Below are positions 1 through 64,000 of a DNA stretch of 64,000 nt, one piece after another (the first letter of the stretch is position 1; every line of letters starts with the position of its first letter). A model generated the notes under the pieces. That model did no database searches. It was not told the origin of the DNA and worked only from the letters and a program-made list of their open reading frames with translations. The translations under genes were made by a program, and so were the position numbers. The stretch lies in NCBI GenBank assembly GCA_003569205.1, contig BGOK01000004.1, positions 1 through 64,000 of the forward strand, written 5' to 3'. Source of the DNA: Verrucomicrobiota bacterium (GTDB lineage Bacteria; Verrucomicrobiota; Verrucomicrobiia; Opitutales; UBA953).

Positions 1-1
1 T

Positions 2-2135
2 CATGATGGAGCGCAATATCAACAGCCTCGCCAAGATGATGGAGCTCTTTCGGGCGCCAATATCAAACCGCGTGATCAAGGTAAAGTCGTCGCTGCCTTT
101 GACCAAGCTTACAGTAACGCCGAAGCCTACAGCGATTCCCACATCAAAAAGGTTTTTCGGTTCGGCCGAACAGATGGACGAAGAGGTCTTCTTCCTCCTG
201 ACCGCCCGCATGCACGCCAACCTTTCGGACCGCTGGCGCCGGCAGGACTTACAGCGCAACATGCTGACGCGCCGCACTGAGCAGCAGACCTATGAGATGG
301 TCCAGGGCAGTTACAGCTCCCTCGTCACGATGATCGGGGCTTGGACCAAGAATAACCCGACCTCTTCCCGCGCCCTAATCTTCGGTGCGAAGGTGCTGAA
401 TGACTGGTCCGATTTCGAGTACCTACAGGAGCTGGCCCCGGTGGACCTGCCAAGCGGGTAGCCAATATGAAGGAGCGGAGCTTGCAGGCCCTGGAGTATT
501 TCCAGAAAGGGGCGGACGCCTATGGCCGTGAAATTATCCGTAATGGCGGCACGACCCAATCGATCGAGCCTTACTTGGTCTGGTTTAATTCCCTCGTCGG
601 CATTGGCCACAATAACACCGTCAACTTGGCTAAGACCGTGAACCGCGCTGGCCTCCAGAAGATTCGGTCCAGCATCCAAGCACTGCCCGGCAAGGCGGCC
701 CAGACGCATATGAACCTCTTGGCCAAGACGCTGAACGCGCGCCTGACCGATGAGCGCGACCCCTTGCACGAAGACATCAAGTATCGCTACCTCGCCGCGG
801 CCTTGGTGGTCACGAAGGACGACCCGTTTACGATGGCTCTGCAGAAGCGCGCCACCTACCTCGACGAACTGCTCAGCGAAGTCCGCGTCCAGACCCGTCT
901 CGACGGCCCGAACACGGTCGGCTCTAATCAAGAGTTTGGTATCTTTGTCAGTGTGATCCACACCGAAGCCATGGGCCGCGTGGCCAAGCTGGGCCAATAC
1001 CTCACCAACGATGCCGCCGCCACCGCCGCTAAGAATAAGCGTCGCGGTCCGGCTACGAAGAAGGGTCGCGACGCCCAAGGACCGCGTGATGAGTTCCAGT
1101 TCGAGCTCGAGGACGCGCTGTCACCGTTCTTTGTGGTTCGTTCGATTACCTTCGCCGCGCCCGATGTTAAGCCGCGGGCGACCGCCAATCCCGGCTGGGA
1201 AGAGACCGTCTTGGCATACGTGCTGGTGCGGGCTAAAGATGCCAGCGTCGACAAGGTCCCGCCCGTGAAGCTCGAGTTAAAGTTCATCGATCTCTCGGGT
1301 CCGGTGACCGTACCGGCCGTGTCGGCGGAGACGTGTTCAAGGTTTCGCCGACGTCTGGTCCGCGTCCGGCGGGCCGCGTCGAAGTTACGCAGACCCTCGA
1401 CACCCGTCAGTTTGCCATCAATGGCCAACTTAACTTGGATATCCATGCGACGGGGACGGGCTTGGTGCCTGACCTCGACGACCTCGTGGACCTCGAGATC
1501 GTGAAGCGCGTCGCCGCGGTCCGGCAGGTCGGGGCGGGTGAAGGCCTGCAATCAAGGAGCTCAATACGTGGGGCGAGCAGGTCACCCCCCGTTCGGAGCG
1601 CCATTGGGTCATCTCTCTGGATGGCGATAAGATCCGCGCAGCCGACTCAGCCACCGAGGTGCCTTTTGCCCCGCTGAAGAATACGGCCAACGGCGCTATC
1701 TGGCGGACCTACGAAGATCAGGACCTCAAAGTCTTGCCCAAAGCTTCGGTCCGCTTGGATCGTCAGCAAGCCTTGCCTGGCACTGGCGCGATTCCGCCGG
1801 CCCCGACTGGCCCGTGGTTCTGGCCTTCCCTCGGCAGTATCGTCGCCTTGCTGGGCCTCGGCCTGTTCTTCGGTCTGCGCGGCGGCCCGAAGGGACCGGT
1901 CGCCCCGCTGGCGCGCGATGTCTTTAAGATGCCGACGGACGTCGATGGCTTTGCGGCCGCGGCCTTCCTCCGTCGCTATAGTGCCAGCCCGCTCATCGCC
2001 CTGAATGCGGCCCAGAAGGGTGAGCTCGCTCAGGATTTAACCCGCATCCAAGTCGGCTGCTTCAATGGTGCCACCGACGTGGGAGAGCCCGAGTTGCGCA
2101 CCATCCTGCAGAAGTGGCTTAAGCAACTCCGCTAA
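2..2135 (+). CDS. Frameshifted, membrane-anchored protein of the MoxR/vWA operon (5' end outside window)
   Basis: This is one long gene read in pieces. Frame 2 is open from the window edge to about 150, frame 3 from there to the TAG at 459-461, frame 2 again from about 461 to about 1320, frame 1 to about 1550, then frame 3 to the stop at 2135. At each junction one added or removed base restores a natural protein. The first break needs one base fewer in an AAAAAGGTTTTT tract; the other three need one base more. The first half looks helical. The second half is rich in beta-type stretches (VEVTQTLDTRQFAING, ERHWVISLDGDKI) and ends in a transmembrane helix (FWPSLGSIVALLGLGLFFGL) with a roughly 80-residue cytoplasmic tail. 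The topology recalls BatD-like proteins of such operons, but I do not recognise the family with confidence. It lies 46 bp upstream of moxR on the same strand. Confidence 0.5.
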
Positions 2136-2181
2136 GCCCTGACCCCATCCCCTTATCCCTACCCCTAACTCCTTTCGTACC

Positions 2182-3159
2182 ATGTCCTCTACTCAATCCT
2201 CCCAACAGTTTGTCGCAGCCGTTCGTGAACGCGTCGGTTTGGTCGTCGTCGGCCAAGACGTCGTCGTTGAACGCGTGATGATCGCGCTCCTCACGGGCGG
2301 CCACCTGCTTCTGCAAGGCATGCCAGGCCTCGCGAAGACGCTGCTCGTCAATACCGTCGCCAAGGCCATCCACCTCGACTTCAAGCGCATCCAGTTCACC
2401 GTGGATATGTTGCCGTCGGACATTCTGGGCTCCGAAGTCGTGGACCTGAAGACGGGTGAGTTCCGTATTCACCGCGGTCCAGTCTTCACGAACCTCCTTC
2501 TGGCGGACGAAATTAATCGCGCCGCTCCGAAGGTCCAGGGTGCCATGCTTGAAGCCATGCAAGAGCGTAAGGTCACCTTGGGTGGCCAGAGTATGAAACT
2601 CCCGACGCCTTTCCTCGTCATCGCGACCCAGAATCCGGTCGAACAGTCCGGCACGTTTGAGCTACCCGAAGCGCAGTTGGACCGGTTTATGCTTCTGCAC
2701 CGCCTTGGTTACCCAGGCCGCGACGAAGAGCAGGACATCCTGCGTCGTCAGCTGAGTATGGGACTCCGCAAGGAAGAGGGTGGGGCCGTGCCGAAGACCG
2801 CCTTCGATATGATTGATGGTTCGCCCGTCGGGACCGCGACCGACCTCGTTGCCGCGATGGAATCCGTCCAGCAAGTCCACGTCAGCGAAGTCTTCCTAAA
2901 GCATTCCGTGGAACTCGTCCGTCGGACGCGCGAATCCAAGCTCCTCGACTTCGGTTGTTCGCCGCGTGCGGGCTTAGCGCTGGTCAACGCGGCCCGTGCC
3001 CGTGCGGTCATTCATGGCCGCGACTACGTTACGCCGGAGGACCTCTTCGACCTCGCGGAAGACATTGTCCTTCACCGTATCCGTGTGAGCTACGAAGCCT
3101 CGGCCGCGGGTCACACGGGTCCGAAGGTGCTGCAAGGCATCTTGGCTGGCCTCGGCTGA
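2182..3159 (+). CDS. MoxR-family AAA+ ATPase
   Basis: A 325-residue MoxR ATPase, a cytoplasmic chaperone-like AAA+ protein that usually acts on von Willebrand factor A partners encoded beside it. Walker A is GMPGLAKT at residues 46-53. The family signature GPVFTNLLLADEINRA, containing Walker B, lies near 99-114 and is followed by PKVQGAMLEAMQE. A sensor region (FLVIATQNPVEQSGTFELPEAQLDRF, shown in part) and a C-terminal lid domain follow, so the length is normal for the family. The DUF58 gene starts 34 bp downstream, then a two-TM protein and a vWA protein, all on the same strand, which is the standard MoxR-DUF58-vWA arrangement. It probably drives assembly or maturation of an envelope complex; the substrate cannot be told from sequence. 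Confidence 0.93.
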   Translation: MSSTQSSQQFVAAVRERVGLVVVGQDVVVERVMIALLTGGHLLLQGMPGLAKTLLVNTVAKAIHLDFKRIQFTVDMLPSDILGSEVVDLKTGEFRIHRGPVFTNLLLADEINRAAPKVQGAMLEAMQERKVTLGGQSMKLPTPFLVIATQNPVEQSGTFELPEAQLDRFMLLHRLGYPGRDEEQDILRRQLSMGLRKEEGGAVPKTAFDMIDGSPVGTATDLVAAMESVQQVHVSEVFLKHSVELVRRTRESKLLDFGCSPRAGLALVNAARARAVIHGRDYVTPEDLFDLAEDIVLHRIRVSYEASAAGHTGPKVLQGILAGLG

Positions 3160-3193
3160 GCCCGTTCCGGCGGTTTTCTCCCTCACTCCGAAT

Positions 3194-4057
3194 ATGCGTC
3201 GCCAAGCCGTCCTCGCCCACGATCCCGTTGATTCGCGGGATTTTGAGGTAGCCGTTAAGCAACTGGCTAACAGCTTGCGCTTCGGTCAGGAGCAGTCGGT
3301 TTTCCATGGCGCCGGCTTGGAGTTTGCGCAGTCCCGTCCCTACGTGGCAGGCGATTCGGTGAAGTACATCGACTGGAAACTCTCCGCGCGCATGCGCAAG
3401 CTCTTCGTTAAGGAATACGAGGAACCTAAGCAGGTGCCGCTGTATCTCCTCGTCGACACCTCTGCTTCGATGTGCGTGTCCTCGCAGACGCTCAGTAAGT
3501 ATGCTTGGGCCGTACGCATCGCCGCCGGTATCGGTCTGGCCGCGCAGGGTAATGTCACTCCCGTTGGCTTGCTGGGTTGTGGCGCCCGCGAATTGCACAT
3601 CCGCCCGACGCTTTCACGCACTACGGTTTTGGAATGGTCGCACCAGTTGCGTCAGCATGATTTCCGGGAAGCCACCTCCTTAGCGAAGCGCGCCCGCGAA
3701 CTCTCGCCCTCCCTGACGCGTCGCACGACCGTCATCGTGCTGAGTGACCTCCACGACCCTGGCTCCTTGGAGGCCTTGCAGGTGATAGCCCAGCGCAACG
3801 ACTGCGTGGCGTTGCATCTCGAGGATCCGGCCGAACGTGGCGTGCGCGGCTCGGGTTTCTTCCGTGGCGTCGAAGCTGAGTCCGGCGAGGCCTTCATTGG
3901 CCGTGGCGGTCGCCCCTTCATTGATACCTCGGCTTGGAAGGCTGAGCTGAGCCGTTTTGCCATCGACTACCTTCACCTGCGTACGGACCGTCCCATCCTG
4001 GCTCCGCTCGCGCATTTCCTCCAGCATCGTGGCCAGTCGGCCCGGAGCGTCCGCTGA
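3194..4057 (+). CDS. DUF58 domain protein with vWA-like fold
   Basis: A 287-residue DUF58 protein. The family signature RPYVAGDSVKYIDWKLSAR lies at residues 48-66 and is followed by LFVKEYEE. A MIDAS-like DTSAS at 88-92 in LLVDTSASM indicates a metal-dependent adhesion site like that of vWA domains. There is no signal peptide or clear membrane helix, so it is probably cytosolic. DUF58 genes nearly always accompany moxR and are thought to be its partners. It sits 34 bp after moxR, and its stop is two bases before the ATG of the next gene, so it is an internal operon gene that is likely translationally coupled. The start follows the TCCCTCACTCCGAAT leader, with no strong ribosome binding site visible. 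Confidence 0.9.
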   Translation: MRRQAVLAHDPVDSRDFEVAVKQLANSLRFGQEQSVFHGAGLEFAQSRPYVAGDSVKYIDWKLSARMRKLFVKEYEEPKQVPLYLLVDTSASMCVSSQTLSKYAWAVRIAAGIGLAAQGNVTPVGLLGCGARELHIRPTLSRTTVLEWSHQLRQHDFREATSLAKRARELSPSLTRRTTVIVLSDLHDPGSLEALQVIAQRNDCVALHLEDPAERGVRGSGFFRGVEAESGEAFIGRGGRPFIDTSAWKAELSRFAIDYLHLRTDRPILAPLAHFLQHRGQSARSVR

Positions 4058-4059
4058 TC

Positions 4060-4899
4060 ATGTCCGCCGTGCTTCCATTCTTTCGCCGCCACTGGGTCCG
4101 TTGGACCTGCCTGGCGCTCGTCGTGGTCTTGCCGTTGGCCTGGTGGCTGACGCGCGAGGATGACATCCTTAATGTCCCTCTGGGCGTCGAGCAGGCTGCT
4201 ATCATTACCTATGGTGGCCCGGAACTCGTCGTGAAGCCTTTTAAGTGGGGCGTCGCGGTGAATGTCCGTATCGCCCAAGTCACGGGTGCGCCGGGTGGCC
4301 GTGTCTATGACGTTCGTTACCTGGTGAACCGCGAGGGCGACTATGACTTACGAGACTACTTGGCCAGCGCGAGCGGCGTCATTCCCGAAGGCCTGCCTGT
4401 ATTTAAGTTCCACGGTGACCCCAAGATGTCGAAGGAGCTCGAAGCGCGCATTAAGGAGACCGAACTAGTCGGCGTGCAGGTCGGTGGGCGTTACTTCACG
4501 AAATTGACCATCCTCGGCTGTGTTTGGTTGGCCTGTCTCTACCCGATTATCTTCTGCGGTCGGCCGAAGCGCTTGGCGTTGGCGCCGGTCGTCCCGCCCT
4601 TGACGGAAGCCGAAGAACTCCACGGCCTCTTGGCTAAGCTCCGCGCGGGCTCGCTGGGCGCTGCAGGGCAAGCCCGCATGGAGATGATTCTGCTCCGCTG
4701 TTGGCGGGCCGGGCTCTTAAGCTCCGATGCCCCCATGCATGAGGTGCTGGCTGCCGTGGCGAAAGATGGCCGCACCGCGGAAGACCTCCGTCGCCTGCAG
4801 GCCTGGCTCTACCGCCGTGACTCAGTCGTGACGGTGGAAGAAATTGCCACCCTCGTCGCCCCCCATGCCCAGGAGCCCGCAAGCTCCCTCGTTCGATGA
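4060..4899 (+). CDS. Two-TM protein of the MoxR operon, function unknown
   Basis: A 279-residue membrane protein. Helix 1 spans about residues 14-30 and helix 2 about 147-166, leaving a periplasmic domain of some 115 residues. A cytoplasmic C-terminal domain of about 110 residues follows (TEAEELHGLLAKLRAG onward). The position between DUF58 and vWA genes and the topology match the small TM proteins (DUF4381-like or BatD-tail-like) of other MoxR clusters, but no diagnostic motif was recognised. Its stop overlaps the next start in an ATGA arrangement at 4896-4899, which indicates translational coupling to the vWA gene. It may position the vWA protein in the membrane; that is inference from context only. 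Confidence 0.75.
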   Translation: MSAVLPFFRRHWVRWTCLALVVVLPLAWWLTREDDILNVPLGVEQAAIITYGGPELVVKPFKWGVAVNVRIAQVTGAPGGRVYDVRYLVNREGDYDLRDYLASASGVIPEGLPVFKFHGDPKMSKELEARIKETELVGVQVGGRYFTKLTILGCVWLACLYPIIFCGRPKRLALAPVVPPLTEAEELHGLLAKLRAGSLGAAGQARMEMILLRCWRAGLLSSDAPMHEVLAAVAKDGRTAEDLRRLQAWLYRRDSVVTVEEIATLVAPHAQEPASSLVR

Positions 4900-5828
4900 C
4901 CTTCCTTTACCCTAAGCTTTTGGCTCTCCTCGCCATCCCCGTCATCCTTGCCTTTTGGGAGTGGGTCCGTCCTGGGCAGCCGCTGGCGATGCCGTTTGAC
5001 CATGCTAAGGTCGGCCGCGGCCGTTTCTGGCAGTTTCTCATCAACAGTGCCAACTGTTTACCCGCCGGCCTGCTCGCCATCGCGATTCTGTTCTTAGCCC
5101 ACCCGGTTATTTTCAATCCACCGGAAGTCGAACGTCAGCTCACCAACGTCCAAATTGTCTTGGACACCTCGGGGAGTATGAAGTCGCCGCATGGCCCGCA
5201 GACCAAGGGCGTGAATTCGCGTTTCGATTCGGCGATGGCTTCGATCGAGCAGTTCTTGCACTACCGCAAGGGTGATGCCTTCGGCCTCACCGTCTTCTCA
5301 CGTAATTTCGTGCACTGGGTGCCGCTGACGCAGGATACCGAAGCCATCGTCTTGGCTCGTCCCTTCATCGCCCCATACGTCTTCCCCGATGAGTTTTGGG
5401 GTAACACCTTCATCGGCAAGGCTCTCTACGGGGCGGCGGAACTCCTCGATCAAGCCAAGACCGGTGACCGGATGATTATCTTGCTCACGGATGGCTTGAG
5501 CAACGATATCGTGCCGCCTAAGGACAGTGCGATTATCGCCGATCTCCAAGCTAAGCGCATTAAGGTCTTCGTGATTTTCCTCATTGATCAACCGGTCACG
5601 CCCGCACTGGTCTCGATTGCGCAGGGTTCGGGCGGTGCCGCTTGGCCTGCCGTGACGCCCGAAGCCTTGAATGAAGTCTTCAAGAAGATTGATGAAATGA
5701 AGAAGGTCGTGATCCTAGAGAAGAAGCCGCGGGCGGCGGATTACTACGACCCCTTCTTTATCCCCGCCATGGTGGCCTTGGGTTTGGCCATCTTGGCGCT
5801 CTTCGGCATCCGCTATAATCCGTGGTAG
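4896..5828 (+). CDS. vWA domain membrane protein, BatA-like
   Basis: A 310-residue von Willebrand factor A protein of the BatA type. N-terminal helices are at about residues 5-21 and 52-70, then a vWA domain with a complete MIDAS: DTSGS at 90-94 in VQIVLDTSGSM, and a later LLTDGLSND segment. A final helix lies at about 288-305, just before the C-terminus. The vWA domain would face the periplasm and is the expected client of the MoxR/DUF58 pair encoded upstream. The start overlaps the previous stop. The usual second vWA gene with TPR repeats (BatB/BatC) is missing: the operon ends here, seven bases before the stop of a convergent gene. Confidence 0.9.
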   Translation: MTFLYPKLLALLAIPVILAFWEWVRPGQPLAMPFDHAKVGRGRFWQFLINSANCLPAGLLAIAILFLAHPVIFNPPEVERQLTNVQIVLDTSGSMKSPHGPQTKGVNSRFDSAMASIEQFLHYRKGDAFGLTVFSRNFVHWVPLTQDTEAIVLARPFIAPYVFPDEFWGNTFIGKALYGAAELLDQAKTGDRMIILLTDGLSNDIVPPKDSAIIADLQAKRIKVFVIFLIDQPVTPALVSIAQGSGGAAWPAVTPEALNEVFKKIDEMKKVVILEKKPRAADYYDPFFIPAMVALGLAILALFGIRYNPW

Positions 5829-5835
5829 TCCGCGG

Positions 5836-8800
5836 TTACTTTAACTCGAAGAGGTAGCGGAGGAGGTCGGCTAGCTCGGCGGGACTCAGCCGGTCGGTGA
5901 GACCGTCTGGCATGATGGTGCCGGCGTCATTACGGGCGGCGAGTTCTCGCTTGGAGACGGCGACCAAGGCATTCGCAGAAAAGTCTCGTAGTGTCAGTGT
6001 TTCCGTGGACTCGCTGCTGCGGTAGCCTTGGAAAGTCCGCCCGTCTTTGGTCGTGAGGACCGTCAACATGTACCCTTCCTTGACCTGGCGCTTAGGCCAG
6101 AGGACGGACTCCACGATGGCTTCCTTGGTCTGCGCCCGGCCGAGTGCACTGAGATCGGGCCCGATGATGCCGCCGAGTTCGCCGACCTTGTGGCAGCTCA
6201 GGCAGGCTGATTGCGCTGCCATGAAGAGCGTTTCGCCGCGCCGGGCGTTGCCGCTAGCGTCGGCCTGCTCAATCAGTTGCTTGACGAGGGCTTCGCTGAA
6301 GACAGCCCCGGTGGTCTGGAAGCCTGCCGCTTTTTGTAAAGCGAGACGGAGTTCGGCGTCGTCGCGGCCGACCTGCGCAAGCCACGCCAAGGCTAGGCGT
6401 GCTTGGTCGGCGCTGGGGGGACTAGCTGTAATCGCGGTGGCGAGCGCCATGGAGCCATTCTTGAGCCCAAGGTGGCTCTGCAGAAGCGGGGCGACGGGCA
6501 CGCCGGGCTGCAGCGACTGCAGGCGCCTGGCCGCCTCGGTAGCACCCGCAATCAGGTCTAGTTCGGTCAGTGCAGCGAGGGCCACGTCTTGGAGGGCAGC
6601 CTCACGGAGGTAGGGGGTGATTTCTGTGCTGAAAGGTTTGCCCCGCGTGCGGGCGAGTGCGCGCAGGAGCGGTCCGCGAATCTCTGCTGCGAGGGCGGTC
6701 GTTTTCCAGAGGGCATTCAGTTGACTCGTTTGGCCATACTCCTTGCGGGTGCTCGCAAAGATGCTGAAGGCTGCTTGCTGAGCTGAGCTGTTGCCCGACA
6801 GTAATGTCCCGACGATGGCCGTGTAGTCTTCAGCTGGTTTGAGTTGAGCGCGTTCGGTCAAGGCCAGCAGGACGGCGGGTGCGGAGCGGGAACGATCCAA
6901 GGCGACGAGCGCATCGGCGACCGTCCCAGACTTGACTAGTACCGTGAGCAACGTCTCACGGGTGGCCGGGTTTGCGGCTTGTTCGGCTAAGGCGCGGGTC
7001 TGGATGAGCAGCTGGGGGTCTTTGGCTGTGATGATGAGGTGGGTGAGGGTATCGCCGCGGACCTGCGGTCCGAGTTTCCCGGCAAGGAGGTCCGACTTCC
7101 AGATCGGCGCTAACGCATGGATGGTCAGCGTGAGCGCGTGGTTCAGCGCGGGGTCTAATGGCTTGTCTAGGGCGAGGCAGGCGACCTGCACTGCGGCCGT
7201 GCCTTGGCGGGCTTGCCAGCCGCAAGCAACAACGGCTTCGAGGCGAACCCGCGGGTGTTCATCGCGGACAGCCTTCTCGAGCCAAGTTAAAGTCTCGGGG
7301 AGCTGCGGTCCCCAAGTGCAGAGGAGGTGAGCGCCCCAAGCGCGCCAACGGTAGTCATCGGACGTCAGCATGCGTTGAACGATGAACGGTTGCGGGGATT
7401 CGTGGGCGGCGAAGACGCCACTCAGTTCGTAGAGTAACCGTAGGTCTGCCTGCTTGAGGTCGACCTTGTGTAAGGCGGCTTGCGCCTCTTTTGCCGGGAG
7501 ACGATAGAGTAGGCTTTTCGCCTGAGCGCGTTCCCATGGCTCCTTAGATGATAGGCGACCGACCAAGTCGTCCGCGTTGGCATGGTATAGGTCGGGCTTG
7601 GTCACGAGTGGCCGGCCTTGCGCCGTCACGCGCCAGATGCGGCCGTGCGAGCGGTCCCGGCGGGGGTCGCGGTAACTAGCTTGGTAATGGCCGATGACCG
7701 GGTTGAGCCAGTCAGCGACGAAGATAGTACCATCGGGACCGAGGCGCGATTCCACGGGGCGGAATTCTTTGCCGCCGGACATTAAGTCGCCGAGGTCGGT
7801 GGTCGCGAATGAAGACCCTTGATCGCGGAGACGATAGAGTTGGACCTGGCTGGTGAAGTAGGTGCTTTTCATTAACACGCCGGACAAGTCAGCCGGCAGG
7901 TGGCTGCCGCCGAGGAATTCCGGCTCCATACTTTTGCCCCGCGAAACGGCGAGGGCCGTCGGCATCGGCAGCGCATGCAAGGTAGGAATCAGCCCCGGTG
8001 TCGTGTGCCAGATCGTCATATCCGCGCCGCTTCCATGGAACGTCTGGCCATGCTCGTCCCAGGTCGTGCCCCAGCAATTAAGCCCCCCGGCACTCTCATT
8101 GAGGAATGAATTCAGTTGGAGCGTGCGTGGGTTGAAGCGCCAGACGCCGCTGCGGTTGAGTTCGGCAAGCCCGTGCGGGGTTTCGACATAGGACCAGATG
8201 TGGTAGCCCTGCGTGAACCACAAAGAACCATCGGGACCCCAGCGGAGCGAATTGGCATTTTGGTGGGTGTCGCCGGTGCCGAAGCCGCTTAATAAGACGG
8301 CGCGACTGTCGGCGCGATCATCGTGATTACGGTCGGGTAGGTGCACCAACTGGGTGCTCTCGAGTACGTAGATTCCTCCGCCCACCTCTGCGGGGGCGAA
8401 CTCGAAGCCCATCGGCATCGTCAGGCCTTCGGCAAAGCGCAACGCCTTGTCGGCCTTACCATCGCCATTGGTGTCTTCGAGGATGAGGATGTAATCGTGG
8501 CCGTGTTCACCCGGTTGCAGTTGTGGGTAAGAGGGGATGCAGGCCACCCAGAGGCGACCGCGCTCATCCCAGCGGATTTGGACGGGACGGACCACGCCGA
8601 GTCTTTCATCAGCGAACAGACTGACGTCGAAGCCCGCGCGTAGCTTGAAGTTGGCTTTCTCTTCGTCGGGGGAGAGTGCGGCTGGATCAGCGCGCGGGGG
8701 TGCGGGCGGAAGCGGGGCAGGGGCCTTTTCGCCGCGGGCTAAAGCGAGGATGGTGGCTTCAGCATGTTCGAGTCGCGGGAGGTGCTTCTTGAGTTCATCG

Positions 8801-10233
8801 ATGAATGAAGGGCGCTCGGCGCTGGACTTGGCGAATGGCTGGGTGGTGCGGTCTCCATAAGCAAAGGCCCAATTCATGCAGCGCCAGGTATCGAACCATA
8901 GGCGGTTCTTTTCGACGATGGCTGTCCGTAACGCAGGAGCAACTTGAGCAGGGCTGCCCAGGGCTTGGGCGATAGCCTCGCCGACGACTTGGGAGCCCTT
9001 CGCGGTGAAATGCATCCCGTCGCGGGTGAGTGGCTGGGGGGCATCTTTAAGCGCGGTGAACAAGTCGACAAAGATCAAGCCGCGGGCTTGTGCGAGCGAA
9101 CGGGCGGCCTCGTTGAATTCTGCGAGCCGGGAGTTGAGCCCGGTGTTGTCGGGGATACGCGGGTCAGTGGGCTTTTCGAACGGGGCGGGTCCGATTACCA
9201 CGAGCCGGGGCGTCACGGCGGCGAAGTCTTGGAGCAGTGCCGCATAGGCGGCCTGGAAATCCGCGGGCGTGCGCGTGGCGTCGAGTGCTTCGACTTGGCC
9301 GAACCACGTGAACACCATCGTGGCGCCAGCGCCGACGAGGTTCTCGCGCCAAGAGCCCCATTCCATCATACGGTTCTGCCGGAAGACCGTATCACCTTCC
9401 CAACTCATGTGGCGGAATTTCGGTGCTAGCTTCTCTCCATGTTGGGTGAGGCGCGCTTCAAGTTCACCTTGGCGTTGCTCGAGCACCATGTTTTCGCCGC
9501 CCGTGAAGACAATCACCTCGGCGGGGGCGATGGCGAACTGACGGTCCACAAACGGCGCGGGTCGCACCTGCGCCTTGGGGGCGGGGCTGAGGCGTTGCAT
9601 GGGGGCGGGCAGCGCGGCGGCCTCCAGTGGGCTAGGCGGTAACTCCTCGATGTTGAAATCCTTGAAGAAAGCTTGGCCACCGCCGGCGGAGGAAATCTCC
9701 AGCGCGAAAGACCCTTGGCGGCGCCGCGGCGCGGGCTCGTGGTAATCAGCCATTGGGACGCCGTTAACCCAAGTTTGTAGGTGGGCCCCTTCGGCGCGAA
9801 CGCGGTACTCATTCCAGTCGCCTGCCTTGACCGTCGCCGACAGTTTCTCTTTGGATGGGTAGGCGATCATGCCACCCTTGGGCCCTTCTTTGAACAGGCC
9901 ACCATCATAGCCTTGGCCGATATCGCATTCCCAGCCGACGATGCGCTTACCCGCGGCCACCTCGCTGCGGAAGAACAGGCCAGTGCCGACTTTGCCGACG
10001 GTCTTGGCTTTGAACCTCAGGTCGAAGTTCTCGAAGGAACGCGCAGTGGCCAACCAAGAGTCAACGGGCTGAGCCGGACCGCCGCCCACCATGGCGCCGT
10101 CTTGGATCTTCCAGAAGCGGGAGGCGTCACCGCCCCAGCCCGCCAAGGATTTGCCATCAAATAGGTCAGAGGGTGCGGCCGTGAGGCCGATGGCGGATAG
10201 GGAAAGCAGGAAAAAGCGCAACAACGTGGCCAT
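5836..10233 (-). CDS. Giant exported DUF1080 - SGNH - membrane-bound dehydrogenase - HEAT - cytochrome c fusion
   Basis: A 1465-residue exported protein. I start it at the ATG at 10233, where a signal peptide begins (MATLLRFFLLSLSAIGLTAA); the longer open frame upstream adds a non-signal leader. Domains in order: DUF1080/3-keto-disaccharide hydrolase-like lectin fold (SDLFDGKSLAGW, about residues 20-205); an SGNH hydrolase-like domain with modified motifs (EVIVFTGGENM, ending in DGMHFTAKGSQ); the beta-propeller of PVC membrane-bound dehydrogenases (PVQIRWDERGRLWV, YILILEDTNGDGKAD); an alpha-helical HEAT-like region; and a C-terminal heme-binding segment with CLSCH near 1344-1348. It probably oxidises or cleaves a carbohydrate in the periplasm and passes electrons to the heme. 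The SGNH domain starts TGGEN rather than GDS, so its activity is doubtful. It ends convergently with the vWA operon. Confidence 0.87.
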   Translation of the reverse strand: MATLLRFFLLSLSAIGLTAAPSDLFDGKSLAGWGGDASRFWKIQDGAMVGGGPAQPVDSWLATARSFENFDLRFKAKTVGKVGTGLFFRSEVAAGKRIVGWECDIGQGYDGGLFKEGPKGGMIAYPSKEKLSATVKAGDWNEYRVRAEGAHLQTWVNGVPMADYHEPAPRRRQGSFALEISSAGGGQAFFKDFNIEELPPSPLEAAALPAPMQRLSPAPKAQVRPAPFVDRQFAIAPAEVIVFTGGENMVLEQRQGELEARLTQHGEKLAPKFRHMSWEGDTVFRQNRMMEWGSWRENLVGAGATMVFTWFGQVEALDATRTPADFQAAYAALLQDFAAVTPRLVVIGPAPFEKPTDPRIPDNTGLNSRLAEFNEAARSLAQARGLIFVDLFTALKDAPQPLTRDGMHFTAKGSQVVGEAIAQALGSPAQVAPALRTAIVEKNRLWFDTWRCMNWAFAYGDRTTQPFAKSSAERPSFIDELKKHLPRLEHAEATILALARGEKAPAPLPPAPPRADPAALSPDEEKANFKLRAGFDVSLFADERLGVVRPVQIRWDERGRLWVACIPSYPQLQPGEHGHDYILILEDTNGDGKADKALRFAEGLTMPMGFEFAPAEVGGGIYVLESTQLVHLPDRNHDDRADSRAVLLSGFGTGDTHQNANSLRWGPDGSLWFTQGYHIWSYVETPHGLAELNRSGVWRFNPRTLQLNSFLNESAGGLNCWGTTWDEHGQTFHGSGADMTIWHTTPGLIPTLHALPMPTALAVSRGKSMEPEFLGGSHLPADLSGVLMKSTYFTSQVQLYRLRDQGSSFATTDLGDLMSGGKEFRPVESRLGPDGTIFVADWLNPVIGHYQASYRDPRRDRSHGRIWRVTAQGRPLVTKPDLYHANADDLVGRLSSKEPWERAQAKSLLYRLPAKEAQAALHKVDLKQADLRLLYELSGVFAAHESPQPFIVQRMLTSDDYRWRAWGAHLLCTWGPQLPETLTWLEKAVRDEHPRVRLEAVVACGWQARQGTAAVQVACLALDKPLDPALNHALTLTIHALAPIWKSDLLAGKLGPQVRGDTLTHLIITAKDPQLLIQTRALAEQAANPATRETLLTVLVKSGTVADALVALDRSRSAPAVLLALTERAQLKPAEDYTAIVGTLLSGNSSAQQAAFSIFASTRKEYGQTSQLNALWKTTALAAEIRGPLLRALARTRGKPFSTEITPYLREAALQDVALAALTELDLIAGATEAARRLQSLQPGVPVAPLLQSHLGLKNGSMALATAITASPPSADQARLALAWLAQVGRDDAELRLALQKAAGFQTTGAVFSEALVKQLIEQADASGNARRGETLFMAAQSACLSCHKVGELGGIIGPDLSALGRAQTKEAIVESVLWPKRQVKEGYMLTVLTTKDGRTFQGYRSSESTETLTLRDFSANALVAVSKRELAARNDAGTIMPDGLTDRLSPAELADLLRYLFELK

Positions 10234-10385
10234 GGGGTAGGTTGTTTGTAGGCTAATCCTGACAGGTGGAAACAAGAACCTGCGGTCAGGGTGGGGTGGT
10301 GACCCGTACCCCCTGATTGCCATGAACGCTTGGGCCGGGCCAATCTCGCCAGTGGTAGCTGTTGGCTCTCAACCTCACCAAACAA

Positions 10386-10411
10386 GCAGGCCGCCCGAAT
10401 GGGCGGCCTGC
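10386..10411 (-). terminator. Strong GC hairpin after the autotransporter gene
   Basis: A perfect 11-bp stem, GCAGGCCGCCC / GGGCGGCCTGC, with a four-base GAAT loop lies 22 bases past the stop of the minus-strand autotransporter gene and ahead of the next minus-strand gene. Only a weak T-rich tail follows on the minus strand (TTGTTTGG), so it may be an imperfect intrinsic terminator or an mRNA 3'-end stabiliser. Confidence 0.7.
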
Positions 10412-10432
10412 GTTTAACGACTGCGTGGAGGC

Positions 10433-13400
10433 TTAGAAGCGGAACGAGTAGCCAGCCTTGAACTGATGGGCGGACTTGATGTCGGCGCCGGTGTGGTAGT
10501 CGTAGCCGAGGGTGGCGGAGCGGCCTTCGCCGAGTGCCAGGTTAAGGCCGACTCCCGTGCGCAGCAGGTCTTGGCCTGCGCCGGAGGTCCGGACGCTGAA
10601 GGACGTCGGTACTGCCGCGTCAGCGAAGCCCGCGTTCAACGTGCCGCCTTCGTTGCTTAAGGCATGCTCGTAGGCGATGTTGAGCGAAATCGTCAGGACG
10701 TCGCCGAGTTGGATGCCATAACCCATGCCGATTTCAGCGGTCACATCGGACTGGTTGGCAGCGGCGACGCTGAGGTTAGCGCCCGTACCCGTTTCGAGGA
10801 AGGCATCGGAAGAGCCGATGTTTCGGCTGATCCCGACGTAGGGAGTGAAGGCACCGAGCTTCGTGAAGCTCAGGCGGGCGTTCAGGCTCGTCGAATTAAT
10901 CTTCTGGTTGGCGAAGGACTGGCCGGAGCGCGTGCCGTTGGCATTGAGCTCTCCCATTACCACGCCGACGTCCAGACGACCTAACCCGATATTGGTGCCG
11001 AAACCGAGACCGTAGGAGCGACCCGAAGCCTCGGAGGCGAAGCCGCTAGCGCTGGACTGGCCGGAGTTATCGGACACCAGCACCGAGAAGACCGAGTCTG
11101 CACCGGCCTGGTGGCTGAGGACTGCGTAGCGGGCGTTCACGTCGAAGCTACCATTGAGCGTGGTCAAGGAGGCGGTCGAGGTCGACTGCTGTTGGTCATA
11201 ACCGAGGTGGACATTCCAACCAGCGTTCTCCGCGGTGGCACCGACAAAGGCCCGAGCCAGGGAGAGCGAGTTGCGGGAGGCCATCAGCATGGTCGTGCCA
11301 TACGGCTCAGGGGAGAGCGCGTCGAGGGCGGTGTCGACGTTCGCGGCGCCGAGGAAGGCGACCGCGGCGGCACCCATCTCGCCGGTGGTGATGAAGGCCT
11401 TGCTGGTGGCCAGCGCGGCAGTTCCGTTCTTGATCACCTGGGCGTTGGTGAGGCCGTCCGCGTAGAGTGCGGTGGCAATCGCCTTACGGTTGGTGTCGAC
11501 GGTCAGGTCGGCGAACGTCTGGGTTTCGGTCAGGCCGGAACCGTGGATGCGGCCGGTGGCGTTATTGAAGAACACCTGCGTGGTCTGCGTACCGCGGTCG
11601 AGGTTCGTGAACGCACCCGAGTAGGCGAGGGCACTGACGGCGAGGACGGATTCGGTGCGGGCGAGGTCGTAGGTGCCGCCGGTCTTGGTGGCCTTGATGG
11701 TGCTGCCAGCTTGGAACGTCGCGGTGCCAGAGACGATCACTTGGTCATGCTGCGTGTTTGCGGTGAGGCCCCAGACTTCGATGTCGAGCGTACCCGCTTC
11801 GATGTAGTTACCGGAGATATTGATCGTGCCGGGGGAGTTGCCAGGAGCGAGCGTGCCAAGGTTGGTCAGGTTGCCGACGATGCTGGCGTTACCGCCGAAG
11901 CTGCCACTCTTGAGGATGCGGACCGCGGAGGCGAGCGAGCCGTTGACGACGAGCTTGCCGGCTTCGACGTTGGTGTTGCCGGCGAAGGTGTTGGCCCCGG
12001 TGAGGGTCAGCGTACCCGAGCCGTTCTTCCAAAGGCCGCCGTTACCGCCGATGGCGCCGGAGACCGAGGTGTTTGCGGTGGTGTTGAAGACACCGCCCGT
12101 GCCGTTGAGGGCGATGTTATGGCTGATGGCCGTGCCGCTGGCGACGATCGTGCCGCCGTTGTCGAGCGTCAGAAGATTACCGATCAGGCCGCTGTTGGAG
12201 CTGGTCTTGTAGTTGAGGGCGATGAACTGGCCGCCTTCAACGAGGGTGGCGGCGCTGGCGCCCGTGGCGGCGGCGTGGTTCTGGGTTGCGACGAGGAACC
12301 ACTTGCTACCATTGATGCCGTCGTTGACGATCGAGGTGATGTCGACGATGCCAGAGTGTTCTTCGTCGATGGTCTGGAACTGGGTTGCGCCCGTGGTGAA
12401 GCGGTTACGGTCGGATTCGAAGATCTGCACGGCCGTGCCTTCAATTTGGGTCTGAGAGCCGGCGAGGGGGTTAACGACCCAATGCTTCGCGACGTATTCT
12501 TTGCTCCCTGGGTCTTCCTGAATGTAGAGCAGGCCGTCATCGCCCACCGTGATGTTGTCGAAGCTGGCAGCCTTGGCGCCATCCTTGCCGGTCAGTTTGG
12601 CGCTATCGACGAGCACCTTAATATTGCCGCCCGTGGTCAGGATGCCAGAGGGGTCGTTGTTGAAGTCGAGTTGGTAAATCTTGGAGGTGACGACCACGCT
12701 ATTCACCGTCGCACCCGTGGTGGCGAAGAGGAGGGAGTCGTGATCGAGCCATTGGGCGTCTTCGGGGCGGGCAAACTGGGTCACGCCGAGGAGGGTCGAT
12801 TCGGTCTGGAACTGGGCACCCGTCTTGGCGGCGATGGTCGTATTGGTGAAGATCTGGGCGAGAGCGAAGGTGCCAGTGATGCCCGTCGCGTTTTCAATGG
12901 TCACCGCGCCGGTGTAGCCGGCGGCGGAGGTCACCTTGATGCCGTAAGTGTTACCGTTGGCGAGGCCAGCCATCTGGACGGCGTTACCGAGGTTGGTCTT
13001 GGTACCGATGTAGACGTAGACTTCGCCGGGGGTGGCGTCATCCGTCCCGACGACGACGGTCTGGAGGCGGGCGGAGAGTAAGGCCGGGCCGTAGTTCGAG
13101 CGTGGGACGAGATTTTCGTAGGAATACTTACCGTGGTGCGGGAGTTCGTAGACCTTGCCGGCTTCGGCTCCGTCCACGATCCAAGCGAAAGCCTTACCTT
13201 CGGCGCCGGTTTCTTCGCCGTTCATGAAGATACGGCCGTTATAGCCATAACCAGAGACGCTGTCATAGAGGGCCTCGAGCTTCGGAAGTTCGGCGGCGCA
13301 GGGGCGGAGGTAGGCGTACGGGGTGCTGACGGTGCGTGCGGCCCAGTTGCCTGCTCCGGAGTTGGCGGTGGTGTCCCACATCATCTGGTTCGTGGCGGAC

Positions 13401-13780
13401 GTGACGAAGTCGCCGCCGGAGATGACCTGCCAGGTGGACGTATTGATGACCCATTTCGAGACGAAGCCGCCAGCAGCGCCGTGAGCGCGTACGGCACCCT
13501 TAAGGACGCCAGTCGTATAATCATTACCGATCTCATGGTTGGCGAGAACGGTCATCGTGCCGTTACCGTTGCTGTAAGCGCCAAGGCCATCGGGGATGCC
13601 GGCCATCTGATAGCCATTGATGGCATCGCCCACGGTGAGTAACGCAGTTGCCGACCAGCCCGGTGAAGTGGGCGTGAGGTAGGACGTTTGCGAACTGGAG
13701 GGACCGGTGATCACGTTCTGCGCAGAGAGCGTGACCGTGGCGGCGGCAGCGAGGAGGAACGAACGGGCGAGGTTTTTCAT
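10433..13780 (-). CDS. Autotransporter with PhoX/DUF839-like passenger
   Basis: A 1115-residue outer-membrane autotransporter. Residues 1-20 form a signal peptide (MKNLARSFLLAAAATVTLSA). The passenger from about 25 to 520 resembles PhoX/DUF839 proteins: GYQMAGIPDGLGAYSNGNG, TVLANHEIGN, RIFMNGEETGAEGKAFA, FARPEDAQWLD and YIQEDPGSKEY match the phosphatase-like beta-propeller layout. An autotransporter-associated beta-strand repeat follows (GSGTLTLTGANTFAGNTNVEAGKL). The last 270 or so residues form a beta-barrel that ends HQFKAGYSFRF, with the terminal Phe needed for BAM recognition. It would display a propeller domain on the cell surface. Whether the passenger is a phosphatase is uncertain, because the catalytic residues were not confirmed. 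A strong hairpin follows the gene. Confidence 0.85.
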   Translation of the reverse strand: MKNLARSFLLAAAATVTLSAQNVITGPSSSQTSYLTPTSPGWSATALLTVGDAINGYQMAGIPDGLGAYSNGNGTMTVLANHEIGNDYTTGVLKGAVRAHGAAGGFVSKWVINTSTWQVISGGDFVTSATNQMMWDTTANSGAGNWAARTVSTPYAYLRPCAAELPKLEALYDSVSGYGYNGRIFMNGEETGAEGKAFAWIVDGAEAGKVYELPHHGKYSYENLVPRSNYGPALLSARLQTVVVGTDDATPGEVYVYIGTKTNLGNAVQMAGLANGNTYGIKVTSAAGYTGAVTIENATGITGTFALAQIFTNTTIAAKTGAQFQTESTLLGVTQFARPEDAQWLDHDSLLFATTGATVNSVVVTSKIYQLDFNNDPSGILTTGGNIKVLVDSAKLTGKDGAKAASFDNITVGDDGLLYIQEDPGSKEYVAKHWVVNPLAGSQTQIEGTAVQIFESDRNRFTTGATQFQTIDEEHSGIVDITSIVNDGINGSKWFLVATQNHAAATGASAATLVEGGQFIALNYKTSSNSGLIGNLLTLDNGGTIVASGTAISHNIALNGTGGVFNTTANTSVSGAIGGNGGLWKNGSGTLTLTGANTFAGNTNVEAGKLVVNGSLASAVRILKSGSFGGNASIVGNLTNLGTLAPGNSPGTINISGNYIEAGTLDIEVWGLTANTQHDQVIVSGTATFQAGSTIKATKTGGTYDLARTESVLAVSALAYSGAFTNLDRGTQTTQVFFNNATGRIHGSGLTETQTFADLTVDTNRKAIATALYADGLTNAQVIKNGTAALATSKAFITTGEMGAAAVAFLGAANVDTALDALSPEPYGTTMLMASRNSLSLARAFVGATAENAGWNVHLGYDQQQSTSTASLTTLNGSFDVNARYAVLSHQAGADSVFSVLVSDNSGQSSASGFASEASGRSYGLGFGTNIGLGRLDVGVVMGELNANGTRSGQSFANQKINSTSLNARLSFTKLGAFTPYVGISRNIGSSDAFLETGTGANLSVAAANQSDVTAEIGMGYGIQLGDVLTISLNIAYEHALSNEGGTLNAGFADAAVPTSFSVRTSGAGQDLLRTGVGLNLALGEGRSATLGYDYHTGADIKSAHQFKAGYSFRF

Positions 13781-14071
13781 GGTGGGGATAGCACCTTAGC
13801 CGTTTAACATTACAGATTGATGACAGGTTAACGACGGATGTGTCATACACCGAACGGTAACATTTGGCACAATCTTGATGCTTCTACTAAAGGAGGTGAC
13901 TGCACTGGCCGGATGATTTTACGGAGGCGTCCGCTGGCGGGGGAGGGAGGGGTGCCCTGGTGGCCTTGGGTCAGAGGGGGGCTACCGGAACGATACCCCC
14001 TTGACGGTCAAGCAGTTGGACTGCCCTCGGAGCAGGCTTGCGGGCAGTTTCTTCTTGGGTAATTAAGGTCG
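13781..14071. other. Divergent intergenic region
   Basis: About 290 bases separate the divergent autotransporter and NERD-helicase genes. It must hold both promoters, but I see no convincing -35/-10 pair. An AAGGAGGTG Shine-Dalgarno-like string lies at about 13890-13898 with no supported gene after it. No repeat or RNA gene was recognised. Confidence 0.4.
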
Positions 14072-15777
14072 ATGGCTCGATGCATTCCCGACCGACTTCA
14101 TGCCGTCCAGTTTGATGAGGCTGAGGCCGAACTCCTTGAGCGCCTGCGGTTCGAGCTTTCCGATGAGTACATCGTGATTCCTTGTCTGGAAGTTCCCCGT
14201 CAGCGTGGAGCCATCGATTCGGAGGCGGATTTTGTGATTCTGCATCCCCGGGGCGACTCGTGCTCGAGGTCAAAGGCGGGGAAATCGGTTGCCAAGGCGG
14301 TCGCTGGTATCGCGTCCGTAAAGGCCATCGCGAATCCATCGCCCCACCTTTCTACCAGGCTCGCGACAACAGCTATGAAATCCGCGAGTACCTCGAGCGT
14401 CTCTGTGGTCGCGAGTCGGTGGAGGCACGGATGCCGTTCAATCAAGCTATGGTTTTCACGGACGTCGATTTCAACGCCCAGACCTTCGAGTGCCCCAAGG
14501 AACGCATTGTCGACCGGGCCGAACTGGCCGTGCACACGCTGGCCGAGATCGTCAGCCGGCTACTCGATGATGGTGAAGCGCGTTTTCGCCGTCATTTCCC
14601 AGACCGCGAGTTACCCGCTCCCGCAACGGATGCGCAGTTGCTGGGCGTGGCACAGTTACTGCGGCCGGATTTACGCCTGACGTCTAATCTCTCGGCGACG
14701 GACATGGATTTAGAACTGATTCGTCTTTCCGCTTCGCAGCTTAATGCCCTCGACTTGGTGAAGAAGAATAAGCGCCTACGCATCACCGGCGGCCCGGGTT
14801 CAGGGAAGACGCTCTTGGCTGTAGAGACTTGCCGGCGCGAGCGGGCGGCGACCCCTTACGCTAAGATCGGCTTACTTTGTTTCAATCGTCACTTGGGCGC
14901 GCACCTCACCGACGTCTCTGCTCGCGAAGGCCTCACGACGGTCCGGGCTGGCTCATTCTATGCACATATCGATCAAGTCTTAGGCGACGTCTCGGATGCG
15001 GCTGCCACCGACCCCGCGTATTTCCGGGCGCGCGTACAGCGGGCGACCGAAGTGGCGCAAGTGTGGCCGCTGGAGGCGAAGTTCGATCTCCTCGTGATTG
15101 ATGAAGGTCAGGACTTACGTGACGATGCCAGCAAGTTAGCCTTCATGGATGCCATCTTAAAGGGTGGGCTCAAGGACGGCCGTTGGTGGTGGTTTGAAGA
15201 CCTTGACCAGATTCTCTCCCCGGAGGAATCGGTGCTGCCCTCGGCAGCGGGACAGGCTTTATTTGCACTCCTGGATGGTGCGCCTGAGGCCGTTGTTGAG
15301 CGTAACTGGCGGAACACGGAACAGATCGCCCGTGCCGCCGCGAAAGTCATGGGCCGTTCGGCGCATGAGGGCTCTGGCATCAGCGGACCCGCCGTGACCA
15401 CCGCCGCGTATCAGCCCGGTAAGGAACACGCGACCTTAGAGGCGATGATGAAACACGTGGTGCTGCATCAACAAGGCCCTGAGGATATCGTGGTCCTCAG
15501 TGTTCGTGGGGCTGGTAAGGAATGTTACGCCGGCCAAGCCACCCTGGCGGGATTACGTCTCGTGCCCTTTGACCCGTCGCGTCCCTATGTGCCGGGGACC
15601 TTGCGTACCTCGACCGTCTTCAAGTTTAAAGGCATGGAAAGTTACGCGGTCGTCTTGGCCGACTTGGATTCCCTGGCGACCGAACGCGATCGCCGGAAGG
15701 CCTACGTCGGCATCAGCCGTGCAAAGTATGCGTTATATATCTTAGCCTCACCGGCCGCCGAGCAGGCCTTGCGTTGA
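14072..15777 (+). CDS. NERD domain / superfamily I helicase-like protein (one frameshift)
   Basis: About 568 residues once a single missing base near 14250, in the CCCCGGGG tract, is allowed for. The N-terminus (MARCIPDRLHAVQFDEAEAE, then EADFVILHP joined to GRLVLEVKGG) is a NERD nuclease-related domain; the D...E-V-K spacing fits the PD-(D/E)xK fold. The rest is a UvrD/Rep-like ATPase: Walker A GGPGSGKT, a Walker B-like LLVIDEGQDL, motif IV-like RNWRNTEQIARA, and motifs V-VI KFKGMESYAVVLADLD and AYVGISRAKYALYIL. It is likely a cytosolic DNA or RNA processing enzyme, seen elsewhere in repair and phage-defence settings. Here it has no recognisable defence neighbours. The stop is three bases from the stop of the convergent HupE-like gene. 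Confidence 0.83.
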
Positions 15778-15780
15778 GCC

Positions 15781-16953
15781 TTAGAACGTCCGGGATACGG
15801 CCCAGTAGACGCCCGCCAACGCGATAGCTGTCGAGCCGGGTATGACGACCCAGCGGCGATAGCGCTCTTCGTCCTTGATCCAAGCCGTCGCAGCAAGCGC
15901 AAGGGCAATGATCGCCAATTGGCCCAATTCGACGCCAACGTTGAAACCAAGCAGCGAGCCCAGGAGGGAATCGGCTGGGATACGATCATCCACCAGCCTT
16001 TGCGCGAATCCAAGGCCGTGGATCAGGCCGAAGATGAAGACCATCGCCAAGCGGAACTTGCCATACGTTGGCCGGAAGAGGTTTTCTAGTGCGATGATCG
16101 CGATGGAAGCGGCGATGATTGGCTCCACGATCTCCGCCCGCACTGAGATGTAACCCAAGGTAGCCAACGCCAAGGTGATGGAGTGGGCCAAGGTGAAGGT
16201 TGTGACCTGCGCGAGAATTGGCCGCCAAGTGCGGGCGAGTAGGAAGAGGCCGAGCACGAAGAGGATGTGGTCGAGTCCTTCTGGAACGATATGATGGAAG
16301 CCTTCTCGTACGCGGCTCCAGAACGTGCTCCAGCTGCCGCCCGTATCGCTCTGCGCGGAGATGGCGCCCTTGGTCGCACCGCTGGAGGGTGCGGTCGTCA
16401 AGCCTGTCAGGTCCAAGGTGTAGCTGCTTTCGCCGGGAAATAGGACAGCGATGCGCGGGTGGGCTTGTCCGTTGACGGTGTTCTGGAAGACGACGGAGAC
16501 TTTGTGTCCCGGGAGGGAGCGCACCTGCCAGCCAGTCACCCCGGCAGGCAATTTGGTCTGCCACTTGCCCCGCGCGATGACCGCATCAGCAGGGTCTTTT
16601 AGCGGCTGACCCGTCTCGGCGATGAATTCGAAGGTGAAGTCGGGTTGAATCCGGCCGATGGGCTCCAAGCGCAGTTCGACATGGGCGGAGAGGAAGGCAC
16701 GCATCTGCTTGAGCAGGTCGGCGCGTTGCTCGGCGCTGTAGCTCTGGAAGTCCTTAAATTCGAGGTCGGGGGCTAGTTTGGGGCTTTCGGCCCAGCTTCG
16801 GGGGCTGATTTCCACGGTAATTTCCGCGGTGCCATTGGCTTGGAAATCGCCCCTGACCGGGATGTCGGGGATGGAGTGGGCGTACCCGGACACGGCTAAG
16901 CAGGTCAAGCAGACCCAAACTAGGGAGCGGAGTAGGGGGGGCGTCCAAGGCAT
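15781..16953 (-). CDS. HupE/UreJ-like membrane protein with exported N-terminal domain
   Basis: A 390-residue membrane protein. I use the ATG at 16953, which gives a signal peptide (MPWTPPLLRSLVWVCLTCLA) ending at GYAHS. A periplasmic domain of about 190 residues follows, then a membrane block that begins HHIVPEGLDHILFVLGLFLL. The HxxxG.DH and later HSITLALA and GLIHGLGFA histidines are typical of the HupE/UreJ_2 family, thought to carry or bind metal such as nickel or cobalt. The substrate is not shown here: no urease or hydrogenase genes are nearby. It is convergent with the NERD-helicase gene and divergent from the small exported protein. Confidence 0.8.
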   Translation of the reverse strand: MPWTPPLLRSLVWVCLTCLAVSGYAHSIPDIPVRGDFQANGTAEITVEISPRSWAESPKLAPDLEFKDFQSYSAEQRADLLKQMRAFLSAHVELRLEPIGRIQPDFTFEFIAETGQPLKDPADAVIARGKWQTKLPAGVTGWQVRSLPGHKVSVVFQNTVNGQAHPRIAVLFPGESSYTLDLTGLTTAPSSGATKGAISAQSDTGGSWSTFWSRVREGFHHIVPEGLDHILFVLGLFLLARTWRPILAQVTTFTLAHSITLALATLGYISVRAEIVEPIIAASIAIIALENLFRPTYGKFRLAMVFIFGLIHGLGFAQRLVDDRIPADSLLGSLLGFNVGVELGQLAIIALALAATAWIKDEERYRRWVVIPGSTAIALAGVYWAVSRTF

Positions 16954-17051
16954 GGCTTCGGACGATGCCCCCTCGGTTGGGCGGTTCAACCCGATTGTCA
17001 TTGGCAACCCTCGGAAAAGTGCTCCACTAAAGCTCCCCAAACCAAAACCAC

Positions 17052-17384
17052 ATGAAGAACATCCTCAGCATCCTCACCGTTCTTGCCCTCGCTGCCGCCG
17101 CCCAGGCTGGTTGCGGTGCCAAGATTTCCTCCAAGGGCACCTTGAAGTCCTATGACGCCGACAAGAAGGAGATTGTTGTCTCCGTCGACGGCAAAGACTC
17201 CAGCTACACCTTGACCCCAGAGACCGAAGGCGTCGCCAAGGTCGCTGACCTCAAGGGCAAGACCGTTAAAGTCGACGTAGATAAGCACGTCCAGACCAAG
17301 GTACTCGCCGTCTCCGCCGCTGACGCTGCTCCGGCCGAAGAGCCTAAGAAGGAAAAGAAGAAGAAGGAAAAGAAGGCTGCCTAA
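17052..17384 (+). CDS. Small exported protein with lysine-rich tail
   Basis: A 110-residue protein with a signal peptide (MKNILSILTVLALAAAAQA) that ends just before GCGAKI. A possible lipobox-like context exists, but signal peptidase I cleavage is equally likely. The central 60 residues look like a small beta-barrel (GTLKSYDADKKEIVVSVDG), similar to the OB-like folds of small secreted proteins. The C-terminus is EEPKKEKKKKEKKAA, strongly basic. No family was recognised. It is monocistronic, and a textbook terminator follows 25 bases after the stop. Confidence 0.75.
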   Translation: MKNILSILTVLALAAAAQAGCGAKISSKGTLKSYDADKKEIVVSVDGKDSSYTLTPETEGVAKVADLKGKTVKVDVDKHVQTKVLAVSAADAAPAEEPKKEKKKKEKKAA

Positions 17385-17408
17385 GCCCTCTGTTCTTCTG
17401 ACCTCACG

Positions 17409-17437
17409 AACCCGCCATGAAAATGGCGGGTTTTTTG
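17409..17437 (+). terminator. Rho-independent terminator
   Basis: A perfect 8-bp stem CCCGCCAT / ATGGCGGG with a GAAA tetraloop is followed by six T residues. It ends the transcript of the small lysine-rich protein. Confidence 0.93.
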
Positions 17438-17488
17438 TTGGCCGGGCGCCAGCCTTGTCATTCGGGGCGGTAAGTGCGATAGTCTGAT

Positions 17489-17824
17489 ATGACCGAACCC
17501 GAGTGCCCCGAATGTGGGATGAAAGCCGTACTCAGCCATCCGACTAAGTGGGAGTGCGAAACGTGCGGCTTCGAATGGGATAAGCCCGCGGTCGCTACCG
17601 CTACAGAAGACCCGCGCGTCGTTAAGGACGCCCATGGCACGGTCTTAGTCGACGGGGACAGCGTCGTCCTCATTAAGGACCTCAAGCTGCGTGGATCGGC
17701 GGGGACGCTGAAGGGCGGGGCCAAGGCCAAGAACATCCGGCTGGTCGATGGGGACCATGAGATCGATTGCCGGATGGATGGTATCCAGGTCGGCCTAAAG
17801 GCCTGTTTCGTTAAGAAGGCCTGA
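17489..17824 (+). CDS. phnA: PhnA/YjdM family zinc-ribbon protein
   Basis: A 111-residue cytosolic protein with the PhnA layout. An N-terminal zinc ribbon carries CPEC and CETC pairs (TEPECPECG, WECETCGFEW). The conserved C-terminal domain reads VLVDGDSVVLIKDLKLRGS, GGAKAKNIRLVDGDHEIDC and IQVGLKACFVKKA. Length and sequence are full-size for YjdM, historically called PhnA although it is not a phosphonoacetate hydrolase. Its physiological role is not established. It stands alone, between the terminator upstream and repeat-rich DNA downstream. Confidence 0.93.
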   Translation: MTEPECPECGMKAVLSHPTKWECETCGFEWDKPAVATATEDPRVVKDAHGTVLVDGDSVVLIKDLKLRGSAGTLKGGAKAKNIRLVDGDHEIDCRMDGIQVGLKACFVKKA

Positions 17825-17930
17825 GGATAGGGGATGGGGGATAGGGGATGGGGGATAGGGTCTAGGGGATGGGGGATAGGGGATAGGGGATGGCGGATTA
17901 GCGGTTGGAGGTTAGGGGGTAGCGGTTGGA
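17825..17930. repeat. G-rich GGGGATA/GGGGAT tandem array
   Basis: Immediately after the phnA stop the top strand repeats units such as GGGGATA and GGGGAT, then degenerates into GCGGTTGGAGGTTAGGGGGTA. Four-G runs recur every six to eight bases, so the strand could form G-quadruplexes. Related arrays occur near 26.75, 40.40 and 41.37 kb. Confidence 0.8.
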
Positions 17931-17942
17931 GAAGCACAAAGG

Positions 17943-17970
17943 GGTAGGGGCGCGACTGCGTCGCGTCCGT
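17943..17970. repeat. Intergenic hairpin element, CGCGAC type
   Basis: A GGTAGGGG border is followed by the stem CGCGAC (17951-17956), loop TGC and GTCGCG (17960-17965), then TCCGTTCG. An inverted copy of the same type lies at 34010-34041 and a direct one at 54048-54082. See the finding on this repeat family. Confidence 0.75.
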
Positions 17971-18127
17971 TCGCCGAGCTGCGTAGATGGTCGGTGTGTC
18001 CGGCCATGCTCGTCACGGCGTAGCGCCTGCATCACTGCAGCCGCAAACCGCCAACCCCCGGCCACTAGCCGCTATCTACAATAGGTTTTTACTGGGAACC
18101 TGGCGGTCTGAGGCTTGTCTGGAAGGC

Positions 18128-19548
18128 ATGCCCCGTCTTACCCCCCTCCTGTTGTTGGTTTCCGCGCTGGTCCAGGCCGGCGACTTAAAGCTCTCCTCCA
18201 TCTTCTCGGACCACGCCGTCCTGCAGGCCGGTGAGGCCAACGTCTACGGCAAGGCGCAGCCTGGTTCGACGGTCGAAGTCGTCTATGGCGATGTAAAAGC
18301 CACCGCTACCGCGGGTGCCAATGGCATCTTCAAGACGACCCTCACGGGTCTGAAGCCGACCGAAGCTGGTAAGGACCTGGTATTCAAGTCTGGGGCGGAG
18401 TCCCATATCGCCAAAGACGTCATCGTCGGCGAAGTGTGGGTGGGGTCCGGTCAGTCCAATATGGACTGGACTGTCGGTGCCTCCTTTACCGCGAAAGAAT
18501 CCGTCGCCAAGCCGCGCGATAACGGCATCCGCGTCTTCTTTGTCCAGCGCATCCCTGCCACTGCTCCCGTCGAAGACGTCAAGGGTTCCTGGAAAATCGC
18601 TGGCCCTGACACCGTTGCTGGTTTCTCCGCCGCCGCTTATTATTTCGCTTCCACCGTCCGCGCTGAGCTCAAGCAGCCCGTTGGTATGATTGTCACCTCG
18701 ATCGGCGGCACCCGCGCGGAAGCCTGGGGCCCCGCGGCATGTATGATGCGCAGCCGGACGCCAAGGGTTGGCAGGAGAAGGAAGACGCCGCCGTGGCGGC
18801 ACGTGCTGCCAAGGCCAAGGCTGACCCGAAGGCTCAGACGGCCTGGTCCAACGGCCCGCACATGAATTGGAACGGGATGGTGCATCCCCTCATTGGCTAC
18901 AGCTTTAAGGGCGCTATCTGGTACCAAGGCGAGTCCAACGCTGGTCAGGCCGTTGCCTACAAGTGGATCCTCGGCGACATGATTAAGGCTTGGCACAAGG
19001 CCTGGGGCCGCGAATTTCCTTTCATCATTGTCCAACTTCCGCGCTTCATGGCCAAGAAGCCTGTCGCCGTGGAAGACGGTGGCTGGCCAGTCATCCGCGA
19101 GTCCATGGAGTGGATCGCGGACAACGTCCCTGGTGCTATGATGTCGGTCAATATCGACCTCGGCGACGAGAAGGATATTCACCCGAAGGATAAATTCCAG
19201 GTTGGCGATCGTCTCGCGGCGGTGGCCCTCCAACGCGTCTATAAGAGCCGCCCCGACGGTGAAGCCCCGCGCGTGGTGAAGTCCGCGCTCCAAGGCGATG
19301 CCTGGGTGCTCACCTACGACCGGGCCGTCGTCATCAAGGGCGAAGGTAAGGGTTATGCGGTGCAAGGCGCCGACGGTAAGTGGGCCTATGCCACTGCGAA
19401 GGCTGATGGCGCCAAGGTCACCGTTTCCGCCGCAGACGTGAAGGCCCCCAAGGCCGCCCGCTATGCTTGGGCTAATTTTCCAGAAGTCTCTGTTTACTCC
19501 GCTGGCTCCGATGCGCTGCCGGCCGGTCCTTGGCGCAGTGATAAGTGA
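18128..19548 (+). CDS. Sialate O-acetylesterase family protein (one frameshift)
   Basis: About 473 residues if one C is restored in the CCCC tract at 18731-18734, which converts AEAWGP into the family-like AEAWGPRGMYD. The start at 18128 gives a signal peptide (MPRLTPLLLLVSALVQA). The SGNH nucleophile motif GSGQSN is complete, with Ser at about 110. The second block GGTRAEAW and the WYQGESNA block match sialate 9-O-acetylesterase proteins, and DKFQVGDRLA lies near the catalytic His/Asp region. It would remove acetyl groups from sugars in the periplasm. The gene is on the plus strand alone, with repeat DNA upstream. Confidence 0.85.
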
Positions 19549-19564
19549 GGGGGACGGCCGAAGA

Positions 19565-19657
19565 AGAGTACGGAGTCCAGATTACAGAGTACGGAGGACC
19601 GATTGCAGAGGTGGATTAAACCATTCTCTGTAATCAGTACTCTGCACTCCGTACTCT
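19565..19657. repeat. Imperfect long inverted repeat after the acetylesterase gene
   Basis: The 12-base arm AGAGTACGGAGT at 19565-19576 is perfectly complementary to ACTCCGTACTCT at 19646-19657. An inner pair, GATTACAGAG at 19580-19589 and CTCTGTAATC at 19626-19635, is also perfect. A partly similar string (CTCTGTAATCCGCACTCT) recurs at about 54230-54247. It may be a transcript 3'-end structure or a small mobile palindrome. Confidence 0.7.
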
Positions 19658-19667
19658 ATTCGGTTTC

Positions 19668-20369
19668 CTACCCAACCTTCTCCACGCCGGCGCAGTGCAT
19701 TGGCTGGCCGGTCGTGACTTCAAAGGCGTGCGCGGCTTCGGCGGTGGAGAGGCGAGTGCGCAGGGTGTCGGCCCAAGGGTTCACCTCGCTGGAGCGGTCG
19801 CCGGCGGTGTTGGAGAGCTCGCTCAACGTCAGCAGGTAAGCGGCCTCGGTGCAGTTTTCCGTCCAGGTCGTTAGGTCGAAGCACACGTCCCAGAGCCAGA
19901 AGCCGTTCGCATCCTTGAGTTGACCGACCTTGAGCAGGTCGCTTGGGGCTGGCAGGCGTTTGAGGGTAGGGGTGTCGGTGCGGAACGAAACCTTTAGTTG
20001 GGTGCGCTGGCCCGTCAGCGAGGAGACTTCTTGCAGACGTAAGGCTAGCAGGTCCGGATGCTTTTCAGGATCCAAGCGGTCGAGTTGCTCGGGCGAAGCT
20101 GCATCTGTGAAAAGCTGGATGAGGTCAGGGAGTAAGTGCGGGTCATTCTCCGTCGGAGTTTCGCCCATGACCATGAGGTCGTAGATGGCCTCGTGCTTAC
20201 CTGCGCCGTTCAGACGGCGGAGCGGCATCACCCTGGTCACGTGCGGTTCGCGCGGCAGGGACTTCCGAAACCAATGGTCGAACATCCCCGCGAGCCGGTT
20301 CAGGCTGACTTCTTCGGCCTGGGCGGTCGGGTGGAAGGCGCAACGCAGGTACGCGGTGAATGGGTACAT
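19668..20369 (-). CDS. Hypothetical cytosolic protein
   Basis: A 233-residue protein with no signal peptide, membrane helix or recognised motif. It starts MYPFTAYLRCAFHPTAQAEE and contains a helical middle (HPDLLALRLQEVSSLTGQRTQLK) and a C-terminal part with several Trp and Cys residues (FWLWDVCFDLTTWTENC). Codon use resembles the neighbours and the frame is uninterrupted, so it is probably a real gene. It lies downstream of the two MuiA-like genes on the same strand with a gap of about 73 bases. A shared operon is possible. Confidence 0.6.
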   Translation of the reverse strand: MYPFTAYLRCAFHPTAQAEEVSLNRLAGMFDHWFRKSLPREPHVTRVMPLRRLNGAGKHEAIYDLMVMGETPTENDPHLLPDLIQLFTDAASPEQLDRLDPEKHPDLLALRLQEVSSLTGQRTQLKVSFRTDTPTLKRLPAPSDLLKVGQLKDANGFWLWDVCFDLTTWTENCTEAAYLLTLSELSNTAGDRSSEVNPWADTLRTRLSTAEAAHAFEVTTGQPMHCAGVEKVG

Positions 20370-20442
20370 GCCCGAGGACTAGAGCAAAACGCGGCCGATG
20401 GGAAGGATAGAGGCGGGTAGGGCCGCCTGCGGGCAGGGCGGC

Positions 20443-22132
20443 TTAGTAGCCAACCACCTGCATATCTTCTGGGCGTTCGATGGCGAAGCGGTAAGGGACG
20501 TCGAGCTTTTCGCCGGCTTTCACGGCGTGGCGCCATTCCACATACTTCGATTCGTTCATCTTAAGCTCTCGGAGTCCTTCTCATACTTCGGCTCCTCGAG
20601 GACGACCTTGATGTCCTCGTGGTCGCCCATCGGAGTTGGTCCCAGATGACGAGGTCGATCTCCGTAGCCTTGCCGTTCTTTACCTTGAAGACTTGGTCGA
20701 AGACTGTGCGGAGCGTCTTCTTTCCGAAGAGCCCAGAGCTCTCTTCGCGGCGGGCGAGTTCTTTGCGTTCCACGCTGACCGATTGATCAACACCGAGGAA
20801 CGTCCAGAACTTCTGGCCAGCGGGCACGAGGTCCATGCTGGAGTTGGCGACAAAGGCGCCGTCCAAGAACACCGAGGTCCGGCCTGGCAGGAGAGTGAAG
20901 TCAGACTTATTAGTCGCGTGGGTCTTCAGGTAGACGTAGCTCGAGAGCTTCGGGACGCAGCTATGGCGGAAGGTCGAAGGTAACAGCAGGCGCGTCACCG
21001 TGACCTTGGCCATTTTGTTGTCGGACTTGATATCGGTCGTGCGTTCGATGACGAAGGTCGCGGCGGTACCACCGGTGACGACCGAGGCGGTGCTGACAGT
21101 GGCGTCGGCCAGTACGGCCGCTCCCGCCTTGGCAGAAAATTCATTGAATAGATTATTACCAGTGGCCGCCGCGAAGTTCTGCTTTTCGACAGGGATACGA
21201 CCGGCTACGCGGGTTTCGCGGCGAGCATCGCCGTCCTTGTCCTTCCTGAGCGCTTCCAGCTCGACGGGTTCGGACTTGGCGAGGAACCAAGGCGACATCT
21301 CTGGCTCGCGGCCACCGACGCTGGGTTCGGCGGTGGAAAGTTTAAGCGACACGCCTTGCCAGTCTTCGCCGGTCGATTGGCGCAACTCGGCGTGGTAGGT
21401 AATTTCGAGGGACTTGGCCTTGGTGTCGGCTCGGAGGTCGTAGACGGGCTTCCAGCTGGGTCCTTGGACCACGTAACTGAGGCGCACGACGGCGGGACCG
21501 GCGGTCTTCACGTCCAAGTTGACGCGAGCGAGGTTGCGGGAGCGGCTCTGGTTTCCGTTGAGGGCAGCAATCTCGCGGTTGTAGGTGTCGACCTGTTGGC
21601 GTGATGCCTTAATGCGTTTAGCGAGGTCGGTGGCTTCCTTGTCCAAGGCGACCTGTTGCTCGGCTTGGAAGTCGAGGTAGGCGGCCCACTTGAGCGGGTC
21701 CATCTCGGGGTTAGCGGATTCCTTACCCACGGAGGTGAGGCGACCGAGCACCTTCTCGAGGGCGCTGCGACGGAAGGCCACGCGGCCTTCGGCGAGGGAG
21801 AGTTCCTTTTGGACGAGTTCCTGAGCTTGGATTTTGGCCTGTAGGGCGCGGATGGCTTCGTTGGCCACTTCCTTGACCTGCACGGTCTCGGGGCGGATAT
21901 CGATGAGCGTGAAAGCACCGGTGCCTTCGACGCGGATGGACGAGAAGTCGACGTTGGCGGGTAGGTTGTCGAAGAGCAGGGACTGGTCGCCCGCGGCGAG
22001 GTCGCCCTGGAAGATGCGCACCACTTCGGCGCGGTCGGCGTAAACAGTCACCTCGCGCGGCTTGGCGTCGGGTGTGGGGACTTCGGCGGCACCGAGCGTA
22101 GCGGCGAAGCAGAGGAGCGAGAGGGTTTTCAT
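20443..22132 (-). CDS. MuiA-type DUF4140/DUF4139 protein, copy 1 (two frameshifts)
   Basis: About 563 residues when two missing bases are restored, near 20632 (CCC read as CC) and near 20570 (AAA read as AA). The repaired tail DQLPMGDHEDIKVV ... VPYRFAIERPEDMQVVGY then matches the intact neighbour. A signal peptide (MKTLSLLCFAATLGAAEV) precedes the DUF4140 N-terminal domain (TVYADRAEVVR, SLLFDNLPANVD), a coiled-coil (ELSLAEGRVAFRRSALEKVLG) and the DUF4139 beta domain (LSYVVQGPSWKPVYDLRAD, STGEDWQGVSLKLSTAEP). The family is named for a 'mucoidy inhibitor' homologue but its biochemical role is unknown. It lies 34 bases downstream of a paralogue, with which it shares the order of all domains. 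Confidence 0.83.
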
Positions 22133-22166
22133 AGTCTTATAAAAGGGGTTGGGTGTGAGCGGGGGC

Positions 22167-23849
22167 TTATTGGCCGACCATGGGGAAGCCGTCGGGGCGT
22201 TCGATGGCGAAGCGGAAGGGCACGTCCTGCTTGGTGCTGGGCTTAAGCGTCAGGTTCCATTCAACGAATTTCGACTGGTCCACCTTAAAGCCGTCCGTGT
22301 CCTTCTCGTATTTCGGCTCTTCGTAGACGACCTTGATCTCCTCGTGGTTGGAAGAAGGCACTTGGTCGCGGATGGAGAGTTGGACATCGGTGGCCTTGCC
22401 GTTGGTTACCTTGAAGACTTTGCTCACGACGGTGCGGGCGGTCTTCTTGCCGAAGATGCCAGAGAGCTCTTCCACCTTGCCGAGGTCTTTGAGGTCGACC
22501 TTCACCGACTGATCGGCGCCGAGGTAGGTCCAGAATTCCTGGCCAGGGGCAACGAGGTCGAGGTTGGCGTTGGCGACGAAGGCGCCGTCGAGGAAGACGG
22601 CCGTCGGGCCAGCGATGAAGGGGAAGTCGGACTTATTGATAGCCTTGGCCTTGAGGTAGACGTGGGGCGAAAGCTTGGGCACGCAGGTGTGGCGGAATTC
22701 GCTCGGGAAGGATTCGGAAGCGATGGCGACCTTGGCTGGCTTATTGTCGGACGGCACATCGTAGGCGCGCGGAATGGAGAACGTCGCGGCCGTCCCGCCG
22801 GTGTTCACGCGGGCGTAGCTGAAGTCCATCGCGGCGGACGCTGGGGCAGGGGCGGAGGCGCTGAGGGCTGAAAATCTGTTCCTCTCCGAAGAGCCGCGGT
22901 CGGCGCGGTCCAGTTTGGAGGCACTCTCGAGCACAACGCCCCCGGTGACCACCACCGGTGGGGGTACGAAGCGATGGATGAACCATGGGGACATCTGCGG
23001 TTCGCGCCCGCCGAGGTTCGGCTGCGCGGTGGAGAGCTTGAGCGCGACACCTTTCCAGTCTTCGCCGGTCGATTGACGGACCTCGGCGTGGTAGTTGACC
23101 TGGACCGTCTTGGCCTTCGTGTCGGCCCGGATATCATAGAGCGGGTTCCAACTCGGGCCGCGGACGACGTAGGCGAGGTCGAGTTCAATGGGGCCGGCCT
23201 GCTTGGCTTCGATACGCACGCGGGCCACGTTACGGAACTTGAAGCGCTGCGCGTTCAGCTCATTCAGCTCGCGCTGCACGCGATCGAGGTCGAGGGTCAA
23301 GCTGTTGCGGCTGACGCCGTTTGCGAGGATCTCCTGGTCGAGCTTGGCGAGCGTATCCACATGATATTGCAGGTAGGCCGCCCACTTGGACGGGTCCATC
23401 TCGGCGTTAGCGGATTCCTTGCCTACGGAGGTCAGGCGGCCGAGGACTTTCTCCAGGGCGGCCTTGCGTTGGGTGATGCGGTTGTCGGCGAGGGTTAGAT
23501 CGTTGAGTTGGGCACGGAGTGTTTCGAGCTCCTTGGTCAGTTTCAGCACGCGCTCGTCGGCGACCTCCTTCGTCTGGATGCGTTCCCCGCGGATATCGAT
23601 AAGCGTGAAGGCCCCTTTGCCATCGACGCGGACGGACGAAAGGTCGGTCGCTCCAGGAAGGTTCTCAAAGGTCAGCGTATGGTCGCCGGCCTCGATGGTG
23701 GCCGTGAGGTGGCGGACGACTTCGGCGCGATCCCCGTAGACCGTGACGGTGTGGACCTTGGCAGCGGTGGTGGGGATGTCTGCGGCGGCAACACTGAGCG
23801 TCAGGGCGGCCAGCAGGAAGCAGGAAGGGTTGAGCATAGGGATGGGCAT
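22167..23849 (-). CDS. MuiA-type DUF4140/DUF4139 protein, copy 2
   Basis: A 560-residue exported protein. I choose the ATG at 23849, preceded by a GGGGGA Shine-Dalgarno-like string; an in-frame ATG at 23837 begins the signal peptide proper (MLNPSCFLLAALTLSVAAA). Domains follow copy 1: DUF4140 (TVYGDRAEVVRHL, LTFENLPGATDLS), a coiled-coil (AALEKVLGRLTSVGKE), and DUF4139 (LAYVVRGPSWNPLYDIRAD, STGEDWKGVALKLSTAQP), ending VPFRFAIERPDGFPMVGQ. An extra Ala/Ser/Pro-rich insert separates the sheets near the middle. Its function is not known; the tandem arrangement suggests that the two copies form a pair or hetero-oligomer. An array of 11-bp repeats lies just upstream. Confidence 0.87.
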   Translation of the reverse strand: MPIPMLNPSCFLLAALTLSVAAADIPTTAAKVHTVTVYGDRAEVVRHLTATIEAGDHTLTFENLPGATDLSSVRVDGKGAFTLIDIRGERIQTKEVADERVLKLTKELETLRAQLNDLTLADNRITQRKAALEKVLGRLTSVGKESANAEMDPSKWAAYLQYHVDTLAKLDQEILANGVSRNSLTLDLDRVQRELNELNAQRFKFRNVARVRIEAKQAGPIELDLAYVVRGPSWNPLYDIRADTKAKTVQVNYHAEVRQSTGEDWKGVALKLSTAQPNLGGREPQMSPWFIHRFVPPPVVVTGGVVLESASKLDRADRGSSERNRFSALSASAPAPASAAMDFSYARVNTGGTAATFSIPRAYDVPSDNKPAKVAIASESFPSEFRHTCVPKLSPHVYLKAKAINKSDFPFIAGPTAVFLDGAFVANANLDLVAPGQEFWTYLGADQSVKVDLKDLGKVEELSGIFGKKTARTVVSKVFKVTNGKATDVQLSIRDQVPSSNHEEIKVVYEEPKYEKDTDGFKVDQSKFVEWNLTLKPSTKQDVPFRFAIERPDGFPMVGQ

Positions 23850-23900
23850 AGATTGAGCGTCCCCCAAGGCTGGTGCAGTCTAAAAGAATGTGGGGAGGGT

Positions 23901-23988
23901 AGAGTCGGGGCAGAGTCGGGGCAGAGTCGGGGCAGAGTCGGGACAGAGTCGGGGTAGAGTCGGGAGAGGGTCGAGACAGCGTCGGGAG
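23901..23988. repeat. 11-bp tandem repeat array, about 8 copies
   Basis: The unit AGAGTCGGGGC starts at 23901 and recurs every 11 bases, with growing divergence, to about 23988. It sits in the divergent spacer between the MuiA-like and GYF genes, about 50 bases upstream of the MuiA-like start. There are no spacers, so it is not a CRISPR array. The 11-base period is close to one DNA turn. Confidence 0.88.
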
Positions 23989-24085
23989 CATGTCGGAAGG
24001 GCGAAAAGCCGGTGCCTATTTGTAATGCCCACGGGGGCGTGGGGCTTGCTGAACGGGCAGGGGGTGACAAAGTCAGGGCGTCCCC

Positions 24086-24517
24086 ATGGTCCAGGTTCAT
24101 ATCGCTCGTTCAGGCTCGCACATCGGCAAATACCCCGAGGCGGACCTCCCTGTGCTCATTGGGGCCGGGACGGTGCGGCGAACGGATCACTATTGGAAGA
24201 AGGGCATGGCCTACTGGCTGGTGCTGGGTAGGACCTATGACCCGCCGACGCCTACGCCCGCCGCTACGCCTTCGCAGCCGGCGTCGTCCGCTAAGCCCGT
24301 GCCTAAGCCGATGCGACCGTTACGCTACGAGTGTCAGCGCTGTGGCCACAAATCCAACACCGTGCGGGAGGAAAAGCCGGGGAACCTCTTCATGGAAATT
24401 TGTACCTGGATTGCGAACCCCTTTGTCGGTGGCCTCTACACGTTTACACGCGAAGCCGGTAAGAAGGCCCTCTGCGTCAACTGCGGCTCCGAGCATATGA
24501 CGGAAGAGGTGTGGTAG
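24086..24517 (+). CDS. GYF_2-like plus zinc-ribbon protein
   Basis: A 143-residue cytosolic protein. Residues 1-50 (VHIARSGSHIGKYPEADLP, then DHYWKKGMAYWLVLGR) resemble a GYF_2 peptide-binding domain, with the expected Gly and Trp positions. A Pro/Ala-rich linker (PPTPTPAATPSQPASSAKP) leads to a C-terminal zinc ribbon made of CQRCG and CVNCG pairs about 50 residues apart. The insertion between them looks partly hydrophobic (NLFMEICTWIANPFVGGLY). This architecture suggests a scaffold or regulatory role; no partner can be named. Repeats of GTCG-containing units flank the gene on both sides. Confidence 0.65.
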   Translation: MVQVHIARSGSHIGKYPEADLPVLIGAGTVRRTDHYWKKGMAYWLVLGRTYDPPTPTPAATPSQPASSAKPVPKPMRPLRYECQRCGHKSNTVREEKPGNLFMEICTWIANPFVGGLYTFTREAGKKALCVNCGSEHMTEEVW

Positions 24518-24544
24518 GGACGCGAGGGGAGAGTCGATCGCGGG

Positions 24545-24592
24545 GTCGATGACTGGGTCGAGGACAGTGTCGATGACTGGGTCGAGGACTGA
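24545..24592. repeat. 24-bp direct repeat, two copies
   Basis: Two adjacent 24-base units, each beginning GTCGATGACTGGGTCGAGGA, occupy 24545-24568 and 24569-24592. Shorter TCGAGG/GTCGAT fragments lie on either side. The unit resembles the GTCG core of the array on the other side of the GYF gene. Confidence 0.75.
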
Positions 24593-24666
24593 ATCGAGGT
24601 GATGGCTTCTGGGCTGCTTACCGCTCGCCGAATAATGTTCGCATCCTCACGTGGGTTCCGCCCGCG

Positions 24667-24772
24667 GGTAGGGGCAAGGCTTCGCCTTGCACTCCTAACG
24701 GAGAAGGGCGCGGCGAAGCCACGCCCCTACCATAAGATGCATCTAGGACAGCACGCCGTGCTGTCCCTACCT
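24667..24772. repeat. Composite intergenic hairpin cluster (three stems)
   Basis: Stem A is GCAAGGC-TTC-GCCTTGC at 24674-24690. Stem B is GGGCGCGGC-GAA-GCCACGCCC, with one mismatch, ending at about 24728. Outer borders GGTAGGGGC at 24667 and GCCCCTACC at 24723-24731 are themselves complementary. Stem C is GGACAGCAC-GCC-GTGCTGTCC within 24744-24766, followed by CTACC. An inverted counterpart of A plus B is present at about 61215-61277. No coding potential is evident in the 340-base gap between the GYF gene and aspS. Confidence 0.78.
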
Positions 24773-24803
24773 AAAGCCCATGACACGCCGCACCGCGGCG
24801 GCA

Positions 24804-24845
24804 CAACCCCCAACCGCCATCCCCAACCCCCAACCGCCATCCCCT
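24804..24845. repeat. C-rich CCCCCAACCGCCAT direct repeat
   Basis: Just past the aspS stop, ACCCCCAACCGCCATCCCC occurs twice back to back. It is the complement-type version of the GGTTGGGGG/GGATGG arrays elsewhere in the window. Confidence 0.7.
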
Positions 24846-24857
24846 CTTCAAACTTCC

Positions 24858-26660
24858 TTACGCCTTTGGCTTGGCTTCTTCTTCGACGGTGCGGATACGG
24901 AGGTCGCGCAGTTGCTTGGCCGTCACTGGGCTTGGGCAGTCGGCCATCAAGTCGCGGCCGTTCTGATTCTTCGGGAAAGCAAGGATGTCGCGGATCGAAC
25001 TACGACCGGCGAGCATGGCGACGACGCGGTCGAAGCCGAGGGCGATGCCGCCGTGGGGCGGAGCGCCGTACGAGAAGGCCTTCAGCATGTAGCCAAAGCG
25101 GCTTTCGACGAGGTCCTGCGGGATCTTAAGGATTTCTTCGAAGACGCGCTTCTGCACGGCCGGGTTGTGGATACGGATGGAGCCGCCACCGAGTTCGACG
25201 CCGTTGAGCACGATGTCGTAGTGCTGGCCGCGGACCTTAGCTGGGTCGGTGGCGAGGAGAGGCTCGTCTTCCTTGACCGGAGCCGTGAACGGGTGGTGAG
25301 CGGAGATGTAGCGCTTCTCTTCTTCGTCCCAGAGCATCAACGGGAATTCGATGACCCAGAGGAAGTTATATTGGTCGGTCGGCAGGCTGAGCCGGCCCTT
25401 GGCCTTGAGCAGTGCAGCGGACTCGAGGCGGATGCGTCCGAGGACGTTCGAGGCCTGTTCCCACGGGGCGGCGGCGAAGAAGATGATGTCGCCGTCTTCA
25501 ATCTTTAGGGCGGTCTTGAGCGCAGCCTTTTCTTCTTCGGAGAAGAACTTCGTGATCGGGGATTTCCATTCGCCGGCTTCGACCTTGATGAAGGCCAGGC
25601 CCTTGGCGCCTTGGCTCTTGGCAATCGTCTCGAGGTTGGTCAGCTCGCCTTGGGTGAGGTCAGCGAGGCCCTTGGCATTGATAGCGCGGACCACCGAGCC
25701 CGGCGTGTTGGCGGCACCATTGAAGACCTTGAAGGCAGAGTTCTTGAAGAGCGGCGTGAAGTCGTGAATCTCCATCCCGAAGCGCGTGTCGGGCTTATCG
25801 ATGCCGAAGCGGTCCATGGCTTCCTGGTAGGACATGCGCGGGAAGGGCGTGGGGATGTCGACGCCGAGGGTTTCCTTCCAGGTGCGCTTGAGGATGCCTT
25901 CGATCAGCTTGTACATGTCCTCGCGGTCAATGAAGGACATCTCCAAGTCGACCTGCGTGAACTCAGGCTGGCGGTCGGCGCGGAGGTCTTCGTCGCGGTA
26001 GCAACGGGCCATCTGGTAGTAGCGTTCCACGCCGGCCACCATGAGCATCTGCTTGTACTGCTGTGGGGACTGCGTGAGCGCGTAGAACTCGCCGGGGTTG
26101 GTGCGACTCGGCACGAGGAACTCGCGCGCGCCTTCCGGGGTGCTCTTAAAGAGGGTCGGGGTCTCGACTTCGAGGAAGCCTTGTTCGTCGAGCTCGTTAC
26201 GGATGGCACGGCCGGCGGCGTGGCGGAGCTTGAGCAGGCCAAGGTTGCGGGGACGGCGGAGATCAAGGAAGCGGTATTCGAGGCGAAGGTCCTCGTTCAC
26301 CTTGTCGGCCTTATCGTCGTCCATCGGGAACGGCAGGTCGGCACAGATATTGTGTACGATGATGCTAGTGGCGACGACTTCGATGGCGCCGGTGCCGAGT
26401 TTGGAGTTGATGGTTTCGGCCGAACGGGCGGTCACCTGACCGATGACTTCAATGACGGATTCGGTCTTCAGGCGCTGTGCGGTCTCCTGGAGGTTGCCTT
26501 GGCCCGGACGGAAGACGACCTGGGTGACGCCCGCACGGTCGCGGAGGTCGACGAAGGTCACGCCGCCGAGGTCGCGCTTGGTGTCGACCCAACCCACGAG
26601 GGTCACAGTCTGGCCGGCGTCGGCGGGGCGGAGGGCGTTGCAGGTATGGGTGCGGTTCAT
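24858..26660 (-). CDS. aspS: Aspartyl-tRNA synthetase
   Basis: A 600-residue bacterial-type AspRS, a cytosolic class II aminoacyl-tRNA synthetase that charges tRNA-Asp. The N-terminal OB anticodon-binding domain is clear (TVTLVGWVDTKRDLGGVTFV, DLRDRAG). Class II motifs follow: motif 1 around FLEVETPTLFKSTPEGAREF, motif 2 YQMARCYRDEDLRADRQPEF, and motif 3 HGGIALGFDRVVAMLAG near the end. The GAD insertion domain typical of bacterial AspRS lies between. Length is normal. Whether it is discriminating cannot be stated without alignment to known Asn/Asp specificity positions. No gatCAB or asnS is seen in the window. Confidence 0.97.
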   Translation of the reverse strand: MNRTHTCNALRPADAGQTVTLVGWVDTKRDLGGVTFVDLRDRAGVTQVVFRPGQGNLQETAQRLKTESVIEVIGQVTARSAETINSKLGTGAIEVVATSIIVHNICADLPFPMDDDKADKVNEDLRLEYRFLDLRRPRNLGLLKLRHAAGRAIRNELDEQGFLEVETPTLFKSTPEGAREFLVPSRTNPGEFYALTQSPQQYKQMLMVAGVERYYQMARCYRDEDLRADRQPEFTQVDLEMSFIDREDMYKLIEGILKRTWKETLGVDIPTPFPRMSYQEAMDRFGIDKPDTRFGMEIHDFTPLFKNSAFKVFNGAANTPGSVVRAINAKGLADLTQGELTNLETIAKSQGAKGLAFIKVEAGEWKSPITKFFSEEEKAALKTALKIEDGDIIFFAAAPWEQASNVLGRIRLESAALLKAKGRLSLPTDQYNFLWVIEFPLMLWDEEEKRYISAHHPFTAPVKEDEPLLATDPAKVRGQHYDIVLNGVELGGGSIRIHNPAVQKRVFEEILKIPQDLVESRFGYMLKAFSYGAPPHGGIALGFDRVVAMLAGRSSIRDILAFPKNQNGRDLMADCPSPVTAKQLRDLRIRTVEEEAKPKA

Positions 26661-26737
26661 GGCAGGGTCGGCGGCAAAAGTTAAGGGTTATGGTTACCCT
26701 TAAATCCCCCCCTGAAACAAGCATTAACCCCGAGGAA

Positions 26738-26806
26738 AGGGGATACGGATAGGGGGTAGGGGATGGGGTGATAGGGGAAAGGTGATAGGGGATAGGGGAT
26801 GGGGAA
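26738..26806. repeat. G-rich GGGGATA-type tandem array
   Basis: Repeats of GGGGATA, GGGGATG and GGTGATAGGGG units fill most of the 276-base spacer between the divergent aspS gene and the next plus-strand gene. They are like the arrays at 17.83 and 40.38 kb. Confidence 0.78.
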
Positions 26807-26936
26807 ATGAAAAGGGGGACCGGGGGCTGGGTATGAGGGTGGGGCGTGTAGTGCCGGCCTCCTGTCCGGTCTCCGGTCCCCTTTGTTTTAACCGCCATGC
26901 TTCCGATTGCCCTTTTCAAGGTTTTAGATGCCATAG

Positions 26937-28574
26937 ATGGAAACCCCTATGCGTCGCCCTCGCTTCCCTCTAAGTCTTTTAGCCCTTTGCTTAGGTGTCA
27001 CGGGCGCCGTCGCCGCTGAGCCAGATAAGGTCGAGATGGCCGGCTACCTGCTCGTCCCAACCGAGCGCGTGCCGGAGACCTACGACGCCGGCTTCTCGAT
27101 CTACGCCGCCGCTTGGCCGCTGTTGAATCAATACCCTGGCCATCGTTTCCAGACCGGCCTCTTCGGCACCTGGATGCATCCGCAGTATCCTAAGGACGAG
27201 AAACCCAAGGATCTTTATAACGACATCGAAGGCGGCTTGGGCTGGTGGCGCGACACGCACTTCCCGACAACGACGCCGAAGTTCATCATGGGTGGCGTCG
27301 GCGTGAACTTCTACGACATCGCCAACGGACCAGGCTACGGGCGCGGCACCTGGGAAAATCCGCGTGGGCTCTACGGCGTCGCGCAGCTCACGCCTTGGCT
27401 GCTCTTCCCGCTCGACGGCCTTAATCTGAAGCAGGGCGTCAACGGCGAACTCTTCGGCTATGGTTACCTGCCGATGCCGTTCGCCCAGGCGAAGACAAAG
27501 ACCGAGGGCAAGGACATCCCGACCGGCGGCAACTGCTGGACGCTCTTCCTGAACACCGCGAACTTTAAGGGGCCGGTCTGCTTCTTCACACCGAACTTCT
27601 GGTCGCGTGCGGCCCTCCGCAATCCAGCCGTCGCAGGCCAGATGCTCGATTCCCGCGGCTCGGATCCGAACAAGCATTTCCAGATGGAGACCCAGTATGT
27701 CCCCGCTGCGCAGGCTAAGGACGAGAAGGGGGAGACCTATGCGCGCGTAGCTCCGATATCCTTTCCGGTCGGCGCGGACGGCACGACCGTTGTGTTGCAT
27801 CGGCTGACTTCGTATGACCGGCGCGCGCTCTACGATGGCGTGAAGGCTTGGTTTGACGGCGGCCCCGTGGCGACGGGAGTAATCAATCCAGCTGGTGCCT
27901 ATCTCCAGAACTTCAAGAATAACGGCGGCTCGACCTGGAGCATCTACAAGCAGGGCACCAAGCGGGAGGCTAAGCCGGGGCTCGCCTGGAAATCCTTCGC
28001 CACGCCGCACTCACCCGATCCAGCCACGTATGGCTATAAGTGGGACGATAAACTCGTCTCGCGCACTACGCCCGGTCTCGTAACGCTACCTCAGTATTAT
28101 CGCTTCGGCGCTGGCGGGAAAAACGGGCAGTGGACGCCGGTGAAGGCCGTCGAGGTCCCGGCCGCAACCGGTCTAGCGCAGATGAGTTTCAAGCCCCCGG
28201 TGGAAAAGCCGCAGTTGCCGCGGGAGACTCAGCCAGGTGAGCAGACGACCTGGAAGGTACCCGGTCCGAAGGCGGGGCCCTTCAAAGCCTTCCTCGGTGA
28301 CGGCAGCGTCGTCACGTATTATTGGTATCGTTTCGCCGATCAGCCGGCGATTCTCAACGCCGACCTCACCAAAGCCGAGCGCGAGGCCATGCAGGTCAAG
28401 GTGGAGAAGTTACACCGTGCTTGGACCAAGGACCGCGAGTACCTCGCACCCCCGACCGTTGGTAAGCTCGCCGACCTCGATCCTGCACAGGTCGTGACCC
28501 CGCCGAAGGGCCTCGAAATCGGCTACGTGCCGATCGCGACGCGCCAGGAATTGCTAGTCGCCCCGACGAAGTAA
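26937..28574 (+). CDS. Exported protein of unknown function
   Basis: A 545-residue protein with an N-terminal signal peptide (RRPRFPLSLLALCLGVTGAVAA). Start at 26937 or at the in-frame ATG at 26949; the second gives a more standard signal peptide. The mature part is rich in aromatic and Gly residues (GYLLVPTERVPETYDAGFS, GGLGWWRDTHFPTTTPKF, NPRGLYGVAQLTPWLLFP). No membrane helix, metal motif or catalytic pattern was recognised. Aromatic clusters such as GGNCWTLFLNTANFKGPVCF would suit carbohydrate contact, but this is a guess. It stands alone on the plus strand; a small minus-strand gene ends eight bases beyond its stop. Confidence 0.7.
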   Translation: METPMRRPRFPLSLLALCLGVTGAVAAEPDKVEMAGYLLVPTERVPETYDAGFSIYAAAWPLLNQYPGHRFQTGLFGTWMHPQYPKDEKPKDLYNDIEGGLGWWRDTHFPTTTPKFIMGGVGVNFYDIANGPGYGRGTWENPRGLYGVAQLTPWLLFPLDGLNLKQGVNGELFGYGYLPMPFAQAKTKTEGKDIPTGGNCWTLFLNTANFKGPVCFFTPNFWSRAALRNPAVAGQMLDSRGSDPNKHFQMETQYVPAAQAKDEKGETYARVAPISFPVGADGTTVVLHRLTSYDRRALYDGVKAWFDGGPVATGVINPAGAYLQNFKNNGGSTWSIYKQGTKREAKPGLAWKSFATPHSPDPATYGYKWDDKLVSRTTPGLVTLPQYYRFGAGGKNGQWTPVKAVEVPAATGLAQMSFKPPVEKPQLPRETQPGEQTTWKVPGPKAGPFKAFLGDGSVVTYYWYRFADQPAILNADLTKAEREAMQVKVEKLHRAWTKDREYLAPPTVGKLADLDPAQVVTPPKGLEIGYVPIATRQELLVAPTK

Positions 28575-28581
28575 GCCGAGC

Positions 28582-28737
28582 TTAACGCTTTTCGATGTCG
28601 GCCTGTTCGACGGGCTCGATGTGCGCCAAGTGGTCGGCCGGTTTCGTGCCTGTGAGTACCTTATAGAGGCACCAGACGAACAGCGCCGTCACGCCGCCCA
28701 CCGAGATGAGCATGAAGAGGAGTCCTGCAGTAGTCAT
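28582..28737 (-). CDS. Small single-TM subunit (MetS-like) of the NSS transporter
   Basis: A 51-residue protein, read directly from the minus strand: it begins MTTAGLLFMLISVGGVTALF, has a single membrane helix at about residues 4-25 and a short charged tail ending EQADIEKR. It begins 18 bases after the NSS transporter stop. Small one-helix subunits called MetS accompany some bacterial NSS amino-acid transporters (MetPS). By size, topology and position this is the same arrangement. It shows no clear sequence motif of its own, so the assignment rests on context. Confidence 0.78.
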   Translation of the reverse strand: MTTAGLLFMLISVGGVTALFVWCLYKVLTGTKPADHLAHIEPVEQADIEKR

Positions 28738-28755
28738 GGTCGTTAGGTTGTAGGA

Positions 28756-30354
28756 TTAGCGGGCGTTCCAGCGTTTGCCTGCACGCTGAATGAGCAGGGC
28801 GGAGAAGAGGGTGAAGAGCAGGAGGAAGAAAGCCGTTAACTGGGCGACGCCGCTGGCGGGATGGCCCGGACCGCCGACGAGGTCGAGGATGTGCTCCGTG
28901 GGGGTGAAGAGCGGCGTCGAGAGGGAAAAATTCCAGCCAGCGACGTTCTTGAGGACGAACATTGCGAAGATGGCGGTCAGGAAGGCCGGGGACACCCAGC
29001 GGATCACAAACTTGAACACGCGCGGGATGCGGATGTCCGCACCATGGTGGGCTTCCGTCCAGCCGCGTTCGGTCCCGAAGGCGAAGTTAAAGACGTAGAT
29101 GAGTAAAGTGCCTTGCAGGAAGATGCCGATGTCGCCGATCCAGAAGTCTACCGTCGAGAGGGCCATGAGGCCTTCGCTGAACCAGACCACGAGCGTGCAG
29201 CCGACCGCGGTGACGAGGCCGAGCAGTGCGACCGAGCCGCGGCGGTCTAGGCCCAAGCCTTCTTCTAAGAAAGCGATGCCCGGTTGGAGCATGGAGAGCG
29301 AGGAGGTGATGGCTGCAATGAAGAGTAGAGTAAAGAAGAGCCCGCCGAAAAGGTGGCCGTAGGGCATGCTGGCGAAGACTTGCGGCAGGACGTTAAAGCC
29401 TAGGGCGAAGGTACCACCGGCCACGGCCGAAGCGCCGAGGAAGGCGAAAGCCGCGGGAACCGTGATGAGTCCGCCCAAGCCGACTTCACAGAACTCGTTG
29501 GCGGCGGTGGCGGTGAGGCCGCTTAAGACCACATCGTCATTTTTCTTCAGGTAGCTGGCGTAGGTGATGATGACGCCGAAGCCGACGGAGAGCGTGAAGA
29601 AGATTTGGGAGGCCGCTTTGAGCCAGACGGCTGGATTGGAGAGTCCTTTCGCGATATCATGCGGGTTCCACATATAGCCGAGGCCATTCCAGACGCTCAA
29701 TTCGGGCTTGGTGGGGTCTGGTGTTCCGAGGGTGAGCACGCGCACCAGCAAGACAAGGGCGATGATGATCAGGAGCGGCATACCCCAATTGCAGATGAAC
29801 TCGATGCCCTTCGAAAGGCCACGGTAGATGATAACGAAATTCAGGATGAAGACTCCGATAAAAAAAAGAAACGGGGCGGTGAAGCCGAGGACGGTTCCGT
29901 CGGCCTTGATGCCCGTCGTCTGGGCGAAATGCGCAGCATAGGCGGCGGGGTCTTTGCCGAGGTCCAGGGCGCCACTGAAGCTTTGCCACGCGTAGCCCAG
30001 GCACCAGGATTCGATGACTACGTAGTAGAAGTAGACGCCGACGGGAATGATGAAGCCGAGCAGTCCGAGGTACTTACCCCAGGGCTTGCGGATGATGGCG
30101 TGGAAGATGCCCGGCGAAGAATTGAAGCCTTGCGTACCGCCAAACCGACCGAGCGTCCACTCGACCCAGCAGATGGGGAGGCCGACGACGAGTAGGGAGA
30201 TAAAGTACGCAATGAGGAAGGCACCGCCGCCAGTTTCCTGGTCAGCAACGAGGCCGGGAAAACGGAGGAAGTTGCCGAGGCCAACGGCACTGCCGGCGAC
30301 GGCCATGATGACACCAATCTTGGAACTCCAGGCTTCAGTTTTCTTTTGGGTCAT
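28756..30354 (-). CDS. Sodium-dependent NSS/SNF family transporter
   Basis: A 532-residue inner-membrane transporter with about 12 helices. The NSS signature of helix 1, GSAVGLGNFLRFPGL, with the Gly-Asn used for Na+ and substrate binding, lies near residues 21-35. GGGAFLIAYFISLLVVGLPI is helix 2, and the conserved EWTLGRFGG follows. Later GVIITYASYLKKNDDVVLSG matches helix 7 and its loop. Members carry amino acids or related compounds with sodium. The specificity is not readable here. It is followed by the 51-residue single-helix protein, which suggests an amino-acid importer of the MetPS type. Confidence 0.93.
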   Translation of the reverse strand: MTQKKTEAWSSKIGVIMAVAGSAVGLGNFLRFPGLVADQETGGGAFLIAYFISLLVVGLPICWVEWTLGRFGGTQGFNSSPGIFHAIIRKPWGKYLGLLGFIIPVGVYFYYVVIESWCLGYAWQSFSGALDLGKDPAAYAAHFAQTTGIKADGTVLGFTAPFLFFIGVFILNFVIIYRGLSKGIEFICNWGMPLLIIIALVLLVRVLTLGTPDPTKPELSVWNGLGYMWNPHDIAKGLSNPAVWLKAASQIFFTLSVGFGVIITYASYLKKNDDVVLSGLTATAANEFCEVGLGGLITVPAAFAFLGASAVAGGTFALGFNVLPQVFASMPYGHLFGGLFFTLLFIAAITSSLSMLQPGIAFLEEGLGLDRRGSVALLGLVTAVGCTLVVWFSEGLMALSTVDFWIGDIGIFLQGTLLIYVFNFAFGTERGWTEAHHGADIRIPRVFKFVIRWVSPAFLTAIFAMFVLKNVAGWNFSLSTPLFTPTEHILDLVGGPGHPASGVAQLTAFFLLLFTLFSALLIQRAGKRWNAR

Positions 30355-30513
30355 GGGTGGGGTTGGCTAAGAGATAAGCGCGGGCGGGGCGGAGGGCAAG
30401 GCGAGGCATTGTCGTCACGTTGCTTTAGATGGGCGTAAAGTCGCCCAAAACGCCCAAAAACAGCCTCACCCATTATCCTCGCCCTTTGCGTTTAGGTTCT
30501 ACACGTTGCTGTA

Positions 30514-31830
30514 ATGCCATTTGCTTCCTTAGGCCTAGACGCCTCCATCCTCAAAGCGGTCGCCGACCAGGGTTACACTGAACCCACGCCGATTCAGAAG
30601 GCCGCCATCCCGTCGGTCATCGAGGGGCTCGACGTCATTGGCATCGCCCAGACGGGTACCGGCAAGACGGCCGCCTTCACGCTGCCTTTGCTCACCCGCC
30701 TGCTCCGCACGGCCAATAACACCCATAAGGGACGTGTCCGTTGCCTCATTCTGGCCCCGACCCGGGAATTGGTCGTCCAAATCGCCGAAAACGTGGCCGC
30801 CTACTCCCGCTATTCTGGCGCAGTCGTCGCTACCTGCTACGGCGGCGTCAGCGAACGCCCGCAGATCGCTGCCCTCCGTAAGGGTTGCGACTTCCTCGTC
30901 GCTACCCCCGGCCGTCTGCTCGACCTAGGCAGCCAAGGCCACGGTGACTTCTCCGCCGTGGAGTGCCTCGTCCTTGACGAAGCTGACCGTATGCTCGACA
31001 TGGGCTTCCTGCCGGCGATTAACACGATTGTCCGTGCACTCCCGCCTGAACGTCAGACCCTGATGTTCTCGGCCACGCTCTCCCGCGAGATCGAGACCCT
31101 GACCAAGCAGTATCAGCGCTCGCCTAAGCTGATCGAAGTTGGTCGCCGCGCCAACCCGGCCGAAACCGTTACCCAGCTCCTTTTTGAGTGCCCTGGTGCC
31201 CTCAAGCAGGTCATGCTACACCACCTCCTGAAGGACGAAGCCATGAACATGGTCCTCGTCTTCGCCCGCACCAAGCACGGCGCTGACCGCGTCTGCCGCA
31301 AGCTCGACGGAGACGGTATCTCCTGCGCCGCCATCCACGCCAACCGCTCGCAGGCCCAGCGCCAGCGCGCTCTCCAAGCCTTCAAGAACGGTGAAATCCG
31401 CGTTCTCGTCGCGACCGATATCGCTTCTCGTGGTATCGACGTCGACGGCATCAGCCACGTCGTGAACTTCGACTTCCCTGACCAGATTGAAGACTACGTG
31501 CACCGTATTGGTCGTACGGGCCGCGCGCTCTCCACGGGCACCGCCGTCACCTTTATCACCCGCGAAGACCTCGGTGATCTCCGTCGCCTCGAGCGTATCG
31601 TCGGTAAGCACCTGCACTGTGGTAAGCTCCCGGGCTTCGACTACACGCAGCAGGCTCCGCCCCGCACCCCCGAAGATTTCCAGCGCAATCAGGATCCCCG
31701 TGCCGGCGCTCACCACAGCGAACGTGAAGGCCGTCCGCAGGGTGGTCGCAACGGTGGCTACCGCGCCGCGCAGGGCAGCTACCGTCCGTTTGGCCGTCCT
31801 GGCACCCGCCGCTCGGGTGGCCCTAAGTAA
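30514..31830 (+). CDS. rhlE: DEAD-box RNA helicase, RhlE type
   Basis: A 438-residue ATP-dependent RNA helicase. The Q motif is present (F..LGL, YTEPTPIQKAAIP), Walker A is AQTGTGKT at 45-52, Ia APTREL, Ib TPGR, DEAD at 155-158, motif III SAT, then the helicase C-terminal domain with ATDIASRGID and HRIGRTGR. The C-terminus is a basic, Gly/Arg-rich tail (RPQGGRNGGYRAAQGSYRPF), as usual in RhlE proteins. It probably acts in RNA turnover or ribosome assembly, often in cold adaptation. A terminator follows 48 bases after the stop. Confidence 0.95.
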   Translation: MPFASLGLDASILKAVADQGYTEPTPIQKAAIPSVIEGLDVIGIAQTGTGKTAAFTLPLLTRLLRTANNTHKGRVRCLILAPTRELVVQIAENVAAYSRYSGAVVATCYGGVSERPQIAALRKGCDFLVATPGRLLDLGSQGHGDFSAVECLVLDEADRMLDMGFLPAINTIVRALPPERQTLMFSATLSREIETLTKQYQRSPKLIEVGRRANPAETVTQLLFECPGALKQVMLHHLLKDEAMNMVLVFARTKHGADRVCRKLDGDGISCAAIHANRSQAQRQRALQAFKNGEIRVLVATDIASRGIDVDGISHVVNFDFPDQIEDYVHRIGRTGRALSTGTAVTFITREDLGDLRRLERIVGKHLHCGKLPGFDYTQQAPPRTPEDFQRNQDPRAGAHHSEREGRPQGGRNGGYRAAQGSYRPFGRPGTRRSGGPK

Positions 31831-31842
31831 GCCGAGATAAGA

Positions 31843-31864
31843 GGACCTGAGGGCCAGAAGGTCC
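31843..31864 (+). other. Small hairpin between rhlE and its terminator
   Basis: GGACCT at 31843-31848 pairs with AGGTCC at 31859-31864. It precedes the terminator hairpin and may be part of the same 3' untranslated structure. Confidence 0.5.
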
Positions 31865-31875
31865 TAGGTTTAAAA

Positions 31876-32052
31876 TCAGCCCGGTGAACCCGGGCTTTTT
31901 TGTGCCATGCCGCGCGGGGTGCCGCGGCGACAGGCGTCGCTGCAGAAGCGGATCTCTGCCCAGCAGCGTTCCCATTTCTTCCGCCAGCTGAACGGCCTTT
32001 GGCAGGTGGGGCAGACTTTGGTCGGCAAGTCAGCTTTTTTGACTCCACGCAT
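31876..32052 (-). CDS. DUF2256 zinc-binding small protein
   Basis: A 58-residue protein read directly from the minus strand: MRGVKKADLPTKVCPTCQ, then RPFSWRKKWERCWAEIRFCS and DACRRGTPRG. The two Cys pairs (CPTC and CSDAC) and the FSWRKKW...CW...CS..C core are the hallmark of the DUF2256 family, small probable zinc-finger proteins often next to cryptochrome/photolyase genes. None is beside it here. The last residues (KSPGSPG) are encoded by the terminator hairpin of the opposite rhlE gene, so the two convergent units overlap at DNA level. Confidence 0.9.
   Translation of the reverse strand: MRGVKKADLPTKVCPTCQRPFSWRKKWERCWAEIRFCSDACRRGTPRGMAQKSPGSPG
31878..31901 (+). terminator. Rho-independent terminator of rhlE
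   Basis: AGCCCGG / CCGGGCT, a seven-bp stem with a TGAAC loop, is followed by six T residues. It lies inside the 3' end of the minus-strand DUF2256 gene. Confidence 0.88.
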
Positions 32053-32095
32053 GCTTCCCTAGGTGCGGGTACTCCTTGCCAGAGCAAATCGAACC

Positions 32096-32300
32096 TCAGG
32101 ATTTCGTCGTCTTTATCGGCGTGGCTTCGGCTCGCACGCGTTCGAGTCGGGTGATGCGGTGGCCGAGGGGGATGTCGATCAGGGAAGGTCCGACTATCAG
32201 CGCCAGCTGGACGGCCATGAGTCTCTTCACCTCGAGGAAGGGTCGGCAGAATAGGTCGACGCACGCCCCGAAGGCAGCGAGCAAGGCGAAGAGCCTCCAT
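32096..32300 (-). CDS. Possible small membrane protein (uncertain, perhaps frameshifted)
   Basis: On the minus strand, removing one base near 32287 joins the ATG at 32300 to an open frame of about 68 residues (reading ...FALLAAFGACVDLFCRPFLEV, LMAVQLALIVGPSLIDIPLG) that ends ATPIKTTKS at 32096. Without the change the frame uses only a TTG start or the internal ATG at 32218. The hydrophobic pattern is plausible for one or two helices and the flanking DNA is otherwise unexplained. No family was recognised. Confidence 0.3.
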
Positions 32301-32461
32301 CTATGTTGTTGGCCGTCCCTGACGGGCTGATTTCAAGTCCAGCGGGCAAGTAGTTTGTATCGGTTGGTTTGCCAGCGGGGCGTTACATCCGCAGGGAGCA
32401 CGAAATCTTGAAGGATAAACAATTAACTTTCAGTGCTAACTGGTTTTTAATAAATAACATT
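32301..32461. promoter_or_regulatory. AT-rich leader upstream of the first sulfatase
   Basis: The 60 bases before the sulfatase ATG (for example ATAAACAATTAACTTTCAGT and TTTTTAATAAATAACATT) are far more A+T-rich than anything else in the window. This is likely the promoter and 5' untranslated region; no Shine-Dalgarno sequence precedes the ATG at 32462. Exact -35 and -10 boxes cannot be fixed. Confidence 0.4.
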
Positions 32462-33943
32462 ATGCGACTAACCCTCCTCGGCCGCTGGATGCTCCTCGTC
32501 GCCCTGTTGTTGATGGGGCTAGCACCGCTGAGCGCTGCCGAATTATCCAAGCCCAATATCATTTTTGTCCTCTACGATGACCTCGGTTACGGCGAGCCGC
32601 CGAGCTATAACCCGAAGTCCGCCCTGCGCACGCCGAACCTCGATAAGTTAGCCACGCAAGGGATGCGGTTCACGGATGCGCACACGGCCGCGGCAGTTTG
32701 CACCCCAACTCGCTACGGCCTTCTCACGGGGCGCTATCCGTCCCGCATCGGGCAGTTCGGTGTGCTGACCACATTCTCCAAGCCGATTATCCCTCCGGGT
32801 CGCCCGACGGTGGCCTCGTTGCTTAAATCTCAGGGTTATACGACGGCCTGCATCGGCAAGTGGCATCTCGGCATGGATTGGGTGGCGGGTAAGCCAGGTA
32901 GCGAAAAGGAAGTGCCGATCGGGGCGAAGATGACTGGTGGTCCCAATGCGCTCGGGTTTGATTACTTTTACGGCTTCACGCACGCCCGGAATATCGGCAC
33001 CATCATCGAACAGGATCAGGTGGTCGCCCATGTGGCGCCGGTGGCGAACCAGCCGCTCATGGCGAAGAAAGTGGTGGAGTGGCTCGACCAAAGGAAAGCA
33101 AGCGAGCCGTTCTTTCTCTACTTCCCGGTCGGCATTCCGCATGAGCCCATCGTGCCCTCGGACGAGTTTATCGGGAAGAGCGGCGCCCAGGACTTGGTGA
33201 AGAAGGACCCTAAGTATGGCGACTGGCTTTTCGAGGGCGACGCCTTCCTCGGCCAGATTATTGAAGCGCTGGAGCGGAATCACCTCGCGGCGAACACCCT
33301 CATCATTGTCACCAGTGATAACGGGGCCGAACATCGATCCTATGAGCCTTTACGTGAATCCAAGCGCAGTATCTATGAAGGTGGCCATCGGGTTCCGTTC
33401 ATCGTGCGCTGGCCGGGCAAGGTGAAGCCTGGTTCGGTGAATGACCACACCGTTTGCCTCAATGACCTCATGGCCACCGCCGCTGAAATCACCGGCACGA
33501 AAGTTCCTGCTGGCGCCGGCGAGGACAGTGTGAGTTTGGTTCAGGAGTTGCTCGGTACCGCGAAGGACGGCGTGCGCGAAGCCACCATCCATCAGTCCGC
33601 CGCGGGTGATTTGGCTCTCCGGCAGGGTCCTTGGAAGCTCATCTTCCACAAAGATGGCCGGCGAGAACTCTTCAATTTACAAATCGACTTAAGCGAAAAG
33701 ACCGATGTGGGTGCGGCGAATCCTGAGATTACGCAAAAGCTGACAGCGCTCATGCAGCGCTATATCGCCGAGGGCCGGAGTACGGTCGGCGCAGCGCAGA
33801 AGAATGATTTTGCTCTCTCCATCGGTGCTGGTGAAACCAAAGCTAAAGTTAAGAAGAAAGACCCCAAGGCGGCCGCAGCGATGAAATCGACGGCCGAGCG
33901 GGCACGGGAAATGGCTTTGGCGGCGGACGCTTCTTTTGATTGA
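32462..33943 (+). CDS. Secreted sulfatase (S1 type)
   Basis: A 493-residue type I sulfatase. The start at 32462 yields a signal peptide (MRLTLLGRWMLLVALLLMGL). The metal-binding DD pair lies in IIFVLYDDLGYGE. The active-site motif CTPTR is at 80-84, followed by YGLLTGRYPSR, so formylglycine formation is expected. IGKWHLG, SDNGAEHRSYEP and RRELFNLQIDLSEKTDVG are further family blocks. It would hydrolyse sulfate esters on an extracellular or periplasmic polysaccharide or glycan. The C-terminus adds a Lys/Ala-rich tail (AKVKKKDPKAAAAMKS). It is the only plus-strand sulfatase of the cluster. No formylglycine-generating enzyme gene is in the window. Confidence 0.93.
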   Translation: MRLTLLGRWMLLVALLLMGLAPLSAAELSKPNIIFVLYDDLGYGEPPSYNPKSALRTPNLDKLATQGMRFTDAHTAAAVCTPTRYGLLTGRYPSRIGQFGVLTTFSKPIIPPGRPTVASLLKSQGYTTACIGKWHLGMDWVAGKPGSEKEVPIGAKMTGGPNALGFDYFYGFTHARNIGTIIEQDQVVAHVAPVANQPLMAKKVVEWLDQRKASEPFFLYFPVGIPHEPIVPSDEFIGKSGAQDLVKKDPKYGDWLFEGDAFLGQIIEALERNHLAANTLIIVTSDNGAEHRSYEPLRESKRSIYEGGHRVPFIVRWPGKVKPGSVNDHTVCLNDLMATAAEITGTKVPAGAGEDSVSLVQELLGTAKDGVREATIHQSAAGDLALRQGPWKLIFHKDGRRELFNLQIDLSEKTDVGAANPEITQKLTALMQRYIAEGRSTVGAAQKNDFALSIGAGETKAKVKKKDPKAAAAMKSTAERAREMALAADASFD

Positions 33944-34009
33944 GCCCGGACTGCGAATTTGAGATACGGGCTGCCCAGTCTAAAGGGGCAGCTAGGTCGG
34001 GTCTATCAG

Positions 34010-34041
34010 CGAACGGACGCGACGCAGGTCGCGCCCCTACC
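34010..34041. repeat. Intergenic hairpin element, CGCGAC type, inverted
   Basis: GGACGCGAC-GCAG-GTCGCGCCCCTACC is the inverted counterpart of the element at 17943. It sits in the 100-base gap between the convergent sulfatase and mutarotase-like genes, so it could end transcripts from both sides. Confidence 0.72.
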
Positions 34042-34043
34042 AA

Positions 34044-35382
34044 TTATTTGCCGAACTCGATCGACTTCACCCGCGCGCTGATGGTCTGCGGGGAAAGCGT
34101 GAGGGTGGCGCGATGATAGGCGCCGTCGTAACCCGCCTTGGGGACGGGGATGACAAGTCGACGCATCTGGCCGTCTGTAAGAATCGGTAGCGAGAACTGG
34201 ATGTCCGCGCCTCCGGTATTCAAAGGATGTTTGCTGAGCGTGAGGGTCGCTTTAGCGCCATCGCCGCTGAAGGCTGCCTCGATGGTGACGGGTACTTGCT
34301 TGTTCGGCCTGCCAGAAGGTGAGTGGGCTGAGGGCGCGTAAGGGGGTCTTGCCGTCCGGACGGAGGTCGAGCTCGCCGCGGATCGGCCAACCCGCATAGG
34401 TGCCAACACCCGCGTAGAACCAGCCCTGGCGGTCGGCGGTGAAGCGCCAGCGTGGGGCCGGAGGCTTGCGCATAGCTGTCACTTCTTGGGCTCGCGACCG
34501 GATGGTGTTCACGCTGCCCACGACGAGTTCGTAGTCATAATCGTAGCGGATATTGTGATCGAGGATTTCCTTACCCTGTCCCGCTAAATAGCCCGTGGCA
34601 TTGGCGCGGGAAGCATTCGGCCCAGGTTGGCCAGCGAAGCCACCGGTGTGGTCCGTGAGCGCCGGCGTAATCAGGCCAATGCCTTCGTCGGCCGCATTGA
34701 GCAGGGCCGACCAGTGCTCGGTCGCTTCCCAATAGACCCAAGGGTGTTTCGTCTTGGACTTAGGCTGTTCAGTGATGGCTTCGCCTGTGAAGGGGCGCGT
34801 GCCGACGTAACTGACAACTCGGAAGAATGCCCCGTTGGCATAGAGCGCGGGGAATTCCTGCTGGCGGGCGGCGTAACGCGTATGGTCCGAACGCCCATTA
34901 GTCAGACGGGAACGCACCTTCACCCAAGACCCTTCCAACTCTAGCCAGGAGTCGAAGGTGCATTCAGCGGGAACGTTATTGAGCGGCCATTGCATCGGGA
35001 TGCAAGTAACGTGCAGTTTGTTGCCGTCGTTCTCGTGCGCGATGACCTTCGAGGGGTTCTTGAAGTCATCGCCCGTCTGAATCGGATTCCAGCCGAGGTG
35101 TTTCCAGTGCTCGGAAGGGGACTGGCCTTTTTCCGTATACGGCACGGGGCCGGAGTAAAAGGACATCTGCACCTGCCGCCCAAGGTCGTAGTTGTTAATC
35201 AGGTTACGCCCACCCTTGGGCGCTAGGTAGACGATGGCCCCGCCGTGGTTGAGGTCGACCCCGACGCGAATGATGCCGTTGTCGAGGTAGCTCATCTTGG
35301 CGCCCACCGGTAGCTCGTCGGCCGTGGGTTCGGCCGCGAACGTCAGCGCCGCGCAGGCGAGCAGCGGGAGCAGTACACGCAT
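34044..35382 (-). CDS. Exported mutarotase-like protein of unknown function (one frameshift)
   Basis: About 445 residues after one extra base near 34295 is removed (AEQ joined to QVPVTIEAAF). The signal peptide is MRVLLPLLACAALTFAAEP. The mature part begins YLDNGIIRVGVDLNHGGAIV and continues YLAPKGGRNLINNYDLGRQV, a pattern of a beta-sandwich supersandwich like galactose mutarotase-like proteins; this is a fold-level guess. A second beta domain forms the C-terminus (ATLTLSKHPL, RRLVIPVPKAGYDGAYHRAT). It may bind or trim a sugar. It lies two bases downstream of a sulfatase stop and is almost surely co-transcribed with it. Confidence 0.65.
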
Positions 35383-35384
35383 GC

Positions 35385-36923
35385 TTACTTGGCCGTGGCC
35401 TGCTTCTTGGCGGCAGCCTTGGCTTTTGCTTTGGCCTCGGGTCCGCTCTCGGCGTCCACGCCGGCGAGCGGAAAGCGTTCGTCGGGCACGTGGTTAGCCG
35501 CCATCTTGGTTTCAAGGTCTTTGACGACCTCGGGGAATTTAGCCGCGAGGTCATTCGACTCCGCTGGGTCGGCTTCGAGGTCGTAGAGCTGCGTGGTCAC
35601 CTTGCCCTTAGCTGTCATCTGCTTGCCCATCTCGGTACGGATGGCCTTCCATTTACCTTCCCAGATGGCCTGCTGTTCGCCGTAGCCCGGGAACTCGCGA
35701 TAGAGTGGGGCGCGCCGCGCTTCCTTCGAGCCCAGCAACGTCGGCACGAGGCTTTCGCCGCTGTGCGTGGTGGTCACCTTGGCCTGGGCGAGTTCGGCGA
35801 AGGTCGCGAGCCAGTCTTCAAAGCCCGAGAGACGATCGGAGCGCGTGCCGGCCGCAACCTTGGCGGGCCAGCGGAGGACGGTCGGTTCGCGGACGCCGCC
35901 TTCGTGGAGGGAGCCTTTGAGCCCGCGGAGTCCGCCTGCGGAATTAAAGAACTTTGTGTTCACCCCACCGACATCGTGCGTCGCACCGTTGTCGCCCGTG
36001 AAGACGATCAGTGTGTTGCCCGCCACGCCCGCTTTTTCGAGGGCGACCATGAGGCGGCCGACGTCTTTATCGAGGCGCGTAATCATTGCCGCGTAAGTCG
36101 CGAGAGGGGTGCGGTTCGGCACGTACGAACCCTTGGCGGCGGGGGCGAAGGGTTTGTCTTCGGCGAATTTCCCTTCGTAAGGTTTCAGGTCCGCAGCTGG
36201 TAGCTGCAGGGAAACGTGGGGCAGCGGCGAGGCGAAGTAGAGGAAGAACGGACGTTGGGCATGCGCTGCAATGAACTTCTCAGCGCCGGCAATGAAGCGG
36301 TCGGGCGCAAAGTCTTTGCCCGTGAATGCGGCGTAGGCTTTAGGGTCCTGCGGGTCGGCGCCGGTGGGGAAGCCGCCGTGGCCAGGCACGCCTTTCTCGC
36401 CATTGTCGAGTGGCACTTCCTTGCCGTCTTCCCAGATCGCGGGCGGGTAGTGGCTATGCGCGACCCATTGGCTCGTGAGGCCGAGGAACTTGTCGAACCC
36501 TTGGACGTCAGGACGTCCGGTGGAATCGTAGCCACCTAGACCCCATTTCCCGAAGGCGCCGGTGGCGTAGCCTGCTTGGCGGAGGACGTTGGGCAGAGTC
36601 GTGATGCCGGCGGGGAGGGGAATCTGCTCGCCCTTGCCGACATCGAGGTTGTCGCGGACGGGGGCGCGGCCGGGGTTGAGGCCAGACATCAGCACCGAGC
36701 GCGACGGCGCGCAGACCGGGCTGCCGCAATAGTGGCGAGTCAGTACGAGACCCTCTTGGGCGAGACGGTCGAGGTTCGGGGTCAGGATTTTCTTTTGACC
36801 CATGAAGCCCACTTCGCCGTAGCCCAAGTCGTCGGCCAAGATGAAGATAATATTGGGACGAGACTCGGCGGCGGAGGCCAGTCCGGCCAAGGCCAGCAAC
36901 AGGAGCGTGGGGAGACGTCGCAT
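35385..36923 (-). CDS. Secreted sulfatase (S1 type)
   Basis: A 512-residue type I sulfatase with a signal peptide (MRRLPTLLLLALAGLASAAE). Metal ligands lie in NIIFILADDLGYGE. The active-site motif CAPSR is at 71-75 (VCAPSRSVLMSG), suited to formylglycine. FGKWGLGGYDSTGRPD and FTGDNGATHDVGG are the other conserved blocks. The C-terminal end is a basic Lys/Ala tail (AKAKAKAAAKKQATAK), unrelated to the catalytic fold. The next gene on the same strand begins two bases after its stop, so the pair form an operon with the mutarotase-like gene. Confidence 0.94.
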   Translation of the reverse strand: MRRLPTLLLLALAGLASAAESRPNIIFILADDLGYGEVGFMGQKKILTPNLDRLAQEGLVLTRHYCGSPVCAPSRSVLMSGLNPGRAPVRDNLDVGKGEQIPLPAGITTLPNVLRQAGYATGAFGKWGLGGYDSTGRPDVQGFDKFLGLTSQWVAHSHYPPAIWEDGKEVPLDNGEKGVPGHGGFPTGADPQDPKAYAAFTGKDFAPDRFIAGAEKFIAAHAQRPFFLYFASPLPHVSLQLPAADLKPYEGKFAEDKPFAPAAKGSYVPNRTPLATYAAMITRLDKDVGRLMVALEKAGVAGNTLIVFTGDNGATHDVGGVNTKFFNSAGGLRGLKGSLHEGGVREPTVLRWPAKVAAGTRSDRLSGFEDWLATFAELAQAKVTTTHSGESLVPTLLGSKEARRAPLYREFPGYGEQQAIWEGKWKAIRTEMGKQMTAKGKVTTQLYDLEADPAESNDLAAKFPEVVKDLETKMAANHVPDERFPLAGVDAESGPEAKAKAKAAAKKQATAK

Positions 36924-36984
36924 GGCTAATTCCTAGGCAATCAGGCCCATCCTGTCGAGGAAAGGGGCGGTTTTGTTTGTCGGG

Positions 36985-37013
36985 TTGACATCTCTGCCCC
37001 CCTTCGGCTTAAC
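36985..37013 (+). promoter_or_regulatory. Probable sigma-70 promoter of tRNA-Pro
   Basis: TTGACA at 36985-36990 is followed after 17 bases by CTTAAC at 37008-37013, about 14 bases before the mature tRNA 5' end. The -35 box is perfect and the -10 box is weak. Confidence 0.6.
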
Positions 37014-37027
37014 GAACCTTCCTTTCT

Positions 37028-37104
<77 letters not shown>

Positions 37105-37124
37105 AAGGAAAGACTTTTAGAGGG

Positions 37125-38282
37125 CTAAATCGGTCGAATTACCGTTGGGCTTCGATTCCAGGGGACGAGCTTCTCGGCCCAAGCATGGGCATGGGCTTTA
37201 AGTCCTTCGCCGGAGAAGTGGACGCCGTTACCGCCGTTATCGCGGAGCGGGCCACGGAGGGCATCGGAGTCCGGCCCTTCGAGGGCGACTTTGTCTTTCC
37301 AGAGGCCTGCTTGAGCGGAGCGAATATCCTCGGAGCCGACGTCCGTGGGGCCGTGGTAACTGACTTGGGCCACGAACCAAGGGCTGTTCCGTTGGCTATC
37401 CTTGTTAGCACCGGCGATGAGCTTGGTCAGGTATTCTGCATACAGTTTACCGGACAGCGTACGCGTTTGGTCTTTCTGGTTAGCGTCGCTTTCGCCCTGG
37501 TGCCATAGCACCGCCCGGAAGGAGGGTACCGAACGCATACGGGCCACGAGCATGGCATAGGCCTTGCCGTCGGCTTCCCATGGGCCGTCGGCAGTCTTGC
37601 GCACGCGGCTCACGATGGTCGGCGGGTTCGGAAAGGGGACGCCGGTGGGGAGCCATTCGCGTATGCTCGTTGCACCAATGCCACAGGAGATGAAGCCGAT
37701 CGGAACACCGAGGCGCTTTTGGAGTTCGTCGCCGAGGGCGGGTAGGATACTACCGCCGCCGCCGGAAGCCCCCGGTTGTGGATCGGCGCAGGATTGCCAA
37801 GTGCCCTTCGGCGTGAGCGTGAAGACTTGGTCCGATGTGGCTTTGGTCTTTACGGCACCGTGGTTAGCGGAGTTGGACTGGCCAGTCACGACAATGACCT
37901 CGCCGATGCCGAACTTCACACTGGGCGCACTGGCCAAGGGCTGACCGTCACGCACTGCCCGCACTTCTAAAGTGTGCATACCTTTCGCGAGTTCAACGGC
38001 GCCGGTGAAGGTCGTATCGGTCCGGTTGCGCTCCACCGCCGACAGAATCAGTCGTTGCCAGGCACCGCCATCGACACGGATTTCAACGATCGGGGAGACG
38101 TAGGCTTGATCCATGCCATGCACCTCGCCAATCACTTCGACCCGCCCGGTGTTTACGGACTGTCGTTGTAAAACTGACTGGGCGATCGGGCTTTTCAGCG
38201 TCAGTGTCGGCTCCGCAGCGGAGAGCACACTCAGGCTGAGGAGCAGGGCGAGGAAGGAGTTAGACGCAGGCCAGAGTTTCAT
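37125..38282 (-). CDS. Exported SGNH/SASA esterase
   Basis: A 385-residue exported hydrolase. The signal peptide (MKLWPASNSFLALLLSLSVL) leads to a beta domain (residues 25-125) and then an SGNH domain of the sialate O-acetylesterase type: GQSNSANHG with Ser at about 136, and WHQGESDANQ as block II. A GVHFSGEGL segment near the C-terminus fits the catalytic His. It likely removes acetyl or other acyl groups from a polysaccharide in the periplasm. It is a monocistronic or first gene of a group that runs downstream of the alpha/beta hydrolases, and stops 20 bases from the tRNA. Confidence 0.85.
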   Translation of the reverse strand: MKLWPASNSFLALLLSLSVLSAAEPTLTLKSPIAQSVLQRQSVNTGRVEVIGEVHGMDQAYVSPIVEIRVDGGAWQRLILSAVERNRTDTTFTGAVELAKGMHTLEVRAVRDGQPLASAPSVKFGIGEVIVVTGQSNSANHGAVKTKATSDQVFTLTPKGTWQSCADPQPGASGGGGSILPALGDELQKRLGVPIGFISCGIGATSIREWLPTGVPFPNPPTIVSRVRKTADGPWEADGKAYAMLVARMRSVPSFRAVLWHQGESDANQKDQTRTLSGKLYAEYLTKLIAGANKDSQRNSPWFVAQVSYHGPTDVGSEDIRSAQAGLWKDKVALEGPDSDALRGPLRDNGGNGVHFSGEGLKAHAHAWAEKLVPWNRSPTVIRPI

Positions 38283-38300
38283 AGGTGTTTGGGAGCGGAG

Positions 38301-39341
38301 TTACTTGCCTACTTCCACCGAGGGTGCTTGCGGCAAGGTGACAGAATTCAGGCTAAAGTCGACGGGCTGGCCTTTACGCTGACGGGCCAGCCAGGCGAGT
38401 GCGGCGGACGGTTCGGAATCATGGCCACCTTCGAAGACCGTTACGCGGGCGTTGCCGGAGCTGCGACGGAAGAGCACGGCTTTTTGGCGCTCAGGGTCAT
38501 TCTGCGTTTCGTGGGCAAGGGTGGCCGGAATCTTTTGTTCGCGGACCATGAAGCCGATGTCCTCGGCCGAGACCTGTTTATCCGCTGCCGCCAAAGCATT
38601 GAATGCGAGGAGCGAATGGCTGACCGGCACGGAGCCGGTGTGTCCGTCATGGATGCCGGTATTAATATCGAGCGGTATGCCCTTGGCGGCCGCGAGGTGG
38701 AAGAGCGGGGAGCGATGGCGGTAGGTTGCGGCCGTCGCGGGCCCCGGTATGCCGCCGCAGCATTGCTCAATCATCTTGGTGTAAACGTTCTTGCGCACGG
38801 TGCTTTCGGCGTGCCAAGCGGTCAGGTCGGAAATCGGGACCCAGGCGCTCACCGCCGCCCAGAGTTGGGGGGTGCGGGTGGCCATGACGAGTGACATGTG
38901 GCCACCGCCCGAACCGCCGACAAGGTAGATCCGGTCGGGGTCGATTCGGGCGTGGCTCTTGGCGTAATCCACGGCGTCGACGACGTCTTGCGAGGCCAGA
39001 TCGGAGGCACAGGCCTCGGGTTGGTTGTTAACCCCTCGGAAGTCTGGGGCGACCATCACCCAGCCGCGTTGCTTAGCCAAGCCCACGAGCATGGGGCCTT
39101 GTTCGATACTGCCCGACCAAGTGTGCAGGAAGACCAGCAGTGGTACGGCGGGACCGGAGAGATTCTTGGCCGCCGACTCTGGCTGGTAGTAGACGACTTT
39201 CTGCGGCGTGCCGTCCTTGGTACTAATCACGTCGACGGCCATTTTGAGCGCCAGCGCTTTCATCTCCTCGGCGGTCGGTCTTTTTGTCGGTTCAGCCGCG
39301 ACGAGGGTGACGCAGGAAGCCAGGGTGGCGATGGACTTCAT
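38301..39341 (-). CDS. Exported alpha/beta hydrolase (peptidase/acyl esterase type)
   Basis: A 346-residue exported alpha/beta hydrolase. The signal peptide is short (MKSIATLASCVTLVAAE). The oxyanion-hole region is LLVFLHTWSGSIEQG, and the nucleophile elbow is VGGSGGGHMS with Ser in GSGGG. The acid/His end is VFEGGHDSEPSAALAWLA. This is the S9-like/acyl esterase group seen with sulfatases in PVC genomes. Its ATG overlaps the stop of the next gene upstream by four bases, so the two are translationally coupled. The substrate is unknown; ester bonds on glycans are the best guess. Confidence 0.83.
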   Translation of the reverse strand: MKSIATLASCVTLVAAEPTKRPTAEEMKALALKMAVDVISTKDGTPQKVVYYQPESAAKNLSGPAVPLLVFLHTWSGSIEQGPMLVGLAKQRGWVMVAPDFRGVNNQPEACASDLASQDVVDAVDYAKSHARIDPDRIYLVGGSGGGHMSLVMATRTPQLWAAVSAWVPISDLTAWHAESTVRKNVYTKMIEQCCGGIPGPATAATYRHRSPLFHLAAAKGIPLDINTGIHDGHTGSVPVSHSLLAFNALAAADKQVSAEDIGFMVREQKIPATLAHETQNDPERQKAVLFRRSSGNARVTVFEGGHDSEPSAALAWLARQRKGQPVDFSLNSVTLPQAPSVEVGK

Positions 39342-40368
39342 TTGGTGGAGGTCAGGAGCTTCGCTTTGATGAAGTCGATTTCTTTCGGGTGCTTCACGTC
39401 GGGTGCGCCAGGGTAGACGAGTTCGCAGGGCACCTTGATTGAGTCGCAGTGTTCTTTGAGCTTCACACCGAAGTTGGCGGAGTGGGTGGCGTCCTTCTCT
39501 TCCTTGCCGATGTTCGGTACCGTTGGGAAATACAGGGCGACCGCGGGGTCATCCTTGGACACGAGTTCATAAGGAGAATATTCCTTAATCCACGGCAGGA
39601 GCCGTTCGCGGGCATCAAAGAATGCCTGGAACGCGGAGATCTTCTTCGTCGTGTCGCCGGTAACGCCAAAGGCATGGGCGCCGTAGCCGCTGTTGGGCGT
39701 CCATTCGCGCATTTGCTTCGGGTCGAGCGAGGTTTGGGGCGAGGAGACTGCGGCGCCGAGTAGGCGGGTCGATTCGCGGGCAATCGGGTCGGCACTCTGC
39801 GGGTCGGCAAGGTCGTCGTGGAAGGCGAGCCAGAGGCTGGTGCAGGCCCCGGCGGAGCCGCCGCTGGCGACCACGCGCGTCTTGTCGAGGTTCCACTCCT
39901 TGGCTTTGCTACGGACGAGCTGGAGGGCACGAGCGCAATCGAGCATCGGTCCCTTGACGGGTGGGACTACGCCATCGGCGGTGGCGTCTTTGATATAGCG
40001 GTACTCCACCGAGACGACGGAGATGCCAGCCTCGAGGCAGGACTTCAGCAGGCCGTTCACGCTGGAGCGGTCGCCATTGGCCCAGCCACCGCCGTGGATG
40101 TAGAAGAGCAGGGGCGTCGGCTTATCGGACTTCGCGCGCCAGAAATACATCACCTGCATGCGGTGTGGGCCGTACGGAATATTCTCGTCGGGCTTCACCA
40201 CGAGCGGCGTCTTAAGGCGTTCGGGATTGCCATCGTTCTGGAAACGCACCGGTGCCTTCTTGGCTTCAGTCTTAGGGCGGCGGCCTTGGGTGCGGCGGGC
40301 GTGTCGGCGGCGAGTAGGGAAGCACAGCCGAGGGAAAGGGCCACGAAAGAGGAGAGCATGGGGTTCAT
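39338..40368 (-). CDS. Exported alpha/beta hydrolase, BD-FAE/esterase-like (one frameshift)
   Basis: About 343 residues when one missing base is restored near 40275, joining the signal peptide start (MNPMLSSFVALSLGCASLLA at 40368) to the frame TEAKKAPVRFQNDG. Core motifs: HGGGWANGD (oxyanion hole), ASGGSAGACTSLWLAF with the nucleophile Ser in GGSAG, and an acid/His end (LVYPGAPDVKHPKEID). These are typical of carboxylesterase/BD-FAE-like enzymes that act on acetylated or feruloylated glycans. The start overlaps the neighbour's stop on the downstream side (ATGA). A G-rich array lies immediately upstream. Confidence 0.8.
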
Positions 40369-40373
40369 GGGAG

Positions 40374-40439
40374 AATAGGGGATTGGGGGACGGGGGTAGG
40401 GGATGGGATATCGGGGGTAGGGGATGGGGGATGGGGGAT
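40374..40439. repeat. G-rich GGGGATA/GGGGTA tandem array
   Basis: A run of AGGGGATTGGGGGACGGGGG, then GTAGGGGATGGG and GGGATGGGGGATGGGGGATT units fills the spacer between two minus-strand esterase genes. Confidence 0.8.
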
Positions 40440-41305
40440 TACTTTTGGGTCAGCGCAGCGAGCAGCGGCTTCAGGCGTTGAGCGTAGGCTTCGTAGCCGG
40501 CGAGGGAAAGGTGGATTTTATCCGGCAGGTAGAGTTCGGCGCGAATCGTGCCATCGGCGTTCAGGAAGTCCTTGGTCAGGTCGAGCACCTTGACCTTGGG
40601 GTCCTGGTCCAAGGCCAGTTTGTCTAGTTCGGCGTTGGTCGCCGCGATGTCTTGATAGAAGCGGTCCTTGGGCGAGTGGCAGGGTAGGATCTTGGCGACG
40701 ATGAGCGTAGCGGCGGGGAATTTCTCGCGGAGGTTCGCGGCACAGGTACGGATGCCTTGAGCGGCGGCGGGTACGCCCGTTTCGGGCGTGAAGAACATGT
40801 TGTTGTTCCCGATCATCAGGACTATGACGGTGGGCTGGAGGCCGGCGACGCCACCGTGGTCCAGGCGCCAGAGCACGTTCTGGGTCTTGTCGCCGCCGAT
40901 CCCGAGGTTGATGGTCTTGAGGTGGCCGAAGTGCTTGAGCCAGGCGGCGTTGGGCCCGGTCTTATCGAGCGGCCCGCCCCATTGCTGCGTGATGGAGTCG
41001 CCAACGAGGAGCACGTCGCAAGGGCCGGCGTTCTTTTGCGCATGAGCGACGAGCTTGCCGTGAACGTCGAGCCAACTGGTGCCGCCCCAATGGCCGGCGG
41101 TGGGCACGCTGGGCCAGTGCTGCGGGAGGTGTTTGTTGACCTCTTTTCCTGGCCGGCGGTCGTGTTCGGGCTTCTCGGTCACGTAGACGCGTTCCGCCGC
41201 GGTGAGCGGCCAGCCGGTCGGTTGCGGATCGGCGGGCGGGTGCGGGTACTCGAGCGCCAAGGCTGTAGCGGCGCCTAGGCAGAGGGCAGCGAGGGTGGGG
41301 AGCAT
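40439..41305 (-). CDS. Exported SGNH/GDSL hydrolase
   Basis: A 288-residue SGNH hydrolase with a signal peptide (MLPTLAALCLGAATALALE). Block I GDSITQQWG has the nucleophile Ser at about 104. Block II is GIGGDKTQNVLWRLDHG, block III VLMIGNNNM, and block V DKIHLSLAGYEAY supplies Asp and His. It resembles PAF-acetylhydrolase-like lipases/acetyl-esterases seen in PVC sulfatase loci. It probably deacetylates sugars in the periplasm. The stop codon lies at the end of a G-rich array and the gene is preceded by a second C-rich one. Confidence 0.88.
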   Translation of the reverse strand: MLPTLAALCLGAATALALEYPHPPADPQPTGWPLTAAERVYVTEKPEHDRRPGKEVNKHLPQHWPSVPTAGHWGGTSWLDVHGKLVAHAQKNAGPCDVLLVGDSITQQWGGPLDKTGPNAAWLKHFGHLKTINLGIGGDKTQNVLWRLDHGGVAGLQPTVIVLMIGNNNMFFTPETGVPAAAQGIRTCAANLREKFPAATLIVAKILPCHSPKDRFYQDIAATNAELDKLALDQDPKVKVLDLTKDFLNADGTIRAELYLPDKIHLSLAGYEAYAQRLKPLLAALTQK

Positions 41306-41342
41306 GGTGTAAAGAGACTTCTAGTACGTTCACGCTGGCCGC

Positions 41343-41409
41343 CAATCCCCAATCCCCAATCCCCAATCCCCAATCCCCAATCCCCAATCCCCCCCAATCC
41401 CCAATCCCC
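41343..41409. repeat. C-rich CCCCAAT tandem array
   Basis: About nine copies of the seven-base unit CCCCAAT, with one expanded C run, lie between the SGNH and DUF4440-like genes. It is the reverse-complement version of the G-rich arrays. Confidence 0.9.
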
Positions 41410-41418
41410 TGTCAGGTC

Positions 41419-41868
41419 TTACTTAGCCGGTGTAGCCGGCGGAATCTTGCAGGACTGCCAGGCGAGGAACTTCCACTGGCCCTTTTCGAGGCGCCAGACG
41501 GCGAGATAACTGATGCCCGTGGTCATGCTGACTCCGTCCACGACCGCCTGGACTTCAAGCCGGCCGGCCATGAGTGCGACGTCTGGGGCGGGGAATTTGA
41601 AGGATCGCTCGCTGTACTTGTAGCTCACGTACTTGGCTTCGCCGCCGAGGAGGGAGCCGGTCAGGGAGGCCTTGGTGTCGACTTTGCCGTTGGAGTGCGC
41701 GTACCGGAGGTCGTCGGAGAGGACGGTGTCGAGGGTGGCCTTGCTCGGCTTCAGCATCGCCGCCACCCGGGCGTCATCGACCGCAGTCAGCACGGTGACC
41801 TTAGGATCTTCGGCGGCGGCCGCGAACGGAAGAAGGAAGGCGAGGAGGAGGGGGAGGAGCATCTTCAT
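41419..41868 (-). CDS. Exported DUF4440/NTF2-like protein
   Basis: A 149-residue exported protein. The signal peptide is MKMLLPLLLAFLLPFAAAA. The mature part looks like an NTF2-like fold of the DUF4440 type: TLDTVLSDDLRYAHSNGKVD, AKYVSYKYSERSFKF, then ALMAGRLEVQAV and WRLEKGQWKFLAWQS. NTF2-like proteins of this group have small-molecule pockets and diverse roles, so function is not deduced. It lies 17 bases downstream of a sulfatase gene and is probably in its operon. Confidence 0.83.
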   Translation of the reverse strand: MKMLLPLLLAFLLPFAAAAEDPKVTVLTAVDDARVAAMLKPSKATLDTVLSDDLRYAHSNGKVDTKASLTGSLLGGEAKYVSYKYSERSFKFPAPDVALMAGRLEVQAVVDGVSMTTGISYLAVWRLEKGQWKFLAWQSCKIPPATPAK

Positions 41869-41885
41869 GGAAGTAATAGGGTTTT

Positions 41886-43331
41886 TTATTTAGCGCCCTT
41901 TTTGCCGGCCTTCTTCTTTGGTGCTTCGGTGCCTGCGGGCGCGGGTTGGTCGGCGAAGGTGGGTATCTTGAAGTCGATGGCTTTGGCCTGTTTGTCGTAC
42001 TCCGCTTCCAGTTTTCGGCGGAGATCCGCGGCGGCCGGGTCGGCGGCCAGATTTCTGGTTTCGTAGGGGTCGGCCTTGAGGTCGAAGACTTCGGTCCACT
42101 CGTCGTGGCCTGGATACTTAATCAGCTTGGCGTCGGCGGTACGGACGGCGGTCGTCATCGGGGAGCCGGAGGTCTTTTCGTAGAAGTAGCAGTAGAAGAA
42201 GCTATCTCGCCAGTCGGTGAGCTTCTCTTCCAGGAGCGGCTTCCAACTGCGTCCGTGCATCGCGGCAGAGGCCGGCTGGCCGGCGAGGTCAAGAAAGGTC
42301 GCCGCTGGATCGACGTTGAGGACCATGCGGTCTTCGATTCGGCCGGCCTTCACTCCCCGCGGGTAGCGAACGAGCATCGGGATGCGCATGGATTCCTCGT
42401 AGGCGGTGCGCTTGTCGCCCAGGTTATGTTCACCGAGGTAGTAGCCGTTGTCGCTTGAGAAGATGAAGACGGTATCGTCCGTCAGTTTGAGCTCATCGAG
42501 TATTTTCAGCAATTTACCCACGTTGTCGTCGACGGAGTTGATGCCGCGGAACATGCCGAGGTTAGTGCTTACTTCCTTGGCATCGGTAGCCTTGCCCTTG
42601 GGACCGTTCGGTCCGACCTTGGCGTAGATGGCCGGGATGCCGTAATTGGGTACGGAGCGCGCCATCGCCCCATCGTAGTCCTTTTCATTCCGAGGCGGAG
42701 GGGTGAAAGGGCCGTGGCAGGTCTTAAGGCCCAGGATCATCAGGAACGGTTTGTCCTTGTTGGCCTTGATGAAGTTCGTCGCATACTCGGTGGTGACGTC
42801 GTCAACGAAACCCTTGCTCGAGGTCTTGACGCCGTCGACCTCGATTGGGCAATCGAAGTAGACGCCCTGGCCGACGAAGCTCGCGGAGGTGTCGAAGCCC
42901 GGGCGTTTGCCGGACTGGTTGCCGTGGTGCCACTTACCGAAGTAGCCCGAGACGTAGCCGGCTGGTCGGAGCAGGGTGGCGACCGAGATATTTCCTGCGG
43001 GGTGGGTGGTATGGTTGTTCGTCACGCCGTTAACGTGCCCGTACTGTCCCGTGACGAGCGAGGCTCGCGACGGGGCGCAGAGGGAATTCACCACGAAGGC
43101 ATTGCGGAAGCGAATACCCTCGGCGGCGATTCGATCAAGGTTCGGCGTCTTGAGCCACGGGAAGCGGCCTTTCTCGCCCTGTTCGCGTTGCACCGCGCCG
43201 AGGGCGTCCCAGCGTTGGTCATCGGTGAACACGTACACGAAGTTCGGTTTGCGGGGGCCGTCGACCGCATGGACGGCGTTGGTACACGCGGCGACGATCA
43301 GGGCTAGGACGAGAAGGTACGGGAGGCGCAT
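41886..43331 (-). CDS. Secreted sulfatase (S1 type)
   Basis: A 481-residue type I sulfatase. Signal peptide MRLPYLLVLALIVAACTNAV; a Cys in AACTN suggests possible lipoprotein anchoring. Metal ligands lie in FVYVFTDDQRWD. The active site CAPSR is at 85-89 (SLCAPSRASLVTG). GKWHHGNQ and FSSDNGYYLGEH are the other blocks; the latter resembles iduronate-2-sulfatase-like enzymes. The tail ends KKKAGKKGAK, basic. The DUF4440-like gene follows closely on the same strand. Confidence 0.94.
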   Translation of the reverse strand: MRLPYLLVLALIVAACTNAVHAVDGPRKPNFVYVFTDDQRWDALGAVQREQGEKGRFPWLKTPNLDRIAAEGIRFRNAFVVNSLCAPSRASLVTGQYGHVNGVTNNHTTHPAGNISVATLLRPAGYVSGYFGKWHHGNQSGKRPGFDTSASFVGQGVYFDCPIEVDGVKTSSKGFVDDVTTEYATNFIKANKDKPFLMILGLKTCHGPFTPPPRNEKDYDGAMARSVPNYGIPAIYAKVGPNGPKGKATDAKEVSTNLGMFRGINSVDDNVGKLLKILDELKLTDDTVFIFSSDNGYYLGEHNLGDKRTAYEESMRIPMLVRYPRGVKAGRIEDRMVLNVDPAATFLDLAGQPASAAMHGRSWKPLLEEKLTDWRDSFFYCYFYEKTSGSPMTTAVRTADAKLIKYPGHDEWTEVFDLKADPYETRNLAADPAAADLRRKLEAEYDKQAKAIDFKIPTFADQPAPAGTEAPKKKAGKKGAK

Positions 43332-43382
43332 TGGGGTGGTGGGTCAGCGGGCGACGGTGGAGTGAGTAGAGTGGGATGAAGG

Positions 43383-46337
43383 TCAGGGAGTGATGGGGAC
43401 GGCGCAGAAGGTCAGGGCGGCGAGTCCGTTCGTTCCGCGCAGTAAGGTCTTCTGACTCCAATTTTTACTGTCGAGGTAGGTCAAGGTGCGGCCACCTGGC
43501 GTCTTGAGGCTTAGCGTGAGGACGTTCCCCGCGACTTTACCGCCCGTGACGACGCCGGTGATGCCGTCGACGCTGAATTGACCGCAGAGGGCATCGTCCC
43601 AATCAATCGGCTGGTCGAAGGTCAACGTCAGTGTGTCCTGGGCCGCATTGCTTTTGAGGGTGCGCAGGTTGGCTGCTGTCACGGGCCCGTCCGGCTGGAA
43701 GCCATAGTGCTCGCGGGCCACGACTGGGTAGAGTTGACGGGCCATCTCGGCGTAGCCGGCCGGCGGGAAGTGGCAACCCCCGGGCGGATCGATGCCCAGC
43801 GTCGATTGAATCGTCATGCGGGCGAAATCCTCTGGCAGGCGGCGTTGCACTTCACGGAGGTAGTTGTCGGAACCATTGACGCCCATCGAGCAGGACTTTG
43901 GCCAAATCTGGAACAAGTGGTAGACCTGCACGTTAGGGTAGTCTGACTTCCAGTTGCCCGCCATCCGGTGGAAGAATTCCCGGTAAAGTTCGTAACCATA
44001 ACCACCGGTCGGGCCGTCCGCACCTTGGTCGTTCTCACCCTGGTGCCAGAAGATGCCGCGAATCCCGTGGGTCAGTTTAGCCTCGCGGACGCGCCAGAGC
44101 AGGCGTCCGTAGATCGTGGTCATGTCGGTCGGGTCGACGGTGTTCCGCTGGTGTTGGTCGATGCGGGTACCGCCGACTGCACCGTTGATAAAGCAGACGG
44201 GTACTTTTTGTTGCTCGATGATGCGTTGGCCGAGTTCCATGCCCCAGTACCCGATTGTCAACGCGCCGCCTTGGTGGTTGCGATGCACTGCTGGTCCCCA
44301 GAGACGCAGGCCTTGCGGGCTACCCGACATGCTGCCGAAGGACCGGAGCCACTCGCTTTGGTAAGTGCCTTCCCCTTTGCCCCAGTCCGTCGACACCGCG
44401 TTCGACTGGCCGATGATGATGAAGGCATCTCCGCAGACCAAGTCGTCGGCGGTGTGAAGGATCGCCTTCTGCCCATCGAGTTCGGAGGTCAGGACGGCAC
44501 GGTAACGCACGAGGCCGGATTTCAAACTGACCGCACTCGTGTAGCGATCGCCGACGAGGGTGGGTGTCGTCTGTGCGTAGGGCTTGCCGTCGACGGTCAC
44601 GGTGAGGGTGAGCTTTGCACCTGGTCGATCGAGCTGGCCATTGCAGTGTAAGGTGCCTTCGCCGCGGTCATCCCGGGCGTAGAATTGGTGGTCGGCTGGT
44701 TTTTCGTCGGGGTCGGCGGCACGGGTCGTCCACGCCTCCTTCGTCGGCTCTCGAACGTCGATTGTCGCGCTGGCGATCGTTGGGATGCCGCCGTTATCGA
44801 CGGTGGCAGTGACAGTCAGGAGGCCGCTCCGTTGCGCCCGCTTCAGGTGTAAGGTCGCGCCACGGGCTTCTTGGGTTACCGCGAAACTATCGGCCTGCCA
44901 GCGGACGGTGAGCGCTCCGGCGCCGGCTTTGTTCAGGGCGGCTTGGTTATCGGCGATCACCGTGATATCCAGCGGGCTTCGGCCATCCCAGCCCGTGGGC
45001 GCTTGCAGGTGGACCTTGGGCTCGGGAATGGCCTCGCGGATGGAGGCTGTGGCGATGCGGTCGACTGTGCCGTCCGCCGTGACCACGCGGGCAATCACCT
45101 TGACGGTGGCATCGCCTTGCGTCCGGCCAGCGACTAATTCGAAGCGGAACCGATCCATGGCAATGACTTGCTCACGGCCATCGCGGACGACAAGCCAGGT
45201 CACCTTCTGGGCCCCTGGTGCGACTAAAGAGAAGGGCAGGCGTCCGCCTTCGGCGATTTCGGCCGTGGCGGGTGTCAGCGTGACTTCACCCTTGCCGGGG
45301 GCGACGAGGAGGCCGTGCAGGCTCTGGCGGGTTCCTTGGTTGGCGTAGCTGAGTTTGACCCACGCAGCGGACCGCGCGACGCGCGAGAGGCGCACCTCGT
45401 CGATAGCGCCGACGAAGTTGTAGTTATGGTACCAGCCGCCAATCCAGAAGCGGGCAGGGGTGCGGATGTTTAGCGGGGTCGAGCGTCCCTTGGCGGCGTT
45501 AGCCAGCTCGCCGTTGATGTAGACCTTGGAGTCACCAAGCGTGTAGGTGTGAACGACGTGCACCCACTCCCCCGCTGGGAACGGCGTACTTTGGACGTCG
45601 GCATCAGAGAAGTAGCCTTCCATCTTCACGTGCGAGGGGCTGCGGTAGTGCATGACCACCTTGCCCTGCCCCTGCTCATTGCCCCAGGCCAAGACGTTGC
45701 CGTTGGCCTGCTCGGGTCGGAACCATGCCTCGGTCGTATGTGGCTGCGAGCCCGTAGGAAGGCCGGTGATCTTGTCGCCCGCGAACAGGCCAGCCTTGCC
45801 GGGGAAGTGGCGGGCGGCGCCAATCATGCCCACCACTGCAGAGGTACCAGTATCCTTCGCCGTGAGGCGCCCCGTCGCATCCAGCGGGGTCTCGCCGAGG
45901 TGCCAGACGGTCAGGTAGTCGTTGCTTTCGTTAAAGACCTTGGCCCCGTCAGAAACGTCCGGGGCGTCAGCTTTGCCCCAGTGAACGTGCAAGGGTTGGC
46001 GCTGCTGCCCGATGATTTTAGGGATACGCACCCAGATGGCTGCCGTACCAGCAACGGCATCCCATGCTTCGATTTGATGAGGCAACACCTGGCCTTGGTC
46101 ATCGGTGAAGCGGAGGTCTTCCCCGTTCGGTTTGGCTTGGGCGAATGGGAACCAATCGCCCTGTAGGCGGACGAGCAGGGGGAAGTCGGTCACGCTTTCC
46201 GTGGCGGGCAGGTCGACACCGGTGCGGTCCGTCAGGAGGAAGATCGTGCCATGGTTCGGCCAGTTTGGCAGGGTGGCATCGGCGGCGCCGAGGACGCTGG
46301 CCAGCAGGATGAGTAGGGAGGTGCTTAGTATGCGCAT
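43383..46337 (-). CDS. Exported DUF2341 - LamG - SASA esterase
   Basis: A 984-residue multidomain protein. The ATG at 46337 starts a signal peptide (MRILSTSLLILLASVLGAA); the open frame extends further but the earlier start has no signal. Domain 1 (about residues 40-140) is DUF2341-like (DFPLLVRLQGDWFPFAQA, IWVRIPKIIG). Domain 2 is a LamG/concanavalin-like lectin fold (HTTEAWFRPEQANGNVLAW, GEWVHVVHTYTLGDSKVYIN). Ig-like beta repeats follow. The C-terminal part is a SASA esterase: FIIIGQSNAVSTDW and FWHQGENDQGAD. It probably binds a polysaccharide and deacylates it. It belongs to the sulfatase run. Confidence 0.84.
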   Translation of the reverse strand: MRILSTSLLILLASVLGAADATLPNWPNHGTIFLLTDRTGVDLPATESVTDFPLLVRLQGDWFPFAQAKPNGEDLRFTDDQGQVLPHQIEAWDAVAGTAAIWVRIPKIIGQQRQPLHVHWGKADAPDVSDGAKVFNESNDYLTVWHLGETPLDATGRLTAKDTGTSAVVGMIGAARHFPGKAGLFAGDKITGLPTGSQPHTTEAWFRPEQANGNVLAWGNEQGQGKVVMHYRSPSHVKMEGYFSDADVQSTPFPAGEWVHVVHTYTLGDSKVYINGELANAAKGRSTPLNIRTPARFWIGGWYHNYNFVGAIDEVRLSRVARSAAWVKLSYANQGTRQSLHGLLVAPGKGEVTLTPATAEIAEGGRLPFSLVAPGAQKVTWLVVRDGREQVIAMDRFRFELVAGRTQGDATVKVIARVVTADGTVDRIATASIREAIPEPKVHLQAPTGWDGRSPLDITVIADNQAALNKAGAGALTVRWQADSFAVTQEARGATLHLKRAQRSGLLTVTATVDNGGIPTIASATIDVREPTKEAWTTRAADPDEKPADHQFYARDDRGEGTLHCNGQLDRPGAKLTLTVTVDGKPYAQTTPTLVGDRYTSAVSLKSGLVRYRAVLTSELDGQKAILHTADDLVCGDAFIIIGQSNAVSTDWGKGEGTYQSEWLRSFGSMSGSPQGLRLWGPAVHRNHQGGALTIGYWGMELGQRIIEQQKVPVCFINGAVGGTRIDQHQRNTVDPTDMTTIYGRLLWRVREAKLTHGIRGIFWHQGENDQGADGPTGGYGYELYREFFHRMAGNWKSDYPNVQVYHLFQIWPKSCSMGVNGSDNYLREVQRRLPEDFARMTIQSTLGIDPPGGCHFPPAGYAEMARQLYPVVAREHYGFQPDGPVTAANLRTLKSNAAQDTLTLTFDQPIDWDDALCGQFSVDGITGVVTGGKVAGNVLTLSLKTPGGRTLTYLDSKNWSQKTLLRGTNGLAALTFCAVPITP

Positions 46338-46450
46338 AGGGGTCAAAAGTTTTTTAGTCGGTCGAGGAATAGGCAGGGGCTCGGTGATCATGGTGCCCGG
46401 GAGATTGCTCCCGCTGGCGACCGTTTCTTACGCCGCCGTTAGCAAGGTTT

Positions 46451-48261
46451 TTAACGGATAGTCAGGTCCGCCAAGGTTCCGCGGAAGGGCTCCGGCTGCG
46501 AGTATTTCGCGGCTGGGTTGGCGGCATCGTGCCCGACGCTGAAATCCTCAGCGGGCTGCTTGCTGATGAGACCAGTGCCTTGAATTACCACTTCTGGTTG
46601 GTCGTCCAACTGCAGGTGGAGTTTGCCGTCCTTAGTCAGGCTCGCGCGGACGCGGTGGGGCTGGCCATCGGTCGGTGCGGGGAGTGAGACTTCACTGTTA
46701 TCGTCTGCTCCGCGGCGAATCGAGAAGGTCAACTTCCCGTCACGGATATGCAGCGCATAGCCGAGCTGCACGCCGCCGTGGGAGAGCAGGATGGTGTTAG
46801 CCTGGCTGGTGGCGAAGGTGCAGGTAATTACGAAGGCCCGTTCACCGACTTGGGGGGCCACCCCTGCTTTCAGCACTGCGCCGGGCTTGAGATTGGTCAA
46901 CGTAGTGAGGTTCTTCGCAGGGGCCTCCACCGCGGGTGCATCTTTGCCGTCACCGAGTTTGCCGATGGGGCGTTTGTTGGCCTCAATCTCAGCCAGACGT
47001 TCGGCGGCTTCCTTTTTTAGGCGAGCCACGATGTCGGGGTATTGGGCGGCGACGTTCTCCAGTTCGGCTAAGTCCTTCGACAAATCATACAAGGCGTGGG
47101 CCGTGCGGACTGGTTCAGTTTTGCGTTTAGTGGGGTCCAGTAGAAAGAGTTTCCACTGCCCTTGGCGGATGGCTTCTAGCTTTTGGCCGGCGTTGAAATA
47201 CAAGTGCGTGTCACGGACAGGTGCCGCGGTCGGGTTTGCTAGCAACGGCCCGAGATCCCGTCCGTCAAGGATGCGCTCCTTCGAAAGTTCCGCGCCGAAC
47301 ACCTTGGCGAGTGTCGGCAGTACATCGATGTTGCCAGCGATGCGCTCACATGTCGTCCCTGCGGGATGCGTCCCGGCCAGCGCATGATACAAGGTTCACG
47401 GACGCCGCCTTCAAGGTTGGTCCCCTTATTACCAGAGAACGGCGGGGCGGGACGGCCGGATGGGCCGTTGTCGGACGTGAAAATCACCAGGGTGTTTTCG
47501 TCCAAGTTCTGCTCGCGGAGTGCGGCCATGATTTGTCCGACCGACCAGTCAATCTCTTCGATGGCATCTCCGATGGCACCTTGGGCACTCTTGCCTTTGA
47601 AGCCTTCCGACGACGCCAACGGGTCGTGGATCATCGTGTAGGGGAGGTAGAGGAAGAAAGGCTTCTCGCGTTTGGTGCGCAGGAACTTGACCGCCTCCTC
47701 GGTGTAGCGCCGCGTCAACTGGGATTGGTCCGGCTCGGTCTCGACGATTTTTTCATCGCGGTAGAGCGGTAGAGGCGGAAAGCCCGCCCGGCTCTGCTTC
47801 ATGTCATTGCTGTAAGGGAGCCCGAAGTAGTGGTCGAAGCCTTGGCGGGTCGGCAGGAATTCGGGGAAGTGTCCGAGGTGCCATTTACCAATCATCATCG
47901 TCTCATAGCCGCGGGACTTCGCCACCTCAGCGACCGTGACCTCATCTGGGTGGAGCCCGATTCGATTCGGGGGGAAGAGCACGCCGGGCATGCTGATGCG
48001 TGCGTTATAGCAACCGGTCAAGAGGCTCGCGCGGGACATCGAGCAGACGGGCGTGGCGTAGAAGCTGGTGAAGCGCATGCCTTCTTTGGCGAAGCGGTCG
48101 AGGTGAGGCGTGCGTAGGGTCTTGTTGCCGAAGGGGCCGATGTCGGCGTAGCCCATGTCATCCACGAAGAGGACGATGGTATTGGTGGGCTTAAGCGCGT
48201 CGGCCGCCGACGCGCTGAGGGCGGCCAAGCAGAAGGTCCAAAGAAAGATAAGACGGGTCAT
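46451..48261 (-). CDS. Secreted sulfatase with C-terminal lectin-like domain (one frameshift)
   Basis: About 603 residues when one missing base near 47365 is restored (MRWPGRIP joined to AGTTCERIAGNIDVLPT). The signal peptide is MTRLIFLWTFCLAALSASAA. Metal ligands are in IVLFVDDMGYADIG. The active site reads CSMSR at 73-77 (PVCSMSRASLLTG): the Cys and Arg are kept but the usual Pro/Ala at the third position is Met. A C-terminal domain of about 170 residues is beta-rich (LSHGGVQLGYALHIRDGKLTF, HLQLDDQPEVVIQGTG), likely concanavalin-like. It is probably an active sulfatase, though formylglycine conversion of the unusual motif is not proven. Confidence 0.86.
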
Positions 48262-48276
48262 GGCGGGTGCGGTAAA

Positions 48277-49047
48277 TTATTGTTGGGCGGCCAGCTCGAT
48301 GGCTTCGAGTAGGTAGCGACCGTGGATGAAGGTACCCATGTTCAAGGGGTGCTTAATGGTGGTCGAGCTGGTTTGGGTCGTGACCTTCTCGTCGTGGTTC
48401 ATGCGTTGGAAGCACATCCCGATAATGAGCGGCTTGCCACCTGGGCCTTCAATGACACCAGGGCCGCCGCTGTCTCCAGCGGTGGCGGGGAAGTCGGCTT
48501 GAAAGGTCGGGTAGGCTGTCGACGAGAGTAACGGTGGCTGGGCGAAGACCGCTTGGCGGGCCACGGGGAAGCCTTGGCGGATGGATTCGACGCCGTGTGG
48601 GAAGGTGAAGAGCAAGAGCGGTGTGCCTACGGATGGACGAGCGGCTTTGAGTCGCTCGTCATTGGCAATCGCTTCAATCGGTAAGGCTGAGAACGTTCCG
48701 GTGGGTGGGGTGCTAATGCGCAGAACGGCGAGGTCGAATTTTGGGTGCTTCACCCAAGTCGGTTTGCCGTCGACACGCGTCACGACCTTGAAGTCGTTGC
48801 GCTTAAAGGAGCCATCGGGCTGCGGTTCGCGCAGGACTAGTTGGCAGAAGTCGCCCTTGGAGCCTTCTAGTTGGTGCTGCGTCGTCACGAGGTAGAGCGC
48901 CGTGTCGGGCGCCGGGCGTCGGTACAGGGAACAGGTGCCGTTCAAGGCCGAGTTGTGGAGCTTGTAAGTGGCCGCGTAGGCCTCGTCGGCATAGTTGGCG
49001 TGGACGCCCGTGGCGGCGAGGAGGAGGGCAAGGAGGGGGCGGAGCAT
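48277..49047 (-). CDS. Secreted trypsin-like serine protease (S1 fold)
   Basis: A 256-residue exported protease. I start it at 49047 (MLRPLLALLLAATGVHA), because an upstream in-frame start would overlap the neighbouring gene. The catalytic triad is visible: His at about 58 in VTTQHQLEG, Asp at about 105 in FDLAVLRI, and Ser at about 193 in the classical GDSGGP. There is no PDZ domain, so it is not a DegP type. It resembles chymotrypsin-fold proteases of the S1 clan. A role in host or surface protein processing is only conceivable. It lies five bases after the stop of the spermidine-synthase-like gene and before a sulfatase, so it may be co-transcribed with them. Confidence 0.86.
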   Translation of the reverse strand: MLRPLLALLLAATGVHANYADEAYAATYKLHNSALNGTCSLYRRPAPDTALYLVTTQHQLEGSKGDFCQLVLREPQPDGSFKRNDFKVVTRVDGKPTWVKHPKFDLAVLRISTPPTGTFSALPIEAIANDERLKAARPSVGTPLLLFTFPHGVESIRQGFPVARQAVFAQPPLLSSTAYPTFQADFPATAGDSGGPGVIEGPGGKPLIIGMCFQRMNHDEKVTTQTSSTTIKHPLNMGTFIHGRYLLEAIELAAQQ

Positions 49048-49052
49048 CGGGT

Positions 49053-51158
49053 TTAAAGGTTCTTGAGCCAAGCGATGAAGGAATCGTCGTCGGCGACGAG
49101 GACGTGCAGTAAATCGCTGCGTTCATCGGTCCAAGGGCCGATGCCAGCGGCGGGTGGCTTCGGGACGGTGCCATGCTTGGCGAGGCTCGTCTGGCGGAGC
49201 GTCGCTGGGTCGTCGGAAAGCAGAATCCAATCGGATGAGTAGGCGTCTTCGGTGTCCGCTTCCTCGGGTACTTCCCCTGAGTTATTGAAGTAGAGGGCAC
49301 TCAGTTTCGCATACTCGGCCGCGCGCATCACGATTGGTTCAAGGTTGAGGTAGCGGTTGGAGATGTGAACGGCGATGACCCCGCCTGGGCGCAAGTGTTT
49401 GCGATAGGTCGCGAAGGCCTCGAGCGTGAGCAGGTGCACCGGGATGGCGTCGCTACTAAAGGCGTCGAGGATGATGACGTCGTAGTTCTGCGGCGGCAAC
49501 TTCTCGAGCGTTAGGCGGGCGTCACCCATGCGGATGTCGATCTTCGCCTGACTATCGCGGAGGTAGTGGAACGTATCTTGAGCGATACGCACGACGTTGT
49601 CGTTAATCTCGTAGAAGTGGAATTCATCACCCTTGCGGCCCCAAGCGGCGAGCGTCCCGGTACCGAGGCCGACCGCTGCCACCTTGCGTCCGTGGAGTGG
49701 GCTGGGCGTGGCGAGGATGCGACCGACGCCGCTGCCCGACGTGTAATAGGTCGTCGGGGTGGAACGGAGCCCAGGCGAAAGGTACTGCATGCCGTGGATG
49801 GTGCCGCCGTGGAGGAGGGTGAGTTTATGCCGCTGCGGGTCGCCTGCCTCGTCCTCGGAAACCTTGAGGACGCCGTAGAAGTCACGGACCGTTAGCTTCG
49901 TATTACTGATCGAAGTCGCCGCCGTTTGGAAAAGTCCGATTCCGTAGGCGGCCAAGACGAGGAGTAACGATACCCACGTCCAGCGACCTGCTCCGCGGTG
50001 CAGGAAGTTCGTCGTCTCGCTGGCTAGAACTGCCAGCACGAGCACGACCACGAGGAAAAGCCCCACGTGCAGTTCAAAGTAGTGTGGGAAGATCATCGGC
50101 GCGAGCAGCGCTACGAAGATGCCACCAGCGGCGCCGCCAGCCGAGAGCGAGAGGTAGTAGCCCGTGAGGCGATTAACTTCTGGACGAAGGCGATAGACTT
50201 CGCCGTGGCAGACCATGCAGCCGACAAAGAGGGTGCTGAGGTAAACGGCGCCTTCGCCAGCCATACTAGGGAAGTGGTCGGCTTCATGGAGTTTCCAGAG
50301 GACGGTGCCGAGTAACGCCGCCAAAGCCGGCCACCACAGCCAGCGCTGATACCAGCGGGGGCTGTCGAAGCTGATGATGAATGACACTAGGTAGAGCCCG
50401 AGCGGTAGGACCCAGAGGAACGGTACGACAGCGATATCTTGGCAGAGCTTATTCGTGATCGCGAGCAGTAGCACGACCCCACATGCGGGCAGTGCTAACC
50501 AGAGTAAGCGCTGACTCCAAGAGGTCGGTGCCGCGGGCTTAGCTTGACCAGTGACTTCGGTATCGCTGACCGAATCGCCGCGGCGCCAGACCGCTAGGCC
50601 GCACCAAGCGGCGAGGGCCGCGTAACCCGCGAGACCGATGGACCAGCCGATGGATTGTGCTTGGCGCGTGAGATTCGGTTCGATGCCGAACGGATAGGCA
50701 AAGAGTGCAAGGAGTGAGCCGACGTTGGATAGGGCGTAGAGGCGGTAGGGTGAGACGCCTGGATGACTGCGGCTGAACCAAGCCTGCAGGAGTGGGCCAG
50801 TGGCAGAGAGTACGAGGTAGGGTAGGCCAATGCAGGCCAGCAGAAGCCAGAGGATGTGGCCGGTCGGCAAGGCGTTGCCCACGGGCTTCCACTGTTCACC
50901 GGGAGCGATCGGCAGGAAGCAGACCGCGAGGGCCAGTAGAGCCAAGTGGAGCAGGACTTGTTGCCGCGGACGGAGCCACGTGATGCTGCAGTGGGCGTAG
51001 GCGTAGCCCGCGAGGAGCATCACCTGGAAGAAGAGCATGCAGGCCGTCCAGACGGCGGGGCCACCGCCAAACCAAGGCAGGATAAAGCGTGCGATGAGCG
51101 GCTGGACGAGGAAGAGCAGGAACGCGCCCCAGAAGATGGTTAGGCCGAAGGAAAGCAT
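49053..51158 (-). CDS. Fused MFS-like/spermidine synthase-like membrane protein
   Basis: A 701-residue integral membrane protein. The N-terminal half carries about a dozen hydrophobic helices (FWGAFLLFLVQPLIARF, LLAGYAYAHC, GVVLLLAITNKLCQDIAVV), and the C-terminal 300 residues form a Rossmann-type methyltransferase/spermidine synthase fold: VAAVGLGTGTLAAWG for the nucleotide-binding loop, FHFYEINDNVVRIA, and YDVIILDAFSSDAIPVHLL. This is the 'fused MFS/spermidine synthase' family. Whether it transfers aminopropyl groups is unknown, because the active-site residues were not verified. It begins 118 bases after a stretch upstream and lies just ahead of the protease gene. Confidence 0.87.
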   Translation of the reverse strand: MLSFGLTIFWGAFLLFLVQPLIARFILPWFGGGPAVWTACMLFFQVMLLAGYAYAHCSITWLRPRQQVLLHLALLALAVCFLPIAPGEQWKPVGNALPTGHILWLLLACIGLPYLVLSATGPLLQAWFSRSHPGVSPYRLYALSNVGSLLALFAYPFGIEPNLTRQAQSIGWSIGLAGYAALAAWCGLAVWRRGDSVSDTEVTGQAKPAAPTSWSQRLLWLALPACGVVLLLAITNKLCQDIAVVPFLWVLPLGLYLVSFIISFDSPRWYQRWLWWPALAALLGTVLWKLHEADHFPSMAGEGAVYLSTLFVGCMVCHGEVYRLRPEVNRLTGYYLSLSAGGAAGGIFVALLAPMIFPHYFELHVGLFLVVVLVLAVLASETTNFLHRGAGRWTWVSLLLVLAAYGIGLFQTAATSISNTKLTVRDFYGVLKVSEDEAGDPQRHKLTLLHGGTIHGMQYLSPGLRSTPTTYYTSGSGVGRILATPSPLHGRKVAAVGLGTGTLAAWGRKGDEFHFYEINDNVVRIAQDTFHYLRDSQAKIDIRMGDARLTLEKLPPQNYDVIILDAFSSDAIPVHLLTLEAFATYRKHLRPGGVIAVHISNRYLNLEPIVMRAAEYAKLSALYFNNSGEVPEEADTEDAYSSDWILLSDDPATLRQTSLAKHGTVPKPPAAGIGPWTDERSDLLHVLVADDDSFIAWLKNL

Positions 51159-51276
51159 GGGTGGGGCGGGAAAGGGGCGGGGTGGGTTAAATCAAGCCAA
51201 AGCGGGTCCAAGGGCGAGGCAAATGCCCTACCCGTTGAACCCCCTTAGACCCCGGAAGGTTGCGTTATGACGGCTC

Positions 51277-52641
51277 TTACAGCGTGTACCCGTTGCGGTA
51301 CTGTCGGTGGACGAAGGCGTTAGCGGCCTTGTCGTTCGTTACCTGCATCTTTTCGCCATCCCAGAGGAGTTTACGGTCGGGGAAGCGGATGGCCAGGTTA
51401 CCCATGAGCACCATCTCGGAAAGCGGGCCAGAATAGTCGAAGTTCGAGCAGGCCGCGACGCCGCCCTTGCAGGCGCGGATCCAGTCCTTCTCGTGGCCGG
51501 AGGTGTTGCCGGGGATACGCGGAATCGTCTTGGCCAAGGTCTTCACAAAGTTGCGTTGGTCGGCGTCGAGTAGGCGTGGCTTGGCGCCGTAGCAACCGCA
51601 GATGATCTTGCCCTTGGTGCCCACGAAGAGGCAGCCACCATCGTTGTCGCCGAAGGGCATGTCGTCTTCCAGTTCGACCGGACGTGAAGGCATGAGGCCG
51701 CCATCCCACCACGTGAGTTCCACGGGCGGCAGCGCGCCGCGGGCGGGGAAACGGAAGCGGGCAATGGTGGACCGCGGGAAGCACTCATTCTTCGGTACGC
51801 TCTTCTTGCCGAACTCCTCGAAGGTCGTGGAGACGTTGCCCTCAACGCTCGTGGGATAAAGCAGCTTCAGTGCCTGGAAGACTGGGTCGATAATGTGGCA
51901 ACCCATGTCCCCGAGCGCGCCAGTACCAAAGTCACACCACGCGCGCCACTTGCCGGGGTGATAGACGGCGTTGAACGGACGCAGCGGTGCAGGGCCGCAC
52001 CAGCGGTCCCAATCCATGCCTTCGGGCGGAGTGGCGTCACCCTGCGGGCGTCCCATGTCAGAGCTCTGTGGCCAGATCGGACGGTTAGTCCAGGCATGCG
52101 CCTCGCGGACTTCGCCGATGATACCAGCGTCAATCCATTCGCTGATTTGACGGATGCCTTCGCCCGAGTGGCCTTGGTTGCCCATCTGGGAGATGACCTT
52201 GAATTCACGGGCGCCTTCGGTGAGGCGACGGGCCTCGAAGACGGAGTGCGCAATTGGCTTCTGAATATAGACGTGCTTGCCTTCGCGCATGCAGGCCATG
52301 CCGATGAAGGCATGCGAGTGGTCGGGCGTCGCGATGATCACGCCGTCGATGTCCTTACGTTTCTCGAGCATCTTACGGAAGTCGGTAAAGAGCTCCGCGT
52401 TCGGGAACTTCTTAATCGTCCCCGCGCAGCGCTTGAGGTCGAGGTCGCACATCGCGACGACGTTCTCATCGGCACAGTTGCTGATGTTACTACCGCCGAC
52501 GCCGCCGAAGCCGATGACGGCAACATTGAGTTTCTCGTTGGGCGAGACGGTCCGCGCGGAGGCACGGGCGAGCGGGCGAAGGGCAGCCACGCCAGCGGCG
52601 AGGAGGCCGGCGTTCTTGAGGAAGGTGCGACGGGGGAGCAT
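51277..52641 (-). CDS. Tat-exported Gfo/Idh/MocA oxidoreductase
   Basis: A 454-residue NAD(P)-dependent oxidoreductase. The twin-arginine signal is RRTFLKNAGLLAAGVAALRP. The Rossmann dinucleotide motif is NVAVIGFGGVGGSNI, and the Gfo/Idh/MocA catalytic region reads GKHVYIQKPIAHSVFEA with the Lys-Pro motif. TPDHSHAFIGMACMREGKHV is a further block. C-terminal sheets follow (FRFPARGALPPVELTWWDGG). Members act on sugars and inositols; Tat export implies that the fold with its cofactor is formed in the cytoplasm. It suits sugar oxidation next to the polysaccharide region. Confidence 0.92.
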   Translation of the reverse strand: MLPRRTFLKNAGLLAAGVAALRPLARASARTVSPNEKLNVAVIGFGGVGGSNISNCADENVVAMCDLDLKRCAGTIKKFPNAELFTDFRKMLEKRKDIDGVIIATPDHSHAFIGMACMREGKHVYIQKPIAHSVFEARRLTEGAREFKVISQMGNQGHSGEGIRQISEWIDAGIIGEVREAHAWTNRPIWPQSSDMGRPQGDATPPEGMDWDRWCGPAPLRPFNAVYHPGKWRAWCDFGTGALGDMGCHIIDPVFQALKLLYPTSVEGNVSTTFEEFGKKSVPKNECFPRSTIARFRFPARGALPPVELTWWDGGLMPSRPVELEDDMPFGDNDGGCLFVGTKGKIICGCYGAKPRLLDADQRNFVKTLAKTIPRIPGNTSGHEKDWIRACKGGVAACSNFDYSGPLSEMVLMGNLAIRFPDRKLLWDGEKMQVTNDKAANAFVHRQYRNGYTL

Positions 52642-52709
52642 AGTGGGGTGGGGTCCCTTCTTAAACAGCCCCAGAGCCCAACTGTTCCTTCCCCAGCCGT
52701 AAAAAGGCC

Positions 52710-53951
52710 TTAGGCGATTTCTTCCCCGGCGGCCTTACCCGCCCAGAGCAGGACGAAGCACCCGATGACGGCGTAGGCGATGGCGGCGGTCAGTAGGGCG
52801 GGCCGAATCTGAATCCAGTCCGCAAGTGCGGCCATAATCATACCAGCGAAGGGAAGCAGCCCAAAGAAGCTCAGGCCGGCAATGGCGGAGACGCGGCCGC
52901 GAATCTCGGCCGGCGCACGTTCTTGGACGACCGTATTAGAAAGCCCGACCAGCGTAGAGACCCCGAGGGCCAAGGAGGTCAGCGAGCCCGCCGCCCAGAG
53001 GAAGCTGTCGGCGTAACTCAGGCTGGTGAGGGCGACGCAAATGAGCGCAACGGCCGTAGCCAAGACCCAGGGGCGTTGATCGCGGCGGACTTTCAGGATT
53101 AATAATGATCCCGTGAGTGAGCCGATCCCCGAGCTGAACATGAGCCAGCCCATGTCCTGGGAGTCTAATTTAAGGACAAGGCGGGAGTAGAGTGGCAGAA
53201 GGACGATCATCACTGGAAACACGAAGATCGTATTGGTGGCCATGAGCAGAATCATCGCGAGGCTGGGGCGATCCTTGAGAATGTGCTTGGCGCCTTCCCC
53301 CATGCCGCCCTTGCGTTTTTCTTCCTGTTCAGCCGAGCCGACTGGTCGGGGTGGTATGGTCAGTAAAGCCACCATCAGGGCGAGGAACGTCAGGGCGTTC
53401 AGGTAATACGCCGACGATTCGCCAAACTGTGCCACCAAGTAGCCCGCGGCGGCTGGGCCGATGAGGCGCGTGCCGTGGAACACTGCCCGGTCGATAGCCA
53501 CGGCTCGCGCAACGTGTTCCTTAGCCACGAGCTCGGGGACCAGGGCGGAAGCCGCGGGCATTTCGAAGGCGTTCGAAACTCCGAGCAGGAAGGCGGCTAA
53601 GAAGATATGCCACATCTCGATGGAGTTCTGCCCAATTAGGTAACCCAGCGTGAGCGACAGAATGATTTGGACGACTTGGCAGACTTGGAGGATGAGGCGC
53701 TTATCAAACTTGTCGGCAAATAGGCCGCCCGTCATGGTCAGTGCGATCATCGGCAGGCCACCCATCAGGTTGACGAGTCCGAGCATCGTGGCACTCGTCG
53801 TCAGGCCAGCCATGACCCATCCACCGGCCATGGCCTGCATCCAGGTACCCGTCATCGAGATACCTTCGCCGATCATGTAGCGAACGAACGCCGGGGGCGG
53901 GAACTTCGCCGGCGTCGCGGCGGCTTCGGTCTGTTCGGCGGCGTCGGGCAT
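52710..53951 (-). CDS. MFS transporter (DHA3/MFS_3 type)
   Basis: A 413-residue major facilitator protein. I start it at 53951 (MPDAAEQTEAAATPAKFPPP) because the longer frame upstream is a non-membrane leader that runs through a repeat. About 12 helices are visible (WMQAMAGGWVMAGLTTSATM, GLPMIALTMTGGLFADKFDK). The FADKFDKR loop is motif A-like of MFS proteins, here in the subfamily that also contains enterobactin exporters. The substrate is unknown. Repeat-rich DNA lies between it and the SGNH gene upstream. Confidence 0.9.
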   Translation of the reverse strand: MPDAAEQTEAAATPAKFPPPAFVRYMIGEGISMTGTWMQAMAGGWVMAGLTTSATMLGLVNLMGGLPMIALTMTGGLFADKFDKRLILQVCQVVQIILSLTLGYLIGQNSIEMWHIFLAAFLLGVSNAFEMPAASALVPELVAKEHVARAVAIDRAVFHGTRLIGPAAAGYLVAQFGESSAYYLNALTFLALMVALLTIPPRPVGSAEQEEKRKGGMGEGAKHILKDRPSLAMILLMATNTIFVFPVMIVLLPLYSRLVLKLDSQDMGWLMFSSGIGSLTGSLLILKVRRDQRPWVLATAVALICVALTSLSYADSFLWAAGSLTSLALGVSTLVGLSNTVVQERAPAEIRGRVSAIAGLSFFGLLPFAGMIMAALADWIQIRPALLTAAIAYAVIGCFVLLWAGKAAGEEIA

Positions 53952-54047
53952 CGCCCGGAAAATGAGGACTATGTCCGAAAGTGCAAAGGCGAAAGGGGCG
54001 TGGAATAGTCGAGGGCAGAATCGAGGAATGAGTTGAGGGGTGGGGCG

Positions 54048-54183
54048 GGTAGGGGCGCGACGGTGTCGCGTCCTTTCGCTGGGAGGTAAGCCCCTGTATC
54101 GAGGTAGGGTTGGCACTGCGTGCCAACCTAGCGGCATCCCAGTCCCAAAGACGGCTAGGTCGGTACGTAGTCCCGACCCTACC
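54048..54183. repeat. Composite intergenic hairpin cluster (three stems)
   Basis: Stem A is CGCGAC-GGT-GTCGCG (54057-54070) behind GGTAGGGG. Stem B is GGTTGGCAC-TGC-GTGCCAACC within 54109-54130, bordered by GAGGTAG and CTAGCGGCATC. Stem C is GGTCGGTAC-GTA-GTCCCGACC, with one mismatch, followed by CTACC. Versions of B and C recur at 61168-61329. The cluster occupies most of the 340-base gap between MFS and SGNH genes; no gene is visible in it. A CTCTGTAATCCGCACTCT string follows at 54230. Confidence 0.8.
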
Positions 54184-54291
54184 TGAAGGTGGATGAAAAG
54201 GGGAAACGGGACTTGAGTGTCCTTACTTCCTCTGTAATCCGCACTCTAGACTCTGCACTCTTTGCAGAATGCCCCCTTGTCCCCTCGACAA

Positions 54292-55044
54292 TTACTTCCC
54301 TTTAAAGGCCGCCTCGGTGGCCTTCCAGGCTTCATCGACGGCCGGACGAACCACCTTGGTGATTTCCTTGTAGCCTAGCTCGCTGGGGTGGAGGTTATCC
54401 TTGAGGTAGTGGCCTTCCTTGCCTTCGCCGCTGGCTTGGTTGAGCGCTGGGTTGATGTCGACGAACCAAGTGTTCTTTTCCTGTTTCGCTAAAGCGGCGA
54501 GGTCACGGTTGAACTGGTCGAGGTCAACCCACTTGGCCTTCCGCGACGGGGCGCGGGTGGTCGCCATGAAGACGACGGCAGTGTCGGGGTTGTCCTTGCG
54601 GAGGCGGGCGAGGTATTCGCGGATACGTTGGATCGGAGCGGACGGCGGGTCGCCAGCGTTGATGTCATTGCCGCCGCAGTGGAAAACAATCACGCGCGGG
54701 TGATAGGGTAGGGTGATGCGGTCCATGTAGCCGAGGACCTCGGTGGTGTAGGAGCCGCCGAAGCCGCGGTTAATGGTCGGGTAGGGCTTCATCTCTTCAG
54801 CAACGTTCTTCCACATCCGGAGTGAGCTGGCGCCGCTGAGGAGGAGGGCGTGCTTAGGCGGTGGGGTAGCCTTATCCTGTTTTTCAAAGGCCTCGATATC
54901 TTTGGCCATGCGCAGGGGTTGCTCGGCCAAAGGCTTACGGACGGCGGCCTTTTCGACGGCCTTGGCGGCAGGCTTTTCAGCGGCCTTGGGGGTGTCGGCG
55001 CCAAAGAGCACAGCGGCGAGGAAGAGGGGCAGGAAGGCGCGCAT
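54292..55044 (-). CDS. Exported SGNH hydrolase-like protein
   Basis: A 250-residue protein that starts at 55044 with a signal peptide (MRAFLPLFLAAVLFGADTP), then a Lys/Ala-rich linker (AAEKPAAKAVEKAAVRKPLA). SGNH blocks: LLSGASSLRMW, in which the usual GDS is GAS with the Ser kept; GFGGSYTTEVL; FHCGGNDINAG as block III; and DNLHPSELGY with Asp and His as block V. The GSS/GAS form is common in the PAF-acetylhydrolase-like subgroup. The longer open frame upstream overlaps the start of the divergent DUF5069 gene and is not used. Confidence 0.83.
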   Translation of the reverse strand: MRAFLPLFLAAVLFGADTPKAAEKPAAKAVEKAAVRKPLAEQPLRMAKDIEAFEKQDKATPPPKHALLLSGASSLRMWKNVAEEMKPYPTINRGFGGSYTTEVLGYMDRITLPYHPRVIVFHCGGNDINAGDPPSAPIQRIREYLARLRKDNPDTAVVFMATTRAPSRKAKWVDLDQFNRDLAALAKQEKNTWFVDINPALNQASGEGKEGHYLKDNLHPSELGYKEITKVVRPAVDEAWKATEAAFKGK

Positions 55045-55150
55045 GGTGGGGTGACTTAAATGCAGGAGAAACGCCCGGCCCTGTAAAGGGGGAAAGCGAC
55101 CTCGCCGTTGTCCCCTTGCCAAAGAGGCCGCTGTTTCTACTTTTTGTGGC

Positions 55151-55597
55151 ATGCCCAACGTCCCCGGACTCCGTAGCCCCTATGAAGCCGTGCGCGGCTT
55201 CGTCTATCTCCCGCGCCTGCTCGATAAGCTTCGCCTGCATGCCCACGGAGCGCTGCATGCCGACTTCGTTAATAACCTGGGCAAGGCTTTTGATGACCGT
55301 TGCTGTCAGTACCTAGGGATTAAGTATGACGAACTTCGTATCTGGGTGCTGGGTAACCCGGCCGTGACCGATGAGGAAGTCATGGTCTGGGCCGAAGCCC
55401 GGGGCCGTCAGCTCACCACGAACGACATCGAGATTTGGAACGGTTTTATGACTAAGCGTGGTTGGCGCGACGAAGCCAACGAGGTGCTCGTGCGGCGCCT
55501 CAAGGAGAATCAACTCGGGCCTGAGGCCGGTGTGGACACCATGTTTGACTATATCGAGGTCGATGAGGGTCGCCCGGCCCGTCGGCAGGCACTCTGA
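55151..55597 (+). CDS. DUF5069 domain protein
   Basis: A 148-residue cytosolic protein with the DUF5069 pattern (GLRSPYEAVRGFVYLPRLLD, KLRLHAHGALHADFVNN, GKAFDDRCCQYLGIKYDEL). The rest carries GNPAVTDEEVMVWAEARG and a short C-terminal segment. The family is of unknown function and frequent in PVC bacteria. It is divergent from the SGNH gene, with about 106 bases between starts. No cofactor motif is visible. Confidence 0.9.
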   Translation: MPNVPGLRSPYEAVRGFVYLPRLLDKLRLHAHGALHADFVNNLGKAFDDRCCQYLGIKYDELRIWVLGNPAVTDEEVMVWAEARGRQLTTNDIEIWNGFMTKRGWRDEANEVLVRRLKENQLGPEAGVDTMFDYIEVDEGRPARRQAL

Positions 55598-55759
55598 GTG
55601 GTGGTTGAGGATTGAGTTGGGGCGGCCGATTCCTATAAATCATAGAAGTCGACTGGACTGCCCTTGGCGGATTAGTCGCCTTCCTCTTCGCGTGCTTGCC
55701 CCTTGTTCCATCCCTTCGCCTGTTTCAGGCCACGCCGTGGCGGCTAGAGAGGTGGGCAC

Positions 55760-56251
55760 ATGCTGACGTTAGACGTTATTTTAGCGGATGTTGCCGTCGA
55801 AGCGGTCAAGGCCGTCAAGGACCCGAATGCGGTGACCAATAACTTTCAGGGCGCGATTCTTGCGTTCAAAAAGGGTGGCTGGATCGTCTCCCTGATTGGT
55901 GCCGCCGCGATGGTTGGCCGTTTACTCATCGACGATGCCGCGGACGCCAATTGGCGTCGTTCTGCGAAGCACATCCTCGCTGCCGCCCTCTTTGCTATTA
56001 TCGCTTTCTTCGTCACCTACCAGTGGGAGATGTCCGCGATCAATAAGGCCATCATCCAAGGCCTGACCGGCGCGCTGGCGCCCGAGCTCGTCGACTGGAT
56101 TTCCGCCACCATTAAGTCCAAGCTCGGCATCAAGGACAAGAAGTCCAAGGGCCGTGGCCGCAAGCGTTCCTCCGGACGTAAGCGTTCCAAACCCAAGAAT
56201 CCAGACGCCGCTGTCCCGCCCCCCAAGCCCTCTCGGCGTAAACCACGCTGA
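55760..56251 (+). CDS. Small membrane protein, holin-like, with basic tail
   Basis: A 163-residue protein. An N-terminal stretch (VAVEAVKAVKDPNAVTNNFQ) is followed by two or three hydrophobic segments: KKGGWIVSLIGAAAMVGRLL and SAKHILAAALFAIIAFFVTY, then IIQGLTGALAPELVDWISA. The spacing and the GLTGALAPELVDWI ending are reminiscent of phage holins. A strongly basic C-terminal tail (KKSKGRGRKRSSGRKRSKPK and beyond) is also a holin feature but not proof. No endolysin or other phage gene lies beside it. It is 163 bases downstream of DUF5069 and 28 bases ahead of another small membrane protein. Confidence 0.6.
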   Translation: MLTLDVILADVAVEAVKAVKDPNAVTNNFQGAILAFKKGGWIVSLIGAAAMVGRLLIDDAADANWRRSAKHILAAALFAIIAFFVTYQWEMSAINKAIIQGLTGALAPELVDWISATIKSKLGIKDKKSKGRGRKRSSGRKRSKPKNPDAAVPPPKPSRRKPR

Positions 56252-56279
56252 ACCCCTTTACTATGAAACCCACCCAACT

Positions 56280-56732
56280 ATGAGTGCCACCCGTTCCAGA
56301 CGTCGAACCGCCAAGACTGGCCTAGTGCAGGCCGAAGCCGGCATCGTCGGCATGACCGTGGTGACGCTCCTCGTCTCCCTCGCCGGCCTTTGGTTCAGCC
56401 ATGAGCTCAAGGACACCACCGAGCGCGTCCGCGGTGCCACCGTCAACATCCAGTCCTCCGTCGATGCCTACAAGAAGGCGATGAAGTCGACCGAGACGGC
56501 TGTTGTTCTGATCACGGACGAGGGCACGAAGTCGGATAATAAGAAGGTCGAGGAGACCGCCAACAAGGCCACCGCGGCGCTCATCAACGCCGAGCGCGAT
56601 ACCAAGGATTGCATCACCTTGCTCGATCAGGTCCTGAAACTGCTCTCCACCTATGAGACGACGACGGTGACCTTCGCGGGCTGTTCGCTGATCTTTGCGC
56701 TCTTCGTTATCATCCGCCAATTTAAGCTCTAG
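56280..56732 (+). CDS. Small two-TM protein with coiled-coil middle
   Basis: A 150-residue protein. I use the ATG at 56280, because the longer frame begins inside the previous gene. Helix 1 lies at about residues 22-40 (IVGMTVVTLLVSLAGLWFSH), then a coiled-coil-like stretch (ELKDTTERVRGATVNIQSSV to ERDTKDCITLLDQVLKLLST), and a second helix at the C-terminus (TVTFAGCSLIFALFVIIRQF). The pair with the holin-like gene could act together. It resembles no named family. Its stop overlaps the convergent thiL stop region by 11 bases. Confidence 0.6.
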   Translation: MSATRSRRRTAKTGLVQAEAGIVGMTVVTLLVSLAGLWFSHELKDTTERVRGATVNIQSSVDAYKKAMKSTETAVVLITDEGTKSDNKKVEETANKATAALINAERDTKDCITLLDQVLKLLSTYETTTVTFAGCSLIFALFVIIRQFKL

Positions 56733-57711
56733 CGGTCGAGCCGAGGGCTTCACCCGAAGTGACTGAACCCTTGGCTTTGATGGGCTGCTGGTCGGCGGCG
56801 TCGCAGAGCCGTCCCGAGCCCTTGGCAATGGTGCCGATGGCGGTTAGCGGGGTGCCTGGGAAGGTTTTAGTAAAGGTCGCCGCGATAAAGTCGGCCTGCT
56901 CGGCGCGCACGGTGAAGAGGAGTTCGTAGTCCTCGCCATCCTGCAGGGCGTGTTCGAGGGCCGGCTTGCCGTCCAGGCGAGCGAGCTTGGTGGCGGCTTC
57001 GGAAATCGGTAACTTCTTAAGGTCTACGAGTCCGTCCAGTTTGGGGCCGAGTAGGCCGGGTAGGTCCTTGCCGAGGCCATCAGAGAGGTCCGTACAAGCA
57101 GTGACGGCGCCTTGGGCACAGAGCCATTCGCCTTCGGCCAGACGAGCCTTGAAGTTAAGGTGTTGTCCGTAGATCGAGCCACCGAGGTGACCGGTCACAA
57201 AGAGCACGTCGCCGACTTGCGCGGTGCGACGGGTGAGCACCCGGTAGGCGAAGCCTTGGACAGCGAGGGTCGCGCTGAAGGTGCCCGGGGCGGTGCGGCA
57301 GACGTCTCCACCGACGAGCTTGAGGCCGGCTTGAGCAGCTGCGCGGCCGGCGCCATGGGCAAAGTCTTCGAGCCATTTAGCTTCGACGTCCGGACCCATT
57401 AGAATCGAGAGCAAGGCATCGCCAGGCGTGGCGCCCGCGGCGGCGAGGTCGCTGAGGTTACGTTGGACGAGCTTGGCGCCGGCTTTCTCGCCAGGGCATG
57501 AGAGGTCGAAGTGTCTTCCGAAGACGACGGAGTCGATGGTGGCAACGCGGAAGGGACGTTCTTGCGTGGCCGGGAAGATGGCGCAGTCGCCCCCAGGTCC
57601 AGCGGGAAAGGCTGGGCAGGCGTCGGCCAAGGTAGCGACAAAACGGTCGATGATTTCGCCTTCGGTCAACTTACCGACGCTAAGTTCGCTTTGCTTCGTG
57701 AAGACGCCCAT
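56722..57711 (-). CDS. thiL: Thiamine-monophosphate kinase
   Basis: A 329-residue ThiL, the cytosolic enzyme that phosphorylates thiamine monophosphate to thiamine diphosphate. It belongs to the AIR synthase-like fold. Motifs: GDCAIFPATQERPFRVATID at the N-terminus for the metal/ATP site, GAKLVQRNLSDLAAAGATPG, LKLVGGDVCRTAPG and TDLSDGLGKDLPGLLG, then ALQDGEDYELLFTV. Length is normal for ThiL. No other thiamine gene is next to it, and the CPBP protease gene is upstream on the same strand. Its 3' end overlaps the convergent small membrane protein gene. Confidence 0.93.
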   Translation of the reverse strand: MGVFTKQSELSVGKLTEGEIIDRFVATLADACPAFPAGPGGDCAIFPATQERPFRVATIDSVVFGRHFDLSCPGEKAGAKLVQRNLSDLAAAGATPGDALLSILMGPDVEAKWLEDFAHGAGRAAAQAGLKLVGGDVCRTAPGTFSATLAVQGFAYRVLTRRTAQVGDVLFVTGHLGGSIYGQHLNFKARLAEGEWLCAQGAVTACTDLSDGLGKDLPGLLGPKLDGLVDLKKLPISEAATKLARLDGKPALEHALQDGEDYELLFTVRAEQADFIAATFTKTFPGTPLTAIGTIAKGSGRLCDAADQQPIKAKGSVTSGEALGSTARA

Positions 57712-57781
57712 GGTGCAACCTTGATGGAGGCATTTCCGTCCGTCCGCAACCCTCCGCTCAAGGAAACGCGTGGACCGCCAC

Positions 57782-58714
57782 CTAGAACTGCGTCGAGGCG
57801 TTGGGCGCGATGTTGAGCCAGATGAAGGTCACGAAGTTAAAGAGCATGTGGATACCGATGCAGGTCAGCAGGCCATAGCGGTCACGGAAGATACACTGCA
57901 CGGCACCAAAGGCGGCGAGGGGCAGGAAGGCGGAGAGGCTGCCGTGGATGAGGGCGAAGACCACGCCGGTCAGGACGATGGCATAACCACGCGGTAGCCA
58001 GCCCTTGAGTAGCGGATAGAACATGCCGCGGAAGGCGAGCTCCTCGGCAATGGGGGCACCAATGACGATGGAAAGTCCGAAGACTAGAATGGGCGCCCAG
58101 GGGCCGGACCAATCGTAGTCTACTACCATCTTGACGACGGTCTGGGGTTCGTCGGGTAAGACCTGTCCCTGGAGTTCGCAGAAATAGTAGAAGAGTCTCC
58201 AGATCAACCCGGCGGCAATTGTTAGCGCGATAATCGACAGGTAAGTTTTGAGCAAGGTGCTCACGTGGAAGGCCCGCCCCGCTAAACGGATTTCATCCAT
58301 GCCGTCGGTCGGTTCCGAGGGCGGAGCTTCGCCAGCGGTGCTCGCGCTGGGGGCCCAATGGACGGTGCCGGGGGCAGCCAAGGTAAAGACGATGAGCGTC
58401 AGTGCGGCCAGCCCTTGGCCAGTCAGGCCCATCACGGCTTGAGCGAGCATGCCAGCCCCGAAGAGGCTAGCCGTACTGCCCAGGATGAGGGCAGCCCCCG
58501 CCATGCAGACGAGGAAGATGATAATCGGCGCCGGCGAGAGGAGGAACGTCACGACCTGCACGACCCACCTCGGCAGGTTGGAACTGAAGACCTTGCGCGG
58601 GTGGTCCACCGCAGGATGGGCGAGGTCACGCGTCAAGTACCAGACACCCGCTAGTGTCGTGGCTAGCATCCAGGCGATGAAGAGGTAGTCGCGCCAGCCG
58701 AGGGGCGTATCCAT
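57782..58714 (-). CDS. CPBP family intramembrane metalloprotease
   Basis: A 310-residue integral membrane protein with about eight helices. The CPBP/Abi signature is complete: APIAEELAFRGMFYPLLKG with the EE..R motif, then FALIHGSLSAFLPLAAFG with the catalytic His, and IHMLFNFVTFIW. Such proteins act as CAAX-type or other intramembrane peptidases, sometimes linked to bacteriocin or quorum functions. No partner is indicated. The dihydroorotase-like stop lies one base upstream, so the gene is in that operon. Confidence 0.9.
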   Translation of the reverse strand: MDTPLGWRDYLFIAWMLATTLAGVWYLTRDLAHPAVDHPRKVFSSNLPRWVVQVVTFLLSPAPIIIFLVCMAGAALILGSTASLFGAGMLAQAVMGLTGQGLAALTLIVFTLAAPGTVHWAPSASTAGEAPPSEPTDGMDEIRLAGRAFHVSTLLKTYLSIIALTIAAGLIWRLFYYFCELQGQVLPDEPQTVVKMVVDYDWSGPWAPILVFGLSIVIGAPIAEELAFRGMFYPLLKGWLPRGYAIVLTGVVFALIHGSLSAFLPLAAFGAVQCIFRDRYGLLTCIGIHMLFNFVTFIWLNIAPNASTQF

Positions 58715-60025
58715 TTACTTGGACGGTTGGCCGTCCTTGGTGACGAGCTTACCACCCACGAACGTCGAGCGGATGCGAGCCTTGAGGGTCCGGCCGAGGA
58801 GAGGGTTATTGCCCGACTTCGAAAGCAAGGTCTTCGCCGAAGGCTTCCAAGTCGCCTTAGGGTCAATGAGTACGATGTCGGCGAGGCCGCCGATACGGAG
58901 CGTGCCTGCATCGAGGCCCAGCGCACGCGCGGGTCCACAGGTCAGGCGCTGCAGGAGAAGCGTCAGGTCGGCATGGCCATCGGCGACGATGGCTCGTAGG
59001 GTGGCAGAAAAGGCCGTTTCAAGGGTGGCCGCACCAAAGGGAGCGAGGTCGAACTCACAGTCCTTCTCAGTCGCTGTGCAGGGCGAATGATCAGAACAGA
59101 TGGCGTCAATCGTCCCGTCGACGAGCGCGGCGATGAGCGCTTGGCGGTCGGCTTCTTCGCGCAGGGGCGGGTTGAGCTTCAGGTGGGTGTCGTATTGGGC
59201 CAACGCGGCGTCGGTGAGGAGCAGGTGGAGCGCAGACACCTCGGCGGTGACGGAGGCCTGAGCGGCCTTGGCACGGCGCACGATCTCGGCGGAGCCACCA
59301 GAGGACAGGTGCTGCAAGTGGATGCGGGCCTTGGTGAGGCCAGCGAGGACGCAGTCGCTCGAGACGACGATTTCTTCGGCGGCACGCGGGTAGCCACGGA
59401 GGCCGAGGCGAAGGGACCAAGCGCCTTCATGCATCTGCGCACCGTCGGTCATGCTGCTGTCCTGACAATGGTCGAGCACGACGAGGTCGAACATCGCCGC
59501 ATACTCGAGCGCACGACGCATAATCTCGTTATTCTGCACGCCAGAGGTGGTGTCAGTCACGGCGACGACGCCCGCCTTCTTGAGCGAGCCAATCGGCGCG
59601 AGGGCCTTGCCTTCATGGCCCTTGGTCAGAGTGCCCGCGGGGAGCACGCGGACGGAGGCGTCGCGGTCGCAGAGTTCACGGATGAGTTGTATCGTGCCAA
59701 CATTGTCCGCCGCCGGGAGGCAGTCGGGCATGATGACGACGGACGTGAAACCACCGGCGGCAGCCGCGAGGGTGCCGGCCCGGATGCTTTCGCGCGCGCC
59801 GAGGCCCGGTTCTCCGAGGCGGCAGTTGAGGTCCACGAAACCTGGGGCGAGGATGAGCCCCGCGGCATCGATGACTTGGGCGCGAGCTTGGTCTGACTTC
59901 GAGAGCTTGTCGACGAAGCGGCCATCCTTGGCGAAGACCTCGCCGCGGGCGTCGTCGCGGCCGACGGACGGGTCGATCACGCGGGCGCCGCGGATCCAGA
60001 GGGGGGTGTGTTCGTCAGTATTCAT
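58715..60025 (-). CDS. pyrC: Dihydroorotase-like protein lacking the HxH motif (pDHO type)
   Basis: A 436-residue amidohydrolase-fold protein next to pyrB. Where active enzymes read DLHVHLREPG, this one reads DLNCRLGEPG at residues 65-74: both metal-binding His and the substrate-binding Arg are replaced (N67, R69, G71). Other family blocks are kept: LDHCQDSSMTDGAQMHEGAW, HLQHLSSGGSAEIVRRAKA, CSDHSPCTATEKDCEFDLAP. It is therefore probably non-catalytic, comparable to the pseudo-dihydroorotases that partner ATCase in Pseudomonas. It overlaps pyrB by four bases, which fits a structural role in the ATCase complex. A true PyrC must be elsewhere. Confidence 0.9.
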   Translation of the reverse strand: MNTDEHTPLWIRGARVIDPSVGRDDARGEVFAKDGRFVDKLSKSDQARAQVIDAAGLILAPGFVDLNCRLGEPGLGARESIRAGTLAAAAGGFTSVVIMPDCLPAADNVGTIQLIRELCDRDASVRVLPAGTLTKGHEGKALAPIGSLKKAGVVAVTDTTSGVQNNEIMRRALEYAAMFDLVVLDHCQDSSMTDGAQMHEGAWSLRLGLRGYPRAAEEIVVSSDCVLAGLTKARIHLQHLSSGGSAEIVRRAKAAQASVTAEVSALHLLLTDAALAQYDTHLKLNPPLREEADRQALIAALVDGTIDAICSDHSPCTATEKDCEFDLAPFGAATLETAFSATLRAIVADGHADLTLLLQRLTCGPARALGLDAGTLRIGGLADIVLIDPKATWKPSAKTLLSKSGNNPLLGRTLKARIRSTFVGGKLVTKDGQPSK

Positions 60026-60963
60026 CGGGCGATGGCTCCGGTGCAGAGGTGAAGGACGGCCATGCGGACGGCGACGCCGTTACGGACTTGCTCGAGGATG
60101 ACCGAGCGGGGGCCGTCAGCGACTTCGCTTTCGACTTCCACGCCGCGGTTAATCGGACCGGGGTGCATGACGATGGCCTCGGGCTTGAGCCAGGCGGCGC
60201 GTTCGGCGTTGAGGCCGAACTGCGACGTGTATTCGCCGAGGGAAGGGAAGTGGGTGGTTGTCTGCCGCTCGTGCTGGATGCGCAGGAGCATCACGGCATC
60301 GGCACCCGAGAGGGCCTTCTTGAGGTCGTGCACGATGCGGACCTGTGGGTAGGCTTCTTTTAACGTGGCGGGGACGAGGGTGGCGGGTCCGGCGAGGGTG
60401 ACCTCGGCGCCGAGCTTGGTGAGGCAGAGGATATTCGAGCGGGCCACCCGGCTGAAGAGGATGTCGCCGAGGATGGTGATTTTGAGCCCTTGAACCTTGC
60501 CGAAGCGTTGGCGGATGGTGAAAGCATCGAGCAAGGCCTGCGTCGGGTGCTCGTGGGCGCCGTCGCCGGCATTGACCACGGAGATGTCGAGCGCCTTACC
60601 GAGGTAGCGGGCGGCCCCGGCCGAGGAGTGGCGCATGACGATCGCGTCTACGCCCATGGCGCGGATGTTCATGGCCGTGTCGCGGAGGGTTTCGCCCTTT
60701 ACCAAGGAGGAGGCCGTGGTGTTGATGGAGACCACTTCAGCCCCGAGCTTTTTGGCTGAGATTTCGAAAGCTGTGCGGGTGCGCGTGCTGGGCTCGAGGA
60801 AGAGGTTCACCACCGTCCGACCACGCATCAGGTCGAGCCCCTTGCCGGGCGCGAGGGCGGGCAGGAAGCGGTCGGCCTGGCGGAAAAGGAATTCGATCTC
60901 GGCTCGGGAGAGTTCCTCGATGCCCGTGAGGTCTTTTTTCGTCCAGGATTCTTGTTTGGCCAT
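60022..60963 (-). CDS. pyrB: Aspartate carbamoyltransferase catalytic subunit
   Basis: A 313-residue ATCase, the first committed step of pyrimidine synthesis, joining carbamoyl phosphate to aspartate. The start is the ATG at 60963 (MAKQESWTKKDLTGIEELSR). The carbamoyl-phosphate motif PSTRTRTAFE lies at 58-67. HEHPTQALLDAFTIR and VMHPGPINRGVEVESEVADG are the other family blocks, so the active site is intact. No pyrI-type regulatory subunit is present; the pseudo-dihydroorotase that overlaps its 3' end by four bases probably replaces it as a structural partner. The next 493 bases upstream hold only repeats. Confidence 0.97.
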   Translation of the reverse strand: MAKQESWTKKDLTGIEELSRAEIEFLFRQADRFLPALAPGKGLDLMRGRTVVNLFLEPSTRTRTAFEISAKKLGAEVVSINTTASSLVKGETLRDTAMNIRAMGVDAIVMRHSSAGAARYLGKALDISVVNAGDGAHEHPTQALLDAFTIRQRFGKVQGLKITILGDILFSRVARSNILCLTKLGAEVTLAGPATLVPATLKEAYPQVRIVHDLKKALSGADAVMLLRIQHERQTTTHFPSLGEYTSQFGLNAERAAWLKPEAIVMHPGPINRGVEVESEVADGPRSVILEQVRNGVAVRMAVLHLCTGAIAR

Positions 60964-61456
60964 GCTGGGTAGGTGCGTGGCCCCAACGAAGTTAGGACCA
61001 TTGGGAAAGTGCGGAGGGGGAGGGGGTTGGCAAGAAGGAAAGGGGGCGCCAGAGGGGGCAGTGCAAAGGTGCAAAACGGCCTACGGCCTGTGCAAACGTG
61101 CAAAAGTTTGCGGGAAGGGGCGAGACTGGGTTGGGGGATTGCTTGGTTCGTCGTTCTATGCCTCCTGCATCGAGGTAGGGTTGGCACTGCGTGCCAACCT
61201 AGTTGCATCTTAAGGTTGGGGCGTGGCTTCGCCGCGCCCTCCCCCGCAGGAGTGCAAGGCAAAGCCTTGCCCCTACCGAGTTCGCCCTGCGGCGAACTCC
61301 TAGGTCGGTACGCAGTCCCGACCCTACCGAGGCAGTGGATGGCACGAAAAGAAATTCGCGACTTCATCCCGTCACTTCCGCTCCCTTGATCGAGCGCTTT
61401 GCACTTTTCCACTTTTGCACCTTTGCACGTGCTCTTGCCCATCCCCTCCCTCTTGG
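60964..61456. other. Repeat-filled intergenic region between pyrB and trpA
   Basis: No gene is supported in these 493 bases. A 16-base inverted pair (GTGCAAAGGTGCAAAA at 61061-61076, its complement at 61413-61428) brackets the hairpin cluster at 61168-61329. The arms may be part of a larger mobile or folded unit. Confidence 0.6.
61168..61329. repeat. Composite intergenic hairpin cluster (four to five stems)
   Basis: Stem 1 is GGTTGGCAC-TGC-GTGCCAACC within 61177-61200. Stem 2 is GGGCGTGGC-TTC-GCCGCGCCC and stem 3 GCAAGGC-AAA-GCCTTGC, both within 61215-61277; these are the inverted counterparts of the pair at 24667. Stem 4, GAGTTCGCC-CTGC-GGCGAACTC, is at 61278-61299. Stem 5 is GGTCGGTAC-GCA-GTCCCGACC, with one mismatch, followed by CTACC. 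Confidence 0.82.
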
Positions 61457-62248
61457 TTACTTCCCCAACAACTCTCGAACCTTCGCGCCGATGGCGGCAG
61501 CGGCTTCGCTGCGCTTGTCCTTGTGCGTAGCGATGACGTTGACGAGGGCGCTGCCGACGACGACGCCATCGGCGACTTTACCAACGGCCTGGACGTGGGC
61601 GGCGCTCGAGATACCGAAGCCGACGCAGACGGGCAGGGAAGTATGCTTACGAATCTCGGCCACGGCCGAGGAAAGGTTAGCGGCGAGCTCGGAGCGTTCG
61701 CCAGTGACGCCCTCGCGGGAGACGTAGTAGATGAAACCGGAGGCGTGCTTCGTGATGAGAGCGATGCGTGCTGGCGGCGTGGTCGGTGCCACGATGAACA
61801 CGTTCGCCAAGCCATGCTTCTTACAGGCCGCAATCAGGTCGCCGGCTTCTTCTGGTGGGCAATCGAGCACGAGCAGCCCATCGCCGCCCGCAGCCTTGAC
61901 CTTTCCGCAGTAGGCTTCGACGCCGAACGAGAAGAGCAGGTTGTAGTAGCAGTAAAGAACGATCGGCTTATCGGTCGCGGCCCGCGTGGCGGCCATGATT
62001 TCCAACAGGTGATCGAAAGTCATGCCCGACTCCAGGGCGCGTTGGGAGGCCAGCTGGTTAGTCAGGCCGTCGGCTAAAGGGTCCGAGAAGGGCACGCCCA
62101 CTTCGAGCACATCGGCCCCTGCGTCGGCCAGCGACTTCAGGATGGCCTTGGAAGTTTCGACGTCAGGGTCGCCAGCGCAGACATAGCTGACAAAGGCCGG
62201 GCGGCCTTCGGCTTTGCAGCGGGCGAACGTCTGGGCGAGTCGGTCCAT
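61457..62248 (-). CDS. trpA: Tryptophan synthase alpha chain
   Basis: A 263-residue TrpA, which cleaves indole-3-glycerol phosphate to indole in the alpha2-beta2 tryptophan synthase. The start at 62248 (MDRLAQTFARCKAEGRPAFV) is preceded by an unneeded open stretch. Catalytic Glu49 and Asp60 fall at their E. coli positions in LEVGVPFSDPLADG. A loop region follows (FIVAPTTPPARI, FIYYVSREGVTGERSELA) and ends VCVGFGISSAAHVQAVG. No trpB is beside it in this window, so the genes are dispersed or lie elsewhere. Confidence 0.96.
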   Translation of the reverse strand: MDRLAQTFARCKAEGRPAFVSYVCAGDPDVETSKAILKSLADAGADVLEVGVPFSDPLADGLTNQLASQRALESGMTFDHLLEIMAATRAATDKPIVLYCYYNLLFSFGVEAYCGKVKAAGGDGLLVLDCPPEEAGDLIAACKKHGLANVFIVAPTTPPARIALITKHASGFIYYVSREGVTGERSELAANLSSAVAEIRKHTSLPVCVGFGISSAAHVQAVGKVADGVVVGSALVNVIATHKDKRSEAAAAIGAKVRELLGK

Positions 62249-62364
62249 GGGAGGCGTCAAACAAGACGCCTTTGGGCCGGAGGGCAAGGCGAGACCCCGT
62301 TTGCCCCGCCCGTCATCGGTTTTCTCCGCTTTCCACCACCCCTGTCGCGGTTTAAGGTCGTCCC

Positions 62365-62709
62365 ATGAACCTCCAGCTCGTCCTTAAGTTCCTCCTCTCT
62401 GCAGCCGTCATTGCGGGTGCGTCCGAGATCGCTAAGCGCAATGTCTCCCTCGGTGCCCTCGTAATTGCGCTCCCGCTGACGAGCCTGTTGGCAATAATCT
62501 GGCTGTATGTCGAGACGGGCGACCAGGCGAAGGTCATCTCGCTGAACTGGTCAATCTTGGCGTATACGATTCCTTCGTTCGTCCTCTTCTTAGTCTTTCC
62601 GATCTGCCTCCGTTTCGGCCTAAACTTCTGGCTCTCGCTCGTGTTGGCCTGTGCTGTCACGGCCCTGACCTATAAAGCCTGCCAGCCGCTCCTCGATAAA
62701 GTCGCCTGA
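62365..62709 (+). CDS. DUF3147 membrane protein
   Basis: A 114-residue protein with four hydrophobic segments (LQLVLKFLLSAAVIAGASEI, GALVIALPLTSLLAIIWLYV, IPSFVLFLVFPICLRFGL, FWLSLVLACAVTALTYKACQ). The EIAKRNVSLGALVIALPLTS segment is typical of DUF3147, small inner-membrane proteins of unknown function found in many Gram-negative bacteria. It is divergent from trpA and just ahead of the tRNA-Leu gene. Confidence 0.88.
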   Translation: MNLQLVLKFLLSAAVIAGASEIAKRNVSLGALVIALPLTSLLAIIWLYVETGDQAKVISLNWSILAYTIPSFVLFLVFPICLRFGLNFWLSLVLACAVTALTYKACQPLLDKVA

Positions 62710-62758
62710 TTTTCTCGGATTGCCAAACAGGTCACAGTCGTAAGAGTCCACCCCGCCT

Positions 62759-62839
62759 GCCCAAGTGGTGGAACGGTATACACATCAGACTTAAAATCTG
62801 CCGCCGAAAGGCTTACCGGTTCGAGTCCGGTCTTGGGTA
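62759..62839 (+). tRNA. tRNA-Leu (TAA)
   Basis: The acceptor stem GCCCAAG pairs with CTTGGGT (one G-T), the anticodon loop CTTAAAA gives UAA, the long variable arm (CCGCCGAAAGGC) identifies a class II tRNA, and the T arm is CCGG-TTCGAGT-CCGG. The discriminator is A. The 3' CCA is not encoded (CGG follows), unlike the tRNA-Pro of this window. Confidence 0.94.
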
Positions 62840-62857
62840 CGGCTCTCTTTCCGTCGG

Positions 62858-63562
62858 TTAGCGCTTCAGTGAGAACGGATTGAAGTCCGTTTGGTCGTCG
62901 TAGGCGTCGACGCCTTCGGCCTGCTTAAGTTTAGCGCAGACGATGGTCGTGACGGGGGTCATGACGGCTTCGACGAGGACCTTGAAGAGCCAGTTAGCGG
63001 TCATCACGGCGAGGAGCGTCGCGGGGCTCCAGATGCCCAAGAACGCGAGCGGGTAGAAGATCAGGCTGTCGACGCCTTGGCCGACGACGGTCGAGCCGAT
63101 GAAGCGTGCCCAGGGGTGCCGTCCGCCCATGCGCACCTTCATCTTGGCGAGGACGTAGGAGTTGAGGAAGTCGCCAACGCAGAAGGCCACGATGGAGCCG
63201 AGCGCGATGCGCCAACCTCCGCCGAAGCAGGTTTCGAGCGCAGGCTGCAGTTGGGCGCTAAAGGGTTCGTTCGGGCTGGCGGGCAGGGCGAGGATGACCC
63301 AGGTCATGACCGTGGCGAAGAGCAGTGCGCCGAAGCCGGCCCAGATGACACGTCGGGCGAGCGCGTAGCCATAGACCTCGGTGAGGATATCCCCGAAGAT
63401 GTACGACAGCGGGAAGAAGAGGTTACCGGCGCCAAACTGGGTCGGACCAAGCAACGGTAAGTCGAGCATGACGACCTTGGCGGGTCCGATGAGGTTCGAG
63501 CAAAGCAACACGGCCACGAAGGCCCCCAAGATGAGGTCGTAGTAGCGGAAGCTGCGCGTCAT
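62858..63562 (-). CDS. yhhQ: Queuosine precursor transporter (YhhQ)
   Basis: A 234-residue integral membrane protein of the vitamin-uptake-like VUT family. The signature GNLFFPLSYIFGDILTEVYG is present, and helices carry GGWRIALGSIVAFCVGDFLN and IGSTVVGQGVDSLIFYPLAF. YhhQ imports queuosine precursors such as preQ0 and queuine. No queuosine synthesis gene is near, so salvage is presumed. It begins on the minus strand next to a small SGNH gene. Confidence 0.93.
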   Translation of the reverse strand: MTRSFRYYDLILGAFVAVLLCSNLIGPAKVVMLDLPLLGPTQFGAGNLFFPLSYIFGDILTEVYGYALARRVIWAGFGALLFATVMTWVILALPASPNEPFSAQLQPALETCFGGGWRIALGSIVAFCVGDFLNSYVLAKMKVRMGGRHPWARFIGSTVVGQGVDSLIFYPLAFLGIWSPATLLAVMTANWLFKVLVEAVMTPVTTIVCAKLKQAEGVDAYDDQTDFNPFSLKR

Positions 63563-63609
63563 GGTTGGGATTTAGAGCAGAAGTTAGTCGGACGCCAATC
63601 GTCTCAGCT

Positions 63610-64000
63610 TTATTTCCAATATTCCCGGACGACCCGTTCCCACTCATCGGCCATGAGTTGGTGGCCGCGGTAAGTGGGGTGGACGGTGTCCCAGACCCAG
63701 TAGTCGTCGGCGGTCTTGGCCGCCGCGTCATCAAAGACCTTTTGCAACTTCACCAGCGCGGCGCCGTGCTTCTGGGCGAGTTTGGCGACGATGGCTTGGC
63801 GGGCGACGATACCCTCGGGGACAGGCTTGCCGGGATGGCGGACGAAGGGCTCGATCAGCACGAGCTTGAGCTTCGGATTCTGCGCCCGGGCGTCGGTCAG
63901 GAGCTTGTCGTAGGTCGCCTCGTAGGCCTCCAGCGGAACGTTTCGGCTATGGTCGTTAACGCCGATCATCACGGACAGCAGGTCGGGCTTGAGCGCGAGG
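63610..64000 (-). CDS. SGNH hydrolase, 5' part outside the window
   Basis: The C-terminal portion of an SGNH hydrolase; its frame stays open to the right-hand edge (LALKPDLLSVMIGVNDHSRN), so the ATG is outside. Block III IGVNDHS and the C-terminal Asp/His block WDTVHPTYRGHQLMADEW are intact. It would be a lipase/acyl esterase like others in this window. Only about 130 residues are visible; the nucleophile block I and any signal peptide lie beyond the edge. Confidence 0.88.
   Translation of the reverse strand, partial: LALKPDLLSVMIGVNDHSRNVPLEAYEATYDKLLTDARAQNPKLKLVLIEPFVRHPGKPVPEGIVARQAIVAKLAQKHGAALVKLQKVFDDAAAKTADDYWVWDTVHPTYRGHQLMADEWERVVREYWK

What the first reader, a model, noticed from the sequence alone, without database searches (positions are those of the whole stretch)
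17943..61329. Intergenic hairpins with the same borders but different self-complementary stems
At least five sites (17943, 24667, 34010, 54048, 61168) carry short palindromes bordered by GGTAGGG or CCTACC. Stems differ between types: CGCGAC/GTCGCG, GGTTGGCAC/GTGCCAACC, GGTCGGTAC/GTCCCGACC, GGACAGCAC/GTGCTGTCC, GCAAGGC/GCCTTGC. Pairing is kept nearly perfect even though the sequence changes, which argues for selection on structure. Several stems are stacked in one cluster and the same set recurs in inverted order at 24.7 and 61.2 kb. REP/MITE-like palindromes are known in bacteria; a modular family with interchangeable stems is less usual. They could be transcript ends, protein-binding sites or small mobile units.
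Basis: partly seen in the sequence, partly recalled or inferred. Interest (0 to 1): 0.72.

Follow-up and report, generated by a model that had tools for sequence, protein, structure and literature searches.

The report
REP hairpins paired to sister-species transposases
These intergenic hairpins look like REP elements, short repeats made of a fixed GTAG tag and a 9-base-pair stem; related species carry small transposase genes bracketed by such hairpins, which would explain why the borders stay fixed while the stems change.

Summary
The hairpins are real: 12 at five sites between genes. In 452,812 bases of the same genome, 65 of 141 GGTAGGG words run straight into a hairpin; 19 of 20 control words gave 0-7%, the other (18%) overlaps the motif. 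One plan: GTAG tag, 9-bp stem, 2-4 nt loop. They fit GTAG-type REPs. In sister species of the genus I found short REP-associated tyrosine transposase (RAYT) genes; 49 of 51 loci examined carry such hairpins within 220 bp. Hairpin loop type follows the RAYT tree with the fewest changes possible. Four stems of the window occur beside sister RAYTs; two do not. The window's own 85%-complete draft shows no short RAYT. 'Same border, different stem' is thus known REP biology. Less expected: inverted REP pairs near RAYTs often share tag and apical loop but hardly ever the middle of the stem (1 of 92 pairs). Heterodimers are in print without explanation (PMC3733652). I file this as a new member of a known kind. 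Mobilisation by RAYT is inferred, not shown.

The parts
17943..17968 (+). REP, stem GGGCGCGAC/GTCGCGTCC, loop TGC; between a YjdM/PhnA-domain gene (ends 17824) and the next gene
   Evidence: the same stem flanks sister RAYTs L096 and L098
24667..24692 (+). REP, stem GGGCAAGGC/GCCTTGCAC (one mismatch), loop TTC; left half of an inverted pair, downstream of aspS
   Evidence: the stem arm flanks sister RAYT L083
24706..24731 (-). REP, stem GGGCGTGGC/GCCGCGCCC, loop TTC; right half of the same pair
   Evidence: the stem arm flanks sister RAYTs L083 and L094
24746..24771 (-). REP, stem GGACAGCAC/GTGCTGTCC, loop GGC
   Evidence: the stem (with loop CAC) flanks the 7 sister RAYTs of one cluster
34015..34041 (-). 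REP, stem GGGCGCGAC/GTCGCGTCC, 4-nt loop CTGC; between a sulfatase gene (ends 33943) and a convergent ORF without Pfam match
54048..54073 (+). REP, stem GGGCGCGAC/GTCGCGTCC, loop GGT
54103..54128 (+). REP, stem GGTTGGCAC/GTGCCAACC, loop TGC, tail TAG; left half of an inverted pair
54158..54183 (-). REP, stem GGTCGGGAC/GTACCGACC (one mismatch), loop TAC, tail TAG; right half of the pair
61174..61199 (+). REP, stem GGTTGGCAC/GTGCCAACC, loop TGC; in the pyrB-trpA spacer
61214..61239 (+). REP with degenerate tag GGTTG, stem GGGCGTGGC/GCCGCGCCC, loop TTC
   Evidence: tag intact (GGTAG) in sister G025
61252..61277 (-). REP, stem GGGCAAGGC/GCCTTGCAC (one mismatch), loop TTT; with 61214-61239 an inverted pair nested inside the outer pair
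61303..61328 (-). REP, stem GGTCGGGAC/GTACCGACC (one mismatch), loop TGC; right half of the outer pair

Best explanation
The hairpins are GTAG-type REP elements. Each is a GTAG tag abutting a 9-bp stem with a short loop, recognised as folded single-stranded DNA by a small HUH/Y1 transposase (RAYT). The RAYT reads the tag and the apex of the hairpin and needs the stem to be paired, but tolerates many stem sequences; that is why borders are fixed and stems vary by double-sided changes. Different RAYT lineages in the genus carry different apex/stem classes, and the window holds REPs of at least three classes (four stems) that sit beside RAYTs in sister species. Shown: hairpins above chance, one architecture, bracketing of short RAYT genes in sister genomes, loop type following the RAYT tree, patchy presence at the two spacers compared. 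Inferred: RAYT binding, cleavage and spreading, and why partners in a pair differ in mid-stem (perhaps so that each REP can fold by itself rather than as one long inverted repeat). The window's genome may have lost its RAYT, or the gene may be missing from the draft.
For: 65 of 141 GGTAGGG with an adjoining hairpin against 0-6.8% for 19 of 20 control words. 32 chosen hairpins: 85 cells changed on both sides against 24.5 in shuffles, and 1-13 when the pairing is slid. 49 of 51 short-RAYT loci in sister genomes have a hairpin within 220 bp, 40 of the 46 with both flanks at hand have one on each side, against 133 of 2000 random 884-bp windows of the own sample. RAYT pairs at 70% identity or more share a flanking stem in 65 of 66 cases, at 60-70% in 7 of 8, under 60% in 17 of 1007. 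Loop type on the RAYT tree: 17 states and 16 changes, or 16 and 15 with ties broken the other way, the minimum each time; 200 shuffles gave 31 or more. The RAYT profile matches the solved TnpA-REP chain 4er8_A, E 1.6e-15. 40 of 72 own-sample elements have a 5' stem arm seen beside a sister RAYT. 61 of 71 own elements lie outside called ORFs, though called ORFs cover 88% of the sample. Published enzymology of group 3 TnpA-REP (PMC8266576, sections 19, 22, part of 23).
Against: No short RAYT was found in the window's own genome, so no REPtron is shown there. 2 of 51 short-RAYT loci (L113, L114) have no such hairpin. GGTTGGCAC, joint commonest stem in the own sample, and GGTCGGGAC flank no RAYT that I examined. 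No exact insertion border was recovered; the spacers change too fast. Genomes with many REPs but no detected short RAYT exist (G000, G031, G017, G020). The short RAYTs are weak members of the NCBIfam model: 1 of 7 passes its cut-off.
Confidence: 0.9

Rival explanations
1. They are transcription terminators or mRNA 3'-end stabilisers kept by selection on RNA structure; the RAYT link is incidental.
For: Mostly intergenic; 26 of 68 placed elements lie between convergent genes, against 70 of 370 background gene pairs. Stems are G+C-rich.
Against: No run of four T within 12 nt after either end of the 12 window hairpins; 22 of 68 lie between divergent genes, against 68 of 370 background pairs; the GTAG tag is one-sided and fixed; loop type tracks RAYT lineage. 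A secondary role in RNA is not excluded.
Confidence: 0.08
2. Paired stems are kept by a mutational mechanism (hairpin-templated correction during replication), not by selection or by RAYT demand.
For: Would give double-sided changes without intermediates, as perhaps at the pyrB-trpA spacer, where the same tail follows two stems that differ in three adjacent pairs.
Against: Does not explain the fixed tag and loop, the tie of loop type to RAYT clade or the bracketing of RAYT genes. It could act in addition.
Confidence: 0.12
3. They are ends or remnants of another mobile element (a MITE of an unrelated transposase).
For: High copy number, patchy presence at orthologous spacers.
Against: Single units of about 24-26 nt with a one-sided GTAG tag; bracketing of short RAYTs. 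Other transposase classes were not searched for.
Confidence: 0.03

Closest known systems
GTAG-type REPs of Stenotrophomonas (classes SM1-SM13) with their RAYTs (PMC3686654, outline, abstract and section 6 seen)
   Same: GT(A/G)G tag directly abutting 8-9 perfectly paired bases; several RAYT-linked classes with different stems in one genus; REPs mostly as inverted doublets
   Different: Another phylum; here inverted REPs near a RAYT usually differ in mid-stem; the window's own draft genome shows no short RAYT; some stems here hold one mismatch
GTAG repeats of Opitutus terrae (PMC3733652; abstract, sections 5, 14, 16 and passages seen)
   Same: Also a verrucomicrobium; several GTAG families in one genome; dimers
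   Different: The figure with the O. terrae consensus sequences is not held, so stems could not be compared; spacers of 1-2 bp are reported there for GTAG-17 HH and GTAG-19 TT dimers, against 12-98 bp in the 19 own-sample dimers (gaps up to 100 bp were allowed)
Group 3 TnpA-REP/REP duos (S. maltophilia, Marinomonas; PMC8266576; abstract, sections 19, 22 and part 1 of 2 of section 23 seen)
   Same: Perfect palindrome after GTAG; enzyme depends on loop and pairing more than on most stem positions
   Different: Not assayed here; which RAYT group the Opitutae genes belong to was not tested
REPINs of Pseudomonas fluorescens (PMC3116915, search listing and start of abstract only; the rest recalled)
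   Same: Two inverted REPs as the likely mobile unit
   Different: As recalled, partners there are alike; here they mostly are not

Membership tests
GTAG-type REP element | 5' GT(A/G)G tag at the foot of a short palindrome | tested here: met
   11 of 12 window elements have GTAG, one has GTTG; 9-bp stem adjoining
GTAG-type REP element | high copy number in one genome | tested here: met
   111 matches at E<=5e-4 in the own genome, a lower bound because 140 of 1338 candidates were scored
GTAG-type REP element | extragenic | tested here: met
   61 of 71 outside called ORFs in the own sample; ORF calling was heuristic and the 71 include a few likely chance hairpins
REPtron in the window's own genome | RAYT gene bracketed by its REPs | tested here: not met
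   No short RAYT in the 85% complete draft, and the one long-type Y1 gene has no hairpin in its 3.3 kb locus; I do not file the window's genome as holding a REPtron
RAYT (sister-genome genes) | HUH motif and catalytic Tyr of Y1 transposases | tested here: met
   MPDHxH and a Tyr invariant in 7 of 7; NCBIfam REP_Tyr_transpos hit in 7 of 7, above its cut-off in 1 of 7; two long-type proteins hit it too, more weakly
RAYT (sister-genome genes) | REPs flank the gene | tested here: met
   49 of 51 short-type loci; on both sides in 40 of 46 with both flanks at hand; 4 further fragments were not fetched
REP mobilised by RAYT | cleavage and strand transfer of folded single-stranded REP | not testable with these tools
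   needs protein
REP mobilised by RAYT | clean empty sites | tested here: inconclusive
   No element in 33 of 37 pyrB-trpA spacers nor in 3 of 3 relatives with a whole aspS spacer, but spacers diverge too much to show exact borders

The most novel reading that the evidence does not exclude
The genus uses a two-part REP code: tag plus apical loop is what the RAYT reads, while the middle of the stem is free and is kept different between the two partners of an inverted pair, so that each REP can fold alone instead of forming one long inverted repeat. Mid-stems can then be exchanged in place: at the pyrB-trpA spacer the same 14-nt tail follows stem GGTTGGCAC in two genomes and GGACAGCAC in four.
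Probability: 0.35. Interest if true: 0.6.

Novelty: new member of a known kind. Interest (0 to 1): 0.4.

Why it matters
One genus of (by record titles) lake Opitutae gives 17 RAYT clusters at 60% identity, 16 of them with flanking hairpins: a natural set for asking how a single-strand transposase and its target change specificity together. It also offers a test of a published point left without explanation: why REP pairs tend to be heterodimers (PMC3733652).

Tried and rejected
Rfam at gathering scores gave only two tRNAs in the window. The own genome's only PF01797 gene (C8:89259) was first taken for the RAYT; it is split into two ORFs and belongs to a long kind (about 250-340 aa in sisters), none of whose 10 sister loci looked at is bracketed by hairpins, so I dropped it as the mobiliser. 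Orthologous-region searches at own contigs C7 and C8 gave rearranged neighbourhoods with many elements and no clean empty site. In the own sample alone the 'different mid-stem' pattern is not significant: 0 of 18 outward-tagged pairs against 1.8 expected, shared apex 5 of 18 against 3.8 expected; it rests on the RAYT loci, where rows are related. By RAYT cluster: 13 of 17 have an outward-tagged pair; mid-stem the same in 1 of 13, apex the same in 6 of 13. One search used 32 hairpins picked by hand from 83 distinct ones: three-base loop, GGTAGGG start, 8 or more of 9 pairs; so its 97.6% paired and its fixed GG are largely built in, and only the double-sided changes carry weight. Folding: both hairpins form locally in the best fold of 33 of 76 native pairs and of 0 of 76 model homodimers; so most native pairs still prefer a long imperfect hairpin, which weakens the separate-folding idea. 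Loop label on the tree: one search gave 17 changes with ties broken at random and the number of states not printed; two searches gave states minus one. I found no paper on these REPs; that rests on the searches in an open-licence library. The RepRanger paper (PMC12306157, passages) has neither 'verrucomicrob' nor 'opitut' in its main text. PMC6006769 (passages) reports Y1 subclasses without REPs (2.1, 2.3); whether the long kind belongs there was not tested.

Full report
What is there. The window is the first 64,000 bases of contig C4 of a 2.23 Mb, 85% complete draft genome. Records holding relatives of its Y1 gene at 58% identity or more are titled Opitutae, Opitutia, Opitutus or Verrucomicrobia, one Akkermansia, all but one marked as metagenome assemblies; that the host is a lake Opitutae is inferred from those titles. 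At the five cited sites I count 12 hairpins. All follow one plan: GGTAG, a 9-bp stem that starts GG, a loop of 3-4 nt here (2-4 elsewhere), the second arm. In 452,812 bases of the genome (window plus 20 fetched stretches), 65 of 141 GGTAGGG are followed at once by a hairpin. Of 20 distinct control words 19 gave 0 to 6.8%; GGGTAGG gave 19 of 105 because it overlaps the motif. A covariance model built from 32 chosen hairpins, 22 of own and 10 of relatives, finds 111 in the whole genome at E 5e-4 or better, a lower bound because 140 of 1338 candidates were scored.

Structure. In the 32 hairpins, 85 cells are changed on both sides against 24.5 in shuffles, and 1 to 13 when the partner column is slid. 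The sample was chosen for pairing and for the GGTAGGG start, so the percentage paired and the fixed first pairs prove little; the double-sided changes do speak for a kept stem. The middle of the stem varies most.

Place. With a heuristic ORF call, 88% of the sample is coding, yet 61 of 71 elements lie outside called ORFs; of the ten inside, at least the two in the window lie in an over-long ORF start. In the window they lie beside a YjdM gene, downstream of aspS, between a sulfatase gene and a convergent ORF, between a GDSL lipase and an MFS gene, and between trpA and pyrB.

The mobiliser. The own genome has one PF01797 gene, of a long kind (here split into two ORFs) that is not bracketed by hairpins in 10 sister loci either. 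In a search of 57 genomes, own included, a second, short kind appeared. A profile of seven of these found 55 short-type matches, fragments included, in 28 of 55 same-genus genomes, and none in the own genome. I examined 51 of the 55 with flanks; 49 have GTAG/9-bp hairpins within 220 bp, and 40 of the 46 with both flanks at hand have them on both sides. A few of the 51 are incomplete or hold a stop. Random 884-bp windows of the own sample hold a hairpin in 133 of 2000 cases. The profile matches TnpA-REP in the PDB (4er8_A, E 1.6e-15; that this is the E. coli protein is recalled).

Specificity. Among the 47 flanked RAYTs of 130 aa or more, pairs at 70% identity or more share a flanking stem in 65 of 66 cases, at 60-70% in 7 of 8, under 60% in 17 of 1007. 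On a tree of 49 RAYTs, 47 of them labelled, the commonest flanking loop has 17 states and 16 changes, or 16 and 15 with ties broken the other way, the minimum each time; 200 shuffles gave 31 or more. Stem label: 22 states, 22 changes, shuffles 32 or more. The window's stems GGGCGCGAC, GGACAGCAC, GGGCAAGGC and GGGCGTGGC occur beside sister RAYTs, the last two as partners of one pair; GGTTGGCAC and GGTCGGGAC do not. Of 72 own-sample elements 40 have a stem arm seen beside a sister RAYT.

Pairs. Among 92 neighbouring inverted pairs in the 53 fetched Y1 loci (65 tags out, 27 tags in), 49 share apex (two pairs plus loop) against 5.6 expected, and 1 shares the middle five pairs against 4.1 expected; among the 49 that share apex, 1 shares the middle against 18.4 expected. 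Rows are related; by RAYT cluster the middle is the same in 1 of 13, the apex in 6 of 13. In the own sample alone it is not significant. Published work reports heterodimers and says their preference has no obvious explanation, while suggesting protection from clearance (PMC3733652 section 14). Folding gives weak support to a separate-folding idea: 33 of 76 native pairs, 0 of 76 model homodimers.

Turnover. At the pyrB-trpA spacer 33 of 37 genomes examined, own included, have no element (G025 and G032 were looked at apart, and the contig of G031 ends before the spacer). The 14-nt tail TAGTTGCATCTTAA occurs once in the own sample. In that spacer it follows GGTTGGCAC in own and G025, and GGACAGCAC in G022, G032, G017 and G009. 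The split does not follow pyrB likeness to own (G022 94.7%, G025 92.3%), and the sequence before the tag differs between the two groups, so in-place exchange of the stem is a suggestion only. At the aspS spacer the three elements are absent in G031, G022 and G032, but no exact border can be drawn.

Reach. The model hits 52 of 55 same-genus genomes, own included. Of 35 genomes drawn from the order, which include the own genome and one sister (G063), only the own genome and one genome of another family (G053, 6 hits, two of them around a Y1 match) match. REPs of other classes would not match this model: G063 has none by it, yet carries a bracketed RAYT (L100).

Known or new. Tag, 8-9 bp perfect stem, RAYT linkage, several classes per genus and different classes beside orthologous RAYTs are all reported for Stenotrophomonas (PMC3686654 section 6). 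In vitro, group 3 enzymes tolerate many stem swaps but not lost pairing or changed key loop positions (PMC8266576). So this is a new member of a known kind. The part worth a specialist's time is the size of the set and the rule for pairs. RAYT action, spread and function in the host are inferred.

Noticed in passing
17820-17890, 26729-26844, 40354-40455: Intergenic tandem runs of GGGGATAGGGGATGG type; other simple-sequence runs (TCGAGGACAG, GTACAGAGTACAG) fill the aspS spacer of own and sister genomes and differ between them.
   Followed up: no
20561-22132 (-), 22167-23867 (-): Two neighbouring paralogues with DUF4140 and DUF4139 domains.
   Followed up: partly
L009:1453-2366 (own contig C8): Long-type Y1 transposase gene split into two ORFs of 171 and 136 aa; relatives of up to 96% identity in Opitutae drafts; no REP hairpin in its 3.3 kb locus.
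   Followed up: partly
20416-20447 (+): GGTAGGG followed by an imperfect hairpin that does not fit the 9-bp GG/CC plan.
   Followed up: no
61200-61213: Tail TAGTTGCATCTTAA follows two different stems in sister genomes at the same spacer.
   Followed up: partly
   Followed up: no
G053:C65 4965-5661: A likely REPtron in another family of the order: model hits on both sides of a Y1 match with one stop inside.
   Followed up: no
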